From Mycolicibacterium chubuense NBB4 (lineage in GTDB: Bacteria; Actinomycetota; Actinomycetes; Mycobacteriales; Mycobacteriaceae): 64,000 bases of DNA. Below, in pieces: positions 1 through 64,000 of this stretch. The notes under the pieces were generated by a model. The model was not told the DNA's origin and made no database searches. It worked only from the letters and a program-made list of their open reading frames with translations. The stretch's first letter is position 1; each line of letters begins with the position of its first letter. A program made the translations under genes and the position numbers. Where the stretch lies: contig NC_018027.1 in NCBI RefSeq assembly GCF_000266905.1, positions 2,046,001-2,110,000 on the forward strand, in the 5' to 3' direction.

Positions 1-49
1 CCAGGCGGTGCAGCAGATAGCCCAGCGGCTGCTGCTCGGAATCGGGCAT
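1..49 (-). CDS. 5' end of a MarR-like transcriptional regulator (partial)
   Basis: Only the first 16 or so codons are inside the window, read leftward from an ATG at 49 (an in-frame ATG at 58 is also possible). The peptide begins MPDSEQQPLGYLLHRL, which resembles the start of helix 1 in MarR-family regulators. It is divergent from the methyltransferase at 95, and the gap between them carries inverted repeats typical of a MarR operator. The family call rests on about 16 residues plus the divergent layout, so it is tentative. Confidence 0.4.
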   Translation of the reverse strand, partial: MPDSEQQPLGYLLHRL

Positions 50-58
50 GTCAACCAT

Positions 59-84
59 ATTGACGTATATCAATCAGGTTGATA
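59..84. promoter_or_regulatory. overlapping inverted repeats, likely operator between divergent genes
   Basis: Two dyads share a half-site: ATTGA (59-63) with TCAAT (70-74), and TATCAA (68-73) with TTGATA (79-84) around a 5-base gap. They fill the space between the MarR-like start and the methyltransferase ATG at 95. MarR proteins usually bind such AT-rich dyads in their own divergent promoter. Binding by this regulator is inferred. Confidence 0.45.
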
Positions 85-85
85 A

Positions 86-784
<699 letters not shown>

Positions 785-895
785 CGCGCCGCGCAGACCC
801 GATCGCGGTGATCCGGCTTCGATGAGGCAGGATTGGGGAGCCGCCTGCGGCGATTCCGGGGCGGCGATCGCATGTGAGCACCGCGAAGGAGTCGG

Positions 896-1651
896 ATGGC
901 GGAAGGCACCAGCCCCAACGGTGAAGGTTCGTCCTCGACGATCAGGCCCGCCTACACCCGTGTGCTGCTCAAACTGGGCGGCGAGATGTTCGGTGGTGGA
1001 GAGGTCGGCCTCGATCCCGACGTGGTGGCGCTCGTCGCGCGCCAGATCGCCGATGTCGTGCGCAGCGGCGTCCAGGTCGCCGTCGTCATCGGCGGCGGCA
1101 ACTTCTTCCGCGGCGCGCAGCTGCAGCAACGCGGCATGGAACGCACCCGCTCCGACTACATGGGCATGCTCGGCACGGTGATGAACAGCCTTGCGTTGCA
1201 GGATTTCCTGGAGAAGGAGGGCATACAGACCCGCGTCCAGACCGCCATCGCGATGGGGCAGGTCGCCGAGCCCTACATTCCGCTGCGCGCCCGCAGGCAC
1301 CTCGAGAAGGGCCGGGTGGTGATCTTCGGCGCCGGTATGGGGCTGCCCTACTTCTCCACCGACACCACCGCCGCGCAGCGTGCCCTGGAGATCGGCGCCG
1401 ACGTGGTGCTGATGGCCAAGGCGGTCGACGGCGTCTTCACCGCCGACCCGCGCGTCGATCCCGAGGCCGAGTTGCTGACCGCGATCAGCCACCGCGAGGT
1501 CATCGACCGCGGCCTCAAGGTCGCCGACGCGACCGCGTTCAGCTTGTGTATGGACAACGGAATGCCGATCCTGGTGTTCAACCTGCTCATCGACGGCAAT
1601 ATCGCGCGCGCCGTCGCGGGTGAGAAGATCGGAACACTGGTCACCACCTGA
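896..1651 (+). CDS. pyrH: uridylate kinase (UMP kinase)
   Basis: PyrH phosphorylates UMP to UDP with ATP, the committed step toward UTP and CTP, as a cytosolic hexamer of the amino-acid-kinase fold. The 251-residue protein has the nucleotide-binding [11 protein letters not shown] near residue 24, the glycine-rich [11 protein letters not shown], and the late [25 protein letters not shown] region of bacterial UMP kinases. A GAAGGAG ribosome site sits 4 bases before the ATG at 896. It is followed by frr and cdsA, the conserved bacterial order, and is probably cotranscribed with them. The N-terminal serine/glycine-rich extension of about 18 residues is usual for mycobacterial PyrH. Confidence 0.97.
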
Positions 1652-1690
1652 AGCGGTGCAGGGCCGGCAACAGTGACGGGAGAACAGACA

Positions 1691-2248
1691 GTGATCGACG
1701 AAACGCTTCTCGACGCCGAGGAGAAGATGGAGAAGGCCGTGTCGGTGGCACGCGACGATCTGGCGTCGATCCGCACCGGCCGCGCCAACCCCGGGATGTT
1801 CAACCGCATCCACGTCGACTACTACGGTTCCGCCACCCCGATCACCCAGCTGTCGAGCATCAATGTCCCCGAGGCCCGGCTGGTCGTCATCAAGCCCTAC
1901 GAGGCCGGCCAGCTGCGCAACATCGAGGACGCGATCCGCAACTCCGACCTCGGCGTCAACCCGACCAACGACGGCAACGTCATCCGTGTGGCCATCCCGC
2001 AACTCACCGAGGAACGGCGTCGCGACCTGGTCAAGCAGGCCAAGGGCAAGGGTGAAGACGCCAAGGTGTCGGTGCGCAACATCCGTCGCAAGGCGATGGA
2101 GGAGCTGACCCGTATCAAGAAGGACGGCGACGCCGGCGAGGACGATGTCACCCGCGCCGAGAAGGACCTCGACAAGACCACTCAGCAGTACACCAACCAG
2201 ATCGACGAACTGGTCAAGCACAAAGAAGGCGAGCTGCTGGAGGTCTAG
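1691..2248 (+). CDS. frr: ribosome recycling factor
   Basis: Frr works with EF-G to split post-termination ribosomes. The 185-residue product matches the family length and carries the hallmark [10 protein letters not shown] near the N-terminus, the middle [14 protein letters not shown], the TEERRR segment and the terminal helix ending [11 protein letters not shown]. An upstream in-frame GTG at 1673 exists. The GTG at 1691 ([12 protein letters not shown]) is preferred because it matches the mycobacterial N-terminus and has GGGAG about 8 bases before it. The stop overlaps the cdsA start by one base, indicating translational coupling. Confidence 0.96.
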
Positions 2249-3126
2249 TGACCGATCAGCACCCGAAACCCGTGACAGATTCCCCGGTCGAAGAACCGAG
2301 CAAGAAGACGTCCCGGGCAGGACGGAACCTGCCTGCCGCCATCGGCGTGGGCGTCCTGCTCGGCGCGCTCGCGATCGTGGTGTTGTTCTTCGCACCCAAG
2401 TTCTGGCTGCCCGTGCTGGCGGTCGCGATGCCGATCGCGACGCACGAACTCGTGCGCCGGCTGCGGGAGGCGGGTTACGACCTGCCGGTCGTCGCGCTGC
2501 TCGTCGGCGGCCAAGCCATGATCTGGCTGACCTGGCCCTTCGGCGCGGCCGGCCTGCTCGGCGCGTACGGCGGAACGATCGTGGTCGCCATGGTGTGGCG
2601 GCTCGTCGGTCAGGGCCTCGCCGAGCATCCGGTGAACTACCTGCGGGACATCTCGGCCACCGTCCTGATCGCGACGTGGGTGCCGCTGTTCGCGAGCTTC
2701 ACCGCACTGCTGATCTTCGCCGACCACGGCGGCATGCGGGTGTTCACCGTGATCGCCACGGTCGTATTCGCCGATATCGGTGGCTACGTCGCGGGCGTTC
2801 TGTTCGGTAAGCACCTGATGGTGCCCGCCATCAGCCCGAAGAAGTCCTGGGAGGGGCTGGGCGGTTCGCTGCTGTTTGGCATCGCGGCCGCCGTGCTGAC
2901 GGTGACGTTCCTGCTCGACAAGCCCGCCTGGGTGGGCGTGCCGCTGGGCCTGATTCTGGTGATCACCGGTGTCCTCGGCGACCTGGTGGAGTCGCAGGTC
3001 AAACGCGATCTGGGCATCAAGGACATGGGCACGCTACTGCCCGGCCACGGAGGTCTCATGGACCGCATCGACGCGATGCTGCCCTCGGCCGTCGCCGGCT
3101 GGATCGTTCTGACGCTGCTGGCGTGA
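2248..3126 (+). CDS. cdsA: phosphatidate cytidylyltransferase (CDP-diglyceride synthase)
   Basis: CdsA makes CDP-diacylglycerol from phosphatidate and CTP, the branch point for phosphatidylinositol, cardiolipin and phosphatidylethanolamine. The 292-residue protein has a charged N-terminal tail of about 30 residues, then about seven to eight hydrophobic segments. The family signature is complete near the C-terminus: SQVKRDLGIKDMGTLLPGHGG followed by MDRIDAML. It starts with GTG at 2248, overlapping the frr stop by one base. The last 93 bases are overlapped on the other strand by the 3' end of the exporter gene. Confidence 0.95.
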   Translation: MTDQHPKPVTDSPVEEPSKKTSRAGRNLPAAIGVGVLLGALAIVVLFFAPKFWLPVLAVAMPIATHELVRRLREAGYDLPVVALLVGGQAMIWLTWPFGAAGLLGAYGGTIVVAMVWRLVGQGLAEHPVNYLRDISATVLIATWVPLFASFTALLIFADHGGMRVFTVIATVVFADIGGYVAGVLFGKHLMVPAISPKKSWEGLGGSLLFGIAAAVLTVTFLLDKPAWVGVPLGLILVITGVLGDLVESQVKRDLGIKDMGTLLPGHGGLMDRIDAMLPSAVAGWIVLTLLA

Positions 3127-4035
3127 ATTCCGGGCGTTGAGCCAGCACGCCGCGGCGCCGAGCGCCAGGCCGACCGCGAGGCCGACGTCGGGGCGCTGGC
3201 CGAGCATCGCCCACGACAGCAGCCCCGCCACCGCCGGGATGACCGCGAACAGCATCGTCACGGCCGATGCGCCGTAGGCGTTGATCGCCTGCACGTACCA
3301 GGTCATGCACAACGTCGCGTTGCACAGGACGACCGCCGCGACCGCCGCGGCGGCTTTCCAGGGGTCGATGACCGACAGCGGCATCAGAACGGCCAGCCCG
3401 GCGACCGGCACCACCGCTACCAGGTTCTGCAGCGCTGCGGTGGCGCGGTAGTCCACCCGGCTGCAGAACCGCTGCTGGTAGACGCCGCCGGCGGCCAGGC
3501 AGAGCAGCGACACCAGCAGGAGCAGCACCACGCCGTCGACGTGCCCGACGGCGACGAGTCGGCCGGCACACGCGGCGAGGACGGCGAGCACGCCGAGCAA
3601 TAGGGCGCAGACCCGTGTGACGGTGAGCCGCTCACCCAGCGCGAGCGCGGCGAGCGCGGCCGTGACCACTGGGTTCATCGAGATGATCACGGCTCCCAGT
3701 ACGGCGGGCGCGCCGTGAAGGAGTGCGAGATAGAGGCAGATGAACTGACCGGCCTGGGTCAACAGCCCGCTGACGAGCACATGGCTCAGCGCTGCGCGGG
3801 TGGGCCATCTCACGTTCGCCGCCACCGCCCAGCCGCTCAGCAGCGCGCCGGCCAGCCCGAACCGGCAAAGCAGCACACCCATCGGGGACATCGCCGAAAC
3901 CGCAAGGGCGCCAATGGGATAGCCGAGTGCGTAGACGAACGTCAGCGGCGCTGCGGCGCGGAACGGCATCGAACGACGGGTCACGAGTTCATCGTGGGCA
4001 GGAGCCGGCGCGATCGTCCAATGATTTTCTGCCAT
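3034..4035 (-). CDS. EamA/DMT-family transporter
   Basis: A ten-helix drug/metabolite transporter of the EamA type, with two five-helix repeats beginning LTFVYALGYPIGALAVS and later AAALQNLVAVVPVAGLAV. Such proteins usually export small metabolites or amino acids; the substrate is unknown here. The start is uncertain: ATG at 4035 gives 333 residues, ATG at 3969 gives 311 and begins nearer the first helix. The hydrophilic tail of about 30 residues (from QQRQNDP) lies wholly within the antisense overlap with cdsA, so it may be a read-out tail with no function. It is divergent from rlmN. Confidence 0.8.
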   Translation of the reverse strand: MAENHWTIAPAPAHDELVTRRSMPFRAAAPLTFVYALGYPIGALAVSAMSPMGVLLCRFGLAGALLSGWAVAANVRWPTRAALSHVLVSGLLTQAGQFICLYLALLHGAPAVLGAVIISMNPVVTAALAALALGERLTVTRVCALLLGVLAVLAACAGRLVAVGHVDGVVLLLLVSLLCLAAGGVYQQRFCSRVDYRATAALQNLVAVVPVAGLAVLMPLSVIDPWKAAAAVAAVVLCNATLCMTWYVQAINAYGASAVTMLFAVIPAVAGLLSWAMLGQRPDVGLAVGLALGAAACWLNARNSRQQRQNDPAGDGRGQHRVDAVHETSVAGQ

Positions 4036-4060
4036 GTTTCGGTGAGATACTGACGAAGTC

Positions 4061-5158
4061 ATGACCAACCCCCTGCCCCTGGTATTCGAACCGCCGCGCC
4101 GCGCCATGCCGCCGCGGCACTTCGCCGACCTCGACGACGCCGGCCGCGCGGCCGCGGTCGCGGAACTCGGGCTGCCGGCGTTCCGCGGCAAACAGCTGGC
4201 CAACCAGTACTACGGCCGGCTGATCGCCGACCCGCAGCAGATGACCGACCTGCCCGCCGCGGTGCGCGAGCAGGTCGGCCAGGCGCTGTTCCCGCCGCTG
4301 CTCGAGGCGTCCCGCGAGATCGAGTGCGACCGGGGTGAGACCCGCAAGGTGCTGTGGCGGGCGGTCGACGGGACCACCTTCGAGTCGGTGCTGATGCGCT
4401 ACCCCGACCGCAACACCGTGTGCATCTCCTCGCAGGCGGGCTGCGGCATGGCGTGCCCGTTCTGCGCGACCGGCCAGGGCGGGCTCAAGCGCAACCTGTC
4501 GACCGCCGAGATCCTCGAACAGGTGCGCTTCGCGGCGGCCGAACTCCGCGAGCGCGATGGGGGAAGGCTGTCCAACATCGTCTTCATGGGCATGGGGGAG
4601 CCGCTGGCCAACTACAACCGCGTGCTGGCAGCGGTGCGGCGCATCACGGCGGCCCCGCCGGACGGCTTCGGGATCTCGGCGCGCTCGGTCACCGTGTCGA
4701 CCGTCGGGTTGGCACCCGCGATTCGCAAGCTCGCCGACGAGCGGCTCAACGTCACCCTCGCGCTGTCGCTGCACGCACCCGACGACGAACTGCGCGACAC
4801 CCTGGTGCCGGTCAACAACCGGTGGAAGGTCGGCGAAGCGCTCGACGCGGCGCGCTACTACGCCGACGTGACCGGTCGGCGCGTGTCTGTCGAGTACGCC
4901 CTGATCCGCGACGTCAACGATCAGCCGTGGCGCGCCGATCTACTGGGCAAGAAACTGCACGGCGCACTGGGCCCGCTCGCGCACGTCAACGTCATCCCGC
5001 TCAACCCAACCCCCGGAAGCGAATGGGACGCCAGTCCCAAACCGGCCGAACGCGAGTTCGTCCGCCGGGTGCGCGAACGCGGGGTGTCGTGCACGGTGCG
5101 TGACACCCGGGGGCGCGAAATCGCGGCCGCCTGCGGGCAATTGGCGGCCGAGGCTTAA
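4061..5158 (+). CDS. rlmN: 23S rRNA (adenine2503-C2)-methyltransferase / tRNA A37 methyltransferase
   Basis: A radical-SAM enzyme that methylates C2 of A2503 in 23S rRNA (and A37 of some tRNAs), tuning the peptide exit tunnel. The CxxxCxxC cluster motif is at residues 128, 132 and 135 ([15 protein letters not shown]). It is preceded by [10 protein letters not shown] and followed by [16 protein letters not shown] and the [10 protein letters not shown] segment. The mechanistic C-terminal cysteine is present in [11 protein letters not shown]. The 365 residues match the family. The stop overlaps the 3' end of the convergent SnoaL-like gene by four bases. Confidence 0.96.
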
Positions 5159-5574
5159 CCGGTCGGCGGGTTGACGAACCAGACGTTGTCCTCGCGGAGG
5201 CTGCGGCTGCGCCAGCCGTCGGCCGTGCGCACCAGCTGGTGGTGGTAGTAGCCGCCGCAGCAGCTCTGCTCCGGCATCCCGGGTAACTGCATCGGGTTGT
5301 AGAACATCGCCCGCACCGTGGCCGTGTCGCCGTCGACATCGGCTTCGATGTTGGTGATGTAGTGCATGGTCCACGGGATCGCGCCGAAGCCGCCTGCGAG
5401 CCAGTCGGCGACCTCGTCGCGGCTGCCCACCGCGGCGCCGGCCGAGGAGTAGTCGATGTGCGCGTCATCGGTGAACACCGAGCGGTACAGCTCCCAGTCC
5501 TTCGTGTCGACGGCACGGGCGTAGCGGTACAACAGTGCGGCGATCTGTTGCCGGTCGCCGGGCATCTCGCTCAC
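5155..5574 (-). CDS. SnoaL/NTF2-like protein
   Basis: A 139-residue single-domain protein of the cystatin-like NTF2 fold. It starts with a helical [27 protein letters not shown] stretch and continues with [20 protein letters not shown], the pattern of SnoaL_4 polyketide-cyclase and ring-hydroxylating small-subunit relatives. The fold often forms isomerases, dehydratases or lactonases on hydrophobic substrates; the reaction cannot be assigned. Its ATG overlaps the stop of the aldehyde dehydrogenase gene by four bases (ATGA), so the two form an operon, presumably driven by the 27-bp element at 7067. Confidence 0.8.
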
Positions 5575-7058
5575 TGGTCGGGCATGCCGATCGTCTTGGC
5601 GTTCAGGTACTCCTTGTAGCCCTCTTCACCGTTGCGGTAGCCCAGGCCGCTCTGCTTGGTGCCGCCGAAGGGGCTGTCGATGCCGAAGTGGCTCTTGCCG
5701 TTGATGGTGACGTTGCCGGTACGCATGCGGCATGCCACCGCGAACGCCCGGTCGACGTCGGCGCTGCTCACCTCGCCCGACAGTCCGTAGATCGTGTTGT
5801 TGGCGATCGCGACCGCGTCATCGTCGTTCTCGTAGGGGGTGACGGTCAGGACGGGGCCGAAGATCTCCTCCTGCGCCACCTGGGAATCGGGGTCGACGTC
5901 GGCCAGCAACGTGGGCTGGGTGTAGTAACCGACCGGGAGGTTCTCGGGGATGCCGCCGCCGGTGACGAGCCGCGCGCCCGAGTCGACACCGCTGCGGATG
6001 AGGCCGAGCACCTTCTGCCGCTGGGCCTCGCTGATCTGCGGGCCCTGCATGTTGCCCGCGGTCCACGGATCACCCACCGGGAAGTTCTCCATCATGTTCT
6101 TCAGGATCTCGATGCCCTCGTCATATCGATTGCGCGGCAACAAGATACGGCTCGGCAGGATGCAGCTCTGGCCCGACATCACGCACGCCATCATCGCCGC
6201 CATGGGCAGTGCCGAGCCGAAATCCGCGTCGTCGAGCACGATGTGGGCCGACTTGCCGCCGAGTTCGAGCAGCGTCTTCTTCACCGTCGGGGCGCCGGCG
6301 GCCAGAATCGCCCGCCCGGTCGCCGTCGACCCGGTGAACGTGATCATGTCGACCCGCGGATCGGCCGACAGCGCCGCGCCCACCTCATTGGCGTTGGAGA
6401 CCACGACGTTGAACACCCCGGCGGGGATGTCGGTCTCCTCGGCGACGATGCGGCCGTACTCGCTGCCCGACCACGGAGTGAGCTGAGCGGGTTTGAGCAC
6501 CACGGTGTTGCCGGCCATCAGCGCGGGCACGGTCTCGGCGATATTGAGATAGAACGGGACGTTCCACGGGGTGATCGCCCCGACCACACCGACCGGCTCG
6601 TAGTGGATCTTGCGCCGCGCGGGCCCCAGCGGAGTGTCGTGGACCCCGTTGTCGACCAGATAGTCGAAGGCCCTGCCGTGGTCGGCCCAGTGCTTGACCT
6701 CGGCGATCGGGCTCTCGATCTGGCTGCCGGTGACCGAGACGGGGCAGCCGACCTCGGTGATGAGGACCCGGCGCAGCCGCTCCTTGTTGCGCTCCAGCGC
6801 CTCGTGCAGCTGGATCAGGCAGTGGTGGCGGAAGTCGAGATCGCGGGACCAGTCGGTCGTGTCGAAGGCGCGCCGGGCCGCGGCGACCGCGCGACCCATG
6901 TCGTCGACGGTGCCGTCGGTGGCCCGCCCCGCGACCTGCTCGCTGGCCGGATGGATCACGTCGAAGGTGGCCCCGCTGTCGGTGAATCGCAATTCGCCGT
7001 CGATGAGCATGCGCTCTTCACCGGCGAGCACCCCGGTGTCGGTCTCCGCTGTCGTCAT
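5571..7058 (-). CDS. aldehyde dehydrogenase (NAD(P)+)
   Basis: A 495-residue member of the aldehyde dehydrogenase superfamily that oxidises an aldehyde to the acid. It shows the PWNVPFYLN segment, the catalytic glutamate in LELGGKSAHIVLDD, the catalytic cysteine in VMSGQSCILPSRI and the C-terminal EEIFGPVLTV and FGGTKQSGLG. It is the first gene of a leftward operon with the SnoaL-like gene. The ATG lies only 8 bases from the 27-bp element, allowing a leaderless transcript. It probably oxidises an aldehyde formed in the island's pathway; the substrate is unknown. Confidence 0.9.
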   Translation of the reverse strand: MTTAETDTGVLAGEERMLIDGELRFTDSGATFDVIHPASEQVAGRATDGTVDDMGRAVAAARRAFDTTDWSRDLDFRHHCLIQLHEALERNKERLRRVLITEVGCPVSVTGSQIESPIAEVKHWADHGRAFDYLVDNGVHDTPLGPARRKIHYEPVGVVGAITPWNVPFYLNIAETVPALMAGNTVVLKPAQLTPWSGSEYGRIVAEETDIPAGVFNVVVSNANEVGAALSADPRVDMITFTGSTATGRAILAAGAPTVKKTLLELGGKSAHIVLDDADFGSALPMAAMMACVMSGQSCILPSRILLPRNRYDEGIEILKNMMENFPVGDPWTAGNMQGPQISEAQRQKVLGLIRSGVDSGARLVTGGGIPENLPVGYYTQPTLLADVDPDSQVAQEEIFGPVLTVTPYENDDDAVAIANNTIYGLSGEVSSADVDRAFAVACRMRTGNVTINGKSHFGIDSPFGGTKQSGLGYRNGEEGYKEYLNAKTIGMPDQ

Positions 7059-7066
7059 GACAGTAG

Positions 7067-7093
7067 CTTTACAAGAATTCGGCGATGTGTCAC
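7067..7093. promoter_or_regulatory. 27-bp catabolic-island element, copy A (ALDH promoter)
   Basis: Read leftward it is GTGACAC, 12 bases, TTGTAAAG. The same words with the same 12-base gap recur at 8902, 11803, 18724 and 28284. Here it ends 8 bases before the aldehyde dehydrogenase ATG. GTGACA and TAAAGC are 16 bases apart, close to -35/-10 spacing, so it may be a core promoter, an operator or both. Confidence 0.6.
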
Positions 7094-7118
7094 GGATTCC
7101 CGCCGACTTCCGTCGACT

Positions 7119-7664
7119 TCAGCTGTTCTTGATGCCCACCGCATGCCGCAGCTGCGCCAGGAACTGATCGTCGTCGTCGCTGCGCACGATGTAGTGCGAG
7201 ACGGCCACCCGGATGGCGGTGGCGGCCTTGACCGCACCGTTGGGGCCGGGCAGCAACTTCTCGAGCTGGCCGCGCATGGCCGGGATGATGTGGGCCAGCC
7301 GGCCGATGACGACCTCGGGTTCGATGTCGACGAGCCGCACGCCGGAGTACGACTGCTGATAGGCGACGATGAACTGCATCGCGGCGTCGACCCGGTCATT
7401 GCCCCGCAGCCCGGCGGTGGCCTTGGCGATGCCGGTCTCGAACATCTCGCGTTCGTAGACGCCGAACGCTTCGAGCAGCGCCTGCTTGTCGGCAAACCAG
7501 CGGTACAGCGTGGGCCGCGAGACGCCGGCCTGCAGCGCGACCTCGGACAGACTCAGTTTGGTCTGTCCGCTCCGGCCGAGGACTTCGGCGGTCGCGGCAA
7601 GGATCCGGTGCCGGGTCGAGGTGTCCTCGGCAGTCGCGGATCCGTCGCGTGCTGGATGGTTCAC
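7119..7664 (-). CDS. TetR-family transcriptional regulator
   Basis: A 181-residue regulator with an N-terminal helix-turn-helix. ILAATAEVLGRSGQTKLSLSEVA leads into VSRPTLYRWFADKQALLEAFG, the canonical TetR recognition helix and YRWF wing, at about residues 20-66. The rest is a helical ligand-binding domain. The start is a GTG at 7664. It lies between the aldehyde dehydrogenase operon and the phosphotransferase, all leftward, and is the only dedicated regulator in the island. It is therefore the prime candidate to bind the 27-bp elements; this is inference. Confidence 0.88.
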   Translation of the reverse strand: MNHPARDGSATAEDTSTRHRILAATAEVLGRSGQTKLSLSEVALQAGVSRPTLYRWFADKQALLEAFGVYEREMFETGIAKATAGLRGNDRVDAAMQFIVAYQQSYSGVRLVDIEPEVVIGRLAHIIPAMRGQLEKLLPGPNGAVKAATAIRVAVSHYIVRSDDDDQFLAQLRHAVGIKNS

Positions 7665-7675
7665 GTGGCTGACCT

Positions 7676-7703
7676 TCTATACGGGTTCGGTGTCGATCGT
7701 AAA
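7676..7703 (-). promoter_or_regulatory. SigA-like promoter for the TetR gene
   Basis: On the minus strand TTTACG (7703-7698) and TATAGA (7681-7676) are 16 bases apart. The expected transcription start is about 5 bases before the GTG at 7664, so the message would be nearly leaderless. The full 27-bp element is absent here. Confidence 0.4.
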
Positions 7704-7746
7704 GCGTGCGGTCCTCCGTGGCCGACAGCACGCCGGGCGTCGTTGG

Positions 7747-8862
7747 TCACAAAGACTTCTCCAATACGGCGACGGTGTCGAGATCCTCGAGCGCGGCGAG
7801 ACTGAGTTCGAGGCCCCGCACCGCGATGTCCGCGGCCTGCATGCCCCCCATGCCGGCGGTGATCAGCGCCGCGACATAGGGATACAGCGCAGCCTGGCGA
7901 TAGCGGTCCCACAACTCGTCGCGGTCCAGCTCCGGGCCGCCCCCGGCGGCCAGCGCCTGCCGGTAGACGTCGAGCACATCGCGCTGAGTCGCGATCCGGT
8001 CCTCGGTGGCCATGCTCGTGATCAGCGTGTAGGCCAGCTCGCGGCAGGGGTGGCCGCGGCGCACCGCCTGCCAGTCCAGCAGTCCGGCCGAGCCTGCGCG
8101 GAAATACAGGTTGCCCGGATGTGCGTCGCCGTGCATGACGGTGTGCGGGGGACGGTCGATCAGCGTGGCGACCGCTCGGTAGTTGTCGTCGATGAAGCGG
8201 CCGCGCTGCAGCGGCAGGTCCGTCGTGTCGGCCAGCCGGCGCGCGGACGCCTTGAGCAGCGGAGCCGTCAGCAGCGCGGCGCTGTCGTCGGACGCCGCGT
8301 AGAGCCAGCCGAGGGGTCCGATGCCGCGGCGATCGGGCAAGCGGCCCCAGAATGTCGCGTGCAGACCGGCCAGCAGTTCGACGACGAGCGCTGCGCGGTC
8401 GACGTCGATCGGGTGCAGCGTGTCGGGGAATTCACACTGCGTCGCGGCCAGGTCTTCCAGGACGAGCACGAATCGTCCTGTCCACGAGTCGAATCGGGCG
8501 CCATGACAGCGTGGCACGCCGGCCAGCTCCCCGGCGAGCTGACAGTAGAAGCGCGTCTCCGTCTCGGCGAGGTTGCCCAGTTCGCCCATCATGCGCAGGG
8601 GCACGCTCTCGGCCGCCATCTTGACGAACACCGACTCCGGGACGTCCTCGCCGGTGAGCGCCAGTCGCGCCCGCGACGATGTTCCCGCGTCGCCGCCGAT
8701 GACCGACACCGAGGTCACGGTGCGCCCGAGCAGCGAGGACATCGCCGCGGCATCGAGAGCGGCGACCGAGCGGGGTATCGGCCGCAGGCGCCCGACCAGC
8801 GTGTCGGCCGCGATCCGGCGCGCCCCGCGGCCGAGGTGGGCGAGTAACCTCCCGACAGACAC
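7747..8862 (-). CDS. aminoglycoside phosphotransferase-like kinase (APH/ChoK fold)
   Basis: A 371-residue member of the APH family. The catalytic loop HTVMHGDAHPGNLYF and the metal-binding LLDWQAVRRGHPCRELAYTL are present, with an N-lobe containing ESVFVKMAAES. In mycobacteria such proteins sit near acyl-CoA dehydrogenase and CoA-transferase genes and are not usually resistance enzymes. The GTG at 8862 is chosen because AGGAGG lies 6 bases before it; an upstream frame extension to 8895 lacks such a site. It is divergent from the CaiB gene across the 27-bp element, whose TTTACA-N17-AACCCT on this strand could be its promoter. Confidence 0.82.
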   Translation of the reverse strand: MSVGRLLAHLGRGARRIAADTLVGRLRPIPRSVAALDAAAMSSLLGRTVTSVSVIGGDAGTSSRARLALTGEDVPESVFVKMAAESVPLRMMGELGNLAETETRFYCQLAGELAGVPRCHGARFDSWTGRFVLVLEDLAATQCEFPDTLHPIDVDRAALVVELLAGLHATFWGRLPDRRGIGPLGWLYAASDDSAALLTAPLLKASARRLADTTDLPLQRGRFIDDNYRAVATLIDRPPHTVMHGDAHPGNLYFRAGSAGLLDWQAVRRGHPCRELAYTLITSMATEDRIATQRDVLDVYRQALAAGGGPELDRDELWDRYRQAALYPYVAALITAGMGGMQAADIAVRGLELSLAALEDLDTVAVLEKSL

Positions 8863-8901
8863 CTCATGCCTCCTAGGCTTTGCACCGGCAGCCACAACAG
8901 G

Positions 8902-8928
8902 GTTACAAACGTTGTCCGATTTGTAAAG
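8902..8928. promoter_or_regulatory. 27-bp catabolic-island element, copy B (divergent phosphotransferase/CaiB promoter)
   Basis: Reads GTTACAA, 12 bases, TTGTAAAG on the plus strand, ending 9 bases before the CaiB ATG. On the plus strand GTTACA and TAAAGT are 16 bases apart, and TAAAGT fits the mycobacterial TANNNT -10. On the minus strand TTTACA and AACCCT are 17 apart. It thus can serve both divergent genes. Confidence 0.6.
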
Positions 8929-8937
8929 TGAGGGTTC

Positions 8938-10116
8938 ATGACCGGTCCGCTGGAGGGTGTCAAGGTCGTCGAACTCGGAGTCTGGGTGGCCGGGCCGGCC
9001 GCGGGGGGAATCCTCGCGGATTGGGGCGCCGACGTGATCAAGATCGAACCACCGACCGGTGACCCCGCGCGGACGTTCGGCCGGATGCTCGGCCTCGACG
9101 GCAAGCTCAGCCCGCCGTTCGAGATGGACAACCGCGGCAAGCGCAGCGTCGTCATCGACGTGACGACCGAGGAGGGTCGCGGCACGGTCTTCGAATTACT
9201 CGGTGGCGCAGACATATTCCTCACCAACGTCCGTCCCGGGGCACTCCGGCGGGTCGGCCTGGACTTCCCGGCGGTGGCCCGCCGCAACCCGCGCCTGGTC
9301 TACGGGCTGATCACCGGGTACGGCGAGACGGGGCACGACGCCGACCGCGCGGCCTACGACGTCGCCGCGTTCTGGGCGCGGGCGGGCCTGGCCCATCTGC
9401 TCACCCGGCCGGGCGACACGCCACCGTTCCAGCGCGGCGGGATGGGCGACCACATGGCGGGCATGACGCTGGCCGGCGCGGTGTGCGCGGCGCTGGTCGC
9501 GCGGGCGCGCACCGGCACCGGCCAACTCGTCAGCACCTCGCTGTACCGCCAGGGCGCCTACACGGTCAGTTTCGACCTCAACACGTTCCTGCTCGCCGGC
9601 CACACGATCGCGATCGGCCAGCGCGAGACGATGGGCAACCCGTGCATGAACAACTACGTTGCGGGCGACGGGCGCCGATTCTGGATCGTCGGTCTGCAGG
9701 CCGGACGGCACTGGCCGCCGCTGTGCCGGGCTGTCGGCCGTCCCGAGTGGTTGACCGATCCGCGGTTCGCGACGCCGCGGTCCCGCGTCGCGCACGCCAG
9801 GGACCTGATCGCCGAACTCGACGAGATCTTCGCGACGAAGCCGCTCGACGCGTGGGCGGAAGTCTTTGCGGCCGAACCGGAATTGTTCTGGGCGCCGATC
9901 AACTCGCTGGAGGACGTGGTGGCCGACGAGCAGTTTCATGCTGCCGGCGGCATCGTCTACGTGCCCGACGAGACCGGTTCGGAGGTGATGATGGTGGCCT
10001 CGCCCGCGGACTTCCACGGCACACCAGTTCAGATGCGTTCGACGGCACCGCGTCTGGGCGAGCACACCGAAGAGGTGCTCGCCGAACTCGGTCGCCACGC
10101 GCGTGAGCGAGGATGA
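8938..10116 (+). CDS. CaiB/BaiF-family (class III) CoA-transferase
   Basis: A 392-residue family III CoA-transferase that moves CoA between carboxylic acids via an aspartyl-CoA mixed anhydride. The N-terminus GPLEGVKVVELGVWVAGPAAGGILADWGADVIKIEPP is diagnostic, and the probable catalytic aspartate is in RAAYDVAAFWARAG. The C-terminal domain has ADEQFHAAGGIV, typical of the family. The ATG at 8938 is so close to copy B of the island element that a leaderless message is likely. It probably activates an acid intermediate of the island pathway for beta-oxidation-like steps; donor and acceptor are unknown. Confidence 0.92.
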   Translation: MTGPLEGVKVVELGVWVAGPAAGGILADWGADVIKIEPPTGDPARTFGRMLGLDGKLSPPFEMDNRGKRSVVIDVTTEEGRGTVFELLGGADIFLTNVRPGALRRVGLDFPAVARRNPRLVYGLITGYGETGHDADRAAYDVAAFWARAGLAHLLTRPGDTPPFQRGGMGDHMAGMTLAGAVCAALVARARTGTGQLVSTSLYRQGAYTVSFDLNTFLLAGHTIAIGQRETMGNPCMNNYVAGDGRRFWIVGLQAGRHWPPLCRAVGRPEWLTDPRFATPRSRVAHARDLIAELDEIFATKPLDAWAEVFAAEPELFWAPINSLEDVVADEQFHAAGGIVYVPDETGSEVMMVASPADFHGTPVQMRSTAPRLGEHTEEVLAELGRHARERG

Positions 10117-10145
10117 GGACGCGACCGAACCCGGATTCCCACAGC

Positions 10146-10967
10146 CTATTTCGGTGGATGCGGACGCGGGCGCACCAGCACCGACTGCTGGATGGCGCCG
10201 ACCGGCCCCTGCTGGTCGAACAGCGTGCCGATCGTCGTCCCGATCCCGTCGGGGCCGTAGTTCGTCTCGGCGCGGATTCCGATCCACTCGCCGTCCGGTA
10301 GCCGGTGTATGTGCACCGCGAGATCGGAGTTCAGGAACGTCCACCTGCGGATGTCCAGCTTGGCGCCGATCCCGTTGGCGTCGTCGGCGACAGCGAACAA
10401 GCGCTCGAGCGGCGTCATCGACTCACCCTTGACCAGGTCGACCTCCGGCCGGATCCATGACTCGCCGGGGCCTTCACCCAACGGTGTGGTCAGCCACCGC
10501 CAATCCACGCTGTGCACGTAGTTGAGGTCCCAGTTCTTCTTCATGTCGCGGCTGGTTGCCTTGTCCAGCGGTCGCAGCGGCGGAGCCGGGGCGTGCACGA
10601 TCTCGGTGGTGTTCAGGGTCTGGAATCGCCAGCCGGTGGCGCGGGCGACCGGGCGGGGCCGCCCGTCCGGGCCCGGCGCGAGCATCTCGGCGCTGATCAA
10701 CTCGATCTGCTTGCCGGAGCGCTCCCGCTGCGTCCGGACCCAGAGGTCACCGTCGGCGGGCACCGGGCCGAGCAGGTCGATCAGCACTCGGCTGAGCCTG
10801 GTGTCCTCGCGTGGTTCGCAGCGCTGCAGGCCGCGGACCAGCAGAGCCGACACCGGGGCGGCGTGCTGGATGGCGGCGGTCCAAGTGCTGCGGACGTAGT
10901 CGCTGGCCGCGAACCGCTCGCCGAGGTCATCGGAGGCGTCGAGCAGCTCGTAGTAGGAGTCGGACAT
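10146..10967 (-). CDS. acyl-CoA thioesterase-family protein (hotdog fold)
   Basis: A 273-residue protein of the TesB-like acyl-CoA thioesterase superfamily with two hotdog domains. The N-terminal half has SALLVRGLQRCEPREDTRLSRV, the C-terminal half WTFLNSDLAVHIHRLPDGEWIG and GTLFDQQGPVGAIQQSVLVRP. The NSDLAVHIHR segment matches the second hotdog helix of such enzymes. It forms a leftward pair with the SMP-30 gene 9 bases upstream, driven from copy C of the island element. It likely hydrolyses or binds an acyl-CoA of the pathway. Convergent with the CaiB gene. Confidence 0.75.
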   Translation of the reverse strand: MSDSYYELLDASDDLGERFAASDYVRSTWTAAIQHAAPVSALLVRGLQRCEPREDTRLSRVLIDLLGPVPADGDLWVRTQRERSGKQIELISAEMLAPGPDGRPRPVARATGWRFQTLNTTEIVHAPAPPLRPLDKATSRDMKKNWDLNYVHSVDWRWLTTPLGEGPGESWIRPEVDLVKGESMTPLERLFAVADDANGIGAKLDIRRWTFLNSDLAVHIHRLPDGEWIGIRAETNYGPDGIGTTIGTLFDQQGPVGAIQQSVLVRPRPHPPK

Positions 10968-10976
10968 CGCAGCCTT

Positions 10977-11783
10977 TCAGATCAGGGTGGCGTCGAGACG
11001 AGAATCCCTGGTGCCGCGCAGACTTTCCGGATACGCGCTCGTCGACGACAACAGGAACAGCGTCCGCCCGTCCGGGCCGCCCAGCGCGCAGGCGATCGCG
11101 GTCCGGTCGCCGATGTCGATCCGGTCGGTCACGGTACCGTCGGCGCCGATCCGCTCGAATCGATGCGCCAGCGTCATCGCCGCCCATACGCCGCCTTCGT
11201 CATCGAGGCAGATGCCATCGGGGGGTCCGTCCAGTCCGTCGGCGAAAACCCTTCGCCCGCTCAATGTTCCGTCAGAAGCCACGGTGAAGGCGGTCAATCG
11301 GCGCGCGGTGGACTCGGCGACGATCAGCGTCGCGCCGTCCGGAGTCAGCACCATGCCGTTGGGAAAGTTCAGGTCACCGGCGACGACGGTGGCGCGGTCC
11401 CCGATCGGACGGCCGGGGTCGATGCGCACGATGACGCCGCCCTCGCGCGCCTGGGAGCCGACATATGCGCAGCCGTGCCGGTCGACCACCATGTCGCCGA
11501 GGTCGGCGGAGACCAGCGTCGACACGTCGGCGACGGTGGTGACCGTCTCCCCGTCATAGCCGAGGATCTGCCTGCGTCGCGTCGACACGATGAGCAGCGA
11601 GCCATCGGGCCGGAAGCCGAGTCCCGACGGGGCATGGCCCGGCAGCGCGAGCGTGCTCATCTCGCCATCCAGTGTCACCGTGTGCACCGCCTCCCCGAGC
11701 ATGTCGGAGAACCACACCAGACCTTCGAACCAGCGCGGGCCTTCGCCGAAACAGAAGCCGTTGGCCAACGGGGTCAGCGTCAC
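10977..11783 (-). CDS. SMP-30/gluconolactonase-like beta-propeller
   Basis: A 268-residue six-bladed propeller. FGEGPRWFEGLVWFSDML carries the first metal-ligand glutamate. LNFPNGMVLTPDGATLIVAEST is the conserved FPNGM asparagine loop, and GPPDGICLDDEGGVWAAM supplies the DGxxxD residues. The family hydrolyses lactones using a divalent metal. Beside a P450 and Baeyer-Villiger enzyme, a lactonase role is attractive but inferred. Start is GTG at 11783, about 20 bases from copy C of the 27-bp element. It is cotranscribed with the downstream thioesterase. Confidence 0.85.
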   Translation of the reverse strand: MTLTPLANGFCFGEGPRWFEGLVWFSDMLGEAVHTVTLDGEMSTLALPGHAPSGLGFRPDGSLLIVSTRRRQILGYDGETVTTVADVSTLVSADLGDMVVDRHGCAYVGSQAREGGVIVRIDPGRPIGDRATVVAGDLNFPNGMVLTPDGATLIVAESTARRLTAFTVASDGTLSGRRVFADGLDGPPDGICLDDEGGVWAAMTLAHRFERIGADGTVTDRIDIGDRTAIACALGGPDGRTLFLLSSTSAYPESLRGTRDSRLDATLI

Positions 11784-11802
11784 CGCCGGACCGCCCGAAC
11801 GC

Positions 11803-11829
11803 CTTTACAAAACACGGGACAAGTGTCAC
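11803..11829. promoter_or_regulatory. 27-bp catabolic-island element, copy C (divergent SMP-30/P450 operon promoter)
   Basis: On the minus strand it reads GTGACAC, 12 bases, TTGTAAAG. On the plus strand TTTACA and CACGCT are 17 bases apart, a plausible -35/-10 pair for the rightward operon starting at 11877. It is the only control region between the two divergent transcription units. Confidence 0.6.
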
Positions 11830-11876
11830 GCTCGCTGGGTGCAGCTGTCAACTACCCGCAGCCCCCGGGACCTGAC

Positions 11877-12587
11877 GTGAACATGAAGAAATACCACAGC
11901 CACACGCTGCTCTATCTGCACGAGACGATCGATCTGGGATCGGCGCGCAGCGAGCAGTTCGTCGCGGAGTTCACCGGGGTGTACCACCCGATGATGACCG
12001 AGCTCGGCGCGCGGCTGTTCGCGATGTGGGAGACGACCTCCTACAACGGGCACTGGCCGCAGGTCACGATCATCTGGGAGATCGACGCCTTCGCCGACTA
12101 CGCGCGCATCGGCCGGGCTCAGGCCCGCGGCGGCAGCCACGAGGCGGTAGCCGGCAAGTGGGCGACGTACCTGCGCGACACGGGCGCCCGCGGTGAGGGC
12201 CGCATCATGTACGCCGGCCGGAGCAACAAGACGCTGGCCCAACTGCAGGACGCAGACGTCAAGGCGGGCCTGGTGATCCAGGAGATCATGCAGACCAAGC
12301 CCGGCCGCCAGGACGACTACATCCGGGAACTCGAGCGGCTCTACGTGCCGTGGTCGGAGTCCACGGGCAAGCGGTGGCTCGGTTCGTTCATCACCACGTT
12401 CCGGTTCAACGAGGTGATCCACTACTGGGCGCTCGAGGGGAACTGGGACTGCTTCGAGAACCACTATCCGTCGTGGAAGGACAGCCCGCCCGCCGAGATC
12501 GTCACGTGGATGAGTGTCGCTCCCGCTCTGCGGGACGGTTGGGAGGACTCGATCCTCGCCGCACTGCCGCCGTCTCCGCTGCAATGA
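11877..12587 (+). CDS. NIPSNAP-like dimeric alpha/beta-barrel protein
   Basis: A protein of about 236 residues that looks like a tandem ferredoxin-like repeat. The first half is HTLLYLHETIDLGSARSEQFVAEFTGVYHPMM, the second VIQEIMQTKPGRQDDYIRELERLYVPW, each followed by an aromatic strand (VTIIWEIDAFADY, VIHYWALEGNWDCF). This resembles NIPSNAP proteins, found next to catabolic genes and of unsettled role. GTG at 11877 has GGGA 6 bases upstream; ATG at 11883 is an alternative. First gene of the P450 operon, with its stop overlapping the P450 start by four bases. Confidence 0.75.
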   Translation: MNMKKYHSHTLLYLHETIDLGSARSEQFVAEFTGVYHPMMTELGARLFAMWETTSYNGHWPQVTIIWEIDAFADYARIGRAQARGGSHEAVAGKWATYLRDTGARGEGRIMYAGRSNKTLAQLQDADVKAGLVIQEIMQTKPGRQDDYIRELERLYVPWSESTGKRWLGSFITTFRFNEVIHYWALEGNWDCFENHYPSWKDSPPAEIVTWMSVAPALRDGWEDSILAALPPSPLQ

Positions 12588-13804
12588 GCTTCGCCTACGA
12601 CCCGTTCGATCCGGCGGTGATGGCCGATCCGCTGCCGTACTACCGGAAGTTGCGAGACTCCCACCCCGTCTACTACCTCGACACGTGGGACACCTACGCG
12701 CTGTCACGGTTCGACGACATCTGGAACGTGTTGGCGATCAACGACGGAACCTTCGTCGCCTCGGAGGGGACGCTGCCCGCAGCAGCCGTGCTCGCCGCGC
12801 ACAACGACGGGCCGGTGCCGGATCCGCCGTTGCACCCGTTGCCGTTTCACGCGAACTTCGACGCCCCGGTCTACGACGGCGTCCGTCGCTGCACCGCGGC
12901 TCCGTTCCGGCCGAAGAGCGTCGCCAAGCTGGCGCAGCGAATCCGGGTGCTGGCCAACGAGCAGCTCGACGAACTGCTGCCGCGCGGGCGCTTCGACCTC
13001 ACGCAGGAGTACGGCGGGATCGTGGCCGCGTCGGTGGTGTGCGAACTGGTGGGCCTGCCAACGGATCTCGCCGCGGACGTACTGGCCACCGTGAATGCCG
13101 GCAGCCTCGCCGAGCCCGGCGAAGGAGTCGAAGTCGGCAACGCGCGGCCCGGCTATCTGGAATACCTGATCCCGGTGGTGCAGCGCAGGCGGGCAGGCGA
13201 GGGTGATGACCTGCCGATCGTCGACAACCTGCTCGGCTACCGCCTGCCCGACGGGTCGGCGCTGACCGACAGCGAGGCCGCCGTGCAGATGCTCGGTGTG
13301 TTCATCGGCGGCACCGAGACCGTGCCCAAGATCGTCGCGCACGGGTTGTGGGAGTTGACCTCCCGGCCCGACCAACTCGCCGCGGTCCGTGCGGATCTGG
13401 AGACCAACGTGCCGGTCGCGCGCGAGGAGATGATCCGTTACTGCGCCCCGGCGCAATGGTTCGCGCGTACGCTGCGCCGGCCGTTCACCTTGCACGACAC
13501 CACGATCAAGCCGGGTCAGCGGATCATCTCGCTGCTCGCGTCGGCCAACCGGGACGAGCGCGAGTACCCCGAGCCGGAGCGGTTCGTCTGGAACCGCCCG
13601 ATCGGACGGTTGCTGGCCTTCGGCCGGGGTCAGCACTTCTGCCTGGGATCTCATCTCGCGCGGCTGGAGATCATGATCATGGTCACCGAATGGCTCAAAC
13701 GTGTGCCCGAGTTCCGCGTCGACACCGAGGCGGCGTCACGGCCACCGTCGAGCTTCCAATGGGGATGGAACACGCTCCCCGTGGACGTCGGGATGGGGGC
13801 CTGA
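12584..13804 (+). CDS. cytochrome P450 monooxygenase
   Basis: A 406-residue soluble bacterial P450. The heme loop LLAFGRGQHFCLGSHLARLE places the thiolate cysteine near residue 352. The I-helix oxygen-activation motif is GVFIGGTETVPKIV, and the K-helix ExxR is EEMIRY. It would insert oxygen into an unactivated C-H bond using electrons from a ferredoxin and reductase; neither gene is nearby. The ATG overlaps the stop of the NIPSNAP-like gene (ATGA). Second in an operon with an alcohol dehydrogenase, so hydroxylation followed by oxidation to a ketone or aldehyde is likely. CYP family unassigned. Confidence 0.95.
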   Translation: MSFAYDPFDPAVMADPLPYYRKLRDSHPVYYLDTWDTYALSRFDDIWNVLAINDGTFVASEGTLPAAAVLAAHNDGPVPDPPLHPLPFHANFDAPVYDGVRRCTAAPFRPKSVAKLAQRIRVLANEQLDELLPRGRFDLTQEYGGIVAASVVCELVGLPTDLAADVLATVNAGSLAEPGEGVEVGNARPGYLEYLIPVVQRRRAGEGDDLPIVDNLLGYRLPDGSALTDSEAAVQMLGVFIGGTETVPKIVAHGLWELTSRPDQLAAVRADLETNVPVAREEMIRYCAPAQWFARTLRRPFTLHDTTIKPGQRIISLLASANRDEREYPEPERFVWNRPIGRLLAFGRGQHFCLGSHLARLEIMIMVTEWLKRVPEFRVDTEAASRPPSSFQWGWNTLPVDVGMGA

Positions 13805-13805
13805 C

Positions 13806-14774
13806 GTGTGGTGCTACCGACTGGTCGCGCCCTATGAGTTCGAGAGGATCGAAGTGCCGCGGCGCTCACCGGAGTCCCTCGCTGACGGACAGGTGCTGCT
13901 GCGGTTCCTCGCCGGCGGCATCTGCGGCAGCGACCTGCCCGGCTTCCGCGGCGCGCAAGGCCGACTGCCGGGGGACACCGGTGCGCTGGCCGCGGAGATG
14001 AACGGGTTCCCGATCCACGAGGTCGCCGGCGAGGTCATCGCCAGCCGGCATCCGCCGCACACGCCGGGGGACCGTGTCGTCGGCTGGGCGTCGGGCTTCG
14101 ACGGGCTGATGGAGTACGTGGTCGCCGACGGCAACGGGCTGGCGCCCTACGACGCCTCCCTGAGCCCCGAACACGCGGTGGCACTTCAGCCGTTGGCCTG
14201 CGTGCTGTATGCCGCCGAACAGCTGCCCGACCTGACCGGCCGCCACGTCGCGGTACTGGGGCAGGGGTCGATCGGGCTGCTGTTCTCCTACGTCGCCAAG
14301 GCCGCGGGCGCCGCGCACGTCACCGGCGTCGACCCGGTGGAGCGCGCCGACGTGGGACCGGCGTTCGGGGTGGACACCGTCGTGCGCACCACCAGCGACC
14401 GCTGGGTCGGCCACCTCGCAGCGGATGCCAAGCCCGACATCGTGATCGAGGCTGTCGGCCATCAGGTCGCGACGCTGTCGCACGCGGTCGAGGCGGCCGC
14501 CTTCGGCGGGACCGTGTTCTACTTCGGCGTGCCCGACGACGACGCCTATCCGATCAGCATGCGCACCATGCTGCGCAACAACCTGACGCTGAAATCCGGT
14601 GTCACCATGGACCGCCGACGTGTGCTCGACCGAGCGAACGTGTTCGCGCGTGACCACCCCGGTCTGCTGCAGCGCTACCTGACCCACACATTCCCGGTCG
14701 GCCAGGTCCAGGCCGCATTCGAGTTGGCCTGCCGCCCCGTCCCGGGGCGGATCAAGATCGCGATCGTGCCGTGA
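13806..14774 (+). CDS. medium-chain (zinc-type) alcohol dehydrogenase
   Basis: A 322-residue MDR-family dehydrogenase. The catalytic-zinc cysteine lies in FLAGGICGSDLPGF and the histidine-glutamate pair in FPIHEVAGEVIAS. The cofactor site is HVAVLGQGSIGLLFSYVAKAAGA. The usual four-cysteine structural zinc lobe is missing, making it shorter than typical alcohol dehydrogenases. The GTG at 13806 is one base after the P450 stop. It probably oxidises the alcohol made by the P450. Its stop overlaps the HpcH start by four bases. Confidence 0.88.
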   Translation: MWCYRLVAPYEFERIEVPRRSPESLADGQVLLRFLAGGICGSDLPGFRGAQGRLPGDTGALAAEMNGFPIHEVAGEVIASRHPPHTPGDRVVGWASGFDGLMEYVVADGNGLAPYDASLSPEHAVALQPLACVLYAAEQLPDLTGRHVAVLGQGSIGLLFSYVAKAAGAAHVTGVDPVERADVGPAFGVDTVVRTTSDRWVGHLAADAKPDIVIEAVGHQVATLSHAVEAAAFGGTVFYFGVPDDDAYPISMRTMLRNNLTLKSGVTMDRRRVLDRANVFARDHPGLLQRYLTHTFPVGQVQAAFELACRPVPGRIKIAIVP

Positions 14775-15526
14775 CGGCCAGCAGATTGCAGGACGCGCTC
14801 GCCGCCAAGGACCAGGTGTGGGGCGGCTGGGTGGTGGCTCCGACCCTGATGGGCCCGGAGGAGTTCGCCGCAGCCGGGTACGACTACGTCGGATTCGACG
14901 TTCAGCACGGCTATCTCAGCGACGCCGACGTGGCGCTGATGCTGCGCCGGCTCGAGCACGTCCCGATCGCCACCGTGGTGCGCCTGCCCGGCGTCGATGC
15001 CGCGCCGATCGGGCGGGTGCTCGACGCGGGCGCCGACGGTGTCGTGATCGCGATGGTCGAGACCGCCGAGCAGGCGGCGCAGGCGGTGGCGGCGGCGCGC
15101 TACGCCCCGGCCGGGGTCCGCAGTTTCGGGCCGCTGCGGGCGAGCCTGGGCATCGACCCCGCCGCACTGCAGGCGCGAGCGTCGGTGTTCGCGATGATCG
15201 AGACGGCCCGTGGACTCGCCGCGGCCGACGAGATCTGTGCGGTCGACGGCTTGACCGGAATCTACGTGGGTCCGGCGGATCTCGCGATCTCGATGGGCCA
15301 CGGCCCCGCCGACGCGTGGTCGCAACCGGACGTCACCGACGCGATGGACCGGATTCAGCGCGCCGCGGCGGCGGCAGGTCTGGTCGCGGGGGCTCATGCC
15401 GGCACCGGGAAGGTGGGAAAAGACCTGGCACAGAGAGGTTTTACGATGATCACGCTGACGTCGGAATCGCAGGCGCTGCGCCGCGGGGCGGCAGTGCACT
15501 TGGCCGAAGCGACAGGGGATTCCTGA
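14771..15526 (+). CDS. HpcH/HpaI-family class II aldolase
   Basis: A 251-residue metal-dependent aldolase of the HpcH/citrate-lyase TIM-barrel family. Family residues can be traced: the histidine region DVQHGYLSD (the common acidic residue before His is Gln here), the arginine in VVRLPGVD, the metal glutamate in FAMIET and the aspartate in YVGPADLAISMG. Known members split 2-keto-4-hydroxy acids into pyruvate and an aldehyde. Start is GTG at 14771, coupled to the dehydrogenase stop. It would release a central metabolite late in the island's pathway; the aldol substrate is unknown. Confidence 0.88.
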   Translation: MTASRLQDALAAKDQVWGGWVVAPTLMGPEEFAAAGYDYVGFDVQHGYLSDADVALMLRRLEHVPIATVVRLPGVDAAPIGRVLDAGADGVVIAMVETAEQAAQAVAAARYAPAGVRSFGPLRASLGIDPAALQARASVFAMIETARGLAAADEICAVDGLTGIYVGPADLAISMGHGPADAWSQPDVTDAMDRIQRAAAAAGLVAGAHAGTGKVGKDLAQRGFTMITLTSESQALRRGAAVHLAEATGDS

Positions 15527-16251
15527 TGGCCGGCGTGGCTCTCGTCACCGGCGCCGCCCGCGGTCAGGGCGCGGCGATCGCCGCCCGTCTCGTCGACGAC
15601 GGCTTCCGGGTCGCGGCCTGCGACGTGCTGGCCGACGGTGCGGAGGACGTCGCCGCCCGCCTCGGGGAGGACCATGCCGTCGCCGTGGCGCTCGACGTCA
15701 CCTCCGCCGACCAGTGGGCGCGCGCCGTCGCCGCCACGGTCGAACGATTCGGCGGTCTCACCACGCTGGTGAACAACGCCGGTGTGCTGCACAGAGCTTC
15801 GCTGCCCGATGAGACCGCGGCGGGCTTCGAGAACAGCTGGCGGGTCAACTGTCTCGGTCCGTTCCTGGGTATCAAGGCCGCCCTGCCGTATCTGCGCGAC
15901 GCGGACGGCGCGGCGGTGGTCAACACGTGCAGTACCGGCGCGGTCCGGCCGTTCCCGAACCACAGCGCGTACGCGTCGTCGAAATGGGCGCTGCGCGGGC
16001 TGACCCAGGTGGCGGCCGTCGAGTTGGCGCCGTCGGGCATCAGGGTCAACGCAGTGTTCCCCGGACCGGTCGAGACACCGATGCTCGACGCCGACACCCA
16101 GACCCGGCTCGTGGGGCGCGCCCTGATGGGGCGCATCGGCAAGCCCGTCGAGATCGCGGACGCCGTCGCGTTCCTGGTCTCCGAACACGCCTCGTTCATC
16201 ACAGGATCCGAGCTCATCGTCGACGGTGGGCAATCCCTGCAGATTGGATGA
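15526..16251 (+). CDS. short-chain dehydrogenase/reductase
   Basis: A classical 241-residue SDR. It has the cofactor motif TGAARGQGAAIA at the N-terminus, an acidic residue after strand 2 (AACDVL, favouring NAD), NNAGVLHR, and the catalytic YASSK with an upstream serine in NTCSTGAV. The C-terminal substrate loop has PGPVETPML. Its ATG overlaps the HpcH stop by one base. It probably interconverts a hydroxyl and keto group on a pathway intermediate. Confidence 0.92.
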   Translation: MAGVALVTGAARGQGAAIAARLVDDGFRVAACDVLADGAEDVAARLGEDHAVAVALDVTSADQWARAVAATVERFGGLTTLVNNAGVLHRASLPDETAAGFENSWRVNCLGPFLGIKAALPYLRDADGAAVVNTCSTGAVRPFPNHSAYASSKWALRGLTQVAAVELAPSGIRVNAVFPGPVETPMLDADTQTRLVGRALMGRIGKPVEIADAVAFLVSEHASFITGSELIVDGGQSLQIG

Positions 16252-16260
16252 CAACGCCCC

Positions 16261-17778
16261 ATGGCGAAATCTCTCTCGGTGGGAATCATCGGCGCCGGTC
16301 CCGGCGGTCTGGCGCTGGGAATCTTCCTGCGCAAGGCGGGGTTCGACGACTTCACGATCTTCGACCGCGAGGACGGCGTCGGCGGCACCTGGCGGATCAA
16401 CACCTACCCGGGTCTGGCCTGCGACGTGAAATCCCACCTGTACTCCTACTCCTTCGACCTCAACCCGCGCTGGTCGCGGATGTGGTCGGGCCAGCGGGAG
16501 ATCCTCGACTACTTCGAAACCTGCGCCCGCCGCTACCAGTTGGAACCACACCTGCAGCTCAGTACCGACGTCGTCTCCGCGGTATGGGAACCCGAGCTCC
16601 GGTCGTGGCGGCTGATCACCGCCGACGGTGCCGAGCACACCTTCGACATCATCGTGTCGGCCGTCGGCCTGTTCACCCAGCCGGTGCTGCCGGATCTCGT
16701 CGAGGAGGAGCCCTTCGCCGGAACCGTCATGCACACGGCGCGGTGGGACCACTCGGTGGACCTGCGCGGTGCCAGGGTGGCGGTACTCGGCACGGGTTCG
16801 ACCGCGGCACAATTGGTTCCCGAGGTCGCCAAGCTCGCCGAGAAGGTGTATTCGGTGCAGCGCTCCCCGACATGGGTCCTGCCCAAGCCCGACCGCGAGT
16901 ACACCCGGCGGGAGAAGTGGGTGTTCGCTCATGTGCCGTTGGCCAAGAAGATCTACCGCACCCGGCTGTGGCTGCGCAGCGAGGCGAACATCTCGGTCAT
17001 CGAGAACGGCAGCGACAAAACCCGCGAGTTCACCGGTATCGCGCTGCGCAACCTCGAGGCCGCCATCGCCGACGACGACCTGCGCCGCCGGCTGACCCCC
17101 GAGCACCCGCTGGGGTGCAAGCGGCTCGTCTTCGCGACCGACTACCTGCAGACCCTGGGTCAGCCGCACGTCGAGGTGGTGTCCAGCCCGGCCCGTGCGC
17201 TGCGCGCCCGCGCACTGGTCACCGAGGACGGCACCGAGCTCCACGTCGACGTCGTGCTGTGTGCGACCGGATACGCGGCGGCGGACTACCTGGGTCAGAT
17301 CGAGGTCCGCGGCGCCGAGATGACGGCGCTCTCCGACACCTGGCGCGACGGGGCGTTCGCCTACCTGGGCATGACCGTGCCGGGCTACCCGAACTTCTTC
17401 ATGCTCTACGGGCCCAACACGAACGTCGGTTCCAACTCCGTGATCTTCATGCTCGAGGCGCAGGCGCACTACATCGCCCGGGCGCTGAAACACCTGCGGC
17501 GCACGCACCGGTCGTATATCGAGGTCCGCCCCGAGGTGATGACGCGATTCCTGCAGCGGATCGACAGGTGGATGCAGGGCACCGTCTGGCTGACCCGGTG
17601 CAGCAACTACTTCCGGGCCGCCAACGGCCGCGTCGTCACCCAGTGGCCGCGCAGCGCCCGGAACTTCTGGACACTGACTCGCTGGTTCCGGCCGGGCGAC
17701 TACACGTTCGACCCACCGGCGACCCGGCCCACCATCCGGGTCGGCGCACAGACGGTGGCAGACAATGACCCTCGCTGA
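16261..17778 (+). CDS. FAD-dependent Baeyer-Villiger-type monooxygenase
   Basis: A 505-residue class B flavoprotein monooxygenase. An N-terminal FAD site, VGIIGAGPGGLALGIFLRKAG, is followed by GVGGTWRINTYPGLACDV. The Baeyer-Villiger fingerprint FxGxxxHxxxW is present as FAGTVMHTARW near residues 151-161, and a second Rossmann site AVLGTGSTAAQL binds NADPH. Such enzymes turn ketones into esters or cyclic ketones into lactones. The P450 and dehydrogenase upstream could supply a ketone, and the esterase overlapping its 3' end by 14 bases could open the product. Confidence 0.92.
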   Translation: MAKSLSVGIIGAGPGGLALGIFLRKAGFDDFTIFDREDGVGGTWRINTYPGLACDVKSHLYSYSFDLNPRWSRMWSGQREILDYFETCARRYQLEPHLQLSTDVVSAVWEPELRSWRLITADGAEHTFDIIVSAVGLFTQPVLPDLVEEEPFAGTVMHTARWDHSVDLRGARVAVLGTGSTAAQLVPEVAKLAEKVYSVQRSPTWVLPKPDREYTRREKWVFAHVPLAKKIYRTRLWLRSEANISVIENGSDKTREFTGIALRNLEAAIADDDLRRRLTPEHPLGCKRLVFATDYLQTLGQPHVEVVSSPARALRARALVTEDGTELHVDVVLCATGYAAADYLGQIEVRGAEMTALSDTWRDGAFAYLGMTVPGYPNFFMLYGPNTNVGSNSVIFMLEAQAHYIARALKHLRRTHRSYIEVRPEVMTRFLQRIDRWMQGTVWLTRCSNYFRAANGRVVTQWPRSARNFWTLTRWFRPGDYTFDPPATRPTIRVGAQTVADNDPR

Positions 17779-18685
17779 TCGCCTGGACGGAGCGCTGCGG
17801 CATCTCGCAGAGATGCGCACCGACCTCTCGCCGCCCGTCCTCGGCGCGGTCCGTGACTCGCTGAACCAGCGGCGCGCAGAGGCGGCGATGACCTCGGACA
17901 CGATCGGCGTCGAGGTCGAACAGCGCGAGGTGCCGGCGTCGCCGGGGCTCACGGTGCGGATCTACCGCGGCGGGCCGCCTCCATCGCCTGCGATGATCTA
18001 CTGCCACTCAGGGGCTTTCGTTCTGGGCAACCTGGACACCGACCATTTGCAGTGCATCGAATACGCGCGGCGCGGACGCTGCACCGTGATCTCGGTGAAC
18101 TATCGGCTCGCGCCAGAGGACCCGTTCCCCGCGGCGCTGGACGACGCGGCCGCCGTCCTCGACTGGGCGGCGCAGAGCTCAGCAGAGCTCGGCATCGACG
18201 CCGGCGCTCTCGCCGTGGCGGGCAGCAGTGCCGGGGGAGCGCTCGCCGCACGACTGGCCGCGCGGGCCGCGGCCGGGGCGGCGCCTCCCGTCGTCTTCCA
18301 GATGCTGCACCAACCCGTCCTCGACGATCGGCCCACGCCGTCGAAGGAGGAGTTCACCACGACGCCGGGCTTCGACACCGACGCCGTCCGGTGGATGTGG
18401 CGGCACTATCTCGAAGGGGCCCCGGCCTCGGCCGAGGCGGCTCCCGGCCGCGCCGGTGACTTGGCCGGGCTCCCGGCCGCGCTGATCACCTGCTCGGAAC
18501 TCGACCCGCTGCGCGACGAGGCCATCGACTACGCGTTGCGGCTGATGTGGGCCGGTGTCACCACCGAGCTGCACGTGTTCCCCGGCACCTGCCACGGATT
18601 CGACTCGATGGTCCCGGAGTGGGATGTCAGCGAGCGGCTGTTCGACATCCAGGGCGCGGCATTACGTCGCGCGTTCCTGCGGTAG
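17765..18685 (+). CDS. alpha/beta hydrolase, hormone-sensitive-lipase family
   Basis: A 306-residue esterase. The oxyanion segment reads YCHSGAFVLGN, a variant of the family's HGGG. The nucleophile serine is in VAGSSAGGALAARLAA near residue 154, the aspartate in SELDPLRDEAIDYA and the histidine in GTCHGFDSMV. It starts inside the last codons of the Baeyer-Villiger gene, so the two are coupled. The most economical role is hydrolysis of the ester or lactone produced by that enzyme. Last gene of the 11.9-18.7 kb operon. Confidence 0.92.
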   Translation: MTLADRLDGALRHLAEMRTDLSPPVLGAVRDSLNQRRAEAAMTSDTIGVEVEQREVPASPGLTVRIYRGGPPPSPAMIYCHSGAFVLGNLDTDHLQCIEYARRGRCTVISVNYRLAPEDPFPAALDDAAAVLDWAAQSSAELGIDAGALAVAGSSAGGALAARLAARAAAGAAPPVVFQMLHQPVLDDRPTPSKEEFTTTPGFDTDAVRWMWRHYLEGAPASAEAAPGRAGDLAGLPAALITCSELDPLRDEAIDYALRLMWAGVTTELHVFPGTCHGFDSMVPEWDVSERLFDIQGAALRRAFLR

Positions 18686-18723
18686 GCGCGTCCGTGTAAC
18701 GCGCTGACGTCGGTAGGCTGTCG

Positions 18724-18750
18724 CTTTACAATCGATGTCGAGAATGTCAC
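18724..18750. promoter_or_regulatory. 27-bp catabolic-island element, copy D (acyl-CoA dehydrogenase promoter)
   Basis: Reads CTTTACAA, 12 bases, ATGTCAC toward the right. TTTACA and CACGCT are 17 bases apart, and the hexamer CACGCT ends 6 bases before the ATG at 18760, ideal for a leaderless message. Confidence 0.6.
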
Positions 18751-18759
18751 GCTGCCGGT

Positions 18760-19899
18760 ATGGACTTCTCCGAAGTCGAGCTGTCCGACGAAGACCAAGC
18801 CTTCCGCGACGAACTGCGGCAGTTCCTCGTGTCGGTGGTGACCGACGATGTGATCCGCCGCGACCGCGAAAGCGGAGACAATTTCGACGAGGACGTCCAC
18901 CTCGCGCTCGGCGCCGCGGGCTATCTCGAACGCGACTGGCGCGCGGGAACCGATGCCGGTTTCAGCGCCGTGCAGCGGCGGATCTGGGAGCTCGAGATTG
19001 GTCGGGCGCACACGCCGTGGTTCCACTGGGGCACGACCGCGATGGTCGCCAACGCCGTGGATCGGTTCGGTTCGGCCGACCTCAAGGACGAGGTGCTCCC
19101 GAAGGTGCTCTCCGGTCAGTACCGGCTGTGCCTCGGATACACCGAGCCCGACGGTGGCTCCGACGTCGCGACGTGCAAGACCCGCGCCGTGCGGGAAGCG
19201 GATGGATCGAGCTGGGTTATCAATGGCGCGAAGATGTTCACGTCCAATGCGCACCACGCCCAGTTCGTCTTCCTGATCACCAACACCGATCCCTCGGCGC
19301 ACAAACACAAGAGCCTGACGATGTTCCTGGTGCCGCTCGACGCGCCCGGCGTCGAGATCCAGCCGATCCGCACCGTCGACGGCGACCGCACCAACATCAC
19401 CTTCTACAGCGACGTCCGCGTCGACGACCGGTACCGGGTGGGCGAGGTCAACGGTGGCTGGGCCGTGCTCAGGGACGCTTTGAACGCCGAACACGGCACA
19501 GTGGAACGCGACGACAGTGGGCTGCACAAGATCGCGGTCATGACCGAACATCTACTGCTGCTGGCCGACGCGGTCGATGCGGTCGCGGCACGCGTGTCCC
19601 TCGATGACGGGGCGGTGGCATATCGGTTGGGCCGCAGCATCGCCCGGCTCGAAGCGGCGCTGTCCACTCCTGAGATGTACGGCCGGGTGGCGATCGCGCA
19701 GGCGCTGCGCGACATCACCCCGGACTTGATGGACGTTCTCGGGACTGCGTCGAGCCTTCCCGGAGGCACCGACGCGGAGTACCTGTTCCGGTTGGCGGGC
19801 CCGACCGGCATCTACGGCGGCACATTGGAAGTGTTCCGCAACATGATCGCCCAGCATGCCCTCGGCCTCGGCAAGCCGAGCTACGCGCCACCCGCTTAG
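18760..19899 (+). CDS. acyl-CoA dehydrogenase
   Basis: A 379-residue flavoprotein of the acyl-CoA dehydrogenase family. The middle domain has LCLGYTEPDGGSDVATCKTRAVR and NGAKMFTSNAHHAQFVFLITNT, which contact FAD and CoA. The C-terminal helical domain ends GPTGIYGGTLEVFRNMIAQHALGLGKP. Where many homologues have YEGT with the catalytic glutamate, this protein has YGGT, as in many actinobacterial FadE proteins; the base may be elsewhere or in a partner subunit. It stands alone behind copy D of the island element and would desaturate the CoA thioester formed by the CaiB protein. Confidence 0.92.
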   Translation: MDFSEVELSDEDQAFRDELRQFLVSVVTDDVIRRDRESGDNFDEDVHLALGAAGYLERDWRAGTDAGFSAVQRRIWELEIGRAHTPWFHWGTTAMVANAVDRFGSADLKDEVLPKVLSGQYRLCLGYTEPDGGSDVATCKTRAVREADGSSWVINGAKMFTSNAHHAQFVFLITNTDPSAHKHKSLTMFLVPLDAPGVEIQPIRTVDGDRTNITFYSDVRVDDRYRVGEVNGGWAVLRDALNAEHGTVERDDSGLHKIAVMTEHLLLLADAVDAVAARVSLDDGAVAYRLGRSIARLEAALSTPEMYGRVAIAQALRDITPDLMDVLGTASSLPGGTDAEYLFRLAGPTGIYGGTLEVFRNMIAQHALGLGKPSYAPPA

Positions 19900-21494
19900 A
19901 CGGCGCGTTCCGGCCCCCGTGCACGTTCGGCTTTGATGCGTGCGGCTACCTCGGCGCTGCGCAGGCGTCGCCGTTTGGGAATCTTCACCGCGCGGGCCGG
20001 ACGGGGCGGCGGGATCGGCGGTGGGGGTGGCAGGTCGGCAGCGGCGGTGTTCAGGGTGGGGAAGAACAGGTGGCTGCCCGGTTTGGTGACATACGCCCGT
20101 CCGGACGGCGATGTCCACGTCACAGTGCCGTCAGGAGATTGCTTTTCGCTCCAGCCGCCGGGGCCGTCCCAAAAAGTCTTCATGAGGTGATGGCCGCGGC
20201 ATTTGCACGTCAGGTTCGACGGATGGGTGGGCCCATAGGGCCAGGGCAGGGAATGGTCGAGGTCGCAGCGATCGGCGGGAACCGAGCAGCCCGGGAAGCG
20301 GCAGAACATGTCGCGGATTCTGACGAACTCGGCCAGTGCTGCCGATGGGCGATAGCCGGCTTCGCACTCCGGGCCGGGCAACTGAAGGGGCACGATCTTG
20401 GCGCCGTTGCGGATCGCTTCGGCCAGCACCGCGGTGGGCACGATCTTCCCTCCGGGAAGCAGCGCCAACCCGGTGTCCTTCGGCGGCTGCGCCTCATCGT
20501 CGGCGGGCTCGTTCGGCGGCTTGTCGTCCGTCTCGTCCTCGACTGCTTTGTTGTTGGTGGTCCCCGGTTGCTCGGGCTCGTTCGGCGGCTTGTCGTCCGT
20601 CTCGTCCTCGACTGCTTTGTTGTTGGTGGTCCCCGGTTGCTCGGGCTCGTTCGGCGGCTCGGTGGCGGCGATCTCCTGGTGGGCGGCGTCGATAGCGGCC
20701 TGATCGGCGATGACGCGGATCACGATGTGCGAAGCGGGTGCGGTGGCCCCGGCTTTGGGGCAGTCGGTGGACCCGCACCGGCAGACCAGGTGGTCGTTGC
20801 CGTGGGCCACCGCGCCCATGGCGTCGGAGCGGCGCTCACCGATCGAGCGGGGATCGTTGTCGCACACCGTCTTGACGATCGCGGTGATACGCCGTTCCAA
20901 CACGATGGCATCGGCGGCCATCAACAGGCCCCACGCGGTGGTGGTTTCCGCCTTGTCCTGACTCGCTCCGATTTTGAAGTCGCGAGTGCGCAGCAGTTCC
21001 TTCGCCAGCCGCACGGCCTCGGGGTCGTAGCGCTCGATGATCGCATCGACGGCACGCACCAACTGGGTTTCCGACAGCGTTCCCCACGCCTCGGCTTTGG
21101 CGGCCAAAGCGTCGTCGATCAAGGTCATCAGCCGGCCGTCGTCGACCAGGTGGGTGCGCCAGGTCAGCTCGGAGATCAACCGGAAGCTGAGCCGGCCCTG
21201 GCAGTACAGCGCCGCGACCCGGGGGAGCCGCTCGCGCAGTGCGACGGCGATGTGAAGCTGTCCCGATGCTCGGCGCTGGCTCATTGTCAGCGCGGCCGCG
21301 ACCTGGGCAGCGGTGTTGTCCCAGCTGTCGAATTTCCACCGGGCTTGTTCGTCACTGTCATCGACGCTGCGATGCACGAGCTCCGCGATCGCGGCCAGCC
21401 GCCGCGCACCAGCCCGAGCCTCATCCCGGGCGGCCTGCTCGATCGCGGCCACCAACGCGTCATCCGCGACGTCGGCGAACAGGCGGTCGAACAT
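19896..21494 (-). CDS. 13E12-type DUF222/HNH endonuclease protein
   Basis: A 532-residue member of the abundant mycobacterial 13E12 repeat family. The N-terminal DUF222 region begins MFDRLFADVADDALVAAIEQ. The C-terminal HNH nuclease module reads CRFPGCSVPADRCDLDHSLPW then LTCKCRGHHLMKTFW. Between them is a Pro/Glu/Asn-rich linker containing a perfect duplicated 23-residue unit. ATG at 21494 is chosen because homologues start MFD and a CATAAT -10-like box lies 7 bases upstream. Function is unknown; the family is often linked to mobile or repeated DNA. Overlaps the acyl-CoA dehydrogenase stop by four bases. Confidence 0.88.
   Translation of the reverse strand: MFDRLFADVADDALVAAIEQAARDEARAGARRLAAIAELVHRSVDDSDEQARWKFDSWDNTAAQVAAALTMSQRRASGQLHIAVALRERLPRVAALYCQGRLSFRLISELTWRTHLVDDGRLMTLIDDALAAKAEAWGTLSETQLVRAVDAIIERYDPEAVRLAKELLRTRDFKIGASQDKAETTTAWGLLMAADAIVLERRITAIVKTVCDNDPRSIGERRSDAMGAVAHGNDHLVCRCGSTDCPKAGATAPASHIVIRVIADQAAIDAAHQEIAATEPPNEPEQPGTTNNKAVEDETDDKPPNEPEQPGTTNNKAVEDETDDKPPNEPADDEAQPPKDTGLALLPGGKIVPTAVLAEAIRNGAKIVPLQLPGPECEAGYRPSAALAEFVRIRDMFCRFPGCSVPADRCDLDHSLPWPYGPTHPSNLTCKCRGHHLMKTFWDGPGGWSEKQSPDGTVTWTSPSGRAYVTKPGSHLFFPTLNTAAADLPPPPPIPPPRPARAVKIPKRRRLRSAEVAARIKAERARGPERAV
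20512..20649 (-). repeat. perfect 69-bp tandem duplication in the HNH gene linker
   Basis: Bases 20512-20580 and 20581-20649 are identical, and shorter matching pieces flank them. Each unit encodes 23 residues (beginning PPNEPEQPGTTNNKAVED in one phase), so copy-number change keeps the reading frame. Confidence 0.9.
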
Positions 21495-21510
21495 GCATTC
21501 GATTATGCCC

Positions 21511-21534
21511 AAAGGGTCTGACACAGAACCCTTT
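21511..21534. promoter_or_regulatory. perfect inverted repeat upstream of the HNH gene
   Basis: AAAGGGT (21511-21517) and ACCCTTT (21528-21534) are separated by 10 bases. The dyad lies 17 bases before the HNH start, overlapping where the -35 would be for the CATAAT box at about 21502-21507. It may be an operator. Confidence 0.4.
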
Positions 21535-21630
21535 TCCGCGGCGGCGTTCGATGAACGTGCGCAAAACCCCTCCGCGCGGCGGCGTGTCGATGCGCAGACA
21601 CGCACCCTCGCGGGAAGGCGGGGACCCGCT

Positions 21631-22563
21631 CTACAGTTTCGGGATCACCTCGGAGGCGAGCAGATCGAGAGTCTGGTCCGAGCATCGGTCGTGGGTGAAG
21701 AGCACGATCTGGCCGAAGCCCATCTCGACCAGCTCGCCCAGCCGGTCCACGATCGCGGGCGGTGTGCCGATCAATCCCGTTGCATGCAGCCCGAATTCCG
21801 GGATGCCGAACCGCCGCTCGGCGACGGCGCGCACGTCGGGCAGCGACGCGTCGTCAGGGGCGAGCGCCATCACCGCCTCGATGGACAGCACGATCGAGCC
21901 CGGATCGCGGCCGATGCCCTCGCAGAGCGCGCGCAGCACCGTGATCTTGTGCGCCATCTCGTCGAGCGCGTAGGTGGGGACGTTCCAGACATCGGCATAG
22001 CGTGCGACGAGCGGCAACGTGAACTTCTCGCCTGCGCCGCCGACGATGATCGGCGGCCGTGGCTTCTGTGCCGGACCCGGTTTGACGGGCATGTCCGAGA
22101 TCGTGAAGTGCCGGCCGGAGAAGTCGATCCGTTCGTCCGCGAACGCCTGATGCAAGATCGCGAGTGTCTCGCCCAGCTGCTCGGAGCGCCGCGGAAACGT
22201 GCCCCACTCGAACCCGGCGCGGTGATGTTCGTCCTCGATCGAGCCGCTGCCGATGCCGAGGGACAGCCGGCCGCCCGATATCTGGTCCAGCGTGGTCGCC
22301 ATCTTCGCCAGGGTGACGGGATGGCGAAACTGATTGCACAGCACCATGTGTCCGACGCGGATCCGTTCGGTGCGGCTCAGCAGCGCGGTGGCGAGTGTCC
22401 ACGCCTCCATGGACGGATAGTCGGGCATCCCCGGCGCGTAGAGGTGGTCGTAGAGCCACAGTGAGTCGATGTCGAGCTCCTCGCAGCGCCGGGTCCTGGC
22501 GAGGAGGTCATCGAACGAGAATCCCATCTGAGGGAGATAGACGCCGATCTCCGGCCTGTTCAT
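21631..22563 (-). CDS. LLM-class F420-dependent oxidoreductase
   Basis: A 310-residue luciferase-like monooxygenase-fold protein. It has the opening IGVYLPQMGFSFDDLLARTRRCEELDIDSLWLYDH, the ATTLDQISGGRLSLGIGSG loop and the PPIIVGGAGEKF strand. Mycobacterial members use reduced F420 for hydride transfer to diverse substrates. ATG at 22563 follows GGGAGG closely; an in-frame ATG at 22596 would add 11 residues. It is divergent from a second LLM gene, and the 100-base gap between them holds a small dyad (TTCTC at 22612, GAGAA at 22624). Confidence 0.88.
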   Translation of the reverse strand: MNRPEIGVYLPQMGFSFDDLLARTRRCEELDIDSLWLYDHLYAPGMPDYPSMEAWTLATALLSRTERIRVGHMVLCNQFRHPVTLAKMATTLDQISGGRLSLGIGSGSIEDEHHRAGFEWGTFPRRSEQLGETLAILHQAFADERIDFSGRHFTISDMPVKPGPAQKPRPPIIVGGAGEKFTLPLVARYADVWNVPTYALDEMAHKITVLRALCEGIGRDPGSIVLSIEAVMALAPDDASLPDVRAVAERRFGIPEFGLHATGLIGTPPAIVDRLGELVEMGFGQIVLFTHDRCSDQTLDLLASEVIPKL

Positions 22564-22664
22564 GATCCTCCCGATTGCGCTGTACTTTCCGTCCACTGCA
22601 TGGTAACGACATTCTCATAGTTGGAGAAGCTGCTTTCTGTTGCGGCGTGCCGAGGGAGCTGATC

Positions 22665-23585
22665 ATGCATTTCGCCATCACCCATCCGATGCACAGCCAT
22701 CCCTACAACCCCGAACTGGTCACGGGGCCGGGGATCGCTGCAGTCGCCTCGGCTGCGGAGACCGCAGGGTTCGGCGGGTTCGGTTTCACGGATCATCCGG
22801 CGCCGACGCAGCGGTGGCTCGAGTCGGGTGGGCACGACGCGCTGGACCCCTTCGTCGCGATGAGTTATGCCGCCGCACATACGACGACGATGCGGCTGAT
22901 TCCGAACATCGTGGTGCTGCCCTACCGCAATCCGTTCGTCGTGGCCAAGGCGGGCGCCAGTCTGGACCTGGTGTCGGGCGGCCGTTTCACGCTGGCGGTG
23001 GGCGTGGGCTACCTCAAGCGCGAATTCGACGCCCTCGGTGTGGGTTTCGACGAGCGGGCTGAGCTTTTCGAGGAATCGCTGCGGGTGATCCGCGAGATCT
23101 GGACCGCCGACGATGTGACGTTCGAGGGCAAGCATTTCCACGCCAAGGGCATCACCGCGCATCCCAAGCCGCTCAGCACGCCTCACCCGCCGATCTGGAT
23201 CGGCGGCAACACGTCGGCGGCGCGGGCGAGAGTCGCCGCGCACGGGCAGGGCTGGTGCCCGTTCCGGGCCCCCGCGGTGCTCGCCCAGACCGCACGGACC
23301 GCGGCGCTGGAATCCCTCGAGCACCTCGCGCACGGCGTGGACGATCTCCGACGCAGGCTGGACGAGGCGGGTCGGGATCCCGCCGGTGTCGACGTCGCGT
23401 TCACCAACGACGTGGGCGGCAGTCCCGGCGATGACGACTTCGACGCCGACGCGTTCCTGTCCGGGGTCGACGACCTCGAGAAGGTCGGTGTCACGTGGAT
23501 CCAGGTGGCGGTGCCCGGGGACAGCCTGACGCACGCCCTCGAGGCGATCGATCGATTCGGCGCGGAGGTCATCGCCGCGCGGTGA
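22665..23585 (+). CDS. LLM-class F420-dependent oxidoreductase
   Basis: A 306-residue LLM enzyme distinct from its divergent neighbour. It shows GFGGFGFTDHPAPTQRWL, the LDLVSGGRFTLAVGVGYLKREFDALGV motif and PPIWIGGNTSAARARVA, characteristic of the F420 branch. ATG at 22665 is preceded by GAGGGAG about 6 bases upstream. Substrate is unknown. It may reduce or oxidise an intermediate of the neighbouring catabolic genes, or act as a separate housekeeping reductase. Confidence 0.88.
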   Translation: MHFAITHPMHSHPYNPELVTGPGIAAVASAAETAGFGGFGFTDHPAPTQRWLESGGHDALDPFVAMSYAAAHTTTMRLIPNIVVLPYRNPFVVAKAGASLDLVSGGRFTLAVGVGYLKREFDALGVGFDERAELFEESLRVIREIWTADDVTFEGKHFHAKGITAHPKPLSTPHPPIWIGGNTSAARARVAAHGQGWCPFRAPAVLAQTARTAALESLEHLAHGVDDLRRRLDEAGRDPAGVDVAFTNDVGGSPGDDDFDADAFLSGVDDLEKVGVTWIQVAVPGDSLTHALEAIDRFGAEVIAAR

Positions 23586-23593
23586 CCGCGGCT

Positions 23594-24610
23594 CTATGCA
23601 GCCAGCCTGACGAGCGTCTTGCCGATGTTGGCGCCCGTGAACAGGCCGTTGAGTGCGTCGACGCACGACTCGATGCCCTCGAAGATGTGTTCACGGTGCA
23701 CGAGCAGCCCCTCCTCGTCCCAGCGTCGCAGCGCCGCGAATGCCTCGTCGAAGCGGCCCCATTCGTCGAGTGCGTTGAAGCCTTGCATCAGCGCGGTTTT
23801 GGCGAGCAGGTTCACGTAGTTGGCCGGGCCGGGATGCTCGCCGGTGAGGTAACTGGAGATCACGCCGCACAGCACGACGCGCGCCTTGGGTGCCAGCCGG
23901 CCGAGCACCGCGTCCAGAATCGGGCCGCCGACATTGTCGAAGTAGACGTCCACGCCCTTCGGGCAGTGCTGTTTGAGCGCGGCGGGCAGGTCCTCGCCGC
24001 GGTAGTCGATGCAGGCGTCGAAACTGAAGTCCTCCACGACCGCCCGGCACTTGTGCGGTCCGCCGGCGATGCCGACCACTCTCGCCCCGGCGATCTTGGC
24101 GATCTGGCCGGCCACCGAGCCGGTCGCGCCCGCCGCGGCCGACACGACGACGGTCTCGCCGGGTTGCGGTCGGCCGATGCCGGTCATCCCGAAGTACGCC
24201 GTCGCGCCGGTCGGACCGTAGATCGACATCACCGCGCGCTGGTCGACCTGATCACCCGGTCCGGGCACAGGGGTGGTGAACAGGTCGTCGCGGACGATGG
24301 TGTACTCCTGGAACCCGGTCAACGTCGTGACGACGTCGCCGACCGCGTAAGCGTCGCAACGGGTTTCGACCACCCGGCCGATTCCGGCCGCGCGGATGAC
24401 CTCACCGAGCGCCACCGGGGGCAGGTAGCCCGGCTGGTCGTCGAGCCACGTGCGGGCGGCCGCGTCGATTCCCACGTAGGTCGTGCGGACGAGCGCCTCG
24501 CCGTCGGCGGGTTGCGGCGCGGTCGATGTCACGAGTTCGGTGTCCTCGGGAGCCACCAGCCCGTGGGGGCGGCGGCGCAACACGATCTGGCGGTTCGTCA
24601 GCGTCGACAC
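23594..24610 (-). CDS. NADPH-dependent alkenal/prostaglandin reductase-like MDR
   Basis: A 338-residue zinc-free MDR protein resembling CurA and leukotriene B4 12-hydroxydehydrogenases. The cofactor site is VVVSAAAGATGSVAGQIAKIAGARVVGIAGG, followed by GVDVYFDNVGGPILDAVLGRL and the C-terminal GFNALDEWGRF. These enzymes reduce alpha,beta-unsaturated aldehydes or ketones. Starts with GTG at 24610, convergent with the LLM gene. Confidence 0.88.
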   Translation of the reverse strand: MSTLTNRQIVLRRRPHGLVAPEDTELVTSTAPQPADGEALVRTTYVGIDAAARTWLDDQPGYLPPVALGEVIRAAGIGRVVETRCDAYAVGDVVTTLTGFQEYTIVRDDLFTTPVPGPGDQVDQRAVMSIYGPTGATAYFGMTGIGRPQPGETVVVSAAAGATGSVAGQIAKIAGARVVGIAGGPHKCRAVVEDFSFDACIDYRGEDLPAALKQHCPKGVDVYFDNVGGPILDAVLGRLAPKARVVLCGVISSYLTGEHPGPANYVNLLAKTALMQGFNALDEWGRFDEAFAALRRWDEEGLLVHREHIFEGIESCVDALNGLFTGANIGKTLVRLAA

Positions 24611-24654
24611 CAGCCGAACCTACCGAAGGCGGGGCGCCGCTGAACTTGCTTCGA

Positions 24655-25449
24655 CTACAGCCGCCACAGTGCCTCCTGTGCGGTGGTGGCGATCAGAGCA
24701 CCGCGCTGGTCGTACAGCGAGCCGAACGCGAGGCCGCGCGAATCGCTGTTGTTGCGCGAGATCACCTCGTACCGGTGCCAGTCGTGCGGCACGAACGGGC
24801 GGTGAAACCACACGGAGTGATCGAGGCTGGCGGCATACCCGACGTCGGGCCGCAGTGGCGTGCCGGGGGGACGGGCCACCGGAACCGGACCGAAATCGGA
24901 CAGGAACGTCAGCGTGCACGCCCGGATCAACGGATCGTTCTCGATCTCGGCGCGCGTGCGGATCCAGAACGGCGGCAACGCGAACACCGAGTCGTCGTCG
25001 GGCGTCGTGCGGATCTCGAAGTGATCCGCGTACTCGATGTCGGGTTCCTTGGGGCAGGCGTCACCGAACAACAGCGAAGGTGGGTGCTCGGGGTGCCCGT
25101 CGGCACCGGGTTCGGGGGTGTGGAACGACGCGATCATCTCGAGGATGACCGCGCCCTGCTGTACCGCGGTCACGCGGCGGGTGTCGAAGGACCGGCCGTC
25201 TCGGGTGCGCTCGACGTGCAACTCCACATCGACGCCGTAGCGGCCGCCGCGCACGAAGTACAGGTGCAGCGACTGGGGGAGCTTGCCCGCCCCGACGGTG
25301 GCTCCCGCGGCGCCCAGCGACTGGGCGGCGATCAGGCCGCCGAACAGCCGCGGACCGGGACCTGCCGGGGGAGGCGCGGTGACGAACGTGTCGTCGTGGC
25401 GGTCAAAGGACAGCAGTTGAGCGATCCAGCTCGTGTCGACACGTGTCAT
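24655..25449 (-). CDS. acyl-CoA thioesterase II (TesB-like)
   Basis: A 264-residue double-hotdog thioesterase. It carries RLFGGLIAAQSLGAAGATV with the upstream VTAPPPAGPGPRLFGG, then PQSLHLYFVRGGRYGVDVELHVERTRDGRSF, both standard TesB landmarks. The second domain has the DHSVWFHRPF segment, which includes the conserved aspartate, and ends LYDQRGALIATTAQE. It hydrolyses medium or long acyl-CoA to free acid and CoA. It leads two further leftward genes only by proximity, with 12 bases to the SRPBCC stop. Confidence 0.92.
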   Translation of the reverse strand: MTRVDTSWIAQLLSFDRHDDTFVTAPPPAGPGPRLFGGLIAAQSLGAAGATVGAGKLPQSLHLYFVRGGRYGVDVELHVERTRDGRSFDTRRVTAVQQGAVILEMIASFHTPEPGADGHPEHPPSLLFGDACPKEPDIEYADHFEIRTTPDDDSVFALPPFWIRTRAEIENDPLIRACTLTFLSDFGPVPVARPPGTPLRPDVGYAASLDHSVWFHRPFVPHDWHRYEVISRNNSDSRGLAFGSLYDQRGALIATTAQEALWRL

Positions 25450-25461
25450 CGAGTGCCGAGG

Positions 25462-25950
25462 CTAGCGGGCGGCGAAGTACCTCTGTCCGTCGGAGGCCGC
25501 CCGGCCGAAGCCGGCCTTCACGATCGGGGCGAGAACCGTGAACGGCAGGCGCATCGCGCGGACCGGTTCGATCGCGACCAGCCAGGTGAAACGGGTGCCG
25601 ACGCCGTCGGGCTCGATGCGGTAGTCCTCGGCGAACCGACGGAACAGCGGCACGTTCGCCTCGTACACGTAGAACGCGTAGCCCGAGCCTTCGTCCCACC
25701 GGAAGAAGCGTTCGTGCACCCGGGTTCCTCCGGTGCCCACCTCCCGGGTGGTGCCGACACCGAACGGCCGCGGCGACGTCCACGTCAACGACGAGACCGT
25801 CTTGCCCCACGCCGACAGCGACTGGTCGGACTGCAGCGACTCCCAGACCCGCTCGGGCGTAGCGGCGAAGTGCCTCTCGTAGCGGAACACGTGCGGCGCC
25901 GAGTCGAAGAATTCGGCGTCGGCGGACTGCAGGCGGAACCATCGCGTCAT
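25462..25950 (-). CDS. SRPBCC-family protein
   Basis: A 162-residue helix-grip (START/Bet v1-like) protein. It starts with a strand FRYERHFAATPERVWESL and the loop LSAWGKTVSSLTW, with a middle GTRVHERFFRWDEGSGYAFYV and C-terminal helix PFTVLAPIVKAGFG. The fold binds hydrophobic ligands in a cavity; function unknown. ATG at 25950. Lies 10 bases downstream of the DUF427 gene, so cotranscription is likely. Confidence 0.75.
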   Translation of the reverse strand: MTRWFRLQSADAEFFDSAPHVFRYERHFAATPERVWESLQSDQSLSAWGKTVSSLTWTSPRPFGVGTTREVGTGGTRVHERFFRWDEGSGYAFYVYEANVPLFRRFAEDYRIEPDGVGTRFTWLVAIEPVRAMRLPFTVLAPIVKAGFGRAASDGQRYFAAR

Positions 25951-25960
25951 GCCGATGACT

Positions 25961-26653
25961 CTAAAAGACGGTCTCGCGGAGTTCAGGGAGTTCGGCGCGC
26001 ACATCGACTCTGGTCTCGTCGAAGCTCACCATGCCCTTGATCGGTTGGCTCTCCGGTAGCGGGTCGTCGTAGCTCCACGCGACGTCGGCGATGACGGTGT
26101 CGCCGACCGCGGCATCGAACCAGGTGGCGTACCCCTTGTAATTGCAGTAGCTCGACGTGTCGGACGGGATCAGCAGATCCGTGCGGACCAGGGCCGGACT
26201 GACGTAGAGGCGCGGCTCCAAGGCGGTCTCGAACAGGATCACCGTGTCGGCGGTGTCGACGAGGGTCGTGCCGGCGATATCCACCCGCAGGTGACGCGAC
26301 GTCGGACGGCAGTCCACGCGGTGGTAGGGATTCGGTGGGTAGTGCACCAGTCGCCGCCCCTCCTCGAGCCAGGTGTCCACCGCCTCCCACGGGACGACGA
26401 CGTAGCCGGGCGCCTCCGGGACCGGGGTGCCGGGCAAGTCGGAGATCTCCTCGGCGGCGAATGCGTAGCTCAGCGGCTGACCCCGGCGATGGACCATCAA
26501 CGCGGCTTCGGTGTCGATCACGGTGCGGCCGTCTTTGACCGCCTGCACCCGCCGCCGGTGCGGTTCGATGTAGACGAGATCGCCGGCGACGTGCGGAGTG
26601 AACCGGCCTGCGCGGTCCCGCCCGAGGGGTCCGCGTCCCGCAACCAGACTCAT
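25961..26653 (-). CDS. DUF427 domain protein (two copies of the domain)
   Basis: A 230-residue protein with a full C-terminal DUF427 domain: TVDTADTVILFETALEPRLYV-like start, then SDTSSYCNYKGYATWFD with the conserved CxYKG core, and GDTVIADVAWSYDDPLPE. The N-terminal half (DLVYIEPHRRRVQAVKDGRTVIDTE) looks like a degenerate second copy. Function is unknown; such genes are common in actinobacteria. Divergent from the WS/DGAT gene across a spaced 10-bp inverted repeat. Confidence 0.85.
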   Translation of the reverse strand: MSLVAGRGPLGRDRAGRFTPHVAGDLVYIEPHRRRVQAVKDGRTVIDTEAALMVHRRGQPLSYAFAAEEISDLPGTPVPEAPGYVVVPWEAVDTWLEEGRRLVHYPPNPYHRVDCRPTSRHLRVDIAGTTLVDTADTVILFETALEPRLYVSPALVRTDLLIPSDTSSYCNYKGYATWFDAAVGDTVIADVAWSYDDPLPESQPIKGMVSFDETRVDVRAELPELRETVF

Positions 26654-26671
26654 CGAAGATCGGCTACTGCA

Positions 26672-26715
26672 CGGCGTTTCGAGTACGGCATGACAACCGA
26701 GTCTACGAAACGCCG
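26672..26715. promoter_or_regulatory. spaced perfect 10-bp inverted repeat between divergent genes
   Basis: CGGCGTTTCG (26672-26681) and CGAAACGCCG (26706-26715) are perfect complements separated by 24 bases. The arms are centred 34 bp apart, about three helical turns. The pair sits between the DUF427 and WS/DGAT starts, a likely dual operator. Confidence 0.45.
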
Positions 26716-26775
26716 CACCGGGGATCAGAAAACCGGTGGAATGGGTACCTGCTGACGAACGAACAGGGGGAGCGA

Positions 26776-28206
26776 GTGAAACGGCTCAACGGCGTGGACG
26801 CCATGATGCTCTACAGCGAGACGCCCGAGATCCACATGCACACCCTGAAGATCGGCATCCTGGATGTGTCCGCGGTCGACGGCTACGACTTCGAGTTGTT
26901 CCGCAGGGCCGCGCTGCCCCGGTTGCACGCGCTGGCTCCGCTGCGGTACCAGCTCGTGGACATCCCGATGAAGGTGCACCACCCGATGTGGGTGCAGAAC
27001 GCCGACATCGACGTCGACTACCACGTCCGCAGGGCCCGGGTGCGCGCTCCCGGCGGCCGCCGCGAACTCGATGCGCTGATCGGGGAGATCGCGGGCACCC
27101 CACTGGACCGGACTCGTCCACTGTGGGAGATGTATGTGGCGGAAGGGCTGTCGGACAACAGGATCGCCGTGATCCACAAGGTTCACCACGTCCTCGCAGA
27201 CGGCATGGCGTCGGCCAACCAGATGGCCATGGCGATCGGGCCGCACGAACCCGAGATCGGCGGTCAGCTGGACGCGGTGGCGGCCGACTCGCGCGCCCCG
27301 GCGAATCTGCTCAAGGCCGCCGGGCGCGATCACCTGCGCCAGATCGCCCGGCTGCCCCGGCTGGTCAACGACACCGCCGCGGGCGTGGCTCGCGTGCGCA
27401 GGAAGGCCAGGGAGCGTGGCCGCCATCCCGACCTCGCGCGCAACTTCGCGCCGCCGCCGTCGTTCCTCAACCACGTCGTCACACCCGGCCGGCGCTTCGC
27501 GACCGCCCCGCTGGCCCTGGCTGATGTCAAGGAGACGGCCCGGTGTCTCGGCGTGACCCTCAACGACATCGTGCTCGCGACCGCCGCCGGTGCGCTGCGT
27601 GAGCTGCAGCTGCGCTACGACGGCCGGGCGGGCGAGCCGCTGATCGCCGGGGTCCCGGTCAGTTACGACACCTCGCCCGGGCGGCTTGTCGGCAACGAAT
27701 TCACCTACATGACGCCGTCATTGCCCGTTCACATCGACGATCCGCTGCAGCGGGTGGCGCTGACGGCGACCGCGACGGCGATCGCGAAGGAGAACCACAA
27801 TCTGCTGGGGCCGACGCTGTTGCCGTCCTGGCTGTCGTACCTGCCGCCGAGCCTGACGCCGCAGATCTTCCGCTCGCAGGCCCGGCGCGTCGAGTCGGCG
27901 ATGGTCATGAACCTCACGATCTCCAACGTGCCCGGTCCGCGGGAGCGGGGCTGCGTGGAGGGCGCCGTAGTCAACGAGATCTACTCCGTGGGGCCGATCG
28001 TGGCCGGCAGCGGGATGAACATCACGGTGTGGAGCTACGTCGACCAGCTCGCGATCTCGGTGCTCACCGACGACCGCACCCTCGAGGATCCGCACGAGGC
28101 CACCGACGCGATGATCGAGTCGTTCTCGCAGATCCGCCGCGCCGCCGGACTGTCCGGTGACCTGACACCCGTCGAGTCGGCGTTGCCGTTGGCCGCAGCC
28201 GTCTGA
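26776..28206 (+). CDS. wax ester synthase/diacylglycerol acyltransferase (WS/DGAT)
   Basis: A 476-residue acyltransferase that transfers acyl groups from acyl-CoA to diacylglycerol or a fatty alcohol to make storage triacylglycerol or wax ester, usually at the membrane or lipid droplet. The catalytic HHxxxDG is HHVLADGMAS near residue 137. The late conserved block is NLTISNVPGPRERGCVEGA, preceded by PVSYDTSPGRLVGNEFTYM. A GGGGGAGCGAGTG region precedes the start. Mycobacterial genomes carry many paralogues; which one this is cannot be said. Confidence 0.93.
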   Translation: MKRLNGVDAMMLYSETPEIHMHTLKIGILDVSAVDGYDFELFRRAALPRLHALAPLRYQLVDIPMKVHHPMWVQNADIDVDYHVRRARVRAPGGRRELDALIGEIAGTPLDRTRPLWEMYVAEGLSDNRIAVIHKVHHVLADGMASANQMAMAIGPHEPEIGGQLDAVAADSRAPANLLKAAGRDHLRQIARLPRLVNDTAAGVARVRRKARERGRHPDLARNFAPPPSFLNHVVTPGRRFATAPLALADVKETARCLGVTLNDIVLATAAGALRELQLRYDGRAGEPLIAGVPVSYDTSPGRLVGNEFTYMTPSLPVHIDDPLQRVALTATATAIAKENHNLLGPTLLPSWLSYLPPSLTPQIFRSQARRVESAMVMNLTISNVPGPRERGCVEGAVVNEIYSVGPIVAGSGMNITVWSYVDQLAISVLTDDRTLEDPHEATDAMIESFSQIRRAAGLSGDLTPVESALPLAAAV

Positions 28207-28283
28207 CACACGGAAGCCGTTGCTCCGCGCACTCTTTCGCGGGGCCAGCCGGAGGCGGCCGGGTGCCGCACGCGCAATTCATG

Positions 28284-28310
28284 CTTTACATATCGACCGC
28301 CGAGTGTCAC
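28284..28310. promoter_or_regulatory. 27-bp catabolic-island element, copy E
   Basis: Reads CTTTACAT, 12 bases, GTGTCAC rightward; TTTACA and CACGCT are 17 bases apart as in copies C and D. The only gene it can serve is the orphan at 28374, because the gene to its left is transcribed toward it. Confidence 0.55.
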
Positions 28311-28373
28311 GCTGTGTGGGTCGCGCCGGGACAGCCGCGCACGGGTGAATCGGATGTTCCAGGGAGACAGCGA

Positions 28374-28964
28374 ATGACCGCTCGCACGTTATCGGGGAGC
28401 TATGACCTCGTGGTGATCGGCGAGGATGTCGCGAGTGTCGTCCGCGCTGCCGGCGGCTGGCTCTGCGACCGCGCGCGGGCGGGTTGGCAGGTGACGGCGT
28501 CCGTACCGGCGGCCACCGACGTGCGAGCGCTGCGGATCCTGGGTGTACGCGCGGAGACGGGGGATCCCGGCGCCGGCCTGCTCGACGGGCTGTCGCCGGC
28601 GGCGGTCTCGGTCGATGCGCGGCTGGTGAGCCGCGACGAGCAGGTGCGCCGGGAGGTGTTGCGCTACCTCGACGACGCTCGCACGGAGGTGACCGTCTGG
28701 GGGGAGCCGTCGGTGTTCGCCGCGGACCGCCGATTCGACCCGGTGCATCACCGCCTCAGCGCGGCCGCCCGGGCGTTCAAACAGCAGGCACTGCTGGCGG
28801 CCGGTGGCGGGTCGGCGGGCACATCCCGGGAGACCTTCGCGGCTGCGTCGCTGTGGTACCCGCTCGACGGCGCCGACCTGCTGGGGCCTACATCCGGTCG
28901 CGGTGGCGGTGCACAAACCAGCTGCGCGCGACGAAGGCGAACACCATCGCCGCGAACCCGATGA
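28374..28964 (+). CDS. hypothetical protein, last member of the 27-bp-element regulon
   Basis: A 196-residue protein I do not recognise. It begins [23 protein letters not shown], reminiscent of the first strand and turn of a Rossmann fold but without a GxGxxG. No signal peptide or membrane segment is evident. ATG at 28374 has AGGGAG about 7 bases upstream. The last 25 codons overlap the DUF2631 gene on the other strand and read as low-complexity Arg/Ser/Gly, so the functional protein may end near LDGADLLGP. The copy E element upstream ties it to the catabolic regulon. Confidence 0.6.
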
Positions 28965-29142
28965 GGAACCAGTCCTCCACGTGACCCTTGTGGTTGCCGT
29001 GCATCATCAGCAGCAGGAACAGCCCGGCGAGCACACCACCGATCTGCAGGGCGAGGTGGTTCTGCGTGGACCAGCCCCACTGAGCCGACGGCACGTCCTC
29101 GACGTCGACGCCGGTGTGACGTTCCACCTCGGTGCTTGCCAC
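28888..29142 (-). CDS. DUF2631 small membrane protein
   Basis: An 84-residue protein matching DUF2631 (homologue of M. tuberculosis Rv2876). It starts [20 protein letters not shown], then QWGWS and two hydrophobic segments ([29 protein letters not shown]) separated by [10 protein letters not shown], and ends HRHRDRM. Two transmembrane helices are likely. Function is unknown. In M. tuberculosis it neighbours mpt70/dipZ/mpt83, and here it marks the return from the accessory island to the conserved backbone. Confidence 0.88.
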
Positions 29143-29238
29143 GGCTGCTCCTCACGATCGGGCGGCATGTGCTTGCCGTCATTCTGACACAGGTCTCCTG
29201 CGGCCCCGACGCGGTGATGCGCACTAAGCTGGCCGGTC

Positions 29239-30078
29239 ATGGCAGAGCACGGTCTCTTCGAGGACAGGGTCGTCTTCATCACCGGGGCCGCCCGCGGTCA
29301 GGGGCGCGCCCACGCGGTCCGGTTCGCCGAGGAGGGCGCCGACGTGATCGCGGTGGACCTGTGCGCGCAACTCGACACCGTCGCGTACCCGATGTCGACG
29401 CCCGAGGACCTCGACGAGACGGTCCGGCTGGTCGAGAAGACCGGCCGTCGCATCGTCGCCGAACACGGGGACGTCCGGGACCGGGAGCGGATGGCCGAGG
29501 TCCTCGCCCGCGGTGTCGAGGACTTCGGCCGGCTCGACTTCGTGCTCGCCAACGCCGGGATCCTGCCCGCGGCCGGTGCACAGGGCGCCGACATCGCCGC
29601 GTACACCGACGCGATCGGTGTGATGCTCAACGGGGTGTACTTCACGATCGACGCGGCGCTGCCCGCGCTGCTGCGCAATCCCGACGGCGGCGCGATCGTG
29701 ATCACCAGTTCGGCGGCCGGATTCAAACCGGTCAGCACCGATTTCGGCACCATGAGCCACGGCGCGGCGGGCTACACCGCCGCCAAGCACGGCGTCATCG
29801 GCCTGATGCGCCACTTCGCGCGGTCGCTGGCCGAGAAGAACATCCGGGTCAACTCCGTGCACCCCGGCGGTGTCGCGACGCCGATGGTGCTCAACGAGGC
29901 GATGGCGCAGTGGGTCGGGGAGCACCCCTCCTTCGGCGAGTCGCAGCAGCCGCTGCTCGGCCTGCCGATGATGGAACCCGGCGATGTCAGCGACGCGATG
30001 GTCTACCTGTGCGGACCCGCCGGCCGCTATCTCACCGGCGTGGCCCTGCCCGTCGACGCCGGACTGACCGTCAGATAG
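29239..30078 (+). CDS. mycofactocin-coupled SDR-family oxidoreductase
   Basis: A 279-residue SDR of the mycofactocin-associated subfamily. It has TGAARGQGRAHAVRFAEEGADVIAVDL followed by the family-specific insert CAQLDTVAYPMSTPEDLDETVRLVE, then ANAGILP and the catalytic GYTAAKHGV. The insert buries a non-exchanging NAD, so these enzymes pass electrons to the redox peptide mycofactocin. No mycofactocin biosynthesis gene is in the window. It probably oxidises an alcohol; substrate unknown. Convergent with photolyase, overlapping by eight bases. Confidence 0.88.
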   Translation: MAEHGLFEDRVVFITGAARGQGRAHAVRFAEEGADVIAVDLCAQLDTVAYPMSTPEDLDETVRLVEKTGRRIVAEHGDVRDRERMAEVLARGVEDFGRLDFVLANAGILPAAGAQGADIAAYTDAIGVMLNGVYFTIDAALPALLRNPDGGAIVITSSAAGFKPVSTDFGTMSHGAAGYTAAKHGVIGLMRHFARSLAEKNIRVNSVHPGGVATPMVLNEAMAQWVGEHPSFGESQQPLLGLPMMEPGDVSDAMVYLCGPAGRYLTGVALPVDAGLTVR

Positions 30079-31411
30079 CGCTGTAGCGGCGCAGTGCTTC
30101 GGCGCGCTCGCGCTTGTGGTCGACGATGGGTTCGGGGTAGCCGTCGGGGCGGTCGCCGTCGAGCTTGTGGACGTCGGAGACGTCGGCCAGTTCAGGGACC
30201 CAGCGGCGCACGTACTCACCCGAGGGGTCGAACTTCGCGCCCTGGGTGGTCGGATTGAACACGCGGAAATACGGGGCGGCGTCGGTGCCACAGCCGGCGG
30301 CCCACTGCCAGCCGTGCTGGTTGTTGGCCATGTCGCCGTCCACCAGTTGCTCGAGGAACCAGCGCGCACCCCACTGCCACGGCAGATGCAGATCCTTGAC
30401 CAGAAACGAGGCCACGATCATCCGCACCCTGTTGTGCATGAAGCCGGTGGCCGCCAGCTGGCGCATCCCGGCGTCGACGATCGGGAACCCGGTCTTGCCG
30501 GCCTTCCACGCCTCGAACGCCTTCTTCGCGTCGTGGCCCTCGTCGACCTCGATTCCGTCGAAGTTCTTGTTCCAGTTCCACCACACGCTGTGCGGCCACT
30601 CGTGCAGCACCGAGGCGTAGAAATCCCGGAACGCCAGCTCCCGCAGATACGCCTGGGCGCCTTTGCCGCGTCCGAGATCGGCGGCCATCGTCCGGGGATG
30701 GATCGCGCCGAACTTCAGATGCGCCGACATGCGACTGGTCGCGGCGAGGTCGGGGCGGTTGCGGTCGTCGGCGTAACCGGCCAGACCGTCGCCGAGGAAC
30801 TGCTCCCACTGGTGCCGGGCGGCCTGCTCGCCGGCGGGAAGATCGAGTTCCACACCGGCGTCCGGGATTTCGGCGAGGCCTCCGCGGCCGACGTCTGCCG
30901 GGTCGATCCAGCGGGCCGAACTCTTCTTCGAGTCGGCCGGCGGACGCCACCCGTGTCTGCGCCACGCGTCGAAGAACGGGGTGAACACCTTGTACGGGGT
31001 GCCGTCGCCCTTGGTGACGCGACCGGGTGACACCAGATACGGCGACCCGGTCGCCACCAGTTCGACGTCGCCGAGGGCGTCGCGCACCTGATCGTCACGC
31101 CGCCGACCGAACGGGGTGAAGTCGCCGGACACGTGCACCGAGGACGCGCCGACCGCCTTGGCCACGGCCGGGATCCGGCGTTTGGGCTCGCCGCGGGTGA
31201 CCAGGAGCCGGCCGCCGAGGGCGGAGTCCAGGTCGCGCAGCGCGTCGTAGAGATACTGCAGCCGCCGCGGTCCGGCCGACGCCTCGAGGCGCGGGTCGAG
31301 CACGTAGCAGGCCAGTACGTCGGTGCCGGCGCCGTCGACGTCGGCGGCGGCCAGCAACGCGGGATGATCACAGAGCCGCAGATCGCGACGGAACCACAAC
31401 ACGGCGGGCAT
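30071..31411 (-). CDS. phr: deoxyribodipyrimidine photolyase (cryptochrome/photolyase family)
   Basis: A 446-residue flavoprotein that repairs cyclobutane pyrimidine dimers with blue light. The N-terminal antenna domain begins VLWFRRDLRLCDHPALLAA. The FAD domain has KFGAIHPRTM, the tryptophan-rich ELAFRDFYASVLHEWP, then TGFPIVDAGMRQLAATGFMHNRVRMIVASFLVKDL and DGDMANNQHGWQWAAGCGTDAAPYFRVFNP. ATG at 31411 gives the normal length. Divergent from the LLM gene at 31478. Confidence 0.94.
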   Translation of the reverse strand: MPAVLWFRRDLRLCDHPALLAAADVDGAGTDVLACYVLDPRLEASAGPRRLQYLYDALRDLDSALGGRLLVTRGEPKRRIPAVAKAVGASSVHVSGDFTPFGRRRDDQVRDALGDVELVATGSPYLVSPGRVTKGDGTPYKVFTPFFDAWRRHGWRPPADSKKSSARWIDPADVGRGGLAEIPDAGVELDLPAGEQAARHQWEQFLGDGLAGYADDRNRPDLAATSRMSAHLKFGAIHPRTMAADLGRGKGAQAYLRELAFRDFYASVLHEWPHSVWWNWNKNFDGIEVDEGHDAKKAFEAWKAGKTGFPIVDAGMRQLAATGFMHNRVRMIVASFLVKDLHLPWQWGARWFLEQLVDGDMANNQHGWQWAAGCGTDAAPYFRVFNPTTQGAKFDPSGEYVRRWVPELADVSDVHKLDGDRPDGYPEPIVDHKRERAEALRRYSAI

Positions 31412-31477
31412 GAGATTGATGCTGCCCCCGATCTCCGATAGAGAAACCAGGGAAAGTCCGACGGAAAGGTGACATCT

Positions 31478-32355
31478 GTGCAGTTCTGGTCGGGTACGGC
31501 GTTCATGAAGACCGCGGAGACGCTGCCGGTGGCGCGAATGCTCGACGACGCCGGCTTCGACGGCATGGTGACGTCGGACCACATGATCTATCCCCGCGCG
31601 CTGGCGTCGACCTATCCGGACTCGTCCGACGGCAGGCCGCCGTGGCCGCCGGAGACGCCGTGGCCGGACCCCTGGGTCCTCACCGCAGCGATGGCTGCCG
31701 TCACGACCCGGCTGCGTTTCTCCAACGCCGTCTACATCGCCCCGGCACGGCCGCTGCTGGAAGTGGCCAAGCAGGTGGCCACCGCCGCGGTGCTGTCCGG
31801 CGGCCGGGTCTCGCTGGCCGTCGGCGTGGGCTGGATGCGCGAGGAGTACGCGCTGATGGGCCAGGATTTCGGCAACCGCGGCAGACGACTCGACGAGATG
31901 ATCCCGGCGCTTCGGGCACTGTGGCGCGCGGCGGGTGGGTGTCGTGGGACGGCGAGCACTACCAGGTGCCGGAGATGATGATCGAGCCGCACCCGCCCGC
32001 GCCGGTGCCGATTCTGGGCGGCGGCGAGTCGGACACCGCGCTGCGACGCGCGGCGCGGACGTGTGACGGCTGGGTGGGCTACGCCTACCGATGGGACGAG
32101 GCGGTCCACTTCGCGCGGAGACTCACGGAGCTGCGGCGCGAGTACGGCCGCGACCGGGAGTCGTTCGAGATCCTGCTGGCGCTGATGGAGCCGCCGAGCC
32201 CCGAGTTGTATCTGCGTGCCGAGGACGCCGGGATCACCTCGGTGATGTGCGCGCCGTGGATGGGTGCCGACATCGGCGACTCCCACGACGTCGACCGATA
32301 CCGGAAACCCATCGAACAGTTCGCCGAGACCGTCATCGCCAAGGTGAGGCGCTGA
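31478..32355 (+). pseudogene. LLM-class F420-dependent oxidoreductase with a frameshift
   Basis: The first part (31478 to about 31930) encodes QFWSGTAFMKTAETLPVARML and, near its end, GRVSLAVGVGWMREEYALMGQDFGNRG. The continuation VSWDGEHYQVPEMMIEPHPPAPVPILGGG is in another frame up to 32355. Joining requires one extra base (or removal of two) near 31925-31935, in a GC-rich run reading gcgcgcggcgggtggg. The two pieces together give a complete family protein of about 293 residues, so this is either a recent inactivation or a sequencing error. GTG at 31478 is preferred; GTG at 31469 is possible. Confidence 0.8.
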
Positions 32356-32373
32356 CCGGCGCCCGTCGCCGGC

Positions 32374-32954
32374 CTACATCGGGGGCATCAGCACGGAGTC
32401 GATCAAGTACACCGTCGCGTTGGCGGTCTGCACGCCGCCGCAGACCACCGAGGCGTTGCCGACCTTCAGCGCGTCGGGGTGGCCGGTGACGGTGACGTCG
32501 GCGCCCTGCACGGTCTTGTGAGTGCCCGCACCTGGTCAGGATTCACCCGGCCCGGCACGACGTGATAGGTCAGGACGTTGGTCAACAGAGGCGCGTCGGT
32601 CTTGAGCTTGTCGATCGTCGCGGGGTCGACCTTGGCGAACGCCTCGTCGGTCGGCGCGAACACGGTGAACTGGCCGCCGTTGAGCGTGTCGACGAGGTTC
32701 ACCTGCGGATTGAGTTGTCCCGAAACGGCTTTGGTGAGGGTCGTCAGCACCGGGTTGTTCGATGCGGCGACGGTCACCGGGTCGGCGGCCATGCCCTGAA
32801 CCGACCCGGGCCCGGTGGGTACCTGCTGGGCGTACGCCGCACACCCCGGGCCGACCGGCGCCGCGGCCGCTGTCGTCGCCGTTCCCAGGGAGAGGCCGAT
32901 CGCAGCCACTGCCGCGAAACCCACTCCTGCCCAAGCTTTTCCGTTGACCGTCAT
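32374..32954 (-). pseudogene. MPT70-like secreted fasciclin-domain protein with a frameshift
   Basis: Encodes a signal peptide ([21 protein letters not shown] to AAAAP), then [63 protein letters not shown] and [14 protein letters not shown], the MPT70/MPB70 fasciclin domain. Right after DQV the frame is lost near 32525-32533. The next frame resumes [18 protein letters not shown] and runs to a proper stop at 32374, ending LIDSVLMPPM. Adding one base restores a protein of about 193 residues. The mature start lacks a lipobox, so it would be secreted. A SigK-like promoter lies upstream. Confidence 0.85.
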
Positions 32955-33012
32955 ATCCTCTGGATCCTTTCACCGCGAGCGTTTGGTGTCCTGTCGGACG
33001 CTTACACCGGGT

Positions 33013-33039
33013 ATTCGGAGCGGTGTGGAGCTTGGATGG
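33013..33039 (-). promoter_or_regulatory. SigK-type promoter of the MPT70-like gene
   Basis: On the minus strand CCATCC (33039-33034), 15 bases, CCGAAT (33018-33013). I recall CCATCC-N15-17-CCGAAT as the SigK consensus in the M. tuberculosis complex, where mpt70 and mpt83 are the main targets. The -10 lies about 59 bases before the ATG at 32954. Confidence 0.7.
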
Positions 33040-33077
33040 GTTGTCTGCGAGCACTTTTCGGGCAAACTCTTCGACGG

Positions 33078-33125
33078 GACACAGAAATCCCCCGCACGCC
33101 GTGGCGTGTCGGGGGATTCTGTGTC
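33078..33125 (-). terminator. long hairpin terminator after the MPT83-like gene
   Basis: Two 23-base arms (33078-33100 and 33103-33125) pair with only two single-base bulges around a 2-base centre. The hairpin lies 14 bases downstream of the stop of the fasciclin gene at 33140. There is no U tract, as is common in mycobacterial terminators. Confidence 0.7.
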
Positions 33126-33139
33126 GGGTCGAGCCGCGC

Positions 33140-33826
33140 TCAGTTGGCGGGCGGCATCAGCACGGTGTCGATCATGTACACGGTCGCGTTCGCGGTCTTC
33201 ACCCCGCCGCACACCAGCCCGGCATCGTTGACCTTCATGTCATCGCCCGCACCGGTCACGTTCAGCGTCGCGCCCTGCACCGTCTTGTGCTCGCCGGCGA
33301 CCTTGTCGGGTGCCGCCTGTCCTGGGACCACGTGATAGGTAAGGATTTTCGTCAACAGGTCCGAGTCGGTCTTCAGCTTCTCCAGCGTCGCGGCATCGAT
33401 CTTGGCGAACGCGTCGTCGGTCGGCGCGAACACCGTGAACTGGCCGCCGTTGAGAGTGTCGACGAGGTTGACGTTCGGGTTGAGCTGGCCCGACAGCGCC
33501 TGGGTCAGGGTCTTGAGCATCGGGTTGTTGGATGCGGCGACCGTCACCGGATCGGCGGCCATGCCGGCCACAGAGCCGGGGCCCGAGGGAACCTGTTCGG
33601 CGTACGCCGCGCACCCGCGGCCGACCAGGTTGGCGGCCGGGTCTGCCGTCGCACTACTGGTCGGGGCCGCCGAGCTGCCCGTCGCGGAGTCCACCGCCGA
33701 CTCCGCAGCGCTGGTCGCCGACGACGCGGTGCTGGAGGCTTGCTCGCTCGAACAGGCCGCTGCGCCGAAGATGGCCAGTGCGGCCAGGCTCGCGGCGGCG
33801 ACAGACTTGCGGTGAACCGTCATCAT
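33140..33826 (-). CDS. MPT83-like fasciclin-domain lipoprotein
   Basis: A 228-residue lipoprotein. After a signal peptide ([20 protein letters not shown]) comes the lipobox-like AAAC, a Ser/Ala-rich linker of about 50 residues, then one fasciclin domain: [81 protein letters not shown] and the end [15 protein letters not shown]. Homologous to MPT83, a surface lipoprotein of unknown function. ATG at 33826 is chosen for spacing from AAGGGA; 33823 and 33835 are alternatives. It has a SigK-like promoter and a strong terminator. dipZ, which lies beside mpt83 in M. tuberculosis, is absent. Confidence 0.9.
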
Positions 33827-33881
33827 CAATTCCATCCCTTCGTGGCGGGCCCCTGTGCCCGTCCTCTTGCTGACACACGTG

Positions 33882-33908
33882 ATTCCCCGCACTTCGCTTT
33901 CCGGATGG
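33882..33908 (-). promoter_or_regulatory. SigK-like promoter of the MPT83-like gene
   Basis: On the minus strand CCATCC (33908-33903), 15 bases, GGGAAT (33887-33882); the -10 differs from CCGAAT at two positions. Its distance to the start (about 56 bases) nearly equals that of the MPT70-like gene. Confidence 0.55.
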
Positions 33909-34018
33909 GTGCCGACGCGATACGTCAGATTCCTGTCACAGTTACTTCACAGCTTCCCTGCGCCTTCACCAGGCGGGCATGGCTGGCCGATGGGTCTTCG
34001 CGGCACAATGGATCGGTG

Positions 34019-35212
34019 ATGCGAACCGGCGAACAGGGCGACAGGCTGCGGGTGCTGATCCTGGGCAGTACGGGGTCCATCGGGACCCAGGCGCTCGAGG
34101 TGATCGCCGCCAACCCCGACCGCTTCGAGGTCGTCGGCCTGGCCGCAGGCGGAGGCAACGCCGCGCTGCTGGACCGGCAGCGCGCTCAGACCGGTGTGAC
34201 GAAGATCGCCCTCGCCGATCCCGCCGCCGCCGACGCCATCGGCGACGTCCCGTTCTCCGGACCCGACGCCGCCACGCGGCTCGTGGAGGACACCGCCGCG
34301 ACCACAGGTGTCGACGTGATTCTCAACGCCCTCGTCGGTGCGCTGGGTCTTCAGCCCACGCTGGCGGCGCTGGGCAGCGGCGCCCGGCTGGCGCTGGCCA
34401 ACAAGGAGTCCCTGGTGGCCGGCGGGCCGCTGGTGGTCAAAGCGGCCGCGCCGGGACAGATCGTGCCGGTGGACTCGGAGCACTCCGCGCTGGCGCAGTG
34501 CCTGCGCGGCGGCGCGGCCGACGAGGTGGCCAAGTTGGTGCTGACCGCATCCGGTGGCCCGTTCCGCGGCTGGACCGCCGACCGGCTGGAAGGTGTCACC
34601 CCGGAACAGGCCGGCGCCCACCCGACCTGGTCGATGGGGCCGATGAACACGCTCAACTCGGCGTCACTGGTCAACAAGGGCCTCGAGTTGATCGAGACAC
34701 ACCTGCTGTTCGGCGTGGATTACGACCGCATCGAGGTGGTGGTGCACCCGCAGTCCATCGTGCACTCGATGGTCACGTTCACCGACGGCTCGACGCTGGC
34801 GCAGGCCAGCCCGCCGGACATGAAGTTGCCGATCGCGCTGGCGCTGGGCTGGCCCTCCCGGGTCGCCGGAGCCGCAGCGGCCTGCGACTTCACCGCGGCG
34901 TCGACCTGGGAGTTCGAGCCGCTGGATCGGGACGTCTTCCCCGCGGTGGACCTGGCCCGCGAGGCGGGCCGGCGGGGCGGATGCCTGACCGCGGTGTACA
35001 ACGCGGCGAACGAGGAAGCCGCGCAGGCCTTCCTCGACGGGCGCATCCGGTTCCCGGCGATCGTGCGGACCATCGACGCCGTCCTGCGCGCTGCCGACCA
35101 GTGGGCCGCCGAACCCGCTACCGTGGACGACGTACTCGACGCGCAGGACTGGGCCCGTGAGCGGGCCCGGCGCGCGGTCGAGAAAGAATCCGCAGTGAGC
35201 AACGCTGGATAG
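34019..35212 (+). CDS. dxr: 1-deoxy-D-xylulose 5-phosphate reductoisomerase
   Basis: Dxr (IspC) makes 2-C-methyl-D-erythritol 4-phosphate, the committed step of the MEP isoprenoid pathway, using NADPH and a divalent metal. The 397-residue protein has the cofactor loop [29 protein letters not shown], the metal/substrate region [12 protein letters not shown], the flexible-loop region [10 protein letters not shown] and [15 protein letters not shown] at 34019 follows an in-frame GTG by three bases. It is the first of three closely spaced genes (dxr, rip1, ispG). Confidence 0.96.
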
Positions 35213-35243
35213 AAGGTAGGGCTGACCACGTTATGAGTTTCGC

Positions 35244-36482
35244 GTGATGTTCGTGATCGGCATCGTGCTGTTCGCACTCGCCATCCTGGTGTCGGTGGCC
35301 CTGCACGAGTGCGGCCACATGTGGATCGCCCGTGCGACCGGCATGAAAGTGCGCCGCTACTTCGTCGGCTTCGGCCCCACCCTGTGGTCCACCCGCAGGC
35401 CCAACAAACTCGGTTCGACCGAGTACGGCGTCAAGGCCGTCCCGCTGGGCGGCTTCTGCGACATCGCAGGCATGACCTCGGTCGAGGAGCTCACCCCTGA
35501 CGAGCGGCCCTACGCGATGTTCCGGCAGAAGACCTGGAAGCGGGTGGCCGTGCTCGCCGCCGGTCCCGGCATGAACTTCGTCATCGGCCTGGTGCTGATC
35601 TACGGGATCGCGATCATCTGGGGCCTGCCCAACCTGCACCAGCCCACCAACGCGATGGTGGGGGAGACGTCGTGCGTGAAATCCGAAGTGACGCAAGGCA
35701 AATTGGGTGACTGCATCGCGCCCAGCCCGGCGCAGGCGGCCGGTATCCGGGCCGGCGACGTCGTGGTGGCGGTGGGCGGGAAGCCGGTGGCCAACTTCGA
35801 GGAGATGTCGGCGGCGGTGCGCAAACTCAACGGCCCGACCGAGTTCACGGTGCAGCGCGCCGAGAACGGCGCCACGCGTCAGTTCACCACGACCGTCGAC
35901 GTGACTCCGAGTCAGCGCTTCGTGGCGGGGCCGGGCGGTGCGGCACCGGCGCCGGCGAACGTCGGCACCATCGGGGTGACCGCGGCCAGTTTCGGCCCCA
36001 CGCAGTACAACCCGCTCTCCGCGGTCCCGGCCACCTTCGCCTTCACCGGCGACCTCACCGTCGAGCTGGGCAAGTCGCTGGCGAAGATCCCGACGAAGAT
36101 CGGTGCGCTGGTGCACTCGATCGGTGGCGGCGAACGGGATCCCGAGACGCCGATCAGCGTCGTCGGGGCCAGCATCATCGGCGGCGACACCGTCGAAGCC
36201 GGGTTGTGGGTGGCGTTCTGGTTCTTCCTCGCTCAGCTGAACTTCGTGCTCGGCGCGATCAACCTGGTGCCGCTCCTGCCGTTCGACGGCGGGCACATCG
36301 CGATCGCCCTGTTCGAGAAGGTCCGCAACTTGTTCCGCTCGGCGCGCGGCATGGTGGCCGCCGCCCCGGTCAACTACCTGAAGTTGATGCCCGCCACCTA
36401 CGTGGTGCTCTTCGTGGTGGTCGGCTACATGCTGCTGACCGTGACCGCAGACCTGGTCAACCCGATCAGGTTGTTCCAATAG
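35244..36482 (+). CDS. rip1: site-2 intramembrane metalloprotease Rip1
   Basis: A 412-residue membrane zinc protease of the RseP/S2P type. The catalytic HECGH is at residues 21-25 in the first helix. A PDZ-like domain lies between roughly residues 130 and 230 ([21 protein letters not shown]). The second catalytic element [13 protein letters not shown] is near residue 348. In M. tuberculosis Rip1 (Rv2869c) cleaves anti-sigma factors including RskA, releasing SigK. Start is GTG at 35244 followed directly by ATG. It sits close to two SigK-type targets. Confidence 0.95.
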
Positions 36483-36501
36483 ACCTCTTAGGAGTGCTCC
36501 G

Positions 36502-37677
36502 ATGACCTCCATCGGCCTGGGTATGCCGGCGCCCCCCGCGCCGGTGCTCGCTCCCCGCCGCCCGACGCGCCAGCTGATGGTGCGCGACGTCGGCGTCGGC
36601 AGCGATCATCCGATCTCGGTGCAGTCGATGTGCACCACCAAGACGCACGACATCAACGCGACACTGCAGCAGATCGCGGAGCTGACCGCGTCGGGCTGCG
36701 ACATCGTGCGCGTGGCGTGCCCGCGGCAGGAGGACGCCGACGCGCTCGCGACGATCGCGAAGAAGTCGCAGATCCCGGTGATCGCCGACATCCACTTTCA
36801 GCCGAAGTACATCTTCGCCGCCATCGACGCGGGCTGTGCCGCGGTGCGGGTGAACCCGGGCAACATCAAGGAGTTCGACGGCCGGGTCAAGGAGGTCGCC
36901 GCGGCGGCCGCCGCCGCGGGCATCCCGATCCGCATCGGCGTCAACGCCGGATCGCTGGACAAGCGGTTCATGGAGAAGTACGGCAAGGCCACGCCCGAGG
37001 CGCTGGTGGAGTCGGCGCTGTGGGAAGCCTCGCTGTTCGAGGAACACGGCTTCGGCGACATCAAGATCAGCGTCAAGCACAACGACCCGGTCGTGATGGT
37101 CGCGGCCTATGAACAACTCGCCGAGCAGTGCGACTACCCCCTGCACCTGGGCGTCACCGAGGCCGGCCCGGCGTTCCAGGGCACCATCAAGTCCGCCGTC
37201 GCGTTCGGCGCGCTGCTCTCCCGGGGCATCGGCGACACCATCCGGGTGTCGTTGTCCGCTCCGCCGGCCGAGGAGGTCAAGGTCGGCATCCAGATCCTCG
37301 AATCGCTCAATCTGCGGCCCCGGTCCCTGGAGATCGTGTCGTGCCCGTCCTGCGGGCGCGCGCAGGTCGACGTCTACACCCTGGCCAACGAGGTCACCGC
37401 GGGCTTGCAGGGCATGGAGGTTCCGCTGCGGGTCGCCGTCATGGGGTGCGTCGTCAACGGTCCAGGGGAAGCCCGTGAGGCGGACCTCGGTGTGGCCTCC
37501 GGCAACGGCAAGGGGCAGATCTTCGTCAAGGGCGAGGTGATCAAGACCGTCCCCGAGGCCCTCATCGTCGAGACGCTGATCGAGGAGGCCATGCGCCTCG
37601 CCGCCGGCATGGAAGCGACGGACACGGCGCGAGGTGCCGCGGATGGCAGCGGTTCGCCTATTGTGACCGTAAGCTGA
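36502..37677 (+). CDS. ispG: 4-hydroxy-3-methylbut-2-en-1-yl diphosphate synthase
   Basis: IspG (GcpE) reduces methylerythritol cyclodiphosphate to HMBPP with a [4Fe-4S] cluster in the MEP pathway. The 391-residue protein has a TIM-barrel domain opening [21 protein letters not shown]. The cluster cysteines are in [11 protein letters not shown] and [17 protein letters not shown], the conserved pattern. ATG at 36502 is 19 bases after rip1 with TTAGGAG upstream. Grouping with dxr places two isoprenoid genes around the protease. Confidence 0.96.
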
Positions 37678-37735
37678 GGGTAGCTCCGCGGGTTGCGGGA
37701 CTGCTTCTCAAGGGTTCGTCGCAGAAAGAGTCCAC

Positions 37736-38599
37736 ATGTCGGCTCCTCCGCTTTTTCGCCTCGTTGACGAGCGAAGGGTGTCGGTGGTGCGTGACACCCG
37801 CGACGCGGCCGCGGTCCGACAGGTGCTCGACGACGATCCGGTCGCGTCGTGCATGGTCGCGTCCCGGGTCGCCGAGCACGGCATCGAGCCCGCGGCGATC
37901 GGCGGAGAGCTCTGGACGCGCCGTCGCGCCACCGAGTCGCTGTGTTACGCCGGGGCGAATCTGATCCCGCTGCGCGGTGGCCCGGGTGATCTGAATGCGT
38001 TCGCGGACAAGGCGATGAGCACTGCCCGTCGGTGCTCCTCGCTGGTGGGCCGCGCCGAACTGGTCCTGCCGATGTGGCAGCGGCTGGAACCGGCCTGGGG
38101 GCCCGCGCGCGATGTACGGGCCCACCAACCGCTGATGGCGCTGGACACCGCCCCGGCGTGCCCGGTCGACCCCGCGGTGCGGCCGGTCCGCATGGAGGAG
38201 CTCGACGCCTATCTCGTCGCGGCCATCGACATGTTCATCGGCGAGGTCGGCATCGATCCCCGCATCGGTGACGGCGGCCGCGGCTACCGTCGCCGCGTCG
38301 CCGGGCTCATCGCGGCCGGACGGGCCTGGGCCCGGTTCGAGCGCGGGCAGGTCGTGTTCAAGGCCGAGGTCGGCTCACAGTCACCGGCGGTCGGGCAGAT
38401 CCAGGGCGTGTGGGTGCACCCGGACTACCGGGGCCGCGGTCTGGGCACCGGCGGCACTGCGGCGCTGGCCGCCGCGGTCGTGGGCGGCGGCCGCATCGCC
38501 AGCCTGTACGTCAACAGCTTCAACACCATCGCGCGGGCGACCTACGCGCGGATCGGCTTCACCGAGATCGCGTCGTTCGCGACCGTGCTGCTCGACTGA
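37736..38599 (+). CDS. GNAT-family N-acetyltransferase (Rv2867c-like)
   Basis: A 287-residue protein with an N-terminal DUF4081-type region (VVRDTRDAAAVRQVLDDDPVASCMVASRV, ELWTRRRATESLCYAGANLIPLRG). The C-terminal GNAT domain has the acetyl-CoA loop VWVHPDYRGRGLGTGGTAAL and ends SFNTIARATYARIGF. In M. tuberculosis the homologue also follows ispG. Acetyl acceptor is unknown. Confidence 0.9.
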   Translation: MSAPPLFRLVDERRVSVVRDTRDAAAVRQVLDDDPVASCMVASRVAEHGIEPAAIGGELWTRRRATESLCYAGANLIPLRGGPGDLNAFADKAMSTARRCSSLVGRAELVLPMWQRLEPAWGPARDVRAHQPLMALDTAPACPVDPAVRPVRMEELDAYLVAAIDMFIGEVGIDPRIGDGGRGYRRRVAGLIAAGRAWARFERGQVVFKAEVGSQSPAVGQIQGVWVHPDYRGRGLGTGGTAALAAAVVGGGRIASLYVNSFNTIARATYARIGFTEIASFATVLLD

Positions 38600-38626
38600 A
38601 CCCCGCGGACGCTTACTCTTCCTCAC

Positions 38627-39292
38627 ATGACGGAGCAGGACGCCACTGCCGAGCGCCGCGCGATCGCCGACGCGCTCGTGGTCGCACTCGAACGCAGGCA
38701 CGAGGTGCTCGACGCCGTCGTCGCCTCCGAGGACTACGACGCCGCGATCGAGGCGATCGCCGACCTCCTCGGCACCGACGACGTGGCCGCCGAAGCGGTC
38801 CTGCGGCTGTCCTTCGACCGACTCACGAGGGTCTCTCGCCGCCGGATCGCCGACGAGCTGGCCAACCTCAACAGCCAGGCGTTGACGCTGCGCCGGGACG
38901 AACCCACCGGGGACTCGGCGCGCCGGCTGATGTTGCGGCCGTTCACCTCCGACGAGGATCGCGACATCTTCGCCGCCCGCACCGCCGACGTGCAGTCGGC
39001 CGGCGACGGCACCGCCGCCCCCGCCGGCGACTTGAACGACGAGATCCGCGACGCCGTCGCTCGCGTGGCGGCCGAGGAGGCGGCGTGGCTGGTGGCCGAG
39101 GTCGGGGCCGCCAAGGTCGGCATGGTGTTCGGTGAGCTCAGCGACGGCGAGGTCGACGTGCGCATCTGGATCCACCCCGACCATCGCAAGCGCGGCTACG
39201 GCACGGCGGCGCTGCGCGCGTCGCGCTCGGAGATGGCGGCGTGCTTCCCCGCGGTGCCGCTGGTCGTGCGGGCGCCCGCCGCCGGCGCGTAG
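38627..39292 (+). CDS. GNAT acetyltransferase with a GyrA-like N-terminal segment
   Basis: A 221-residue protein. The C-terminal 70 residues are a short GNAT module (AKVGMVFGELSDGEVDVRIWIHPDHRKRGYGTAALRASR). The N-terminal 80 residues (ADALVVALERRHEVLDAVVASE, LLGTDDVAAEAVLRLSFDRLTR, VSRRRIADELANL) resemble the coiled-coil tower segment of DNA gyrase A, where a similar AQAILDLRLxRLTGLExxKI pattern occurs. The combination is unusual, and the gyrase resemblance is by eye only. It could be a gyrase-interacting acetyltransferase, but nothing proves that. ATG at 38627. Confidence 0.65.
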   Translation: MTEQDATAERRAIADALVVALERRHEVLDAVVASEDYDAAIEAIADLLGTDDVAAEAVLRLSFDRLTRVSRRRIADELANLNSQALTLRRDEPTGDSARRLMLRPFTSDEDRDIFAARTADVQSAGDGTAAPAGDLNDEIRDAVARVAAEEAAWLVAEVGAAKVGMVFGELSDGEVDVRIWIHPDHRKRGYGTAALRASRSEMAACFPAVPLVVRAPAAGA

Positions 39293-39369
39293 ACCGGTCC
39301 GGAAAGCATCCGGAAAACCTCGGTGCGCCTACACCGAAACCGGATCGTTATTTCTTAACATCAGTCTCA

Positions 39370-41184
39370 ATGGCATCACTGTTCTCATCAGCATCACGCG
39401 CGGCCGGAGTAGTCTCGGTCGCCGCCTTGGTCATCAGCCTGGCCGCGTGCACGCCGCGTCCCAATGGTCCCGAACCGGTGGCCGAGCAGTTCTTCGCGGC
39501 GCTGGCCACCGGCGACACCGGCGCGGCAGCCGAGCTCGCCGATCACCCCGAGGACGCCAGGACGGCGCTGAACCAGGCGTGGGCCGGGCTGCAGGCCAGC
39601 GGTCTGGACGCCACGATCCTCAGCTCCAAGTACGCCGAGGACACCGGCAGCGTCGCCTACCGCTACACCTGGCATCTGCCGAAGGACCGGACATGGACCT
39701 ACGACGGCCAGCTCAACATGATCCGCGACGAGGGCCGCTGGGAAGTGCGATGGAGCGCCACCGGCCTGCACCCGCGGCTCGGGGAGAACCAGACCTTCGC
39801 GCTGCGCGCCGACCCGCCGCCCCGGGCGTCGGTCAACGAGCGCGGCGGCACCAACATCCTGGTGCCCGGCTATCGCTACAACTTCGCGCTCGATGCGAAG
39901 GCGGCCGGCGCTGACCTGATGTCGACCGCCCGCGTCGTCGCCGACACGCTGCGCCGGTTCGACAACACCCTGGACCCGCAGCGACTCGCCGAGCAGGCCA
40001 GCTCGACGAAGGGCCCGATGAGCCTGGTGACGCTGCGCCAGGCCGACCGCGACGCGGTCTTCGGCGCGATCGGCGCACTGCCCGGCGTCGTCGTCACCCT
40101 GCAGCCCGAGATGGTGCCCACCGACGAGCATTTCGCGCCCGCGCTGGTCGACCAGGTCAAGAAGACGGTGGCCGACGAGCTCGACGGCAATCCCGGATGG
40201 CGGATCGTCACGGTCAACCAGAACGGCGTCGACGTCGACGTGCTCAACGAGGTGCCCGGCCAGCCGGCGCCCTCGGTGACGGTCAGCCTCGACCGTGCGG
40301 TGCAGAACGCGGCGCAGAACGCCGTCGACATCACGGGCAAACAAGCCATGATCGTCGTCATCAAGCCGTCGACGGGCGAGATCCTGGCCGTCGCGCAGAA
40401 CGCCGCCGCCGACCGGGACGGGCCGATCGCCACGATGGGCCTCTATCCGCCGGGCTCGACGTTCAAGATCGTCACCGCAGGCGCGGCCATCGAACGCGAC
40501 ATGGCCACGCCGAACACGCTTCTCGGCTGCCCCGGACACCTGGACATCGGTCAGCGCACCGTGCCCAACTACGGCGGCTTCGACTTGGGCACGGTCCCGA
40601 TGTCGCGGGCGTTCGCCAGTTCCTGCAACACGACGTTCGCCGAGCTCGCCAGCAGGATGCCACCGCGCGGCCTGACGCAGGCCGCCTCGCAGTACGGGAT
40701 CGGGCCGGACTACAAGATCGCCGGCATCGACACCGTCAGCGGGTCCGTGCCGCCCACGGTGAACCTCACCGAACGCACGGAGGACGGCTTCGGCCAGGGC
40801 AAGGTGCTGGTCAGCCCGTTCGGCATGGCGCTGGCCGCCGCCACGGTGGCCGCGGGCCACACGCCGATACCTCAGCTCATCGAGGGCCGCGAGACCGAGA
40901 TCACCGGTGACCGCCAGCCCATTCCGCCGGAGGTCGTCGACAACCTGCGCCCGATGATGCGCCTCGTGGTCACCAACGGCACCGCCAAGGACCTCCAGGG
41001 CGCCGGCGACGTGCGCGGCAAGACCGGTGAGGCCGAGTTCAACGGCGGCTCGCACTCCTGGTTCGCCGGCTACCGCGGCGACATGGCCTTCTCGGCGCTC
41101 ATCGTCGGCGGCGGCAGCTCGGAGTGGGCGGTCAGGATGCTCAAGGGAATGTTCGACTCCCTGCCGCCGGATTACCTGGGCTGA
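39370..41184 (+). CDS. penicillin-binding lipoprotein (class B-like transpeptidase)
   Basis: A 604-residue homologue of M. tuberculosis Rv2864c. The signal peptide ends in the lipobox SLAAC, so the protein is a lipoprotein. Next come an NTF2-like MecA_N domain (EPVAEQFFAALATGDTGAAAELA) and a dimerisation domain. The transpeptidase domain has the acylated serine in GSTFK (Ser363), the SxN motif SCN and KTG at 551-553. It cross-links peptidoglycan outside the membrane. ATG at 39370 has a TAACAT box 8 bases upstream, suggesting a leaderless message. Confidence 0.95.
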   Translation: MASLFSSASRAAGVVSVAALVISLAACTPRPNGPEPVAEQFFAALATGDTGAAAELADHPEDARTALNQAWAGLQASGLDATILSSKYAEDTGSVAYRYTWHLPKDRTWTYDGQLNMIRDEGRWEVRWSATGLHPRLGENQTFALRADPPPRASVNERGGTNILVPGYRYNFALDAKAAGADLMSTARVVADTLRRFDNTLDPQRLAEQASSTKGPMSLVTLRQADRDAVFGAIGALPGVVVTLQPEMVPTDEHFAPALVDQVKKTVADELDGNPGWRIVTVNQNGVDVDVLNEVPGQPAPSVTVSLDRAVQNAAQNAVDITGKQAMIVVIKPSTGEILAVAQNAAADRDGPIATMGLYPPGSTFKIVTAGAAIERDMATPNTLLGCPGHLDIGQRTVPNYGGFDLGTVPMSRAFASSCNTTFAELASRMPPRGLTQAASQYGIGPDYKIAGIDTVSGSVPPTVNLTERTEDGFGQGKVLVSPFGMALAAATVAAGHTPIPQLIEGRETEITGDRQPIPPEVVDNLRPMMRLVVTNGTAKDLQGAGDVRGKTGEAEFNGGSHSWFAGYRGDMAFSALIVGGGSSEWAVRMLKGMFDSLPPDYLG

Positions 41185-41220
41185 CGTTCACGCAGCTGAC
41201 GGCGGTACCGTGGAGAGGTC

Positions 41221-41829
41221 ATGACCGATATCAACCACGGCCGGCCCCCCGCCGACGGGATCGAGATGCGGATCTCCGACGCGGACCGCAACGGCACCCT
41301 GCGCCGGTTGCACAACGCCGTCGCCCTCGGGCTGATCGACATCCAGGAGTTCGAGGAACGCTCGGCAATGGTGTCGCAGGCCCGTCTGCCCTCCGACCTC
41401 GATGCGCTCATCGGCGACCTGCCCGGCCCCGGCGCGCTCGTGACGTCGGCCGCCGACCGCGTGGAACTGCGCGGGGTGTTCGGCTCGCTGAAGCGCCAGG
41501 GCGAGTGGGTGGTGCCCACCCGGCTGGCCCTGTACCGGCGCATGGGATCGGTCGAACTCGACCTCACCCGCGCCCGGTTCGCGGGCCCGATCGTCATCAT
41601 CGAGCTCGACATGAAGCTCGGCGGGCTCGACCTGCGGCTGCCCGACGGAGCCAGCGCGTCGATCGACGACGTCGAGGTCAACATCGGCAGCGCCACCGAT
41701 CACCGCAAAGACGCTCCCGCGGAAGGCAATCCGCACGTGATCCTCACCGGCAAGGTGGTCGGCGGCTCGGTGGACATCCGCGGTCCGCAGAAGTCGTGGC
41801 GCATCGGTCTGCCGCTGCGTCGTCTTTAG
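41221..41829 (+). CDS. DUF1707 SHOCT-like domain protein
   Basis: A 202-residue protein with an N-terminal DUF1707 domain, MRISDADRNGTLRRLHNAVALGLIDIQEFEER, a short helical module common in actinobacteria and often a membrane or regulatory adaptor. The rest is beta-rich (ELRGVFGSLKRQGEWVVP, DLRLPDGASASIDDVEVNIGSA), like the LiaF-type C-terminal beta helix. No transmembrane segment is seen. Function unknown. It starts 36 bases after the PBP stop. Confidence 0.82.
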   Translation: MTDINHGRPPADGIEMRISDADRNGTLRRLHNAVALGLIDIQEFEERSAMVSQARLPSDLDALIGDLPGPGALVTSAADRVELRGVFGSLKRQGEWVVPTRLALYRRMGSVELDLTRARFAGPIVIIELDMKLGGLDLRLPDGASASIDDVEVNIGSATDHRKDAPAEGNPHVILTGKVVGGSVDIRGPQKSWRIGLPLRRL

Positions 41830-41853
41830 CGGCCCGCCGCTGAAGAACCTGAG

Positions 41854-42240
41854 CTAGCGGGGATCCAGCACCGCGAAGCTCAGCGTCGCCCGAGCGGCGA
41901 GCCGGTCGCGGGCCACGTCGGTGACGTCGACGGCGATGATCGACAAGCGCCGGCCTGCCCGCACGACGGTGGCCTCGGCGCGCGCCGGCCCCTCGAGGAC
42001 CGGCGCCAGGAAGTGCACGGTCATGTCCGCGGTCGTGACGTCCTGCCCCGGCCCCACATGACGGTCGGCCAGCCGTCCGCCGGCGATGTCGATCAGCGTC
42101 GCCACCAGGCCACCCTGCAGGGCGCCGCGCCTGTTGACCAGGTCAGGCCGGTTGTCGAGCTCGATGATCAGGCGCTCGTCGGAGTCCTCGACGTCGCGGA
42201 AGTCCAGCTGGGCGAACAAGTGGCCCGGGGTGACCTGCAT
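41854..42240 (-). CDS. PaaI-family thioesterase
   Basis: A 128-residue single hotdog domain. The helix NRRGALQGGLVATLIDIAGG carries the family's asparagine and glycine-rich active-site pattern, followed by TADMTVHFLAPVLEGPARAEATVVRAGRRLSIIAVDV. Acts on aryl- or acyl-CoA thioesters in homologues; substrate unknown. Divergent from map with 22 bases between starts. Confidence 0.87.
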   Translation of the reverse strand: MQVTPGHLFAQLDFRDVEDSDERLIIELDNRPDLVNRRGALQGGLVATLIDIAGGRLADRHVGPGQDVTTADMTVHFLAPVLEGPARAEATVVRAGRRLSIIAVDVTDVARDRLAARATLSFAVLDPR

Positions 42241-42262
42241 GGCCGAACGCTAGCATTGGCTC

Positions 42263-43120
42263 ATGTCTGTACGGACCGCCCTGCGTCCCGGCACGGTGTC
42301 ACCGATGCGCCCGGTGCCCAAGTCGATCGCGCGCCCCGAGTACGTCGGCAAGCCGACCGCCCGGGAAGGCAGCGAACCGTGGGTGCAGCCGCCCGAGGTC
42401 ATCGAGAAGATGCGGGTCGCGGGCCGGATCGCCGCCGGGGCACTCGCCGAGGCGGGCAAGGCCGTCGAGCCCGGCGTCACCACCGACACCCTCGACCGGA
42501 TCGCCCACGAATACATGACCGACCACGGTGCGTACCCGTCGACGCTCGGCTACAAGGGCTTCCCGAAGTCGTGCTGCACCTCGCTGAACGAGATCATCTG
42601 CCACGGCATCCCGGACTCGACCGTCATCGAGGACGGCGACATCGTCAACATCGACGTCACCGCCTACATCGACGGCGTGCACGGTGACACCAACGCGACG
42701 TTTCTGGCCGGCAACGTCAGCGAGGAGCACCGCCTGCTCGTCGAGCGCACCCACGAGGCCACCATGCGCGCGATCAAGGCCGTCCGACCCGGGCGTGCGC
42801 TGTCGGTCGTCGGACGAGTCATCGAGGCCTACGCAAACCGTTTCGGATACACCGTCGTTCGCGATTTCACCGGCCACGGCATCGGCACCACGTTCCACAA
42901 CGGCCTGGTGGTGCTGCACTACGACCAGCCCGCCGTACAGACGGTGCTGGAACCCGGCATGACGTTCACCATCGAACCGATGATCAATCTCGGCAGCCTG
43001 GACTACGAGATCTGGGACGACGACTGGACGGTGGCCACGAAGGACAAGAAGTGGACGGCGCAGTTCGAGCACACGCTCGTCGTCACCGACTCGGGAGCCG
43101 AGATCCTCACGCAGCTGTGA
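42263..43120 (+). CDS. map: methionine aminopeptidase type I
   Basis: Removes the initiator methionine from new proteins. The 285-residue protein corresponds to mycobacterial MapB. Its N-terminal extension of about 40 residues ([16 protein letters not shown]) contains the PxxP ribosome-binding motif of this type. The dinuclear-metal ligands are in [43 protein letters not shown] and [13 protein letters not shown] at 42263. Order next to glnA4 is conserved in M. tuberculosis, but here a lipoprotein, a hydrolase-like gene, the NAGGN operon and a permease intervene. Confidence 0.96.
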
Positions 43121-43140
43121 ACCGTCGGTAGCCTGGGACC

Positions 43141-43800
43141 ATGATCAGGCGGGCCGCCCTCGCGACGCTGGCCGCCGTGCTGCTCGCCGGCTGCTCCCAC
43201 GTGGTCGCCGGGAGCGCCACGTGGCCCGGTGCCCGCCTCGAGCGCGCCGTCCTGACCCAGGCCGACTTCCCGCCCGGTGTGCGGTATGAGCGGATCGACA
43301 AGGATCCCGGCCTGCCGGACCGCGCCGGCGCGCCGCCGCCGATGCTGTCCGAACCCGAGGGGTGCACCGACGGGCTCACCCGGGACATCGCCGCGACCGC
43401 AGAACGCGGCCGGGCCAGCGCGGCCCAGTACGTCGCGGCGTACGACGGCGCGCGGACGGTCGTCACGGTGCTGACGTGGCCGCTGGATCTGGACCGGCTG
43501 GCCGCCACCGCGCAACGGTGCGCGGAATTCCACACGTTCTTCGCCCCGGGCGATCCCGGCATCCGGATGACCACGACGAAACTGCAGACCCCGCGCAGCG
43601 ACGCGCTGGTCTACCAACAGACGATGCATCTGCAGGGTTCACAGAGCAGCGTGTATTTCGCGTTCGAAAACCTCGGTGCCACCGCGGTGTTCGGCATCGC
43701 GTTCCCCACGCGCGATCCCTCGATTCCCGTCAAAGGCACACTCCCGCAGACGTTTCTGGAGGTCATCGCCAAGCAGGCCGAGCGCGCACGGGCGGCATGA
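43141..43800 (+). CDS. putative lipoprotein
   Basis: A 219-residue exported protein with a short signal peptide (MIRRAALATLAAVLLAGC) whose lipobox LAGC predicts lipid attachment at Cys18. The mature part has two cysteines (EGCTDGL and AQRCAEF) that could pair, and a repeated strand-helix layout like the PknH-type extracellular sensor fold seen in mycobacterial lipoproteins. Fold assignment is tentative and function unknown. Begins 20 bases after map. Confidence 0.75.
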   Translation: MIRRAALATLAAVLLAGCSHVVAGSATWPGARLERAVLTQADFPPGVRYERIDKDPGLPDRAGAPPPMLSEPEGCTDGLTRDIAATAERGRASAAQYVAAYDGARTVVTVLTWPLDLDRLAATAQRCAEFHTFFAPGDPGIRMTTTKLQTPRSDALVYQQTMHLQGSQSSVYFAFENLGATAVFGIAFPTRDPSIPVKGTLPQTFLEVIAKQAERARAA

Positions 43801-43865
43801 GGTGTCTTGTGTGAAGAGCATGAAAAGCAGCCCGCCGGGCGCGCTGCTGCCTGTAGCGTGACGCA

Positions 43866-44429
43866 ATGCCCTCTCCCATGGTCACTGTTGACGGCTTCGG
43901 TGTGCCGGTAGAGGTCGCCGGCCCGGAGAAGGGTTCGGTCGTGGTTCTGCTCGCGGCGGCGCAGAAGACGCCCGCGGCCTACGAAGCGGTGTGCCAGCGT
44001 CTGCACACGGCGTCGTTGAAGACCGTCGTCATCGGTCTCGACCCACGGCTGACCTCCAAGTCCGTGGTGGGAATCCTTGACACACTGGACATCCGGTGGG
44101 CGTTGCTGGTCGGCGACCGGCTCGGCGGCGAGCTGGCCTGGGAGCTCGCCGCGACCCGGCTGGACCGCTTCATCGGTCTGGTGGCGATCGATCGCGGCCA
44201 CCCGCGCGTGGCCGACCCCGCCGGTGTGGTGCGCGACGAGCACTGCCCGCCGGTGGAACTGAACACCACCGTTCTGGTCAGCTCGAGCGCCGCCCGCGCA
44301 GTGGCGAACGCCAGTCAGCGCTTCGTGTACGGCGAGTACCGGATCGTCGACCTGCTGGGCCGCCGCCACGCGGCGGATTCGACCGCGCAACTGGCCGCCG
44401 AGATCGTGATGCGGACCAGCACGTGGTGA
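43866..44429 (+). CDS. alpha/beta-hydrolase-like protein lacking the nucleophile serine
   Basis: A 187-residue protein with a reduced alpha/beta hydrolase layout: a strand and turn VVVLLAAAQKTPAAYEAVCQRL, then WALLVGDRLGGELAWELAATRLDRFIGLVAIDRG. The nucleophile elbow reads GDRLGG instead of GxSxG, so the serine is replaced by arginine. The C-terminal histidine is recognisable in GRRHAADS. It is probably a non-catalytic or differently acting hydrolase-fold protein. Convergent with the NAGGN operon, one base apart. Confidence 0.7.
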   Translation: MPSPMVTVDGFGVPVEVAGPEKGSVVVLLAAAQKTPAAYEAVCQRLHTASLKTVVIGLDPRLTSKSVVGILDTLDIRWALLVGDRLGGELAWELAATRLDRFIGLVAIDRGHPRVADPAGVVRDEHCPPVELNTTVLVSSSAARAVANASQRFVYGEYRIVDLLGRRHAADSTAQLAAEIVMRTSTW

Positions 44430-44430
44430 G

Positions 44431-46215
44431 CTAGGCGGGGCCGGGGACCTCGTCGGGTGTCCAGGCCTGCGGCAGGCCGGGCTGGTTGGGGAACAGGAAA
44501 TCGACGAACGCCTGGGCCGTGGGCTGGGGTTCGTGGTTGGCCAACCCGGGCCGCTCGTTGGCCTCGATGAAGGCGTACTCCGGTTCGGTGACATCGGGCA
44601 CCAGCAGGTCGATACCCGTCACCGGGATCCCGATCGCGGCGGCGGCGGTGACCGCCACGCGGCACAGTTCCGGGTGCACCGTCGCGGTGACGTCGTGAAT
44701 TGTGCCGCCCTGGTGCAGGTTTGCCGTGCGCCGGACCCGCAGCTGCTCGCCCTCGGGCAGGACGTCGTCGAAGGAATAGCCGGCCTCCTTGACGGTCGAC
44801 TCGGTCACCACGTCGATCGGGATCCGCGACTCACCGCCCGTGGCGGCTTCCCGTCGCCGGCTCTGCGCCTCGATCAGCTCGGCGATGGTGTGCCTGCCGG
44901 TGCCGGTCACCTCGGCGGGCTTGCGCAGGGCGGCGGCGACGACCTTGCCGTCGATGACGACGAGGCGCAGATCGTCGCCTTCGGCGCGCTGCTCGATGAG
45001 CACCTCGGGGTGCTGTTCGCGGGCGCGGGCCAGCGCCGCGTCGAGCTCCTCGGGCCCGTCCACACCGACGGTGATGCCCTTGCCCTGCTCGCCGCGCGTG
45101 GGCTTGACCACGACGTCGCCGACCTCGGCGAGGAACGCGTGGTCGGCGTCGTCGAACGTCGCCAGCCGGCCCTTGGGGACCTTGATGCCGGCATCGGAGA
45201 CGATCCGGCGAGTGAGCCGCTTGTCGTCGCACCGGCTCATCGCCACCGCGGAGGTGTACTCCGACAACGACTCTCGCGTGACGACACTGCGGCCGCCGTG
45301 CGACAGGCGCATCTCACCGGCTTCGGCGTCGAGCACCTCCACCCAGATGCCCCGGCGCATCGCCTCGTCGGCGATGATCCGCGCGTACGGGTTGAGGTCG
45401 TCGACGGTCTCCGGCGGATGGGTGAACAGTGGCTCGTTGATGGCGTTCTTGCGTTTCACCGCCATGACGGGGACCCGGGTGAAGCCGAGCTTCTCGTACA
45501 GCGCGATGGCCGCGTTGTTGTCGTGGGTGACCGACAGGTCCATGTAGGCGCGGCCGCGGTCGCGGTAGATGGCCGCCAGCCGGCGAGTCAGCGCGGCGCC
45601 GACGCCCGGCAGGGTGGCCGTGGGATCGACGGCCAGCGTCCACAGGCTCGAGCCCTCCTCCGGGTCCGAGAACAGTGTCTTGTGGTCGACGCCGGTGACG
45701 GTGCCGATCACGCTGCCGTCGTCGGTCACCGCGACGAGGTAGTCGACCGAGTCCTGGTGCTGGTGGTTGTCCCAGATCACGTCCGTGGGCGCCGGGACCA
45801 TGCCGCAGCGGACGTAGACGCGGTTCATCTCGTCGGCGTCCTCGCGGCTCTGCAGGGTCCGCACGGTGAATCCGGACAGCGGGGGACCGGCGTCGAAGTC
45901 CTCGGTGAACCTCAGCCGGTAGGTGTGGCTGGGGTCGATGAACAGTTCCGCGGGCGCCTTCGCGACCAGAACGTGAGGTTCGCGCGCGTAGATGCAGATG
46001 TCGCGGCGTCCCTGCGCCTCATCGCGCAACACCGCGGCAAGCCGCTCGGGATCGGCGAAGGTCTGCCCGAAGATCAAGCGGCCCCAACCCAATTCGAGGA
46101 CGACGTCGTCGGCCATCGTGTCGAGCACATCCTGTGTCGCCGCCTCGTGCAGCGCGAGGGTGATCGCTTCGGAGGGCTCGGCGCCCGGATCGGCCCGCGG
46201 GTCCAGACTGGTCAT
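44431..46215 (-). CDS. ngg: N-acetylglutaminylglutamine synthetase (GNAT/ATP-grasp fusion)
   Basis: A 594-residue bifunctional enzyme for the osmolyte N-acetylglutaminylglutamine amide. The N-terminal half holds a GNAT domain (SLWTLAVDPTATLPGVGAALTRRL, NAAIALYEKLGF). The C-terminal half is an ATP-grasp ligase (VVVKPTRGEQGKGITVGV, VLIEQRAEGDDLRLVVIDGKVV, GIDLLVPDVTEPEYAFIEANERPGL), joining an N-acetylated glutamine to glutamine. ATG at 46215 overlaps the stop of the upstream amidotransferase gene by four bases. The pair is enough to mark this pathway. Confidence 0.9.
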   Translation of the reverse strand: MTSLDPRADPGAEPSEAITLALHEAATQDVLDTMADDVVLELGWGRLIFGQTFADPERLAAVLRDEAQGRRDICIYAREPHVLVAKAPAELFIDPSHTYRLRFTEDFDAGPPLSGFTVRTLQSREDADEMNRVYVRCGMVPAPTDVIWDNHQHQDSVDYLVAVTDDGSVIGTVTGVDHKTLFSDPEEGSSLWTLAVDPTATLPGVGAALTRRLAAIYRDRGRAYMDLSVTHDNNAAIALYEKLGFTRVPVMAVKRKNAINEPLFTHPPETVDDLNPYARIIADEAMRRGIWVEVLDAEAGEMRLSHGGRSVVTRESLSEYTSAVAMSRCDDKRLTRRIVSDAGIKVPKGRLATFDDADHAFLAEVGDVVVKPTRGEQGKGITVGVDGPEELDAALARAREQHPEVLIEQRAEGDDLRLVVIDGKVVAAALRKPAEVTGTGRHTIAELIEAQSRRREAATGGESRIPIDVVTESTVKEAGYSFDDVLPEGEQLRVRRTANLHQGGTIHDVTATVHPELCRVAVTAAAAIGIPVTGIDLLVPDVTEPEYAFIEANERPGLANHEPQPTAQAFVDFLFPNQPGLPQAWTPDEVPGPA

Positions 46216-48017
46216 GCGGCCGGTCCGGTGATGCCGTGCCGCTGCAACCACAGTTCCAGCAGCGCGATCTGCCACAGTTCGTTGCCGCGCAGCGGGGTCA
46301 GCTTGCCGTTGGGGTCGGCCAGCAGGCGCTCCACCGCCTCCGGGCGGAACAGGCCGCGCTCCTTGGCCGCCGGTGCGTACAGTGCGTCGCGGACCAGATC
46401 CAGGTAGGGACCCTCGAGGTGGGTGAGGGCGGGCACCGGGAAGTAACCCTTGGGCCGGTCGATGACGTCGGACGGGATCACTTGGCGGGCAGCTTGTTTG
46501 AGCACACCCTTGCCTTCGTGAGCGGTCTTGAGTGCGGGTGGGCAGGTGGCGGCGAGCTCCACCAGTTCGTGGTCGAGGAAGGGCACCCGGCCTTCCAGGC
46601 CCCACGCCATCGTCATGTTGTCGACGCGTTTGACGGGGTCGTCGACCAGCATCACGGTGGTGTCGAGCCGCAGCGCGCGGTCCACACCGGTCCGCGCGCC
46701 GGCGCGGGCGAAGTGCTCGGTGACGAAGAGCTCGCTCGGGTCGTCGGCGGTGGCATAGGCCGGTGAGACCAGGTTGGCGTAGGCCGACTGATCCCGGTCG
46801 AAGAACGCCGCCCGATAAGCCGCCACCGACCCCTCCAGCGACGCGGCCGGGGGCTCTCCCATCGGGGGATACCAGTGGTAGCCGGCGAACACCTCGTCGG
46901 CGCCCTGGCCGGACTGCACCACCTTGACGTGCTTGGCGACTTCCTGGCTGAGCAGATAGAACGCCACGCAGTCGTGGCTGACCATCGGCTCGCTCATCGC
47001 GCCGATCGCGCCGTCGAGCGCGGGCAGCATCCGCTCGGTGCCGATCCGGATCTGGTGGTGATCGGTCCCGAAGCGTTCGGCGATGATGTCGGAGTACTTG
47101 AACTCGTCGCCCTGGACCCCGCCCACCGACTCGAAGCCGATCGAGAACGTCTTCAGGCCCACCTGGCCGGCCTCGGCGAGCAACCCGACGATCAGGCTCG
47201 AGTCGACCCCGCCCGAGAGCAGGCACCCGACGGGGACGTCGGCGACCAGGCGCCGCTTGACCGCCACCCGCAGCGACTCGAGAACCGCATCCTCCCAGTC
47301 TTTTTCGGACCAGTCGGCACGGTCGGCGCGGCGGCTGAAGTCCGGCGCCCAGTAGGTCGTGGCCGTGCGTGTGCCGTCGGGTTCGATCGCGATCAGCGAG
47401 GCCGGCGGCACCTTGCGCACGCCGCGCAGGATCGTGCGGGGCGAGGGCACCACGGAGTGGAACGTCGTGTAGTGGTGCAGCGCGACGGGGTCGATCCGGG
47501 TGTCCACGCCGCCGCCGGCCAGCAGCGCGGGCAGCGACGACGCGAAGCGGACGCGGTCCGCGGTCTCGCTGATGTAGAGCGGCTTGATGCCGAGGCGGTC
47601 GCGGCCCAGCAGCACGCGGCCGCTGTCGCGCTCGACGATGGCGAAGGCGAACATGCCGTGGAGGTGGTCGACGAAACGATCACCCCAGTGGTGGTAGCCC
47701 TTCAGCAGCACCTCGGTGTCGCTGTGCGAGAAGAACCGGTACCCGTGGCCGCACAGCTCGTCACGCAGCTGCTCGTAGTTGTAGATGCAGCCGTTCCAGG
47801 CCACGGACAGCCCGAGTTCGGCGTCCACCATCGGCTGACCGCCGGCCTCGGAGAGGTCGATGATCTTCAGGCGCCGATGTCCCAGGGCCACCCGGCCCTG
47901 CGACCACACTCCGGCCGAGTCCGGCCCCCGGGGGACCATGACCTCGGCCATCGCCGTGACGGCGCGGACATCTGGGGTTCGTCCGTCGAGGCGTACCTCG
48001 CCGGTGGCTCCACACAC
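46212..48017 (-). CDS. N-acetylglutaminylglutamine amidotransferase (asparagine synthase-like)
   Basis: A 601-residue class II glutamine amidotransferase. Cys2 of MCGATGEVRL is the nucleophile after Met removal. The glutaminase half has HRRLKIIDLSEAGGQPM and WNGCIYNYEQLRDEL. The synthetase half has the ATP pyrophosphatase loop VGCLLSGGVDSSLIVGLLAEAG. Paired with the ngg-type gene it amidates the dipeptide osmolyte. A SigF-like promoter lies about 60 bases upstream, fitting induction by osmotic or stationary-phase stress. Confidence 0.9.
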   Translation of the reverse strand: MCGATGEVRLDGRTPDVRAVTAMAEVMVPRGPDSAGVWSQGRVALGHRRLKIIDLSEAGGQPMVDAELGLSVAWNGCIYNYEQLRDELCGHGYRFFSHSDTEVLLKGYHHWGDRFVDHLHGMFAFAIVERDSGRVLLGRDRLGIKPLYISETADRVRFASSLPALLAGGGVDTRIDPVALHHYTTFHSVVPSPRTILRGVRKVPPASLIAIEPDGTRTATTYWAPDFSRRADRADWSEKDWEDAVLESLRVAVKRRLVADVPVGCLLSGGVDSSLIVGLLAEAGQVGLKTFSIGFESVGGVQGDEFKYSDIIAERFGTDHHQIRIGTERMLPALDGAIGAMSEPMVSHDCVAFYLLSQEVAKHVKVVQSGQGADEVFAGYHWYPPMGEPPAASLEGSVAAYRAAFFDRDQSAYANLVSPAYATADDPSELFVTEHFARAGARTGVDRALRLDTTVMLVDDPVKRVDNMTMAWGLEGRVPFLDHELVELAATCPPALKTAHEGKGVLKQAARQVIPSDVIDRPKGYFPVPALTHLEGPYLDLVRDALYAPAAKERGLFRPEAVERLLADPNGKLTPLRGNELWQIALLELWLQRHGITGPAA

Positions 48018-48076
48018 CTGTTCGACCCTACTCTGTGACGGCGGTCCATGATCAACAGCAGCACTGCCGTCGTAAT

Positions 48077-48101
48077 TTACCCCTGGTAAATCCCACCAAA
48101 C
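48077..48101 (-). promoter_or_regulatory. SigF-like promoter of the NAGGN operon
   Basis: On the minus strand GTTT (48101-48098), 15 bases, GGGTAA (48082-48077), close to the mycobacterial SigF consensus GTTT-N15-17-GGGTAT. The -10 lies inside a perfect dyad, ATTTACC-CCT-GGTAAAT (48075-48091), which could be a repressor site over the promoter. Confidence 0.55.
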
Positions 48102-48111
48102 TCGCTGTGCG

Positions 48112-49695
48112 TCAGGAGACGCCTTCCAGGGCGCCGCCGGTCTCGTCGACCTGCTTGATGGGCCCGGTGAACCAGTGCTTCACCGACACGTGCCAGTAGA
48201 TGTAGAGCAGGATCAGCACGCCGCCGACGAGCAGCGGGGTGTAGTTGACGAACTTCCACTCGAAGCTCGGGTCCCACGGCATGCCGCCGAGCGAGGTCGG
48301 AAACATCGCGATGATCGACGTGACGATGATCTCGATGATGGCCACCGGCGCCATCCACTTATGGTGCCCGCGCAGGTTCCAGCTGCCCACCGGGAACGAA
48401 TCGCCGGCGCGCCAGCGCAGGTAGATGGGCACCATGAAGCACAGGTACAGGCCCACCACGCCGATGGACACCACCGCGAAGAACGCGACCGGCACCGGCG
48501 CGCCGTTGATGTCCACCTGCACCAGGGCGGGCAGCGTGATCAGCGCGGCCAGCAGCGCCGTGACCATCACGGCGTTGGCCGGGACCCGCTTGGCGCTGAT
48601 CTTCGACCACAGCTGGTGGCCGGGCACCGCGCGGTCGCGGCTGAACGCGAACAGCATGCGCGAGGCGCTGGTCTGGCACGCGGTGGTGCAGAACAGCTGG
48701 CCGGCCGTGGAGATCAGCAGCACGATGGCCACCCACTTCGAGTCCATCGCCTGGGTGAAGATCGTGACGACCGCGCCGCCGCCCGCCGACACCCCGTCGG
48801 CGTCCTGCACGGCGAACAGGAATGCCAGCAGCAGGACCCAGCCGCCGATGGCGGAGTAGAAGATCGAGCGCCACATGCCTTTGGCGGCCGCATTGGCCGC
48901 GCTCTTGGTCTCCTCCGACAGGTGCGCCGACGCGTCGTACCCGGTGATCGTGTACTGGGTCAGGATCGCCGTGATCGGCAACACGAACAGCAACCAGCCG
49001 ATGTTCTTGTCACCGCCGAAGATCCCGGAGTTGTTGATGGTCTGGGTGAACACCTGCGAGAAGCTGGCGTGCTGCTGGGGCACCAGGAACAGGATCAGGA
49101 TGACCGCCGCGGCCCCGGCGACATGCCACCACACCGAGATGTTGTTGATGATCGCCAGCAGGTGCGAGGAGAAGATGTTGATCGTCGCGACGACGATGAG
49201 GATCACGACGAACAGGATGAACGTCCTGGTCAGGCTGTAGCCGCTGAGCCACGTCTCGCTGAAGGTGCCCAGGGTCAGGTCCAGGAAGGTCGCGCTGCCG
49301 TAGGCCACCGACGCCAGGATGGCGATGAGGCCGATCAGGTTGAGCCAGCCGGTGTAGAAGCCGGCCTTCGGGCCGCCCAGTTTGGCTGCCCACCAATAGA
49401 TTCCGCCCGAGGTCGGGAATGCCGACACCAGCTCGGACATGCACAGGCCGATGATCAGGATGAAGACCGAGACGATCGGCCAGCCCCAGGCGATCGCGGC
49501 CGGGCCGCCGTTGTTCCAGCCCAGGCCGAACGACGTGAAGCAACCCGCGAGGATCGAGATGATGGAGAACGAGATCGCGAAGTTGGAGAACCCCGACCAG
49601 GAGCGCTGCAGTTCCTGGACGTAGCCGAGCCTGGCGAGGTGGCGCTCGTCTTCGTTGAGGTGTTCCTCGTCCACATATTCATGGCCTTCAGGCAC
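48112..49695 (-). CDS. APC-superfamily amino acid/amine permease
   Basis: A 527-residue transporter with about 12 transmembrane helices. It begins with a hydrophilic 35-residue tail, then NFAISFSIISILAGCFTSFGLGWNNGG, the first broken helix of APC transporters, followed by AFPTSGGIYWWAAKLGGPKAGF. Closest in pattern to actinobacterial amino-acid/GABA/amine permeases. It is divergent from the glutamine synthetase-like gene and probably imports the amine that enzyme glutamylates. Confidence 0.9.
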   Translation of the reverse strand: MPEGHEYVDEEHLNEDERHLARLGYVQELQRSWSGFSNFAISFSIISILAGCFTSFGLGWNNGGPAAIAWGWPIVSVFILIIGLCMSELVSAFPTSGGIYWWAAKLGGPKAGFYTGWLNLIGLIAILASVAYGSATFLDLTLGTFSETWLSGYSLTRTFILFVVILIVVATINIFSSHLLAIINNISVWWHVAGAAAVILILFLVPQQHASFSQVFTQTINNSGIFGGDKNIGWLLFVLPITAILTQYTITGYDASAHLSEETKSAANAAAKGMWRSIFYSAIGGWVLLLAFLFAVQDADGVSAGGGAVVTIFTQAMDSKWVAIVLLISTAGQLFCTTACQTSASRMLFAFSRDRAVPGHQLWSKISAKRVPANAVMVTALLAALITLPALVQVDINGAPVPVAFFAVVSIGVVGLYLCFMVPIYLRWRAGDSFPVGSWNLRGHHKWMAPVAIIEIIVTSIIAMFPTSLGGMPWDPSFEWKFVNYTPLLVGGVLILLYIYWHVSVKHWFTGPIKQVDETGGALEGVS

Positions 49696-49754
49696 GAAAG
49701 AACCTCCTGTGTGAGGAAAGCAGCGCGATGGACGCGCGCCGACATCAAAAAGGA

Positions 49755-49770
49755 CAATAGAGCGCTATTG
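49755..49770. promoter_or_regulatory. inverted repeat between permease and glnA4 (candidate FadR/GntR operator)
   Basis: CAATAG (49755-49760) and CTATTG (49765-49770) flank AGCG. The 16-bp dyad lies between the divergent permease and ligase starts, about 60 and 127 bases from them. The FadR-type regulator encoded at 54162 is the obvious candidate to bind it. Confidence 0.45.
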
Positions 49771-49896
49771 GTCTGGCGTCCTACCTTTGAACATGGCAGT
49801 TTTGTAAAAAGTTCGTGCCGGTTCAGGCGCGACGGCCGCCGGCTGGTATCCCAATGGTCGGTGACGCTGATGCGGGAAGAGTGCGGGAAGGTGCTG

Positions 49897-51261
49897 ATGA
49901 GCAGACCGGGGATGTTGTCGAGAGCGGCGCTGGAACAGTTGGTGGCCGAGGGGGACGTCGACACCGTCATCGTCGCGTTCTGCGACATGCAGGGCCGGCT
50001 GACCGGCAAGCGGGTGTCGGCGCGGCTGTTCGTCGACGACGTCGCCGACCACGGCGCGGAGTGCTGCAACTACCTGCTGGCCGTCGACGTCGACAACAAC
50101 ACCGTCGACGGGTACGCGATCTCGAGCTGGGAGACCGGGTACGGCGACATGGTGATGACGCCCGACTTCGCCACGCTGCGGTTGCTGCCGTGGCTGCCCG
50201 GCACGGCGCTGGTGATGGCCGATCTCTCCTGGACCGACGGCACTCCCGTCACGCAAGCGCCCCGCAGCATCCTCAACCACCAGATCGACCGGCTCTCCGA
50301 ACGCGGCCTGGTTCCCTACGTCGGCACCGAGCTCGAGTTCATGGTGTTCGACGACAACTTCCGCGACGCGTGGAAGACCGGCTACCGCGGCCTGACCCCG
50401 GCCACCGACTACAACGTGGACTACGCCATGCACGCCTCGACCCGGATGGAGCCGCTACTGCGCGACATCCGGCTGGGCATGGACGGCGCGGGCATGTACT
50501 GCGAAGGCGTCAAGGGCGAGTGCAACCTCGGCCAGCAGGAGATCGCGTTCCGCTACGACCACGCGCGGGTGACCTGCGACAACCACACGATCTACCGCAA
50601 CGGCGCCAAGGAGATCGCCGACCAGCACGGCAAGAGCCTGACGTTCATGGCGAAATTCGATGAGCGGGAAGGCAACAGCTGCCACATCCACATCTCGCTG
50701 CGCGGCGAGGACGGGTCGGCGGTGTTCGCCGACCCCGACGCGCCGGACGGCATGTCGCCGATGTTCCGCAGCTTCGTGGCCGGCCAGCTGGCCACCATGC
50801 GCGAGCTGAGTCTGTGCTACGCGCCGAACATCAACTCCTACAAGCGATTCGCGGAGGGTAGCTTCGCGCCGACGGCGATCGCGTGGGGCTTCGACAACCG
50901 GACGTGTTCGCTGCGGGTGGTCGGGCAGGGCCACGCGATGCGCATGGAGAACCGCGCGCCCGGCGGTGACGTCAACCAGTACCTGGCGGTGTCGGCGCTG
51001 ATCGCCGGCGGCCTGTACGGCATCGAGGCCGAGCTCGAACTGCCGGAGCCGTTGCAGGGCAACGCCTATACCAGTGGGGCGGAACGGCTGCCCACCACGC
51101 TGGCCGAGGCCGTCGAGCTGTTCGACAACTCGACGGTGGCGCGCGAGGCGTTCGGCGACGACGTCGTCGACCACTACCTCAACTATGCGCGCGTGGAACT
51201 CAAGGCGTTCAACGCCGCAGTGACGGATTGGGAGAGGACGCGCGGATTTGAACGCCTCTGA
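49897..51261 (+). CDS. glnA4: glutamine synthetase-like gamma-glutamyl amine ligase (GlnA4 type)
   Basis: A 454-residue glutamine synthetase-fold ligase that would join glutamate to an amine with ATP. Metal and substrate sites are recognisable: YVGTELEFMVFDD, EGNSCHIHISL (cf. the canonical histidine loop), NINSYKRFAEGSFAP, NRTCSLRVVG and MRMENRAPGGDVNQYLAVSAL. It is syntenic with M. tuberculosis glnA4. In Streptomyces a GlnA4 glutamylates ethanolamine, but the amine here is not known. ATG at 49897 has GGGAAGG 6 bases upstream; ATG at 49870 is possible. First gene of the amine operon. Confidence 0.9.
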   Translation: MSRPGMLSRAALEQLVAEGDVDTVIVAFCDMQGRLTGKRVSARLFVDDVADHGAECCNYLLAVDVDNNTVDGYAISSWETGYGDMVMTPDFATLRLLPWLPGTALVMADLSWTDGTPVTQAPRSILNHQIDRLSERGLVPYVGTELEFMVFDDNFRDAWKTGYRGLTPATDYNVDYAMHASTRMEPLLRDIRLGMDGAGMYCEGVKGECNLGQQEIAFRYDHARVTCDNHTIYRNGAKEIADQHGKSLTFMAKFDEREGNSCHIHISLRGEDGSAVFADPDAPDGMSPMFRSFVAGQLATMRELSLCYAPNINSYKRFAEGSFAPTAIAWGFDNRTCSLRVVGQGHAMRMENRAPGGDVNQYLAVSALIAGGLYGIEAELELPEPLQGNAYTSGAERLPTTLAEAVELFDNSTVAREAFGDDVVDHYLNYARVELKAFNAAVTDWERTRGFERL

Positions 51262-52015
51262 CGCCGTGCGCCCGGTGATCGGGCTGACCACGTATCTGCA
51301 GCAGGCCCAGACCGGGGTGTGGGACGTGCGGGCGAGCTTCCTGCCCGCGATCTATTTCGAAGGTGTCGGCATGGCCGGCGGCATTCCGGTGCTGGTGCCG
51401 CCGCAGCCCGCCGGCGACCCGATCGCCCACCGCGTGCTCGACGGCCTCGACGGCCTGATCATCACCGGTGGCCGCGACGTCGACCCAGCGGCCTACGGCG
51501 GCCACCGGCACCGCGCCACCGACGTCCCCGACGCCGACAGCCGCACCCGCGACGCCTTCGAGCTGGCCCTCCTGCGGGCGGCCCTGCGGCGCGGCGTGCC
51601 GGTGCTGGGGATCTGCCGGGGGGCGCAGGTGCTCAACGTCGCCCTCGGCGGAACGCTGCACCAGCATCTGCCGGAGGTCGTGGGGCACACCCGCCACCAG
51701 CAGGGCAACGCGGTGTTCACCACCTCCGCGATCAGCACGGTCGCGGGCACGAAGGTCGCCGCGCTCGTCGGGGCCGCCACCGACGCGCAGTGCTATCACC
51801 ATCAGGCCGTGGACCGGCTGGGGGACGGCCTGATCGTCAGCGCCTCGGACGCCGACGGCGTGATCGAAGCGGTCGAGATGGATCCGGCGCGGTACCCCCA
51901 GCACTGGGTGGTGGCGGTGCAGTGGCATCCCGAGGAACGGCTGGACGACCTGCGATTGTTCGCCGGGCTGGTGGGCGCCGCGGCAACCTATGCGACAGAG
52001 AAAGTGAGCGTATGA
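51248..52015 (+). CDS. class I glutamine amidotransferase-like gamma-glutamyl amide hydrolase (PuuD type)
   Basis: A 255-residue enzyme resembling gamma-glutamyl-GABA hydrolase. It has LDGLIITGGRDVDPAAYGG, the nucleophile cysteine in VPVLGICRGAQVLNVALGG, the family histidine region LHQHLPEV and the catalytic pair VAVQWHPEERL. It would remove the glutamyl group after the amine carbon chain has been oxidised. Start is a rare TTG at 51248 inside the glnA4 3' end, giving a 14-base overlap and implying coupling. Confidence 0.9.
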   Translation: MNASDAVRPVIGLTTYLQQAQTGVWDVRASFLPAIYFEGVGMAGGIPVLVPPQPAGDPIAHRVLDGLDGLIITGGRDVDPAAYGGHRHRATDVPDADSRTRDAFELALLRAALRRGVPVLGICRGAQVLNVALGGTLHQHLPEVVGHTRHQQGNAVFTTSAISTVAGTKVAALVGAATDAQCYHHQAVDRLGDGLIVSASDADGVIEAVEMDPARYPQHWVVAVQWHPEERLDDLRLFAGLVGAAATYATEKVSV

Positions 52016-53379
52016 CCGGCAGTGTGGTGATCAACCCGGCGACCGAGGAGGTGCTGCGCACCGTCGAGTTGGCCGACCAGGCCGCCGTCGACGACGCCGT
52101 GGCCCGCGCCAAGGCGGCCCAGCGGGTCTGGGCGCGGCAGGCCCCCGCCGAACGCGCAGCGGCACTGCGCGCCTTCGCCGCGGCGGTGGACGCCCATGTC
52201 GAGGAGCTGGCCCAGCTCGAGGTCGCGAATTCCGGCCATCCCGTCGGCAACGCGCGGTGGGAGGCGGGGCACGTCCGCGACGTCCTGCAGTACTACGCGG
52301 CGACCCCGGAACGGTTGTCCGGCAAGCAGATTCCCGTCGCCGGCGGATGGGACGTCACGTTCAACGAACCGCTCGGGGTGGTCGGCGTCATCACGCCGTG
52401 GAACTTCCCGATGACGATCGCGTCGTGGGGGTTCGCCCCCGCGCTGGCCGCGGGCAACGCGGTGCTGGTCAAACCGGCGGAGTGGACCCCGCTGACGACG
52501 ATCCGGCTGGGCGAGCTCGCGCGCGAGGCCGGGTTGCCGGCCGATCTGTTCCAGGTGCTGCCGGGCAAGGGATCGGTGGTCGGGGAGCGGTTCGTCAGCC
52601 ACCCCGACGTCCGCAAGATCGTGTTCACCGGATCCACCGAGGTCGGCACCCGCGTGATGGCGGGCGCGGCCGCACAGGTCAAACGGGTCACCCTCGAACT
52701 GGGCGGAAAGAGCGCCAACATCGTGTTCGACGACTGCGACCTGGAGCGCGCCGCGGCGACCGCACCCAACGGGGTGTTCGACAACGCCGGCCAGGACTGC
52801 TGCGCCCGCAGCCGGATCCTGGTGCAGCGCAACGTCTTCGATCGCTTCATGGAACTGCTGGAGCCGGCGGTCAAGGGCGTGGTGGTCGGCGATCCGCGCG
52901 CCGAGGGCACCGAGATGGGCCCCCTGGTGTCCAAGGCGCACTGGTCGTCGGTGTCGGGATTCGTGCCCGACGACGCGCCGGTCGCGTTCCGCGGTGACGC
53001 CCCGGCCGGACCCGGCTTCTGGTTCCCGCCAACGGTTCTGACGCCGCAACGCGGCGACCGCACCGTCACCGAGGAGATCTTCGGGCCGGTCGTCGCCGTG
53101 CTGCCCTTCGACGACGAAGCGGATGCCATCGCGCTGGCCAACGACACCGTCTACGGTCTCTCCGGCTCCATCTGGACCGAGAATCTGTCCCGGGCGCTGC
53201 GCGTCTCGCGTGCGGTGGAGTCGGGAAACCTGTCGGTCAACTCGCACTCGTCGGTGCGCTACAGCACGCCGTTCGGCGGTTTCAAACAGTCCGGTCTGGG
53301 CCGCGAGCTCGGGCCCGACGCCCCGCTGTCGTTCACCGAGACCAAGAACGTCTTCATCGCCATCCAGGAGGAGCACTGA
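52012..53379 (+). CDS. aldC: aldehyde dehydrogenase (AldC/PuuC-like)
   Basis: A 455-residue NAD(P)-dependent aldehyde dehydrogenase. It shows VITPWNFPMTIASW, KIVFTGSTEVGTRVM, the catalytic glutamate in ELGGKSANIVFDD, the catalytic cysteine in NAGQDCCARSRI and EEIFGPVVAVLPF. It likely oxidises the glutamylated amino-aldehyde intermediate. ATG at 52012 overlaps the hydrolase stop (ATGA). The order ligase-hydrolase-aldehyde dehydrogenase-SDR equals glnA4 to Rv2857c in M. tuberculosis. Confidence 0.93.
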   Translation: MTGSVVINPATEEVLRTVELADQAAVDDAVARAKAAQRVWARQAPAERAAALRAFAAAVDAHVEELAQLEVANSGHPVGNARWEAGHVRDVLQYYAATPERLSGKQIPVAGGWDVTFNEPLGVVGVITPWNFPMTIASWGFAPALAAGNAVLVKPAEWTPLTTIRLGELAREAGLPADLFQVLPGKGSVVGERFVSHPDVRKIVFTGSTEVGTRVMAGAAAQVKRVTLELGGKSANIVFDDCDLERAAATAPNGVFDNAGQDCCARSRILVQRNVFDRFMELLEPAVKGVVVGDPRAEGTEMGPLVSKAHWSSVSGFVPDDAPVAFRGDAPAGPGFWFPPTVLTPQRGDRTVTEEIFGPVVAVLPFDDEADAIALANDTVYGLSGSIWTENLSRALRVSRAVESGNLSVNSHSSVRYSTPFGGFKQSGLGRELGPDAPLSFTETKNVFIAIQEEH

Positions 53380-54152
53380 TGGATCTGACCCAGCGGCTGA
53401 AGGACAAGGTCGCCGTCGTCACCGGCGGCGCCAGCGGCATCGGGCTGGCGGCTGTCAAGCGCATGCAGGCCGAGGGCGCCATCGTCGTGATCGGCGACCT
53501 CGACGCGACCACCGGCAAGAGCGTCGCCGACGACTTGAACGTGACGTTCGTCCAGGTCGACGTCTCCGACAAGGTCGCGGTGGACAACCTGTTCGACACC
53601 GCCTTAGAGGTGCACGGCGGGGTCGACATCGCGTTCAACAACGCCGGCATCTCCCCGCCCGAGGACGACCTCATCGAGGACACCGGGCTCGACGCGTGGC
53701 AGCGCGTGCAGGACGTCAACCTCAAGTCGGTGTTCCTGTGCTGCAAGGCCGCGCTGCGCCACATGGTGCCGCAGCAGAAGGGCTCGATCATCAACACCGC
53801 GTCCTTCGTCGCGGTGATGGGGTCGGCGACCTCGCAGATCTCCTACACCGCCTCCAAGGGCGGCGTGCTGGCGATGTCGCGCGAGCTGGGTGTGCAGTAC
53901 GCGCGCCAGGGCATCCGGGTCAACGCGCTGTGCCCGGGACCGGTGAACACCCCGCTGCTGCAGGAGCTGTTCGCCAAGGACCCCGAACGGGCCGCCCGCC
54001 GGCTCGTGCACGTCCCGGTCGGCCGGTTCGCCGAGCCGGAGGAGCTCGCGGCCGCGGTGGCGTTTTTGGCCAGTGACGACGCCTCCTTCATCACCGCGTC
54101 GTCGTTCCTCGTCGACGGCGGCATCAGCGGCCACTACGTGACACCGCTGTAA
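53379..54152 (+). CDS. short-chain dehydrogenase/reductase
   Basis: A 257-residue classical SDR (Rv2857c-like). It has TGGASGIGLAAVKRMQAEG, the acidic GDLDATTGK after strand 2 (NAD preference), NNAGISPPED, NTASFVAVMG with the catalytic serine, YTASKGGVL and CPGPVNTPLLQEL. It could carry out the alcohol-to-aldehyde step that a PuuB oxidase performs in E. coli, since no PuuB is present. ATG overlaps the aldC stop by one base. Confidence 0.93.
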   Translation: MDLTQRLKDKVAVVTGGASGIGLAAVKRMQAEGAIVVIGDLDATTGKSVADDLNVTFVQVDVSDKVAVDNLFDTALEVHGGVDIAFNNAGISPPEDDLIEDTGLDAWQRVQDVNLKSVFLCCKAALRHMVPQQKGSIINTASFVAVMGSATSQISYTASKGGVLAMSRELGVQYARQGIRVNALCPGPVNTPLLQELFAKDPERAARRLVHVPVGRFAEPEELAAAVAFLASDDASFITASSFLVDGGISGHYVTPL

Positions 54153-54161
54153 GGGGTGCAG

Positions 54162-54893
54162 ATGACGGCCCAACCGGACTCCCGCGACAGCGCAGACGCC
54201 AGCAGAGCGCTGCTGCGCCCGGTGCGGCCGCTCAACGCATTCGAGGACACCGTCGAGCGGCTGCTCCAGACGATCCGGCTCGGTGTGCTGCAGCCCGGTG
54301 AATCGCTGCCGCCCGAGCGCGAACTGGCCGCGCGCCTGGGCGTCAGCCGCGACACGGTCCGCGAGGCGATCAAGTCGCTGGCCGAGGCCGGCTACCTGGT
54401 GTCGCGGCGCGGCCGCTACGGCGGCACGTTCCTCGCCGAGGCGCTGCCGGCGCCCCGGCCCGAGGAGGTGCGGTTCAGCCGCGCCGAGATCGACGACGCG
54501 CTGCGGCTGCGCGAGATCCTCGAGGTCGGCGCCGCGCGGATGGCCGCAGCGCGGACGCTGACGGCACCGGAACGCGAAGCCCTGTGGAGCCGGCTGACCG
54601 ATGTTCGCGGCGCCGCGCCGGAGGACTACCGCAGGCTGGACTCGAGGCTGCACCTGGCGATCGCCGAGGCCGCCGGGGTGCCGTCGCTGGTGCCGCTGGT
54701 CGCGCAGAGCCGGATGCGGCTCAACGAACTGCTGGACTGCATCCCGCTGCTCGCCCGCAACATCACCCACTCCGACGAGCAGCACGAGGCGATCGTGATG
54801 GCGATCCTGGCAGGCGACGCCGACACCGCCGCGCAGACGATGACCGCCCACGTGTGGGGCTCCGCGGCGCTGCTCCATGGCTTCCTGGATTGA
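54162..54893 (+). CDS. FadR-subfamily GntR transcriptional regulator
   Basis: A 243-residue regulator. The winged helix-turn-helix is LGVLQPGESLPPERELAARLGVSRDTVREAIKSLAEAGYLVSRRGRYGGTFL at about residues 40-90. An all-helical FCD ligand domain follows (LRLREILEVGAARMAAARTL, LDSRLHLAIAEAAG, SDEQHEAIVMAILAGD) with the metal-binding Asp/His pattern. ATG at 54162 has AAGGGG 5 bases before it. It likely controls the amine operon through the dyad at 49755. Confidence 0.92.
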   Translation: MTAQPDSRDSADASRALLRPVRPLNAFEDTVERLLQTIRLGVLQPGESLPPERELAARLGVSRDTVREAIKSLAEAGYLVSRRGRYGGTFLAEALPAPRPEEVRFSRAEIDDALRLREILEVGAARMAAARTLTAPEREALWSRLTDVRGAAPEDYRRLDSRLHLAIAEAAGVPSLVPLVAQSRMRLNELLDCIPLLARNITHSDEQHEAIVMAILAGDADTAAQTMTAHVWGSAALLHGFLD

Positions 54894-55233
54894 GCGGACT
54901 ACATTTGCAGCCGTGGAGGATGAGCACCTGGTCGAGCGGGCGTCGTCGGCGTTGGCCGAGGTCGACACCCCGGGCTGGGCGCAACGGTTCGACCTCGTGT
55001 CCGACCCCCACCGGCTGGAGATCCTGCTCTGCCTGCACCGCGCACCCGGCATCTGCGTCAGTGATCTCGCCGCGGCGCTGGGCAGGTCGGAGAACGCCGT
55101 CTCGCAGGCACTTCGGGTGCTGCGCCAGCAGGGCTGGGTGAACAACACGCGCGCGGGCCGGTCGGTGACCTACCGACTCGAGGACGAGACCGTGCACGAT
55201 CTGCTGCACTGGATCGGCGCCCGCCACAGCTGA
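54877..55233 (+). CDS. ArsR-type winged-helix regulator
   Basis: A 118-residue helix-turn-helix protein. The core is DPHRLEILLCLHRAPGICVSDLAAALGRSENAVSQALRVLRQQGWVNNTRAGRSVTYRLED, a standard ArsR domain, with no obvious CVC metal site. It overlaps the FadR-type gene by 17 bases; a GTG at 54913 is an alternative start. It could sense a metal or metabolite and may regulate the downstream kinase and FAD enzyme. Confidence 0.87.
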   Translation: MASWIERTTFAAVEDEHLVERASSALAEVDTPGWAQRFDLVSDPHRLEILLCLHRAPGICVSDLAAALGRSENAVSQALRVLRQQGWVNNTRAGRSVTYRLEDETVHDLLHWIGARHS

Positions 55234-55266
55234 GTTCGACCCACCGCCGGCTCAAGAGGATCGCAG

Positions 55267-56190
55267 ATGTCGTCACGGCTCACCGACGAAAGACTCGACG
55301 GCGTGTTCGACCAGCTCCCGCTGCTGGCCGGCAGACCTCGCACCCTGCAGCAACTCTCGGGCGGCCTGACCAACCGCAACATGAAGATCACCACTCCCGA
55401 CGGCGTGTACGTCGCCCGATGTTTCGACACCGGCGCCAACCTGCTCGGCATCGACCGGGACCGCGAGCACTACAACAGCGTCGCCGCCGAACGGGCCGGG
55501 ATCGGAGCGCCCGTGCTGGACTACCGGCCCGACCTCGGCGTGCTGCTGCTGCAGTATCTGGATGGAAAGACGCTGTGCGACGCCGACTTCCAGCGAGACG
55601 GTGTGATCGCCAGGGCTGCCGAGGCGTGCCGGACGCTGCACGGGGGGCCCCGATTCCGGGGCCGGTTCGACATGTTCGAGCGCCAGCCGGCGTATCTGGA
55701 GACGGTGCGCCGCCACGGTTTCGCGATCCCGGCTGGCTATCTGGAGCACGCCGGGGCGTTCGCGGCGGCCGAGCGCGTCCTCACCGCCACCGACACCACC
55801 ACGGTGCCGTGCAACAACGATCTGCTCGCCGGCAACTTCATCGACGACGGCGACCGGATGTGGCTCATCGACTACGAGTACTCGGGCAACAACGACCCCT
55901 GTTTCGAGTTGGGCAACATCTGGAGTGAGTGCGGTCTGTCGCTCGACCAACTCGACGAGCTCGTCACCAGCTACTACGGCTGCCGCTCGCGGTGCAGGAC
56001 CGCGCGGGCGCATCTGCAGGGGCTGGTGGCGAAGTACGGCTGGACGCTGTGGGGCTGTATTCAACATGGTTCCAGCGCAATCGAATTCGACTTCTGGGCC
56101 TGGGCGATGGAGCGTTACGAAGCTGCCGTCGCCGCTTTCACCGGCCCCGGCTACGCCCGCCTGCTCGACGATGTCGCACGTGCCGACTGA
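55267..56190 (+). CDS. choline/ethanolamine kinase-like phosphotransferase
   Basis: A 307-residue kinase-fold protein. The N-lobe has QLSGGLTNRNMKITTPDGVYVARCF, the catalytic loop TTVPCNNDLLAGNFIDDG (Asn-Asp replacing His-x-Asp as in choline kinases) and the metal-binding MWLIDYEYSGNNDPCFELGNI. It probably phosphorylates an amino alcohol such as ethanolamine or choline, in keeping with an amine-use locus. SD GAGGATCGCAG precedes the ATG at 55267. Confidence 0.88.
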   Translation: MSSRLTDERLDGVFDQLPLLAGRPRTLQQLSGGLTNRNMKITTPDGVYVARCFDTGANLLGIDRDREHYNSVAAERAGIGAPVLDYRPDLGVLLLQYLDGKTLCDADFQRDGVIARAAEACRTLHGGPRFRGRFDMFERQPAYLETVRRHGFAIPAGYLEHAGAFAAAERVLTATDTTTVPCNNDLLAGNFIDDGDRMWLIDYEYSGNNDPCFELGNIWSECGLSLDQLDELVTSYYGCRSRCRTARAHLQGLVAKYGWTLWGCIQHGSSAIEFDFWAWAMERYEAAVAAFTGPGYARLLDDVARAD

Positions 56191-56212
56191 ACCTCCGAGA
56201 AAGCGAGAACCC

Positions 56213-58684
56213 ATGACGTCTGCACCACCGCTGCCGTCGCGCGCGCGCGTCGTCATCGTCGGCGGGGGAGTGATCGGCACCAGTGTCGCCTACCACCTGA
56301 CCCGACTCGGCGTCGATGACGTCGTGCTGCTCGAACAGGGCCACCTGTCGGGCGGAACCACCTGGCACGCCGCCGGGCTCGTGGGGCAGCTGCGGGCGTC
56401 GGAAGGCATGACCCGGCTGGTGCAGTACTCCACCACGCTGTATTCGGAGCTCGAGGCCGAGACCGGACTCTCGGCCGGGTACCGGCAGTGCGGCGGCGTC
56501 ACCGTCGCCCGGACCGAGGACCGGATGGTGCAGCTGCGCCGGACCGCGGCCAACGCGGCGGCGTTCGATCTGCAGTGCGAATTGCTCACCCCCGCAGAGG
56601 CGCTCGAGTACTACCCGGTGATGCGGGTCGACGACCTGGTGGGAGCCATCTGGCTGCCCGCGGACGGCAAGGCCAACCCGACCGACCTCACCATGGCGCT
56701 GGCCCGGGGCGCGCGGTCGCGCGGCTGCCGGATCGTCGAGAAGAGCCGCGTCACCGGCGTGCTCGTCGCCGGCGGCGAGGTCCGCGGGGTGCGTACCGAT
56801 GCCGGGGACGTCGAGGCCGAGATCGTGGTGAACTGTGCGGGACAGTGGGCCAAGCAGGTCGGCGCGATGGCCGGCGCCAACGTGCCGCTGCACTCCGCCG
56901 AACACTTCTACGTCGTCTCCGAGGCGATCGACGGCGTGCACCCGAACCTGCCGATCCTGCGCGACCCCGACGGCTACACCTACTTCAAGGAAGAGGTTGG
57001 CGGACTGGTCATCGGCGGCTTCGAGCCGGAGGCCAAACCCTGGGTGGGCCCCGACGCCATCCCGTATCCGTTCGAGTTCCAGTTGCTCGACGAGGACTGG
57101 GAGCACTTCGAAGTCCTGATGAACAGCGCGTTGCTGCGCATCCCCGCACTCGAGGTCACCGGAATCAAGAAGTTCTACAACGGTCCGGAGAGCTTCACCC
57201 CGGACAACCAGTCCATCCTCGGCGAGGCGCCCGAGTGCCGGAACTTCTTCGTCGGCGCCGGGTTCAACTCGGTCGGCATCGCCACGGCGGGCGGCGCCGG
57301 GCGGGCGCTGGCGGAGTGGATCGTCGAGGGCGCCCCCACCACCGATCTGACCGGCGTGGACATCCGCCGGTTCGCACCGTTCCACGGCAACAACCGGTGG
57401 CTGCACGACAGGGTCGCCGAAGTGCTCGGGATCCACTACGAAATCCCGTGGCCGAACCGTGAGATGACGACGGCGCGACCGTTCCGGCGGTCACCGGTGC
57501 ACCACCTGCTCGATGCCGCGGGGGCGAACTTCGGTAGCAGGATGGGTTGGGAGCGCGCGAACTTCTTCGCCCCTCCCGGGCGTGAACCGGTGATCGACTA
57601 CACCTGGGGCAAGCCGAACTGGCTCGAGTGGTCGGCCGTAGAGCAACACGCCACCCGCACCGCCGTCACGGTGTTCGACCAGACCTCGTTCTCGAAGTAC
57701 CTGCTGGTCGGCCGCGACGCTGAAACCGCGCTGCAATGGCTGTGCACCGCCGACGTCGGCGTGGCGGTGGGCCGATCGGTGTACACCGGAATGCTGAACG
57801 CGCGAGGCACCTATGAGTCCGACGTCACCGTCACCCGCACCGCCGCCGACGAGTTCCTGATCGTCAGCAGCGCCGCGACCACCGAACGCGACAAGGACCA
57901 CATCCGCGCGCAGATCCGCCGGCACCTGCCCGAGGCGAACGCCGGCCTGGTCGACGTGACCTCGGCCTACGCGGTGTTCGGGCTGATGGGTCCGCGGTCC
58001 CGGGAACTGCTGGCGACGCTGACCGACGCCGACCTGTCGGCCGAGGGGTTTCCCTTCGGCACGAGCCGCGTGATCTCGCTGGGCTATGCCACCGTGCGCG
58101 CCACCCGCATCACCTACGTGGGCGAACTCGGTTGGGAGCTGTACGTGCCCGCCGAATTCGCGGTCGGGGTGTACGAGGATCTGATAGCTGCGGGACAGGC
58201 CTTCGGGCTGGCCCGCGGCGGCTACTACGCCATCGAGTCGATGCGGCTGGAGAAGGGGTACCGAGCCTTCGGCCGGGAACTCTCGCCGGGCGAGAATCCC
58301 GTCGAGGCCGGATTGCTGTTCGCGTGCAAGCTCGGCACCGGCATCGACTTCCTGGGTCGTACCGCACTCGAGCGGGCCCGCGAGCGCGGTCCCCGCAAGA
58401 AGCTGGCCGGTTTTTGCGTCGCCTCACCCGAACCGATGTTGTGGGGCGGCGAGGTGATCCTGCGTGACGGGCTCGCCGCCGGGCAGGTGACGTCGGCCGC
58501 GTGGGGGCACGCGACGGGTTCCTGTGTCGGGCTGGCCTATCTGCGCGCCGCCGACGGTGCCGTGGTGGACGCCGGTTGGGTGCGCGACGGTGACTACCAG
58601 GTCAACGTGGGCGGATCGCTGTACCCGATCTCGGTGTCGCTGCGCCCCCTCTACGACCCCGCCGGGGAGCGCGTCCGCAGCTGA
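56213..58684 (+). CDS. dimethylglycine/sarcosine dehydrogenase-like FAD/GcvT fusion
   Basis: An 823-residue two-part enzyme. The N-terminal FAD oxidoreductase domain opens VVIVGGGVIGTSVAYHLTRLGVDDVVLLEQ and has SGGTTWHAAGL, whose histidine matches the covalent FAD attachment site of dimethylglycine dehydrogenase. The C-terminal half is a GcvT-like folate-binding domain (YESDVTVTRTAADEFLIVSS, YVGELGWELYVPAEF, GYRAFGRELSPGENPVEAGL). Such enzymes demethylate N-methyl amines and pass the carbon to tetrahydrofolate. Its presence extends the locus from primary amines to N-methylated ones. Confidence 0.9.
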   Translation: MTSAPPLPSRARVVIVGGGVIGTSVAYHLTRLGVDDVVLLEQGHLSGGTTWHAAGLVGQLRASEGMTRLVQYSTTLYSELEAETGLSAGYRQCGGVTVARTEDRMVQLRRTAANAAAFDLQCELLTPAEALEYYPVMRVDDLVGAIWLPADGKANPTDLTMALARGARSRGCRIVEKSRVTGVLVAGGEVRGVRTDAGDVEAEIVVNCAGQWAKQVGAMAGANVPLHSAEHFYVVSEAIDGVHPNLPILRDPDGYTYFKEEVGGLVIGGFEPEAKPWVGPDAIPYPFEFQLLDEDWEHFEVLMNSALLRIPALEVTGIKKFYNGPESFTPDNQSILGEAPECRNFFVGAGFNSVGIATAGGAGRALAEWIVEGAPTTDLTGVDIRRFAPFHGNNRWLHDRVAEVLGIHYEIPWPNREMTTARPFRRSPVHHLLDAAGANFGSRMGWERANFFAPPGREPVIDYTWGKPNWLEWSAVEQHATRTAVTVFDQTSFSKYLLVGRDAETALQWLCTADVGVAVGRSVYTGMLNARGTYESDVTVTRTAADEFLIVSSAATTERDKDHIRAQIRRHLPEANAGLVDVTSAYAVFGLMGPRSRELLATLTDADLSAEGFPFGTSRVISLGYATVRATRITYVGELGWELYVPAEFAVGVYEDLIAAGQAFGLARGGYYAIESMRLEKGYRAFGRELSPGENPVEAGLLFACKLGTGIDFLGRTALERARERGPRKKLAGFCVASPEPMLWGGEVILRDGLAAGQVTSAAWGHATGSCVGLAYLRAADGAVVDAGWVRDGDYQVNVGGSLYPISVSLRPLYDPAGERVRS

Positions 58685-58794
58685 AGGTGTCAGCGCAGTT
58701 ACAGGGTGGGTTCAGGCAGGTCACAGGTCCGCAAGGCACCTTGGTGCCACGCCATCGGCGAGCACGGGCTCGTCGCCCACCGAGGAGAACTGAC

Positions 58795-59007
58795 ATGTCG
58801 GAGCGATTCAAGATCATCGCCGCCGGAATCGGCGCCGCAGCGACGCTGGCCCTGACCATCGGTGGCGGCATCGCGGAAGCGGGCACGTACCCCAAGGCGA
58901 GCACCTACGACAAGCCGACCTCGACCTGCACCAAAGAGGGGCAGAAGATCTCGCAGTGCGACCTGTCGTTCCGGCCGGCCATGACGGCGGTCAACAACAA
59001 CGGATAG
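58795..59007 (+). CDS. small secreted protein
   Basis: A 70-residue protein with a signal peptide (FKIIAAGIGAAATLALTIGGGIAEA, cut probably after AEA) and a mature part of about 40 residues with two cysteines (TSTCTKEGQ and SQCDLSF) that may form a disulfide. No lipobox. GGAG lies 8 bases before the ATG at 58795. I do not recognise a family. It lies directly before the ECF transporter promoter. Confidence 0.65.
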   Translation: MSERFKIIAAGIGAAATLALTIGGGIAEAGTYPKASTYDKPTSTCTKEGQKISQCDLSFRPAMTAVNNNG

Positions 59008-59014
59008 GGCAGCC

Positions 59015-59038
59015 CTGTCCATCTGATCAGCTGGACAG
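59015..59038. promoter_or_regulatory. 24-bp near-perfect palindrome over the cbiM promoter
   Basis: Arms CTGTCCA and TGGACAG surround a central CTGATCAG, itself a perfect 8-bp palindrome; only one base pair of the 24-bp dyad breaks symmetry. The right arm contains the -35 of the cbiM promoter, so a bound regulator would block RNA polymerase. Confidence 0.65.
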
Positions 59039-59061
59039 ATGAACAGATGGGCTAATACGCT
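59032..59061 (+). promoter_or_regulatory. SigA-like promoter of the ECF transporter operon
   Basis: TGGACA (59032-59037) and TACGCT (59056-59061) are 18 bases apart, and the -10 ends 6 bases before GTG 59068, so the message would be leaderless. Confidence 0.6.
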
Positions 59062-59067
59062 CGATGC

Positions 59068-59775
59068 GTGAACGTCACCTACGGCGCCATGCACATGAGC
59101 GACGGCATCGTGAACGCACCGACTTCGGTGATGTTCGCGGTGATCGCGGCGGCGGCTCTCGCGATCTGCGTGTGGCGGGCCCGCGAAGAGCTCGATGAAC
59201 GCGCGGTGCCGCTGGCCGGGCTGGTCGCCGCGTTCATCTTCGCCGTGCAGATGGTCAACTTCCCGATCCTGCCCGGGGTCAGCGGTCACCTGCTGGGCGG
59301 CGCGCTCGCCGCGATCCTCGTCGGGCCGTTCACGGGCGCGCTGTGCGTGGCGATCGTGCTCGTCGTGCAGGCGCTGCTGTTCGCCGACGGCGGGGTCAGC
59401 GCGCTGGGCACCAACATCACCAACATGGCGATCATCGGCGTCGCGGTCGGCTACACGACGGCCGTGCTGCTGCACCGGCTGGTGCGCCGTGGCCGCGACC
59501 GCGCCTCGGTCCCGGCCGTCGGCGTGGTCGCCTTCGTCTCCGCTGTGGTGGGAACCGTCTGCGCAGCAATGGGATTCGTGATCGAGTACGCGATCGGAGG
59601 CGCGGCGTCGACGTCGCTGTCGACGGTCGCGGCATACATGTTCGGCACCCACGTGCTGATCGGGATCGGCGAGGGTGTCATCACCGCCCTGACGGTGATG
59701 GCCGTCGTGCGGGCCCGGCCCGACCTCGTGTACCTGCTGCGGGCGCAGCGGACGCGGACCGCGGTGCCGGCGTGA
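59068..59775 (+). CDS. cbiM: energy-coupling factor cobalt/nickel transporter S component CbiM
   Basis: A 235-residue membrane protein that binds Co2+ or Ni2+ and delivers it through the ECF module. The conserved metal site is MHMSDGIVNAPTSV, with later HLLGGALAAILVGPFTGALCV and NITNMAIIGVAVGY; about six helices. In the family the N-terminal Met-His forms the metal ligand. Here MHMSDG lies at residue 8 if GTG 59068 is used, so either ATG 59089 is the true start or the first seven residues are removed. GTG 59068 fits the leaderless promoter. In M. tuberculosis the nickel transporter nicT occupies this place beside mtr. Confidence 0.9.
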   Translation: MNVTYGAMHMSDGIVNAPTSVMFAVIAAAALAICVWRAREELDERAVPLAGLVAAFIFAVQMVNFPILPGVSGHLLGGALAAILVGPFTGALCVAIVLVVQALLFADGGVSALGTNITNMAIIGVAVGYTTAVLLHRLVRRGRDRASVPAVGVVAFVSAVVGTVCAAMGFVIEYAIGGAASTSLSTVAAYMFGTHVLIGIGEGVITALTVMAVVRARPDLVYLLRAQRTRTAVPA

Positions 59776-60140
59776 CGGGGAAGTCGCCGCGGCGCCGGTA
59801 CTTCTGGGTCGGCTTCGTCGCCGTGACGCTGCTCATCGCCGGCGGGCTGTCGTATTTCGCGAGCTCGAGCCCGGACGGCTTGGATTCGGCCACGCTACGG
59901 GGCTGTCAGGTCGTCGAGACCGGTCACGGCCGGGAACTGCGGGGTGACTGCATCGCGCAGCACGGCGGGACCCATGCGATGGCCGGCTCCCCGCTGGCCG
60001 ACTACACGGTGGGCGGCAGAGGAGGCACCGGCGGCGTCGCCGGCGTCGTCGGGGTGATGGTCACCGTCGCGCTGGCCGGCGGGGCCTTCTGGCTGATCGC
60101 CCGGTCGCGGAAGAAGCCCCGGCCGACGGTCGGCGACTGA
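59772..60140 (+). CDS. PDGLE-domain protein (CbiN-like component)
   Basis: A 122-residue protein with two transmembrane segments (FWVGFVAVTLLIAGGLSYF and GVAGVVGVMVTVALAGGAFWL). The loop begins SSSPDGLDSATLRGC, the PDGLE motif that defines the CbiN/NikN-type partner of CbiM. It helps load metal into the S component. GTG at 59772 overlaps the cbiM stop by four bases. Confidence 0.88.
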   Translation: MTGKSPRRRYFWVGFVAVTLLIAGGLSYFASSSPDGLDSATLRGCQVVETGHGRELRGDCIAQHGGTHAMAGSPLADYTVGGRGGTGGVAGVVGVMVTVALAGGAFWLIARSRKKPRPTVGD

Positions 60141-60141
60141 C

Positions 60142-60921
60142 GTGGGCGGCGGTCACGCACACCCGCTCTACCGCGACGGCGACTCACCCGTCCACCGGCT
60201 GCCGGCCGAGGTCAAAGTCGTCTGCCTGGTGGTCTTCGTGCTGGCCGTGGTCGGCACCCCCCGAGAGCTCTTCTGGCCGTTCGGGATCTATACGGTGATC
60301 CTTCTCGCGACGTGGGCCCTGGCGCGCATCCCGGTGGGCTGGATACTGCCGCGCATGCTGATCGAGGCGCCGTTCGTGGTGCTGGCGCTGCTGCTTCCGT
60401 TCGCCGAAGGCGGCGAGCGGATCAGCGTGGCGGGCCTGCAGCTGTCGGTCACCGGCCTCTACGCGGCGTGGGGCATCGTCGTCAAGGGCACGCTCGGTGT
60501 CGCGGCGTCGCTGACGGTCGCGGCGACCACCACGGCGCGCGAGCTGCCCGTCGCGCTCAGCAGGCTGAAGGTCCCCGGGGTGGTCGTCTCGATGCTGACC
60601 TTGATGATCCGCTACATCGACGTGCTCGCCGCCGAGGCCCGCCGGATGCGGATCGCGCGGATCTCCCGAGGCGACTCGCCGCGGATGCTGCACCAGGTCG
60701 GTGCGACCGCCAAGGCGGTCGGGGCGCTGTTCCTGCGCTCGTACGAACGAGGGGAGCGGGTCTATCTGGCAATGCTCTCGCGCGGCTTCGACGGCCGGGT
60801 TCCGCAGCTGGCCGTCGGCGCCGGCTGCCCGGCACCCGCGTCGTCGAGACAGTGGGTGCTGGCACTGCTGCCCGCGTCGGCGGCGGTGCTCGTCGCGCTC
60901 GGTTCGTGGGCGCTGCGATGA
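60142..60921 (+). CDS. cbiQ: ECF transporter transmembrane component CbiQ
   Basis: A 259-residue T component with about five helices. The two coupling helices are marked by RRMRIARISRGDSPRM and YERGERVYLAMLSRGFDGRVP, the ARG/SRG motifs that grip the ATPase. It starts with GTG at 60142, one base after the previous stop, and has a histidine-rich N-terminus (GGGHAHPLY). Confidence 0.9.
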   Translation: MGGGHAHPLYRDGDSPVHRLPAEVKVVCLVVFVLAVVGTPRELFWPFGIYTVILLATWALARIPVGWILPRMLIEAPFVVLALLLPFAEGGERISVAGLQLSVTGLYAAWGIVVKGTLGVAASLTVAATTTARELPVALSRLKVPGVVVSMLTLMIRYIDVLAAEARRMRIARISRGDSPRMLHQVGATAKAVGALFLRSYERGERVYLAMLSRGFDGRVPQLAVGAGCPAPASSRQWVLALLPASAAVLVALGSWALR

Positions 60922-61655
60922 TCGCGCCCGCGGTCCGGGTCCGCGGCCTGCGGTACACCTATCCCGACGGCCACCGCGCGCTCGACGGCATCGATCTGGA
61001 CGTGGCGCCGGGGGAGCGGGTGGCGCTGCTGGGGCCCAACGGCGCCGGGAAGACCACACTGATGCTGCACCTCAACGGGGTGCTGACGGCGTCCGCAGGG
61101 TCCGTCGAGGTGGGCGGAACACCGTTGTCACGCAGAACTCTTCGCGACATCCGCCGTCGGGTCGGCCTGGTCTTCCAGGACCCCGACGACCAGTTGTTCA
61201 TGCCGACCCTGGCCCAGGACGTCGCGTTCGGGCCCGCGAACTTCGGGGTGGCCGGAGCGGAGCTCGAGGCGCGCGTGGCTCGCGCGCTGGAGATCGTGTC
61301 GATGACCGAACTGGCCGGGCGCAGCCCCGCCCACATGTCCGGTGGGCAGCGGCGCCGGGCGGCGCTGGCAACGGTCCTTGCGTGCGAGCCCGAGGTTCTG
61401 GTCCTCGACGAACCGTCGGCCAATCTCGACCCGGTGGCCCGGCGCGAACTCGCCGACACGCTGACCGGGCTGCAGGCCACGATGCTGATCGTCACCCACG
61501 ATCTGCCGTATGCCGCGCAACTGTGCGACCGGGCGATCGTGATGGACGGGGGCGTCATCGTCGCCGACGGCCCGGTGACCGAGATCCTCTCCGACACCGC
61601 CCTGCTGGCAGCTCACCGCCTCGAACTGCCGTGGGGTTTCGTCGTCCGGTCCTGA
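60918..61655 (+). CDS. cbiO: ECF transporter ATPase CbiO
   Basis: A 245-residue ABC ATPase. Walker A is LLGPNGAGKTTL, the Q-loop VGLVFQDPDDQLFMPTLAQDVAFGP, the signature MSGGQRRRAAL, Walker B EVLVLDEPSANLD and the switch histidine IVTHDLPYAAQL. It powers metal uptake by the CbiM/CbiQ complex. ATG overlaps the cbiQ stop. Only one ATPase gene is present, so it presumably acts as a homodimer. Confidence 0.94.
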   Translation: MIAPAVRVRGLRYTYPDGHRALDGIDLDVAPGERVALLGPNGAGKTTLMLHLNGVLTASAGSVEVGGTPLSRRTLRDIRRRVGLVFQDPDDQLFMPTLAQDVAFGPANFGVAGAELEARVARALEIVSMTELAGRSPAHMSGGQRRRAALATVLACEPEVLVLDEPSANLDPVARRELADTLTGLQATMLIVTHDLPYAAQLCDRAIVMDGGVIVADGPVTEILSDTALLAAHRLELPWGFVVRS

Positions 61656-61757
61656 TGCCGCCGGGACGGCGGCTTCGGCTCAATGCCGCCGGGACGGCGG
61701 CTTCTGCTCAATGCCGCCGGGACGGCGGCTTCGGCTCAATGCCGCCGGGACGGCGGC
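61655..61757. repeat. 28-bp tandem repeat with hairpin, about 3.7 copies (bidirectional terminator)
   Basis: Copies start at 61655, 61683, 61711 and 61739, exactly 28 bases apart, differing by at most a base (ttctg for ttcgg in copy 2). Each holds GCCGCC-GGGAC-GGCGGC, a 6-bp GC stem. The array fills the gap between convergent cbiO and mtr and extends into the last codons of mtr. It probably ends transcription from both sides. Confidence 0.85.
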
Positions 61758-63145
61758 CAGGGCGGTTCGCCGCACAGCGTCAGCAGCGCGTTCTCGACGA
61801 CCTCGGGCAGCGCCGGGTGGATCCAGTACTGGCCGCGGGCCATGTCCTGGGCAGGCAGGTCGAACGCCATCGCCTGGATGATCGGCTGGATGATCGACGA
61901 CGCCTGATGGCCCATGATGTGGGCGCCGAGGAGCAACCCGGTGTCGTCGTCGACGATCAGCTTGGCGAATCCGGTCGAGTCCTCCATCGCCCAGCCGTAG
62001 GCCACGTCGCCGTAGTCCTGCACCTTGGACCGGATGCGGTGACCCGCGGCGCGCGCTTCGTTCTCGGTCAGCCCGACGCAGGCGATCTGCGGTTCGGTGA
62101 ACACCGCAGACGGCACGTGACGGTGATTGGCCGGCATCAGGTTCTCGGTGTCGTCCCAGTCCTGCAGCAGATTGTGTTTGACCACGCGTGCTTCGTGGTT
62201 GGCGACGTGCTTGAGCTGGTAGGGCGAGCTGACGTCGCCGAGCGCGAAGATGTTGCGCGCCGTGGTGCGCTGGTATTCGTCGACCAGGACCAGCCCGTCG
62301 CGGACCTGAACCCCGGCGTGGTGCGCGTCGAGTCTGTCGCCGTTGGGGATGCGGCCGGTGGCGACCAGCAGCGCGTCGCCGCGCAGCGTCGAACCGTCGT
62401 CGAGCTCCAGCGTCACCCCCGAGTCGTCCGAACTGCCGCCGACGACGTTGCGGCGGCTGCGGATCTCCCACTTCTTCCCCGCGATGTCGGTGAAGCGTTC
62501 GCAGACCGTGTCGTCGCAGTGCGACAGCATCGTGGTGCCGCGCAGCACGATCGTCACGCGCGACCCGAGAGACGAGAAGACGTGGGCGAACTCCGCCGCG
62601 ACGAAGCCGCCGCCGACGATCACGAGGTGCTCGGGCAGATCCGAGATCCGCATGATGGTGTCGCTGGTGTGATACCGCACCCCGCAGTCGGCGATCGCCG
62701 GCGGCACGGTCGCCCGGGCGCCCGCGGCGATGACCACCTGATCGGCGGTGAACTCCGCGCCGTCGTCGGTCCGCAGCCGGTAGCCGTCGTCGGTCGCGGC
62801 GGCGAACCTGGTGTGGCCGGCAAACACCTCGACGTTCGGCGACGACCGCCGGTAGTGCTCGCCCCCGGTCGCCAGCGGGTCGATGCGGCCGAACACGCGC
62901 GAGACGATGTCCGACCAGCGGACCGAGTCGATGCGGCCGTCGACCCCGAACCGGGGGGACTCGCGGATCTGTTCGGCCACGCCGGCGGCGTAGACGAACA
63001 TCTTGGTGGGGATGCAGCCCACGTTGAGGCAGGTGCCGCCGAAGACACCGGACTCGGCGATCGCCACCCGCTTGTCGACGTAGCGCTCGTCGAGGATCGT
63101 GTTCCCGGAACCGGTTCCGATGATCGCGATGTCGAAGTCAGCCAT
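61736..63145 (-). CDS. mtr: mycothione reductase
   Basis: Reduces oxidised mycothiol (mycothione) with NADPH, the actinobacterial counterpart of glutathione reductase. The 469-residue flavoprotein has the FAD site IAIIGTGSGNTILDE, the redox cysteines Cys39 and Cys44 in GGTCLNVGCIPTK, the NADPH site LVIVGGGFVAAEFAHVFSSLG and the C-terminal base in WIHPALPEVVENALL. The final residues PPWPPSRRH are encoded by the repeat array at 61739, so the natural C-terminus has been altered. ATG at 63145; GTG 63154 is possible. Confidence 0.95.
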   Translation of the reverse strand: MADFDIAIIGTGSGNTILDERYVDKRVAIAESGVFGGTCLNVGCIPTKMFVYAAGVAEQIRESPRFGVDGRIDSVRWSDIVSRVFGRIDPLATGGEHYRRSSPNVEVFAGHTRFAAATDDGYRLRTDDGAEFTADQVVIAAGARATVPPAIADCGVRYHTSDTIMRISDLPEHLVIVGGGFVAAEFAHVFSSLGSRVTIVLRGTTMLSHCDDTVCERFTDIAGKKWEIRSRRNVVGGSSDDSGVTLELDDGSTLRGDALLVATGRIPNGDRLDAHHAGVQVRDGLVLVDEYQRTTARNIFALGDVSSPYQLKHVANHEARVVKHNLLQDWDDTENLMPANHRHVPSAVFTEPQIACVGLTENEARAAGHRIRSKVQDYGDVAYGWAMEDSTGFAKLIVDDDTGLLLGAHIMGHQASSIIQPIIQAMAFDLPAQDMARGQYWIHPALPEVVENALLTLCGEPPWPPSRRH

Positions 63146-64000
63146 GCCGTTCACTCTCGTTCGTCAGATACCAGTCGAGCCACCGATCGAGCTCGGCATA
63201 CGCCGCGCGCCGCGATTCGGGCACGGACAGGAACACGTCGTGCTTGGCGTCGACGATCGGCGCGACCGTCGTCCGGTTGCCGATGCACCCGGCCCAGCGC
63301 GCGATCTGCGCGACGTCGAGCACGGCGTCTCCCCGCTGGATCAGGTCGGGGTCGGCGACCTCCCGCACGCTGCGGTCCGACCGCAGGATCAGGTTGGGCA
63401 CCCCGACGTCCAGGCCGCGGTGCAGACGCGCCTGGCCGCGCCGGATCGCGTGGATCCAGCCGAAGGTGACCGGGAAGCCGCCCACCGGTTTCCAGGTGAG
63501 GTCGTAGTCGAACTCGCCGGCGTAGTCGCTGTGCAGCGTGGTGCCGTAGCCGCCCTGGCTGGGCCGGCGCACCACCGAGCGCTTGCGCAGCCGGCCCATC
63601 GCGCGCAGCACCGCCGACGTGGGGGCCGACCGCAGGATGGCGGGGCCTTGCAGATCCAGCCACGGGCTGTTGAGGATCAGCCCCGACACGCTCGGGTGGC
63701 CCGCCGCATCCGCACGCCCGCGCAGCCGGTCCAGCCACAGCGACACCACCAGGCCGCCGGCGGAATGACCGTAGACCAGGACGCGCGCCGGGGATGCCTG
63801 CGTGATCACCGCGAGCGCCTGCTCGAGTTCCGCGTCGTAGCGGGCGAGATCGGTGGTGAAGTGCGGGGTCTGCCCCTCGCGGTGCGAGCGCCCGCATTTG
63901 TGCAGGTCGAGGGCGTAGAACGCGAAGCCGCGGGCGTCGAAGTGGTCGGCGAGCTCGGTGTTGAAGAAATAGTCGGTGAACCCGTGCACCATCAGCACCG
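63138..64000 (-). CDS. alpha/beta hydrolase (lysophospholipase/monoacylglycerol lipase-like), 5' end outside the window
   Basis: At least 287 residues of a serine hydrolase, syntenic with M. tuberculosis Rv2854. VLMVHGFTDYF begins the fold, GFAFYALDLHKCGRS is the second strand, and the nucleophile is in VLVYGHSAGGLVVSLWL. The histidine is in DAKHDVFLSVPESR near the C-terminus. It resembles monoacylglycerol lipases. Its stop lies 8 bases inside the mtr start, so mtr follows it in an operon. The true start is beyond 64000. Confidence 0.85.
   Translation of the reverse strand, partial: VLMVHGFTDYFFNTELADHFDARGFAFYALDLHKCGRSHREGQTPHFTTDLARYDAELEQALAVITQASPARVLVYGHSAGGLVVSLWLDRLRGRADAAGHPSVSGLILNSPWLDLQGPAILRSAPTSAVLRAMGRLRKRSVVRRPSQGGYGTTLHSDYAGEFDYDLTWKPVGGFPVTFGWIHAIRRGQARLHRGLDVGVPNLILRSDRSVREVADPDLIQRGDAVLDVAQIARWAGCIGNRTTVAPIVDAKHDVFLSVPESRRAAYAELDRWLDWYLTNESERHG

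Follow-up and report, generated by a model that had tools for sequence, protein, structure and literature searches.

Genes and sites of the locus

The window, that is, the whole 64,000-nt stretch of the NBB4 genome analyzed here, carries five copies of a 27-bp element (sites 1 to 5). Every copy is intergenic with respect to the gene models applied, mechanical ORFs that overlap the copies not being counted as genes, and each precedes catabolic-type genes or, in the last case, a gene for a Pfam-less protein. Site 1 (7067..7093, minus strand; TGTAAAGCT) stands before an aldehyde dehydrogenase (ALDH) gene (5571..7058, minus; PF00171, 1.1e-137), whose ATG is at offset 9 from the site with a T at -7. 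A gene for a SnoaL-like protein (5155..5574, minus; PF13577, 7.6e-32) is probably the downstream member of the ALDH operon. The gene for a TetR-family regulator, TetR-A (7119..7664, minus; PF00440, 6e-12; recognition helix VSRPTLYRWF), is probably co-transcribed with that for an APH/EcKL-type phosphotransferase (7747..8862, minus; PF02958/PF01636, scored on 7747-8895). The preferred start of the latter is the GTG at 8862, with AGGAGG upstream, in an ORF that is open to 8895. Site 2 (8902..8928, plus; GTTACA-N14-TGTAAA) separates the APH gene from that of a CaiB-type class III CoA transferase (8938..10116, plus; PF02515, 1.7e-111).

Pfam matches identify the next two genes as an acyl-CoA thioesterase (10146-10967, minus) and an SMP-30/gluconolactonase (10977-11783, minus). 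Site 3 (11803..11829, minus) lies between SMP-30 and an operon on the plus strand with a NIPSNAP-like protein (11883-12587; NIPSNAP match with E 0.0021, below the cut-off) and a cytochrome P450 (12584-13804). Next on this strand are the genes for a zinc ADH, an HpcH/HpaI aldolase, an SDR, a Baeyer-Villiger-type flavin monooxygenase and a LipW-like alpha/beta hydrolase (13806..18685). Site 4 (18724..18750, minus; TGTCACGCT) precedes an acyl-CoA dehydrogenase gene (18760..19899, plus; PF02770/PF02771), again with the ATG at offset 9 and a T at -7. Site 5 (28284..28310, minus; also TGTCACGCT) precedes the gene of a 196-residue protein without a Pfam family (28374..28964, plus). This gene had been regarded as an orphan; the site before it is real, but its homologues begin less than 200 bp from a site in 13 other genomes, which makes it a recurrent member of the regulon and places a Pfam-less protein in a defined regulon. 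Judging from the gene content, the substrate of the pathway would be lipid-, terpenoid- or sterol-like.

Searching the window with the 27-bp pattern (up to three mismatches allowed) recovered all five copies given in the initial annotation, with 0, 2, 0, 1 and 1 mismatches by position. The shuffled window gave a mean of 0.30 matches, and five were reached in 0 of 100 shuffles. The copy at 8902 was the most divergent (GTTACAA...TTTGTAAAG). All five sites are inverted repeats of the form KTKACA-N14-TGTMAM, as expected of a TetR operator, and they lie in gene-start regions; the half-site symmetry had not been noted in the initial annotation. In the half-site form all five are exact, and the window holds no other match within one mismatch. 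The element measures 26-32 bp and has the consensus AGC-KTKACA-(AAT-N8-AA)-TGTMAM-GCT, with the hexamers 14 bp apart. The spacing is indeed fixed: in the loci of 75 relatives we counted 209 sites with hexamers 14 bp apart, 43 of them the symmetric TTTACA-N14-TGTAAA, versus a single match over 12 other spacings.

Genome-wide (6,342,624 bp, three contigs), KTKACAN14TGTAAAG had five exact matches, every one inside the window; outside it, we found four matches with one mismatch, compared to six for the reversed-pattern control. A sequence-only model built solely from other genomes (56 of 64 non-redundant sites; eight were discarded manually, and none came from the window) also ranked the five window sites as the top five of the 6.34-Mb genome. 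The motif is thus not scattered across the genome. We excluded as unproved a possible sixth site at C3:1791071 (E 0.56); the ORF that begins 8 bp beyond it resembles a thiolase by eye. Neither the shuffles nor this rank under an independent model fits a dispersed repeat or chance, and the copies vary at their inner bases while the outer bases and the spacing hold; such an origin of the element can be practically dismissed.

Distribution and association with TetR

The sites recur in 198 of 248 genomes of the genus and, as anticipated, are conserved upstream of orthologous genes in related mycobacteria. The catabolic regulon that they outline, present in most of the genomes sampled, was not found described; in the open-access literature, as far as its text was available, neither this motif nor this regulator came up. 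Scoring the exact site TTTACAN14TGTMAC in the 248 genomes, and ignoring kinship, we observed TetR and site together in 197, TetR only in 10, the site only in 1 and neither in 40. This co-occurrence tracks the whole cluster and not TetR alone. In an order-wide sample, with eight candidates scored per genome, the TetR was present in 41 of 42 genomes of the genus and in 0 of 355 others. Similarly, TTTACAN14TGTCAC was found in 39 of the 42 and in 7 of the 355, with one match each, whereas its reversed control matched in 12 of the same 355 genomes. In this sample, neither TetR nor site thus extends beyond the genus. The size of the regulon appears to range from a handful of sites to 16 in one genome (G067), gathered in an 83-kb island that also encodes an Mce transporter.

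TetR-A belongs to the TetR/AcrR family by its TetR_N helix-turn-helix (PF00440, 45.6 bits versus a cut-off of 24). Many relatives encode a paralogue, TetR-B, which the initial annotation did not include: it is present in 58 of the 75 relatives' loci, and in 56 of these 58 a site lies within 150 bp upstream, overlapping or adjoining the TetR-B start. Over all loci, some of which were chosen for having a site, the corresponding number is 59 of 70 distinct cases. For TetR-A it is only 7 of 103, and no site lies directly before the TetR gene in the NBB4 genome. VSRPTLYR[WY]F is kept in both paralogues where covered. Three genomes (G004, G151 and G024) have their TetR gene more than 1 Mb from the other sites or on another contig, and still with a site of its own some 73-110 bp upstream. 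P450 homologues are also found beside this distant TetR.

Because TetR and site co-occur and TetR-B has a site upstream, the TetR is well supported as the regulator by inference. This agrees with the earlier proposal for the protein encoded at 7119, and the shared genus limits point the same way; TetR-A is likely the repressor of the regulon. A regulator other than TetR-A or TetR-B could bind the sites, with TetR hitchhiking in the cluster. Counting for such a regulator and against TetR are one genome (G241) with four sites and no such TetR among its 109 candidates, all of which were scored, and the ten genomes with TetR and no exact site. In five of nine inspected genomes of the latter kind, TetR is next to rlmN and none of the other cluster genes occurs in the 3.5 kb covered, and therefore it may have another role there. 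We consider a different regulator improbable, as a site stands just before TetR even when the remaining sites are distant, and before TetR-B almost always. A TetR-A/TetR-B heterodimer, considered as the cause of the asymmetry of the sites (TTTACA left, TGTCAC right), was dropped because NBB4 encodes a single TetR of this type, as judged from the 13 of 126 candidates scored, and because some sites are symmetric.

Start-codon register and proposed mechanism

Pooling all loci studied, the window's own included (as for the base frequencies below), we found that 94 of 344 sides have a start codon at a distance of exactly 9 nt from the site; in 85 of these cases there is a T at -7. Offsets 10-49 show at most 24 starts and at most 6 with T. 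The T mostly shifts with the start codon: it is at +2 for a start at 8 and at +3 for a start at 9. Because of the offset-9 starts with T at -7, the half-site can be read as a leaderless promoter's extended -10, for which the opposite half-site supplies the -35. The element itself appears to be a promoter, one that points in both directions. To our reading, this register and the promoter role suggested for the half-sites are new; a leaderless promoter within the site had not been part of the initial annotation. A(-11), T(-7) and a start codon at +1, the marks of a leaderless promoter, are present at the level of sequence register. The usual -10 has a T at -12, which the half-site lacks, and this counts against the promoter reading. 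In the window, CaiB and SMP-30 are out of the leaderless register.

In the 75 relatives' loci, ALDH sites (n = 30) are all at 9-10 nt; these loci also hold 52 APH-side sites of the TGTAAA/TGTAAC classes, 44 SMP-30-side and 41 NIPSNAP-side sites. For the window we predict a leaderless start at the ALDH ATG (7058), an APH transcription start site (TSS) at 8892 and, for site 5, a TSS at 28320 with a 54-nt leader carrying AGGGAGA before the ATG at 28374. Ahead of the P450 operon, a candidate leaderless ORF of 13 codons (11839..11880, plus) has its GTG at offset 9 and carries CTGTCAAC. One related locus (L028) keeps CTGTCAAC without the GTG, and therefore CTGTCAAC, 22 bp downstream of the half-site, may equally well be a DNA element as part of a small ORF, GTG-N3-CTGTCAAC.

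A fixed 17-bp spacer together with the T(-7)/start-codon register would also suit an element that is only a promoter class for a particular sigma factor, TetR being merely one of its targets. There is little to recommend this explanation: promoters need no dyad symmetry, yet the symmetric form is common (43/209); the G after the half-site is still frequent (0.77-0.79) on sides without a start 8-10 nt away; TetR and site share their restriction to the genus; and no sigma factor was found among 30 proteins of the region compared with Pfam.

We thus favor, with a probability of roughly 0.8, an operator that overlies two interlocked divergent promoters and serves a TetR-family repressor. It would be bound by the 7119-7664 protein here and, in relatives, also by TetR-B, presumably as a pair of dimers. 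Each 9-bp half-site would double as repressor half-site and promoter sequence: TGTMAMGCT, with its T at -7, would be the extended -10 (TGn-xAxxxT), and its reverse reading KTKACA as the -35 of the opposite promoter across a 17-bp spacer. Transcription would begin outside the site, at a distance of about 9 nt and in many cases at the start codon itself, and the bound repressor would cover both promoters simultaneously until a pathway intermediate, perhaps a CoA thioester, releases it. The odds are slightly in favor of the fullest version, in which TGTMAMGCT combines repressor half-site, leaderless extended -10 and opposing -35, so that the 32-bp palindrome is a complete two-way switch, its spacing fixed by both repressor and polymerase and shared by paralogous TetRs genus-wide. 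If true, the interlocked arrangement would couple compact two-way repression to leaderless starts and would be a convenient case for testing how a repressor and a sigma factor share one sequence. With its operator precisely defined and its regulator probably identified, the regulon has targets that are predictable in other mycobacterial genomes.

Comparison with known systems

Like KstR and KstR2 of mycobacterial sterol catabolism, the present system combines a TetR repressor, several dispersed operators and catabolic genes. KstR and KstR2 operators are shorter palindromes, whereas the hexamers of the present operator are 14 bp apart. In agreement with the earlier remark that the motif does not fit KstR, TetR-A falls far short of the KstR model NF033703 (4.1e-5, 23.3 bits, cut-off 280) and is not a KstR by this protein model.

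The most promising known match was the Rv0767c regulon with its motif X, which likewise has a TetR with ALDH, P450 and SDR targets (PMC6593523; PMC4482099). According to the published text available, motif X, again a palindrome, precedes P450, ALDH, SDR and TetR genes, and 12 of 14 operons were up more than 3-fold on phytosterol (PMC6593523). That our element is this motif of phytosterol-induced genes is nevertheless very unlikely. We located the Rv0767c-type locus of NBB4 by its ALDH, which scores above the TIGR04284 cut-off, and assigned the Rv0767c orthologue by place, beside this Rv0768-type ALDH. The locus has no site of the present type within one mismatch, and its gap holds a different palindrome, two copies of GGACATGTGTCC; this suits the enrichment of Rv0767c sites for GAC and GTC (PMC10312376, in the part available). 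Its TetR is also a different one, aligning with TetR-A over 48 residues only, 17 of them identical, so that TetR-A is not the orthologous regulator. Motif X was set aside on the strength of this locus of NBB4 itself.

Among solved structures, Mce3R is the best sequence match (9b7y; TetR-A residues 16-93, 5.4e-8). The part of Mce3R that aligns is the second half of its 406-residue chain, whereas TetR-A is 181 residues long and matches TetR_N once. Finally, Escherichia coli AcrR, likewise a TetR repressor, has its place at a divergent promoter with symmetry, the acrA/acrR bidirectional promoter, where the -10 elements are described as shared and the TSSs as 10-23 bp apart (PMC12825309). In the present site, unlike in acrA/acrR, each putative -10 would overlap the opposite -35, and the predicted TSSs are 45 bp apart.

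Distribution of the paired hexamer site

The initial annotation had described a 27-bp element in five copies, and these proved real: a search of the window with its pattern, allowing up to three mismatches, returned exactly five matches, while 100 shuffles gave a mean of 0.30 and none reached five. Written as half-sites (TTTACA, GTGACA, GTTACA or TTGACA, 14 bp, and the reverse complement of one of them), the element matched exactly at 7067, 8902, 11803, 18724 and 28284, and no further pair within one mismatch was found in the whole window. Genome-wide, KTKACAN14TGTAAAG occurred exactly five times, always within the window; outside it there were four one-mismatch matches, compared to six for the reversed control. 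A sequence model built on 56 sites from other genomes, leaving out the window's own, gave the window's five sites the top five ranks in the genome, with E values from 0.0017 to 0.075; the best-scoring place elsewhere had an E value of 0.56.

At least one TTTACAN14TGTMAC was present in 198 of 248 genomes of the genus, commonly three to six per genome, and the reversed pattern was absent from most of the 248. Across the order, a sample of 397 genomes showed TTTACAN14TGTCAC in 39 of 42 genus members and, with one match each, in 7 of 355 genomes outside the genus, compared to 12 of 355 for the reversed control. Around TetR homologues, 70 of 75 named loci carried a site. The 209 sites of these loci were found with hexamers 14 bp apart, and twelve other spacings yielded one match; none lay deeper than 30 bp within a mapped orthologue, that is, a gene homologous to one of the window's. 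By gene, 56 sites stood before TetR-B, a TetR paralogue of relatives, 52 before the phosphotransferase APH and 49 before CaiB (two classes each), 48 before a P450, mostly a second P450, 44 before SMP-30, 41 before the NIPSNAP-like gene and 30 before the aldehyde dehydrogenase (ALDH), one site between a divergent pair being entered twice. Two preceded the acyl-CoA dehydrogenase (ACAD), with more in other loci (L193, L258).

The TetR-family protein as candidate regulator

The TetR-family protein encoded at 7119-7664 (-) had been proposed as the likely regulator, and both its distribution and the position of its paralogue argue for this. With 13 candidates scored per genome, homologues at E 1e-10 or better were found in 211 of the 248 genus genomes, 207 of them strong. 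A strong TetR and a site co-occurred in 197 genomes, with TetR alone in 10, a site alone in 1 and neither in 40 (Fisher 1.5e-35, not a true probability because the sampled genomes are related). In the order-wide sample, with 8 candidates scored per genome, 41 of 397 genomes had the TetR, all among the 42 genus members.

Of the 75 named loci (L070-L144), 58 contain TetR-B, which is 56-70% identical to the window TetR and not present in the window genome; in 56 of these loci it has a site at most 150 bp upstream. It mostly lies between CaiB and TesB homologues, often divergent from the second P450, with the site in the gap. Over all loci, part of which were chosen because of a site, such an upstream site was seen for 59 of 70 distinct TetR-B, 7 of 103 distinct TetR-A (the window protein and its counterparts) and both more distant proteins. 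TetR-A mostly follows APH, whose start bears a site; from this gene order, the TetR of the window genome probably controls itself by co-transcription from the APH site. In genome G004, a TetR with its own site, adjoined by P450 and NIPSNAP-like homologues, lies at 0.17 Mb of a 5.97-Mb contig, far from the sites that precede ADH and the orphan gene, at 4.71 Mb. The recognition helix VSRPTLYR[WY]F was kept in TetR-A and TetR-B wherever covered. In L022 and L034, TetRs with 51-53% identity to the window protein likewise have their start at a TTTACA-N14-TGTAAA site, which suggests a wider TetR family sharing this operator.

Several genomes speak against this regulator. G241 carries four sites, and no TetR of type A or B was found among its 109 candidates, all scored. 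Nine of the ten genomes with TetR and no site were looked at, leaving out G070 (73% complete). In G063, G178, G149, G206 and G157 (L200, L204, L205, L207, L208), which lack an exact site, the TetR adjoins rlmN and the 3.5 kb looked at show no further gene of the cluster; in G084 and G078 it stands alone within that span. Of the remaining two, G196 carries a site with one mismatch upstream of ACAD, and G042 has ATTACA-N14-TGTAAT in the APH/CaiB gap.

Predicted promoter and gene content

In 56 non-redundant TGTCAC sites, this half-site extends as TGTCAC-GCT (frequencies 0.86, 0.79, 0.79) and its partner, outward, as TGTAAA-G-C-T (0.89, 0.54, 0.55). A set of 172 non-redundant sites has 344 outward sides. 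On 94 of these sides an ATG or GTG stood at offset 9, in 85 cases with T seven bases earlier, and on 33 it stood at offset 8, in 20 cases with the T; each of the offsets 10 to 49 had at most 24 starts, at most 6 with T. T at +3 was found in 56 of 60 TGTCAC half-sites with a start 8-10 nt off versus 34 of 61 without (p 2e-6), and in 57 of 83 versus 45 of 116 TGTAAA half-sites (p 5e-5); its position mostly moves along with the start codon. Leaderless mycobacterial promoters have a TGn extended -10 with A at -11 and T at -7, and the start codon at +1. The register of T and start codon is that of such a promoter, and judged by sequence the site is also a predicted promoter, whose -35-like KTKACA is the opposite half-site, 17 bp away. 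To the right of TGTCAC sites, GTG stands at offset 9 in 41 cases; an ORF of at least 100 codons follows in 16 of them and one of fewer than 60 codons in 23, and this GTG is not always the start of a long gene.

In the window, the starts of ALDH (7058) and ACAD (18760) fit the predicted leaderless register exactly, and no fit was found for CaiB and SMP-30. The predicted start of the P450 operon, 11839, coincides with a short GTG ORF (11839-11880), inside which CTGTCAAC, 22 bp from the half-site, recurs in relatives. APH has a predicted transcription start at 8892 and AGGAGG before its GTG at 8862, and the gene at the fifth site a predicted 54-nt leader. The latter gene (28374-28964, +) encodes an orphan protein of 196 aa with no match to a Pfam family. 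Its homologues (36-51% identity) start less than 200 bp from a site in 13 further mycobacterial genomes (L014, L016, L018, L025, L026, L027, L030, L032, L095, L172, L173, L175, L190) and have no start within 200 bp of one in L113, L259 and L260, all these loci but L095 and L113 having been chosen for a site or site-rich region. Read by eye, the family shares the motif GGWLxDRxxAGWxV.

By Pfam, the cluster runs SnoaL, aldehyde dehydrogenase, TetR, APH/EcKL phosphotransferase, CaiB, thioesterase, SMP-30, NIPSNAP-like protein (below cut-off), P450, zinc ADH, HpcH/HpaI aldolase, SDR, Baeyer-Villiger-type monooxygenase, alpha/beta hydrolase and acyl-CoA dehydrogenase, with WS/DGAT and others further right. 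For the monooxygenase there are matches to cyclohexanone and steroid monooxygenases, and for the hydrolase to esterase LipW (7.3e-113). Together, P450, SDR/ADH, monooxygenase and hydrolase, followed in order by CoA transferase, acyl-CoA dehydrogenase and aldolase, suggest that a cyclic lipid-like compound may be oxidized, opened at its ring and passed through beta-oxidation. On contig 4 of G067 (86991-170192; L255-L259), 16 sites within 83 kb mark one catabolic island. The ten proteins tested there include YrbE/Mce-type proteins (PF02405, PF11887), two thiolases, an enoyl-CoA hydratase and a ferredoxin, and this content would suit a hydrophobic, terpenoid- or sterol-like substrate.

Comparison with known systems

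The element had been noted not to fit KstR, in agreement with the protein model of the regulator, which excludes the window TetR as KstR. The KstR operator sequence also speaks against this identity. Our literature search found no paper on the site motif. The phytosterol-induced motif X, as far as described in the available parts of its sources (PMC6593523; PMC4482099), probably belongs to a separate regulon, because the Rv0767c-type locus of the window genome carries GGACATGTGTCC twice and a TetR different from the window's; this judgment is by locus and not by motif letters. In L165 (7690-7850), the two GGACATGTGTCC palindromes, likely a different TetR operator, lie between the Rv0768-type ALDH and the adjoining TetR. 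Control of symmetric divergent promoters by a TetR-family protein is known for AcrR, where, in the portion of the report available, the -10 elements are shared and start sites lie 10-23 bp apart (PMC12825309). In contrast, the arrangement of the window-type site would be interlocked, with predicted starts 45 bp apart.
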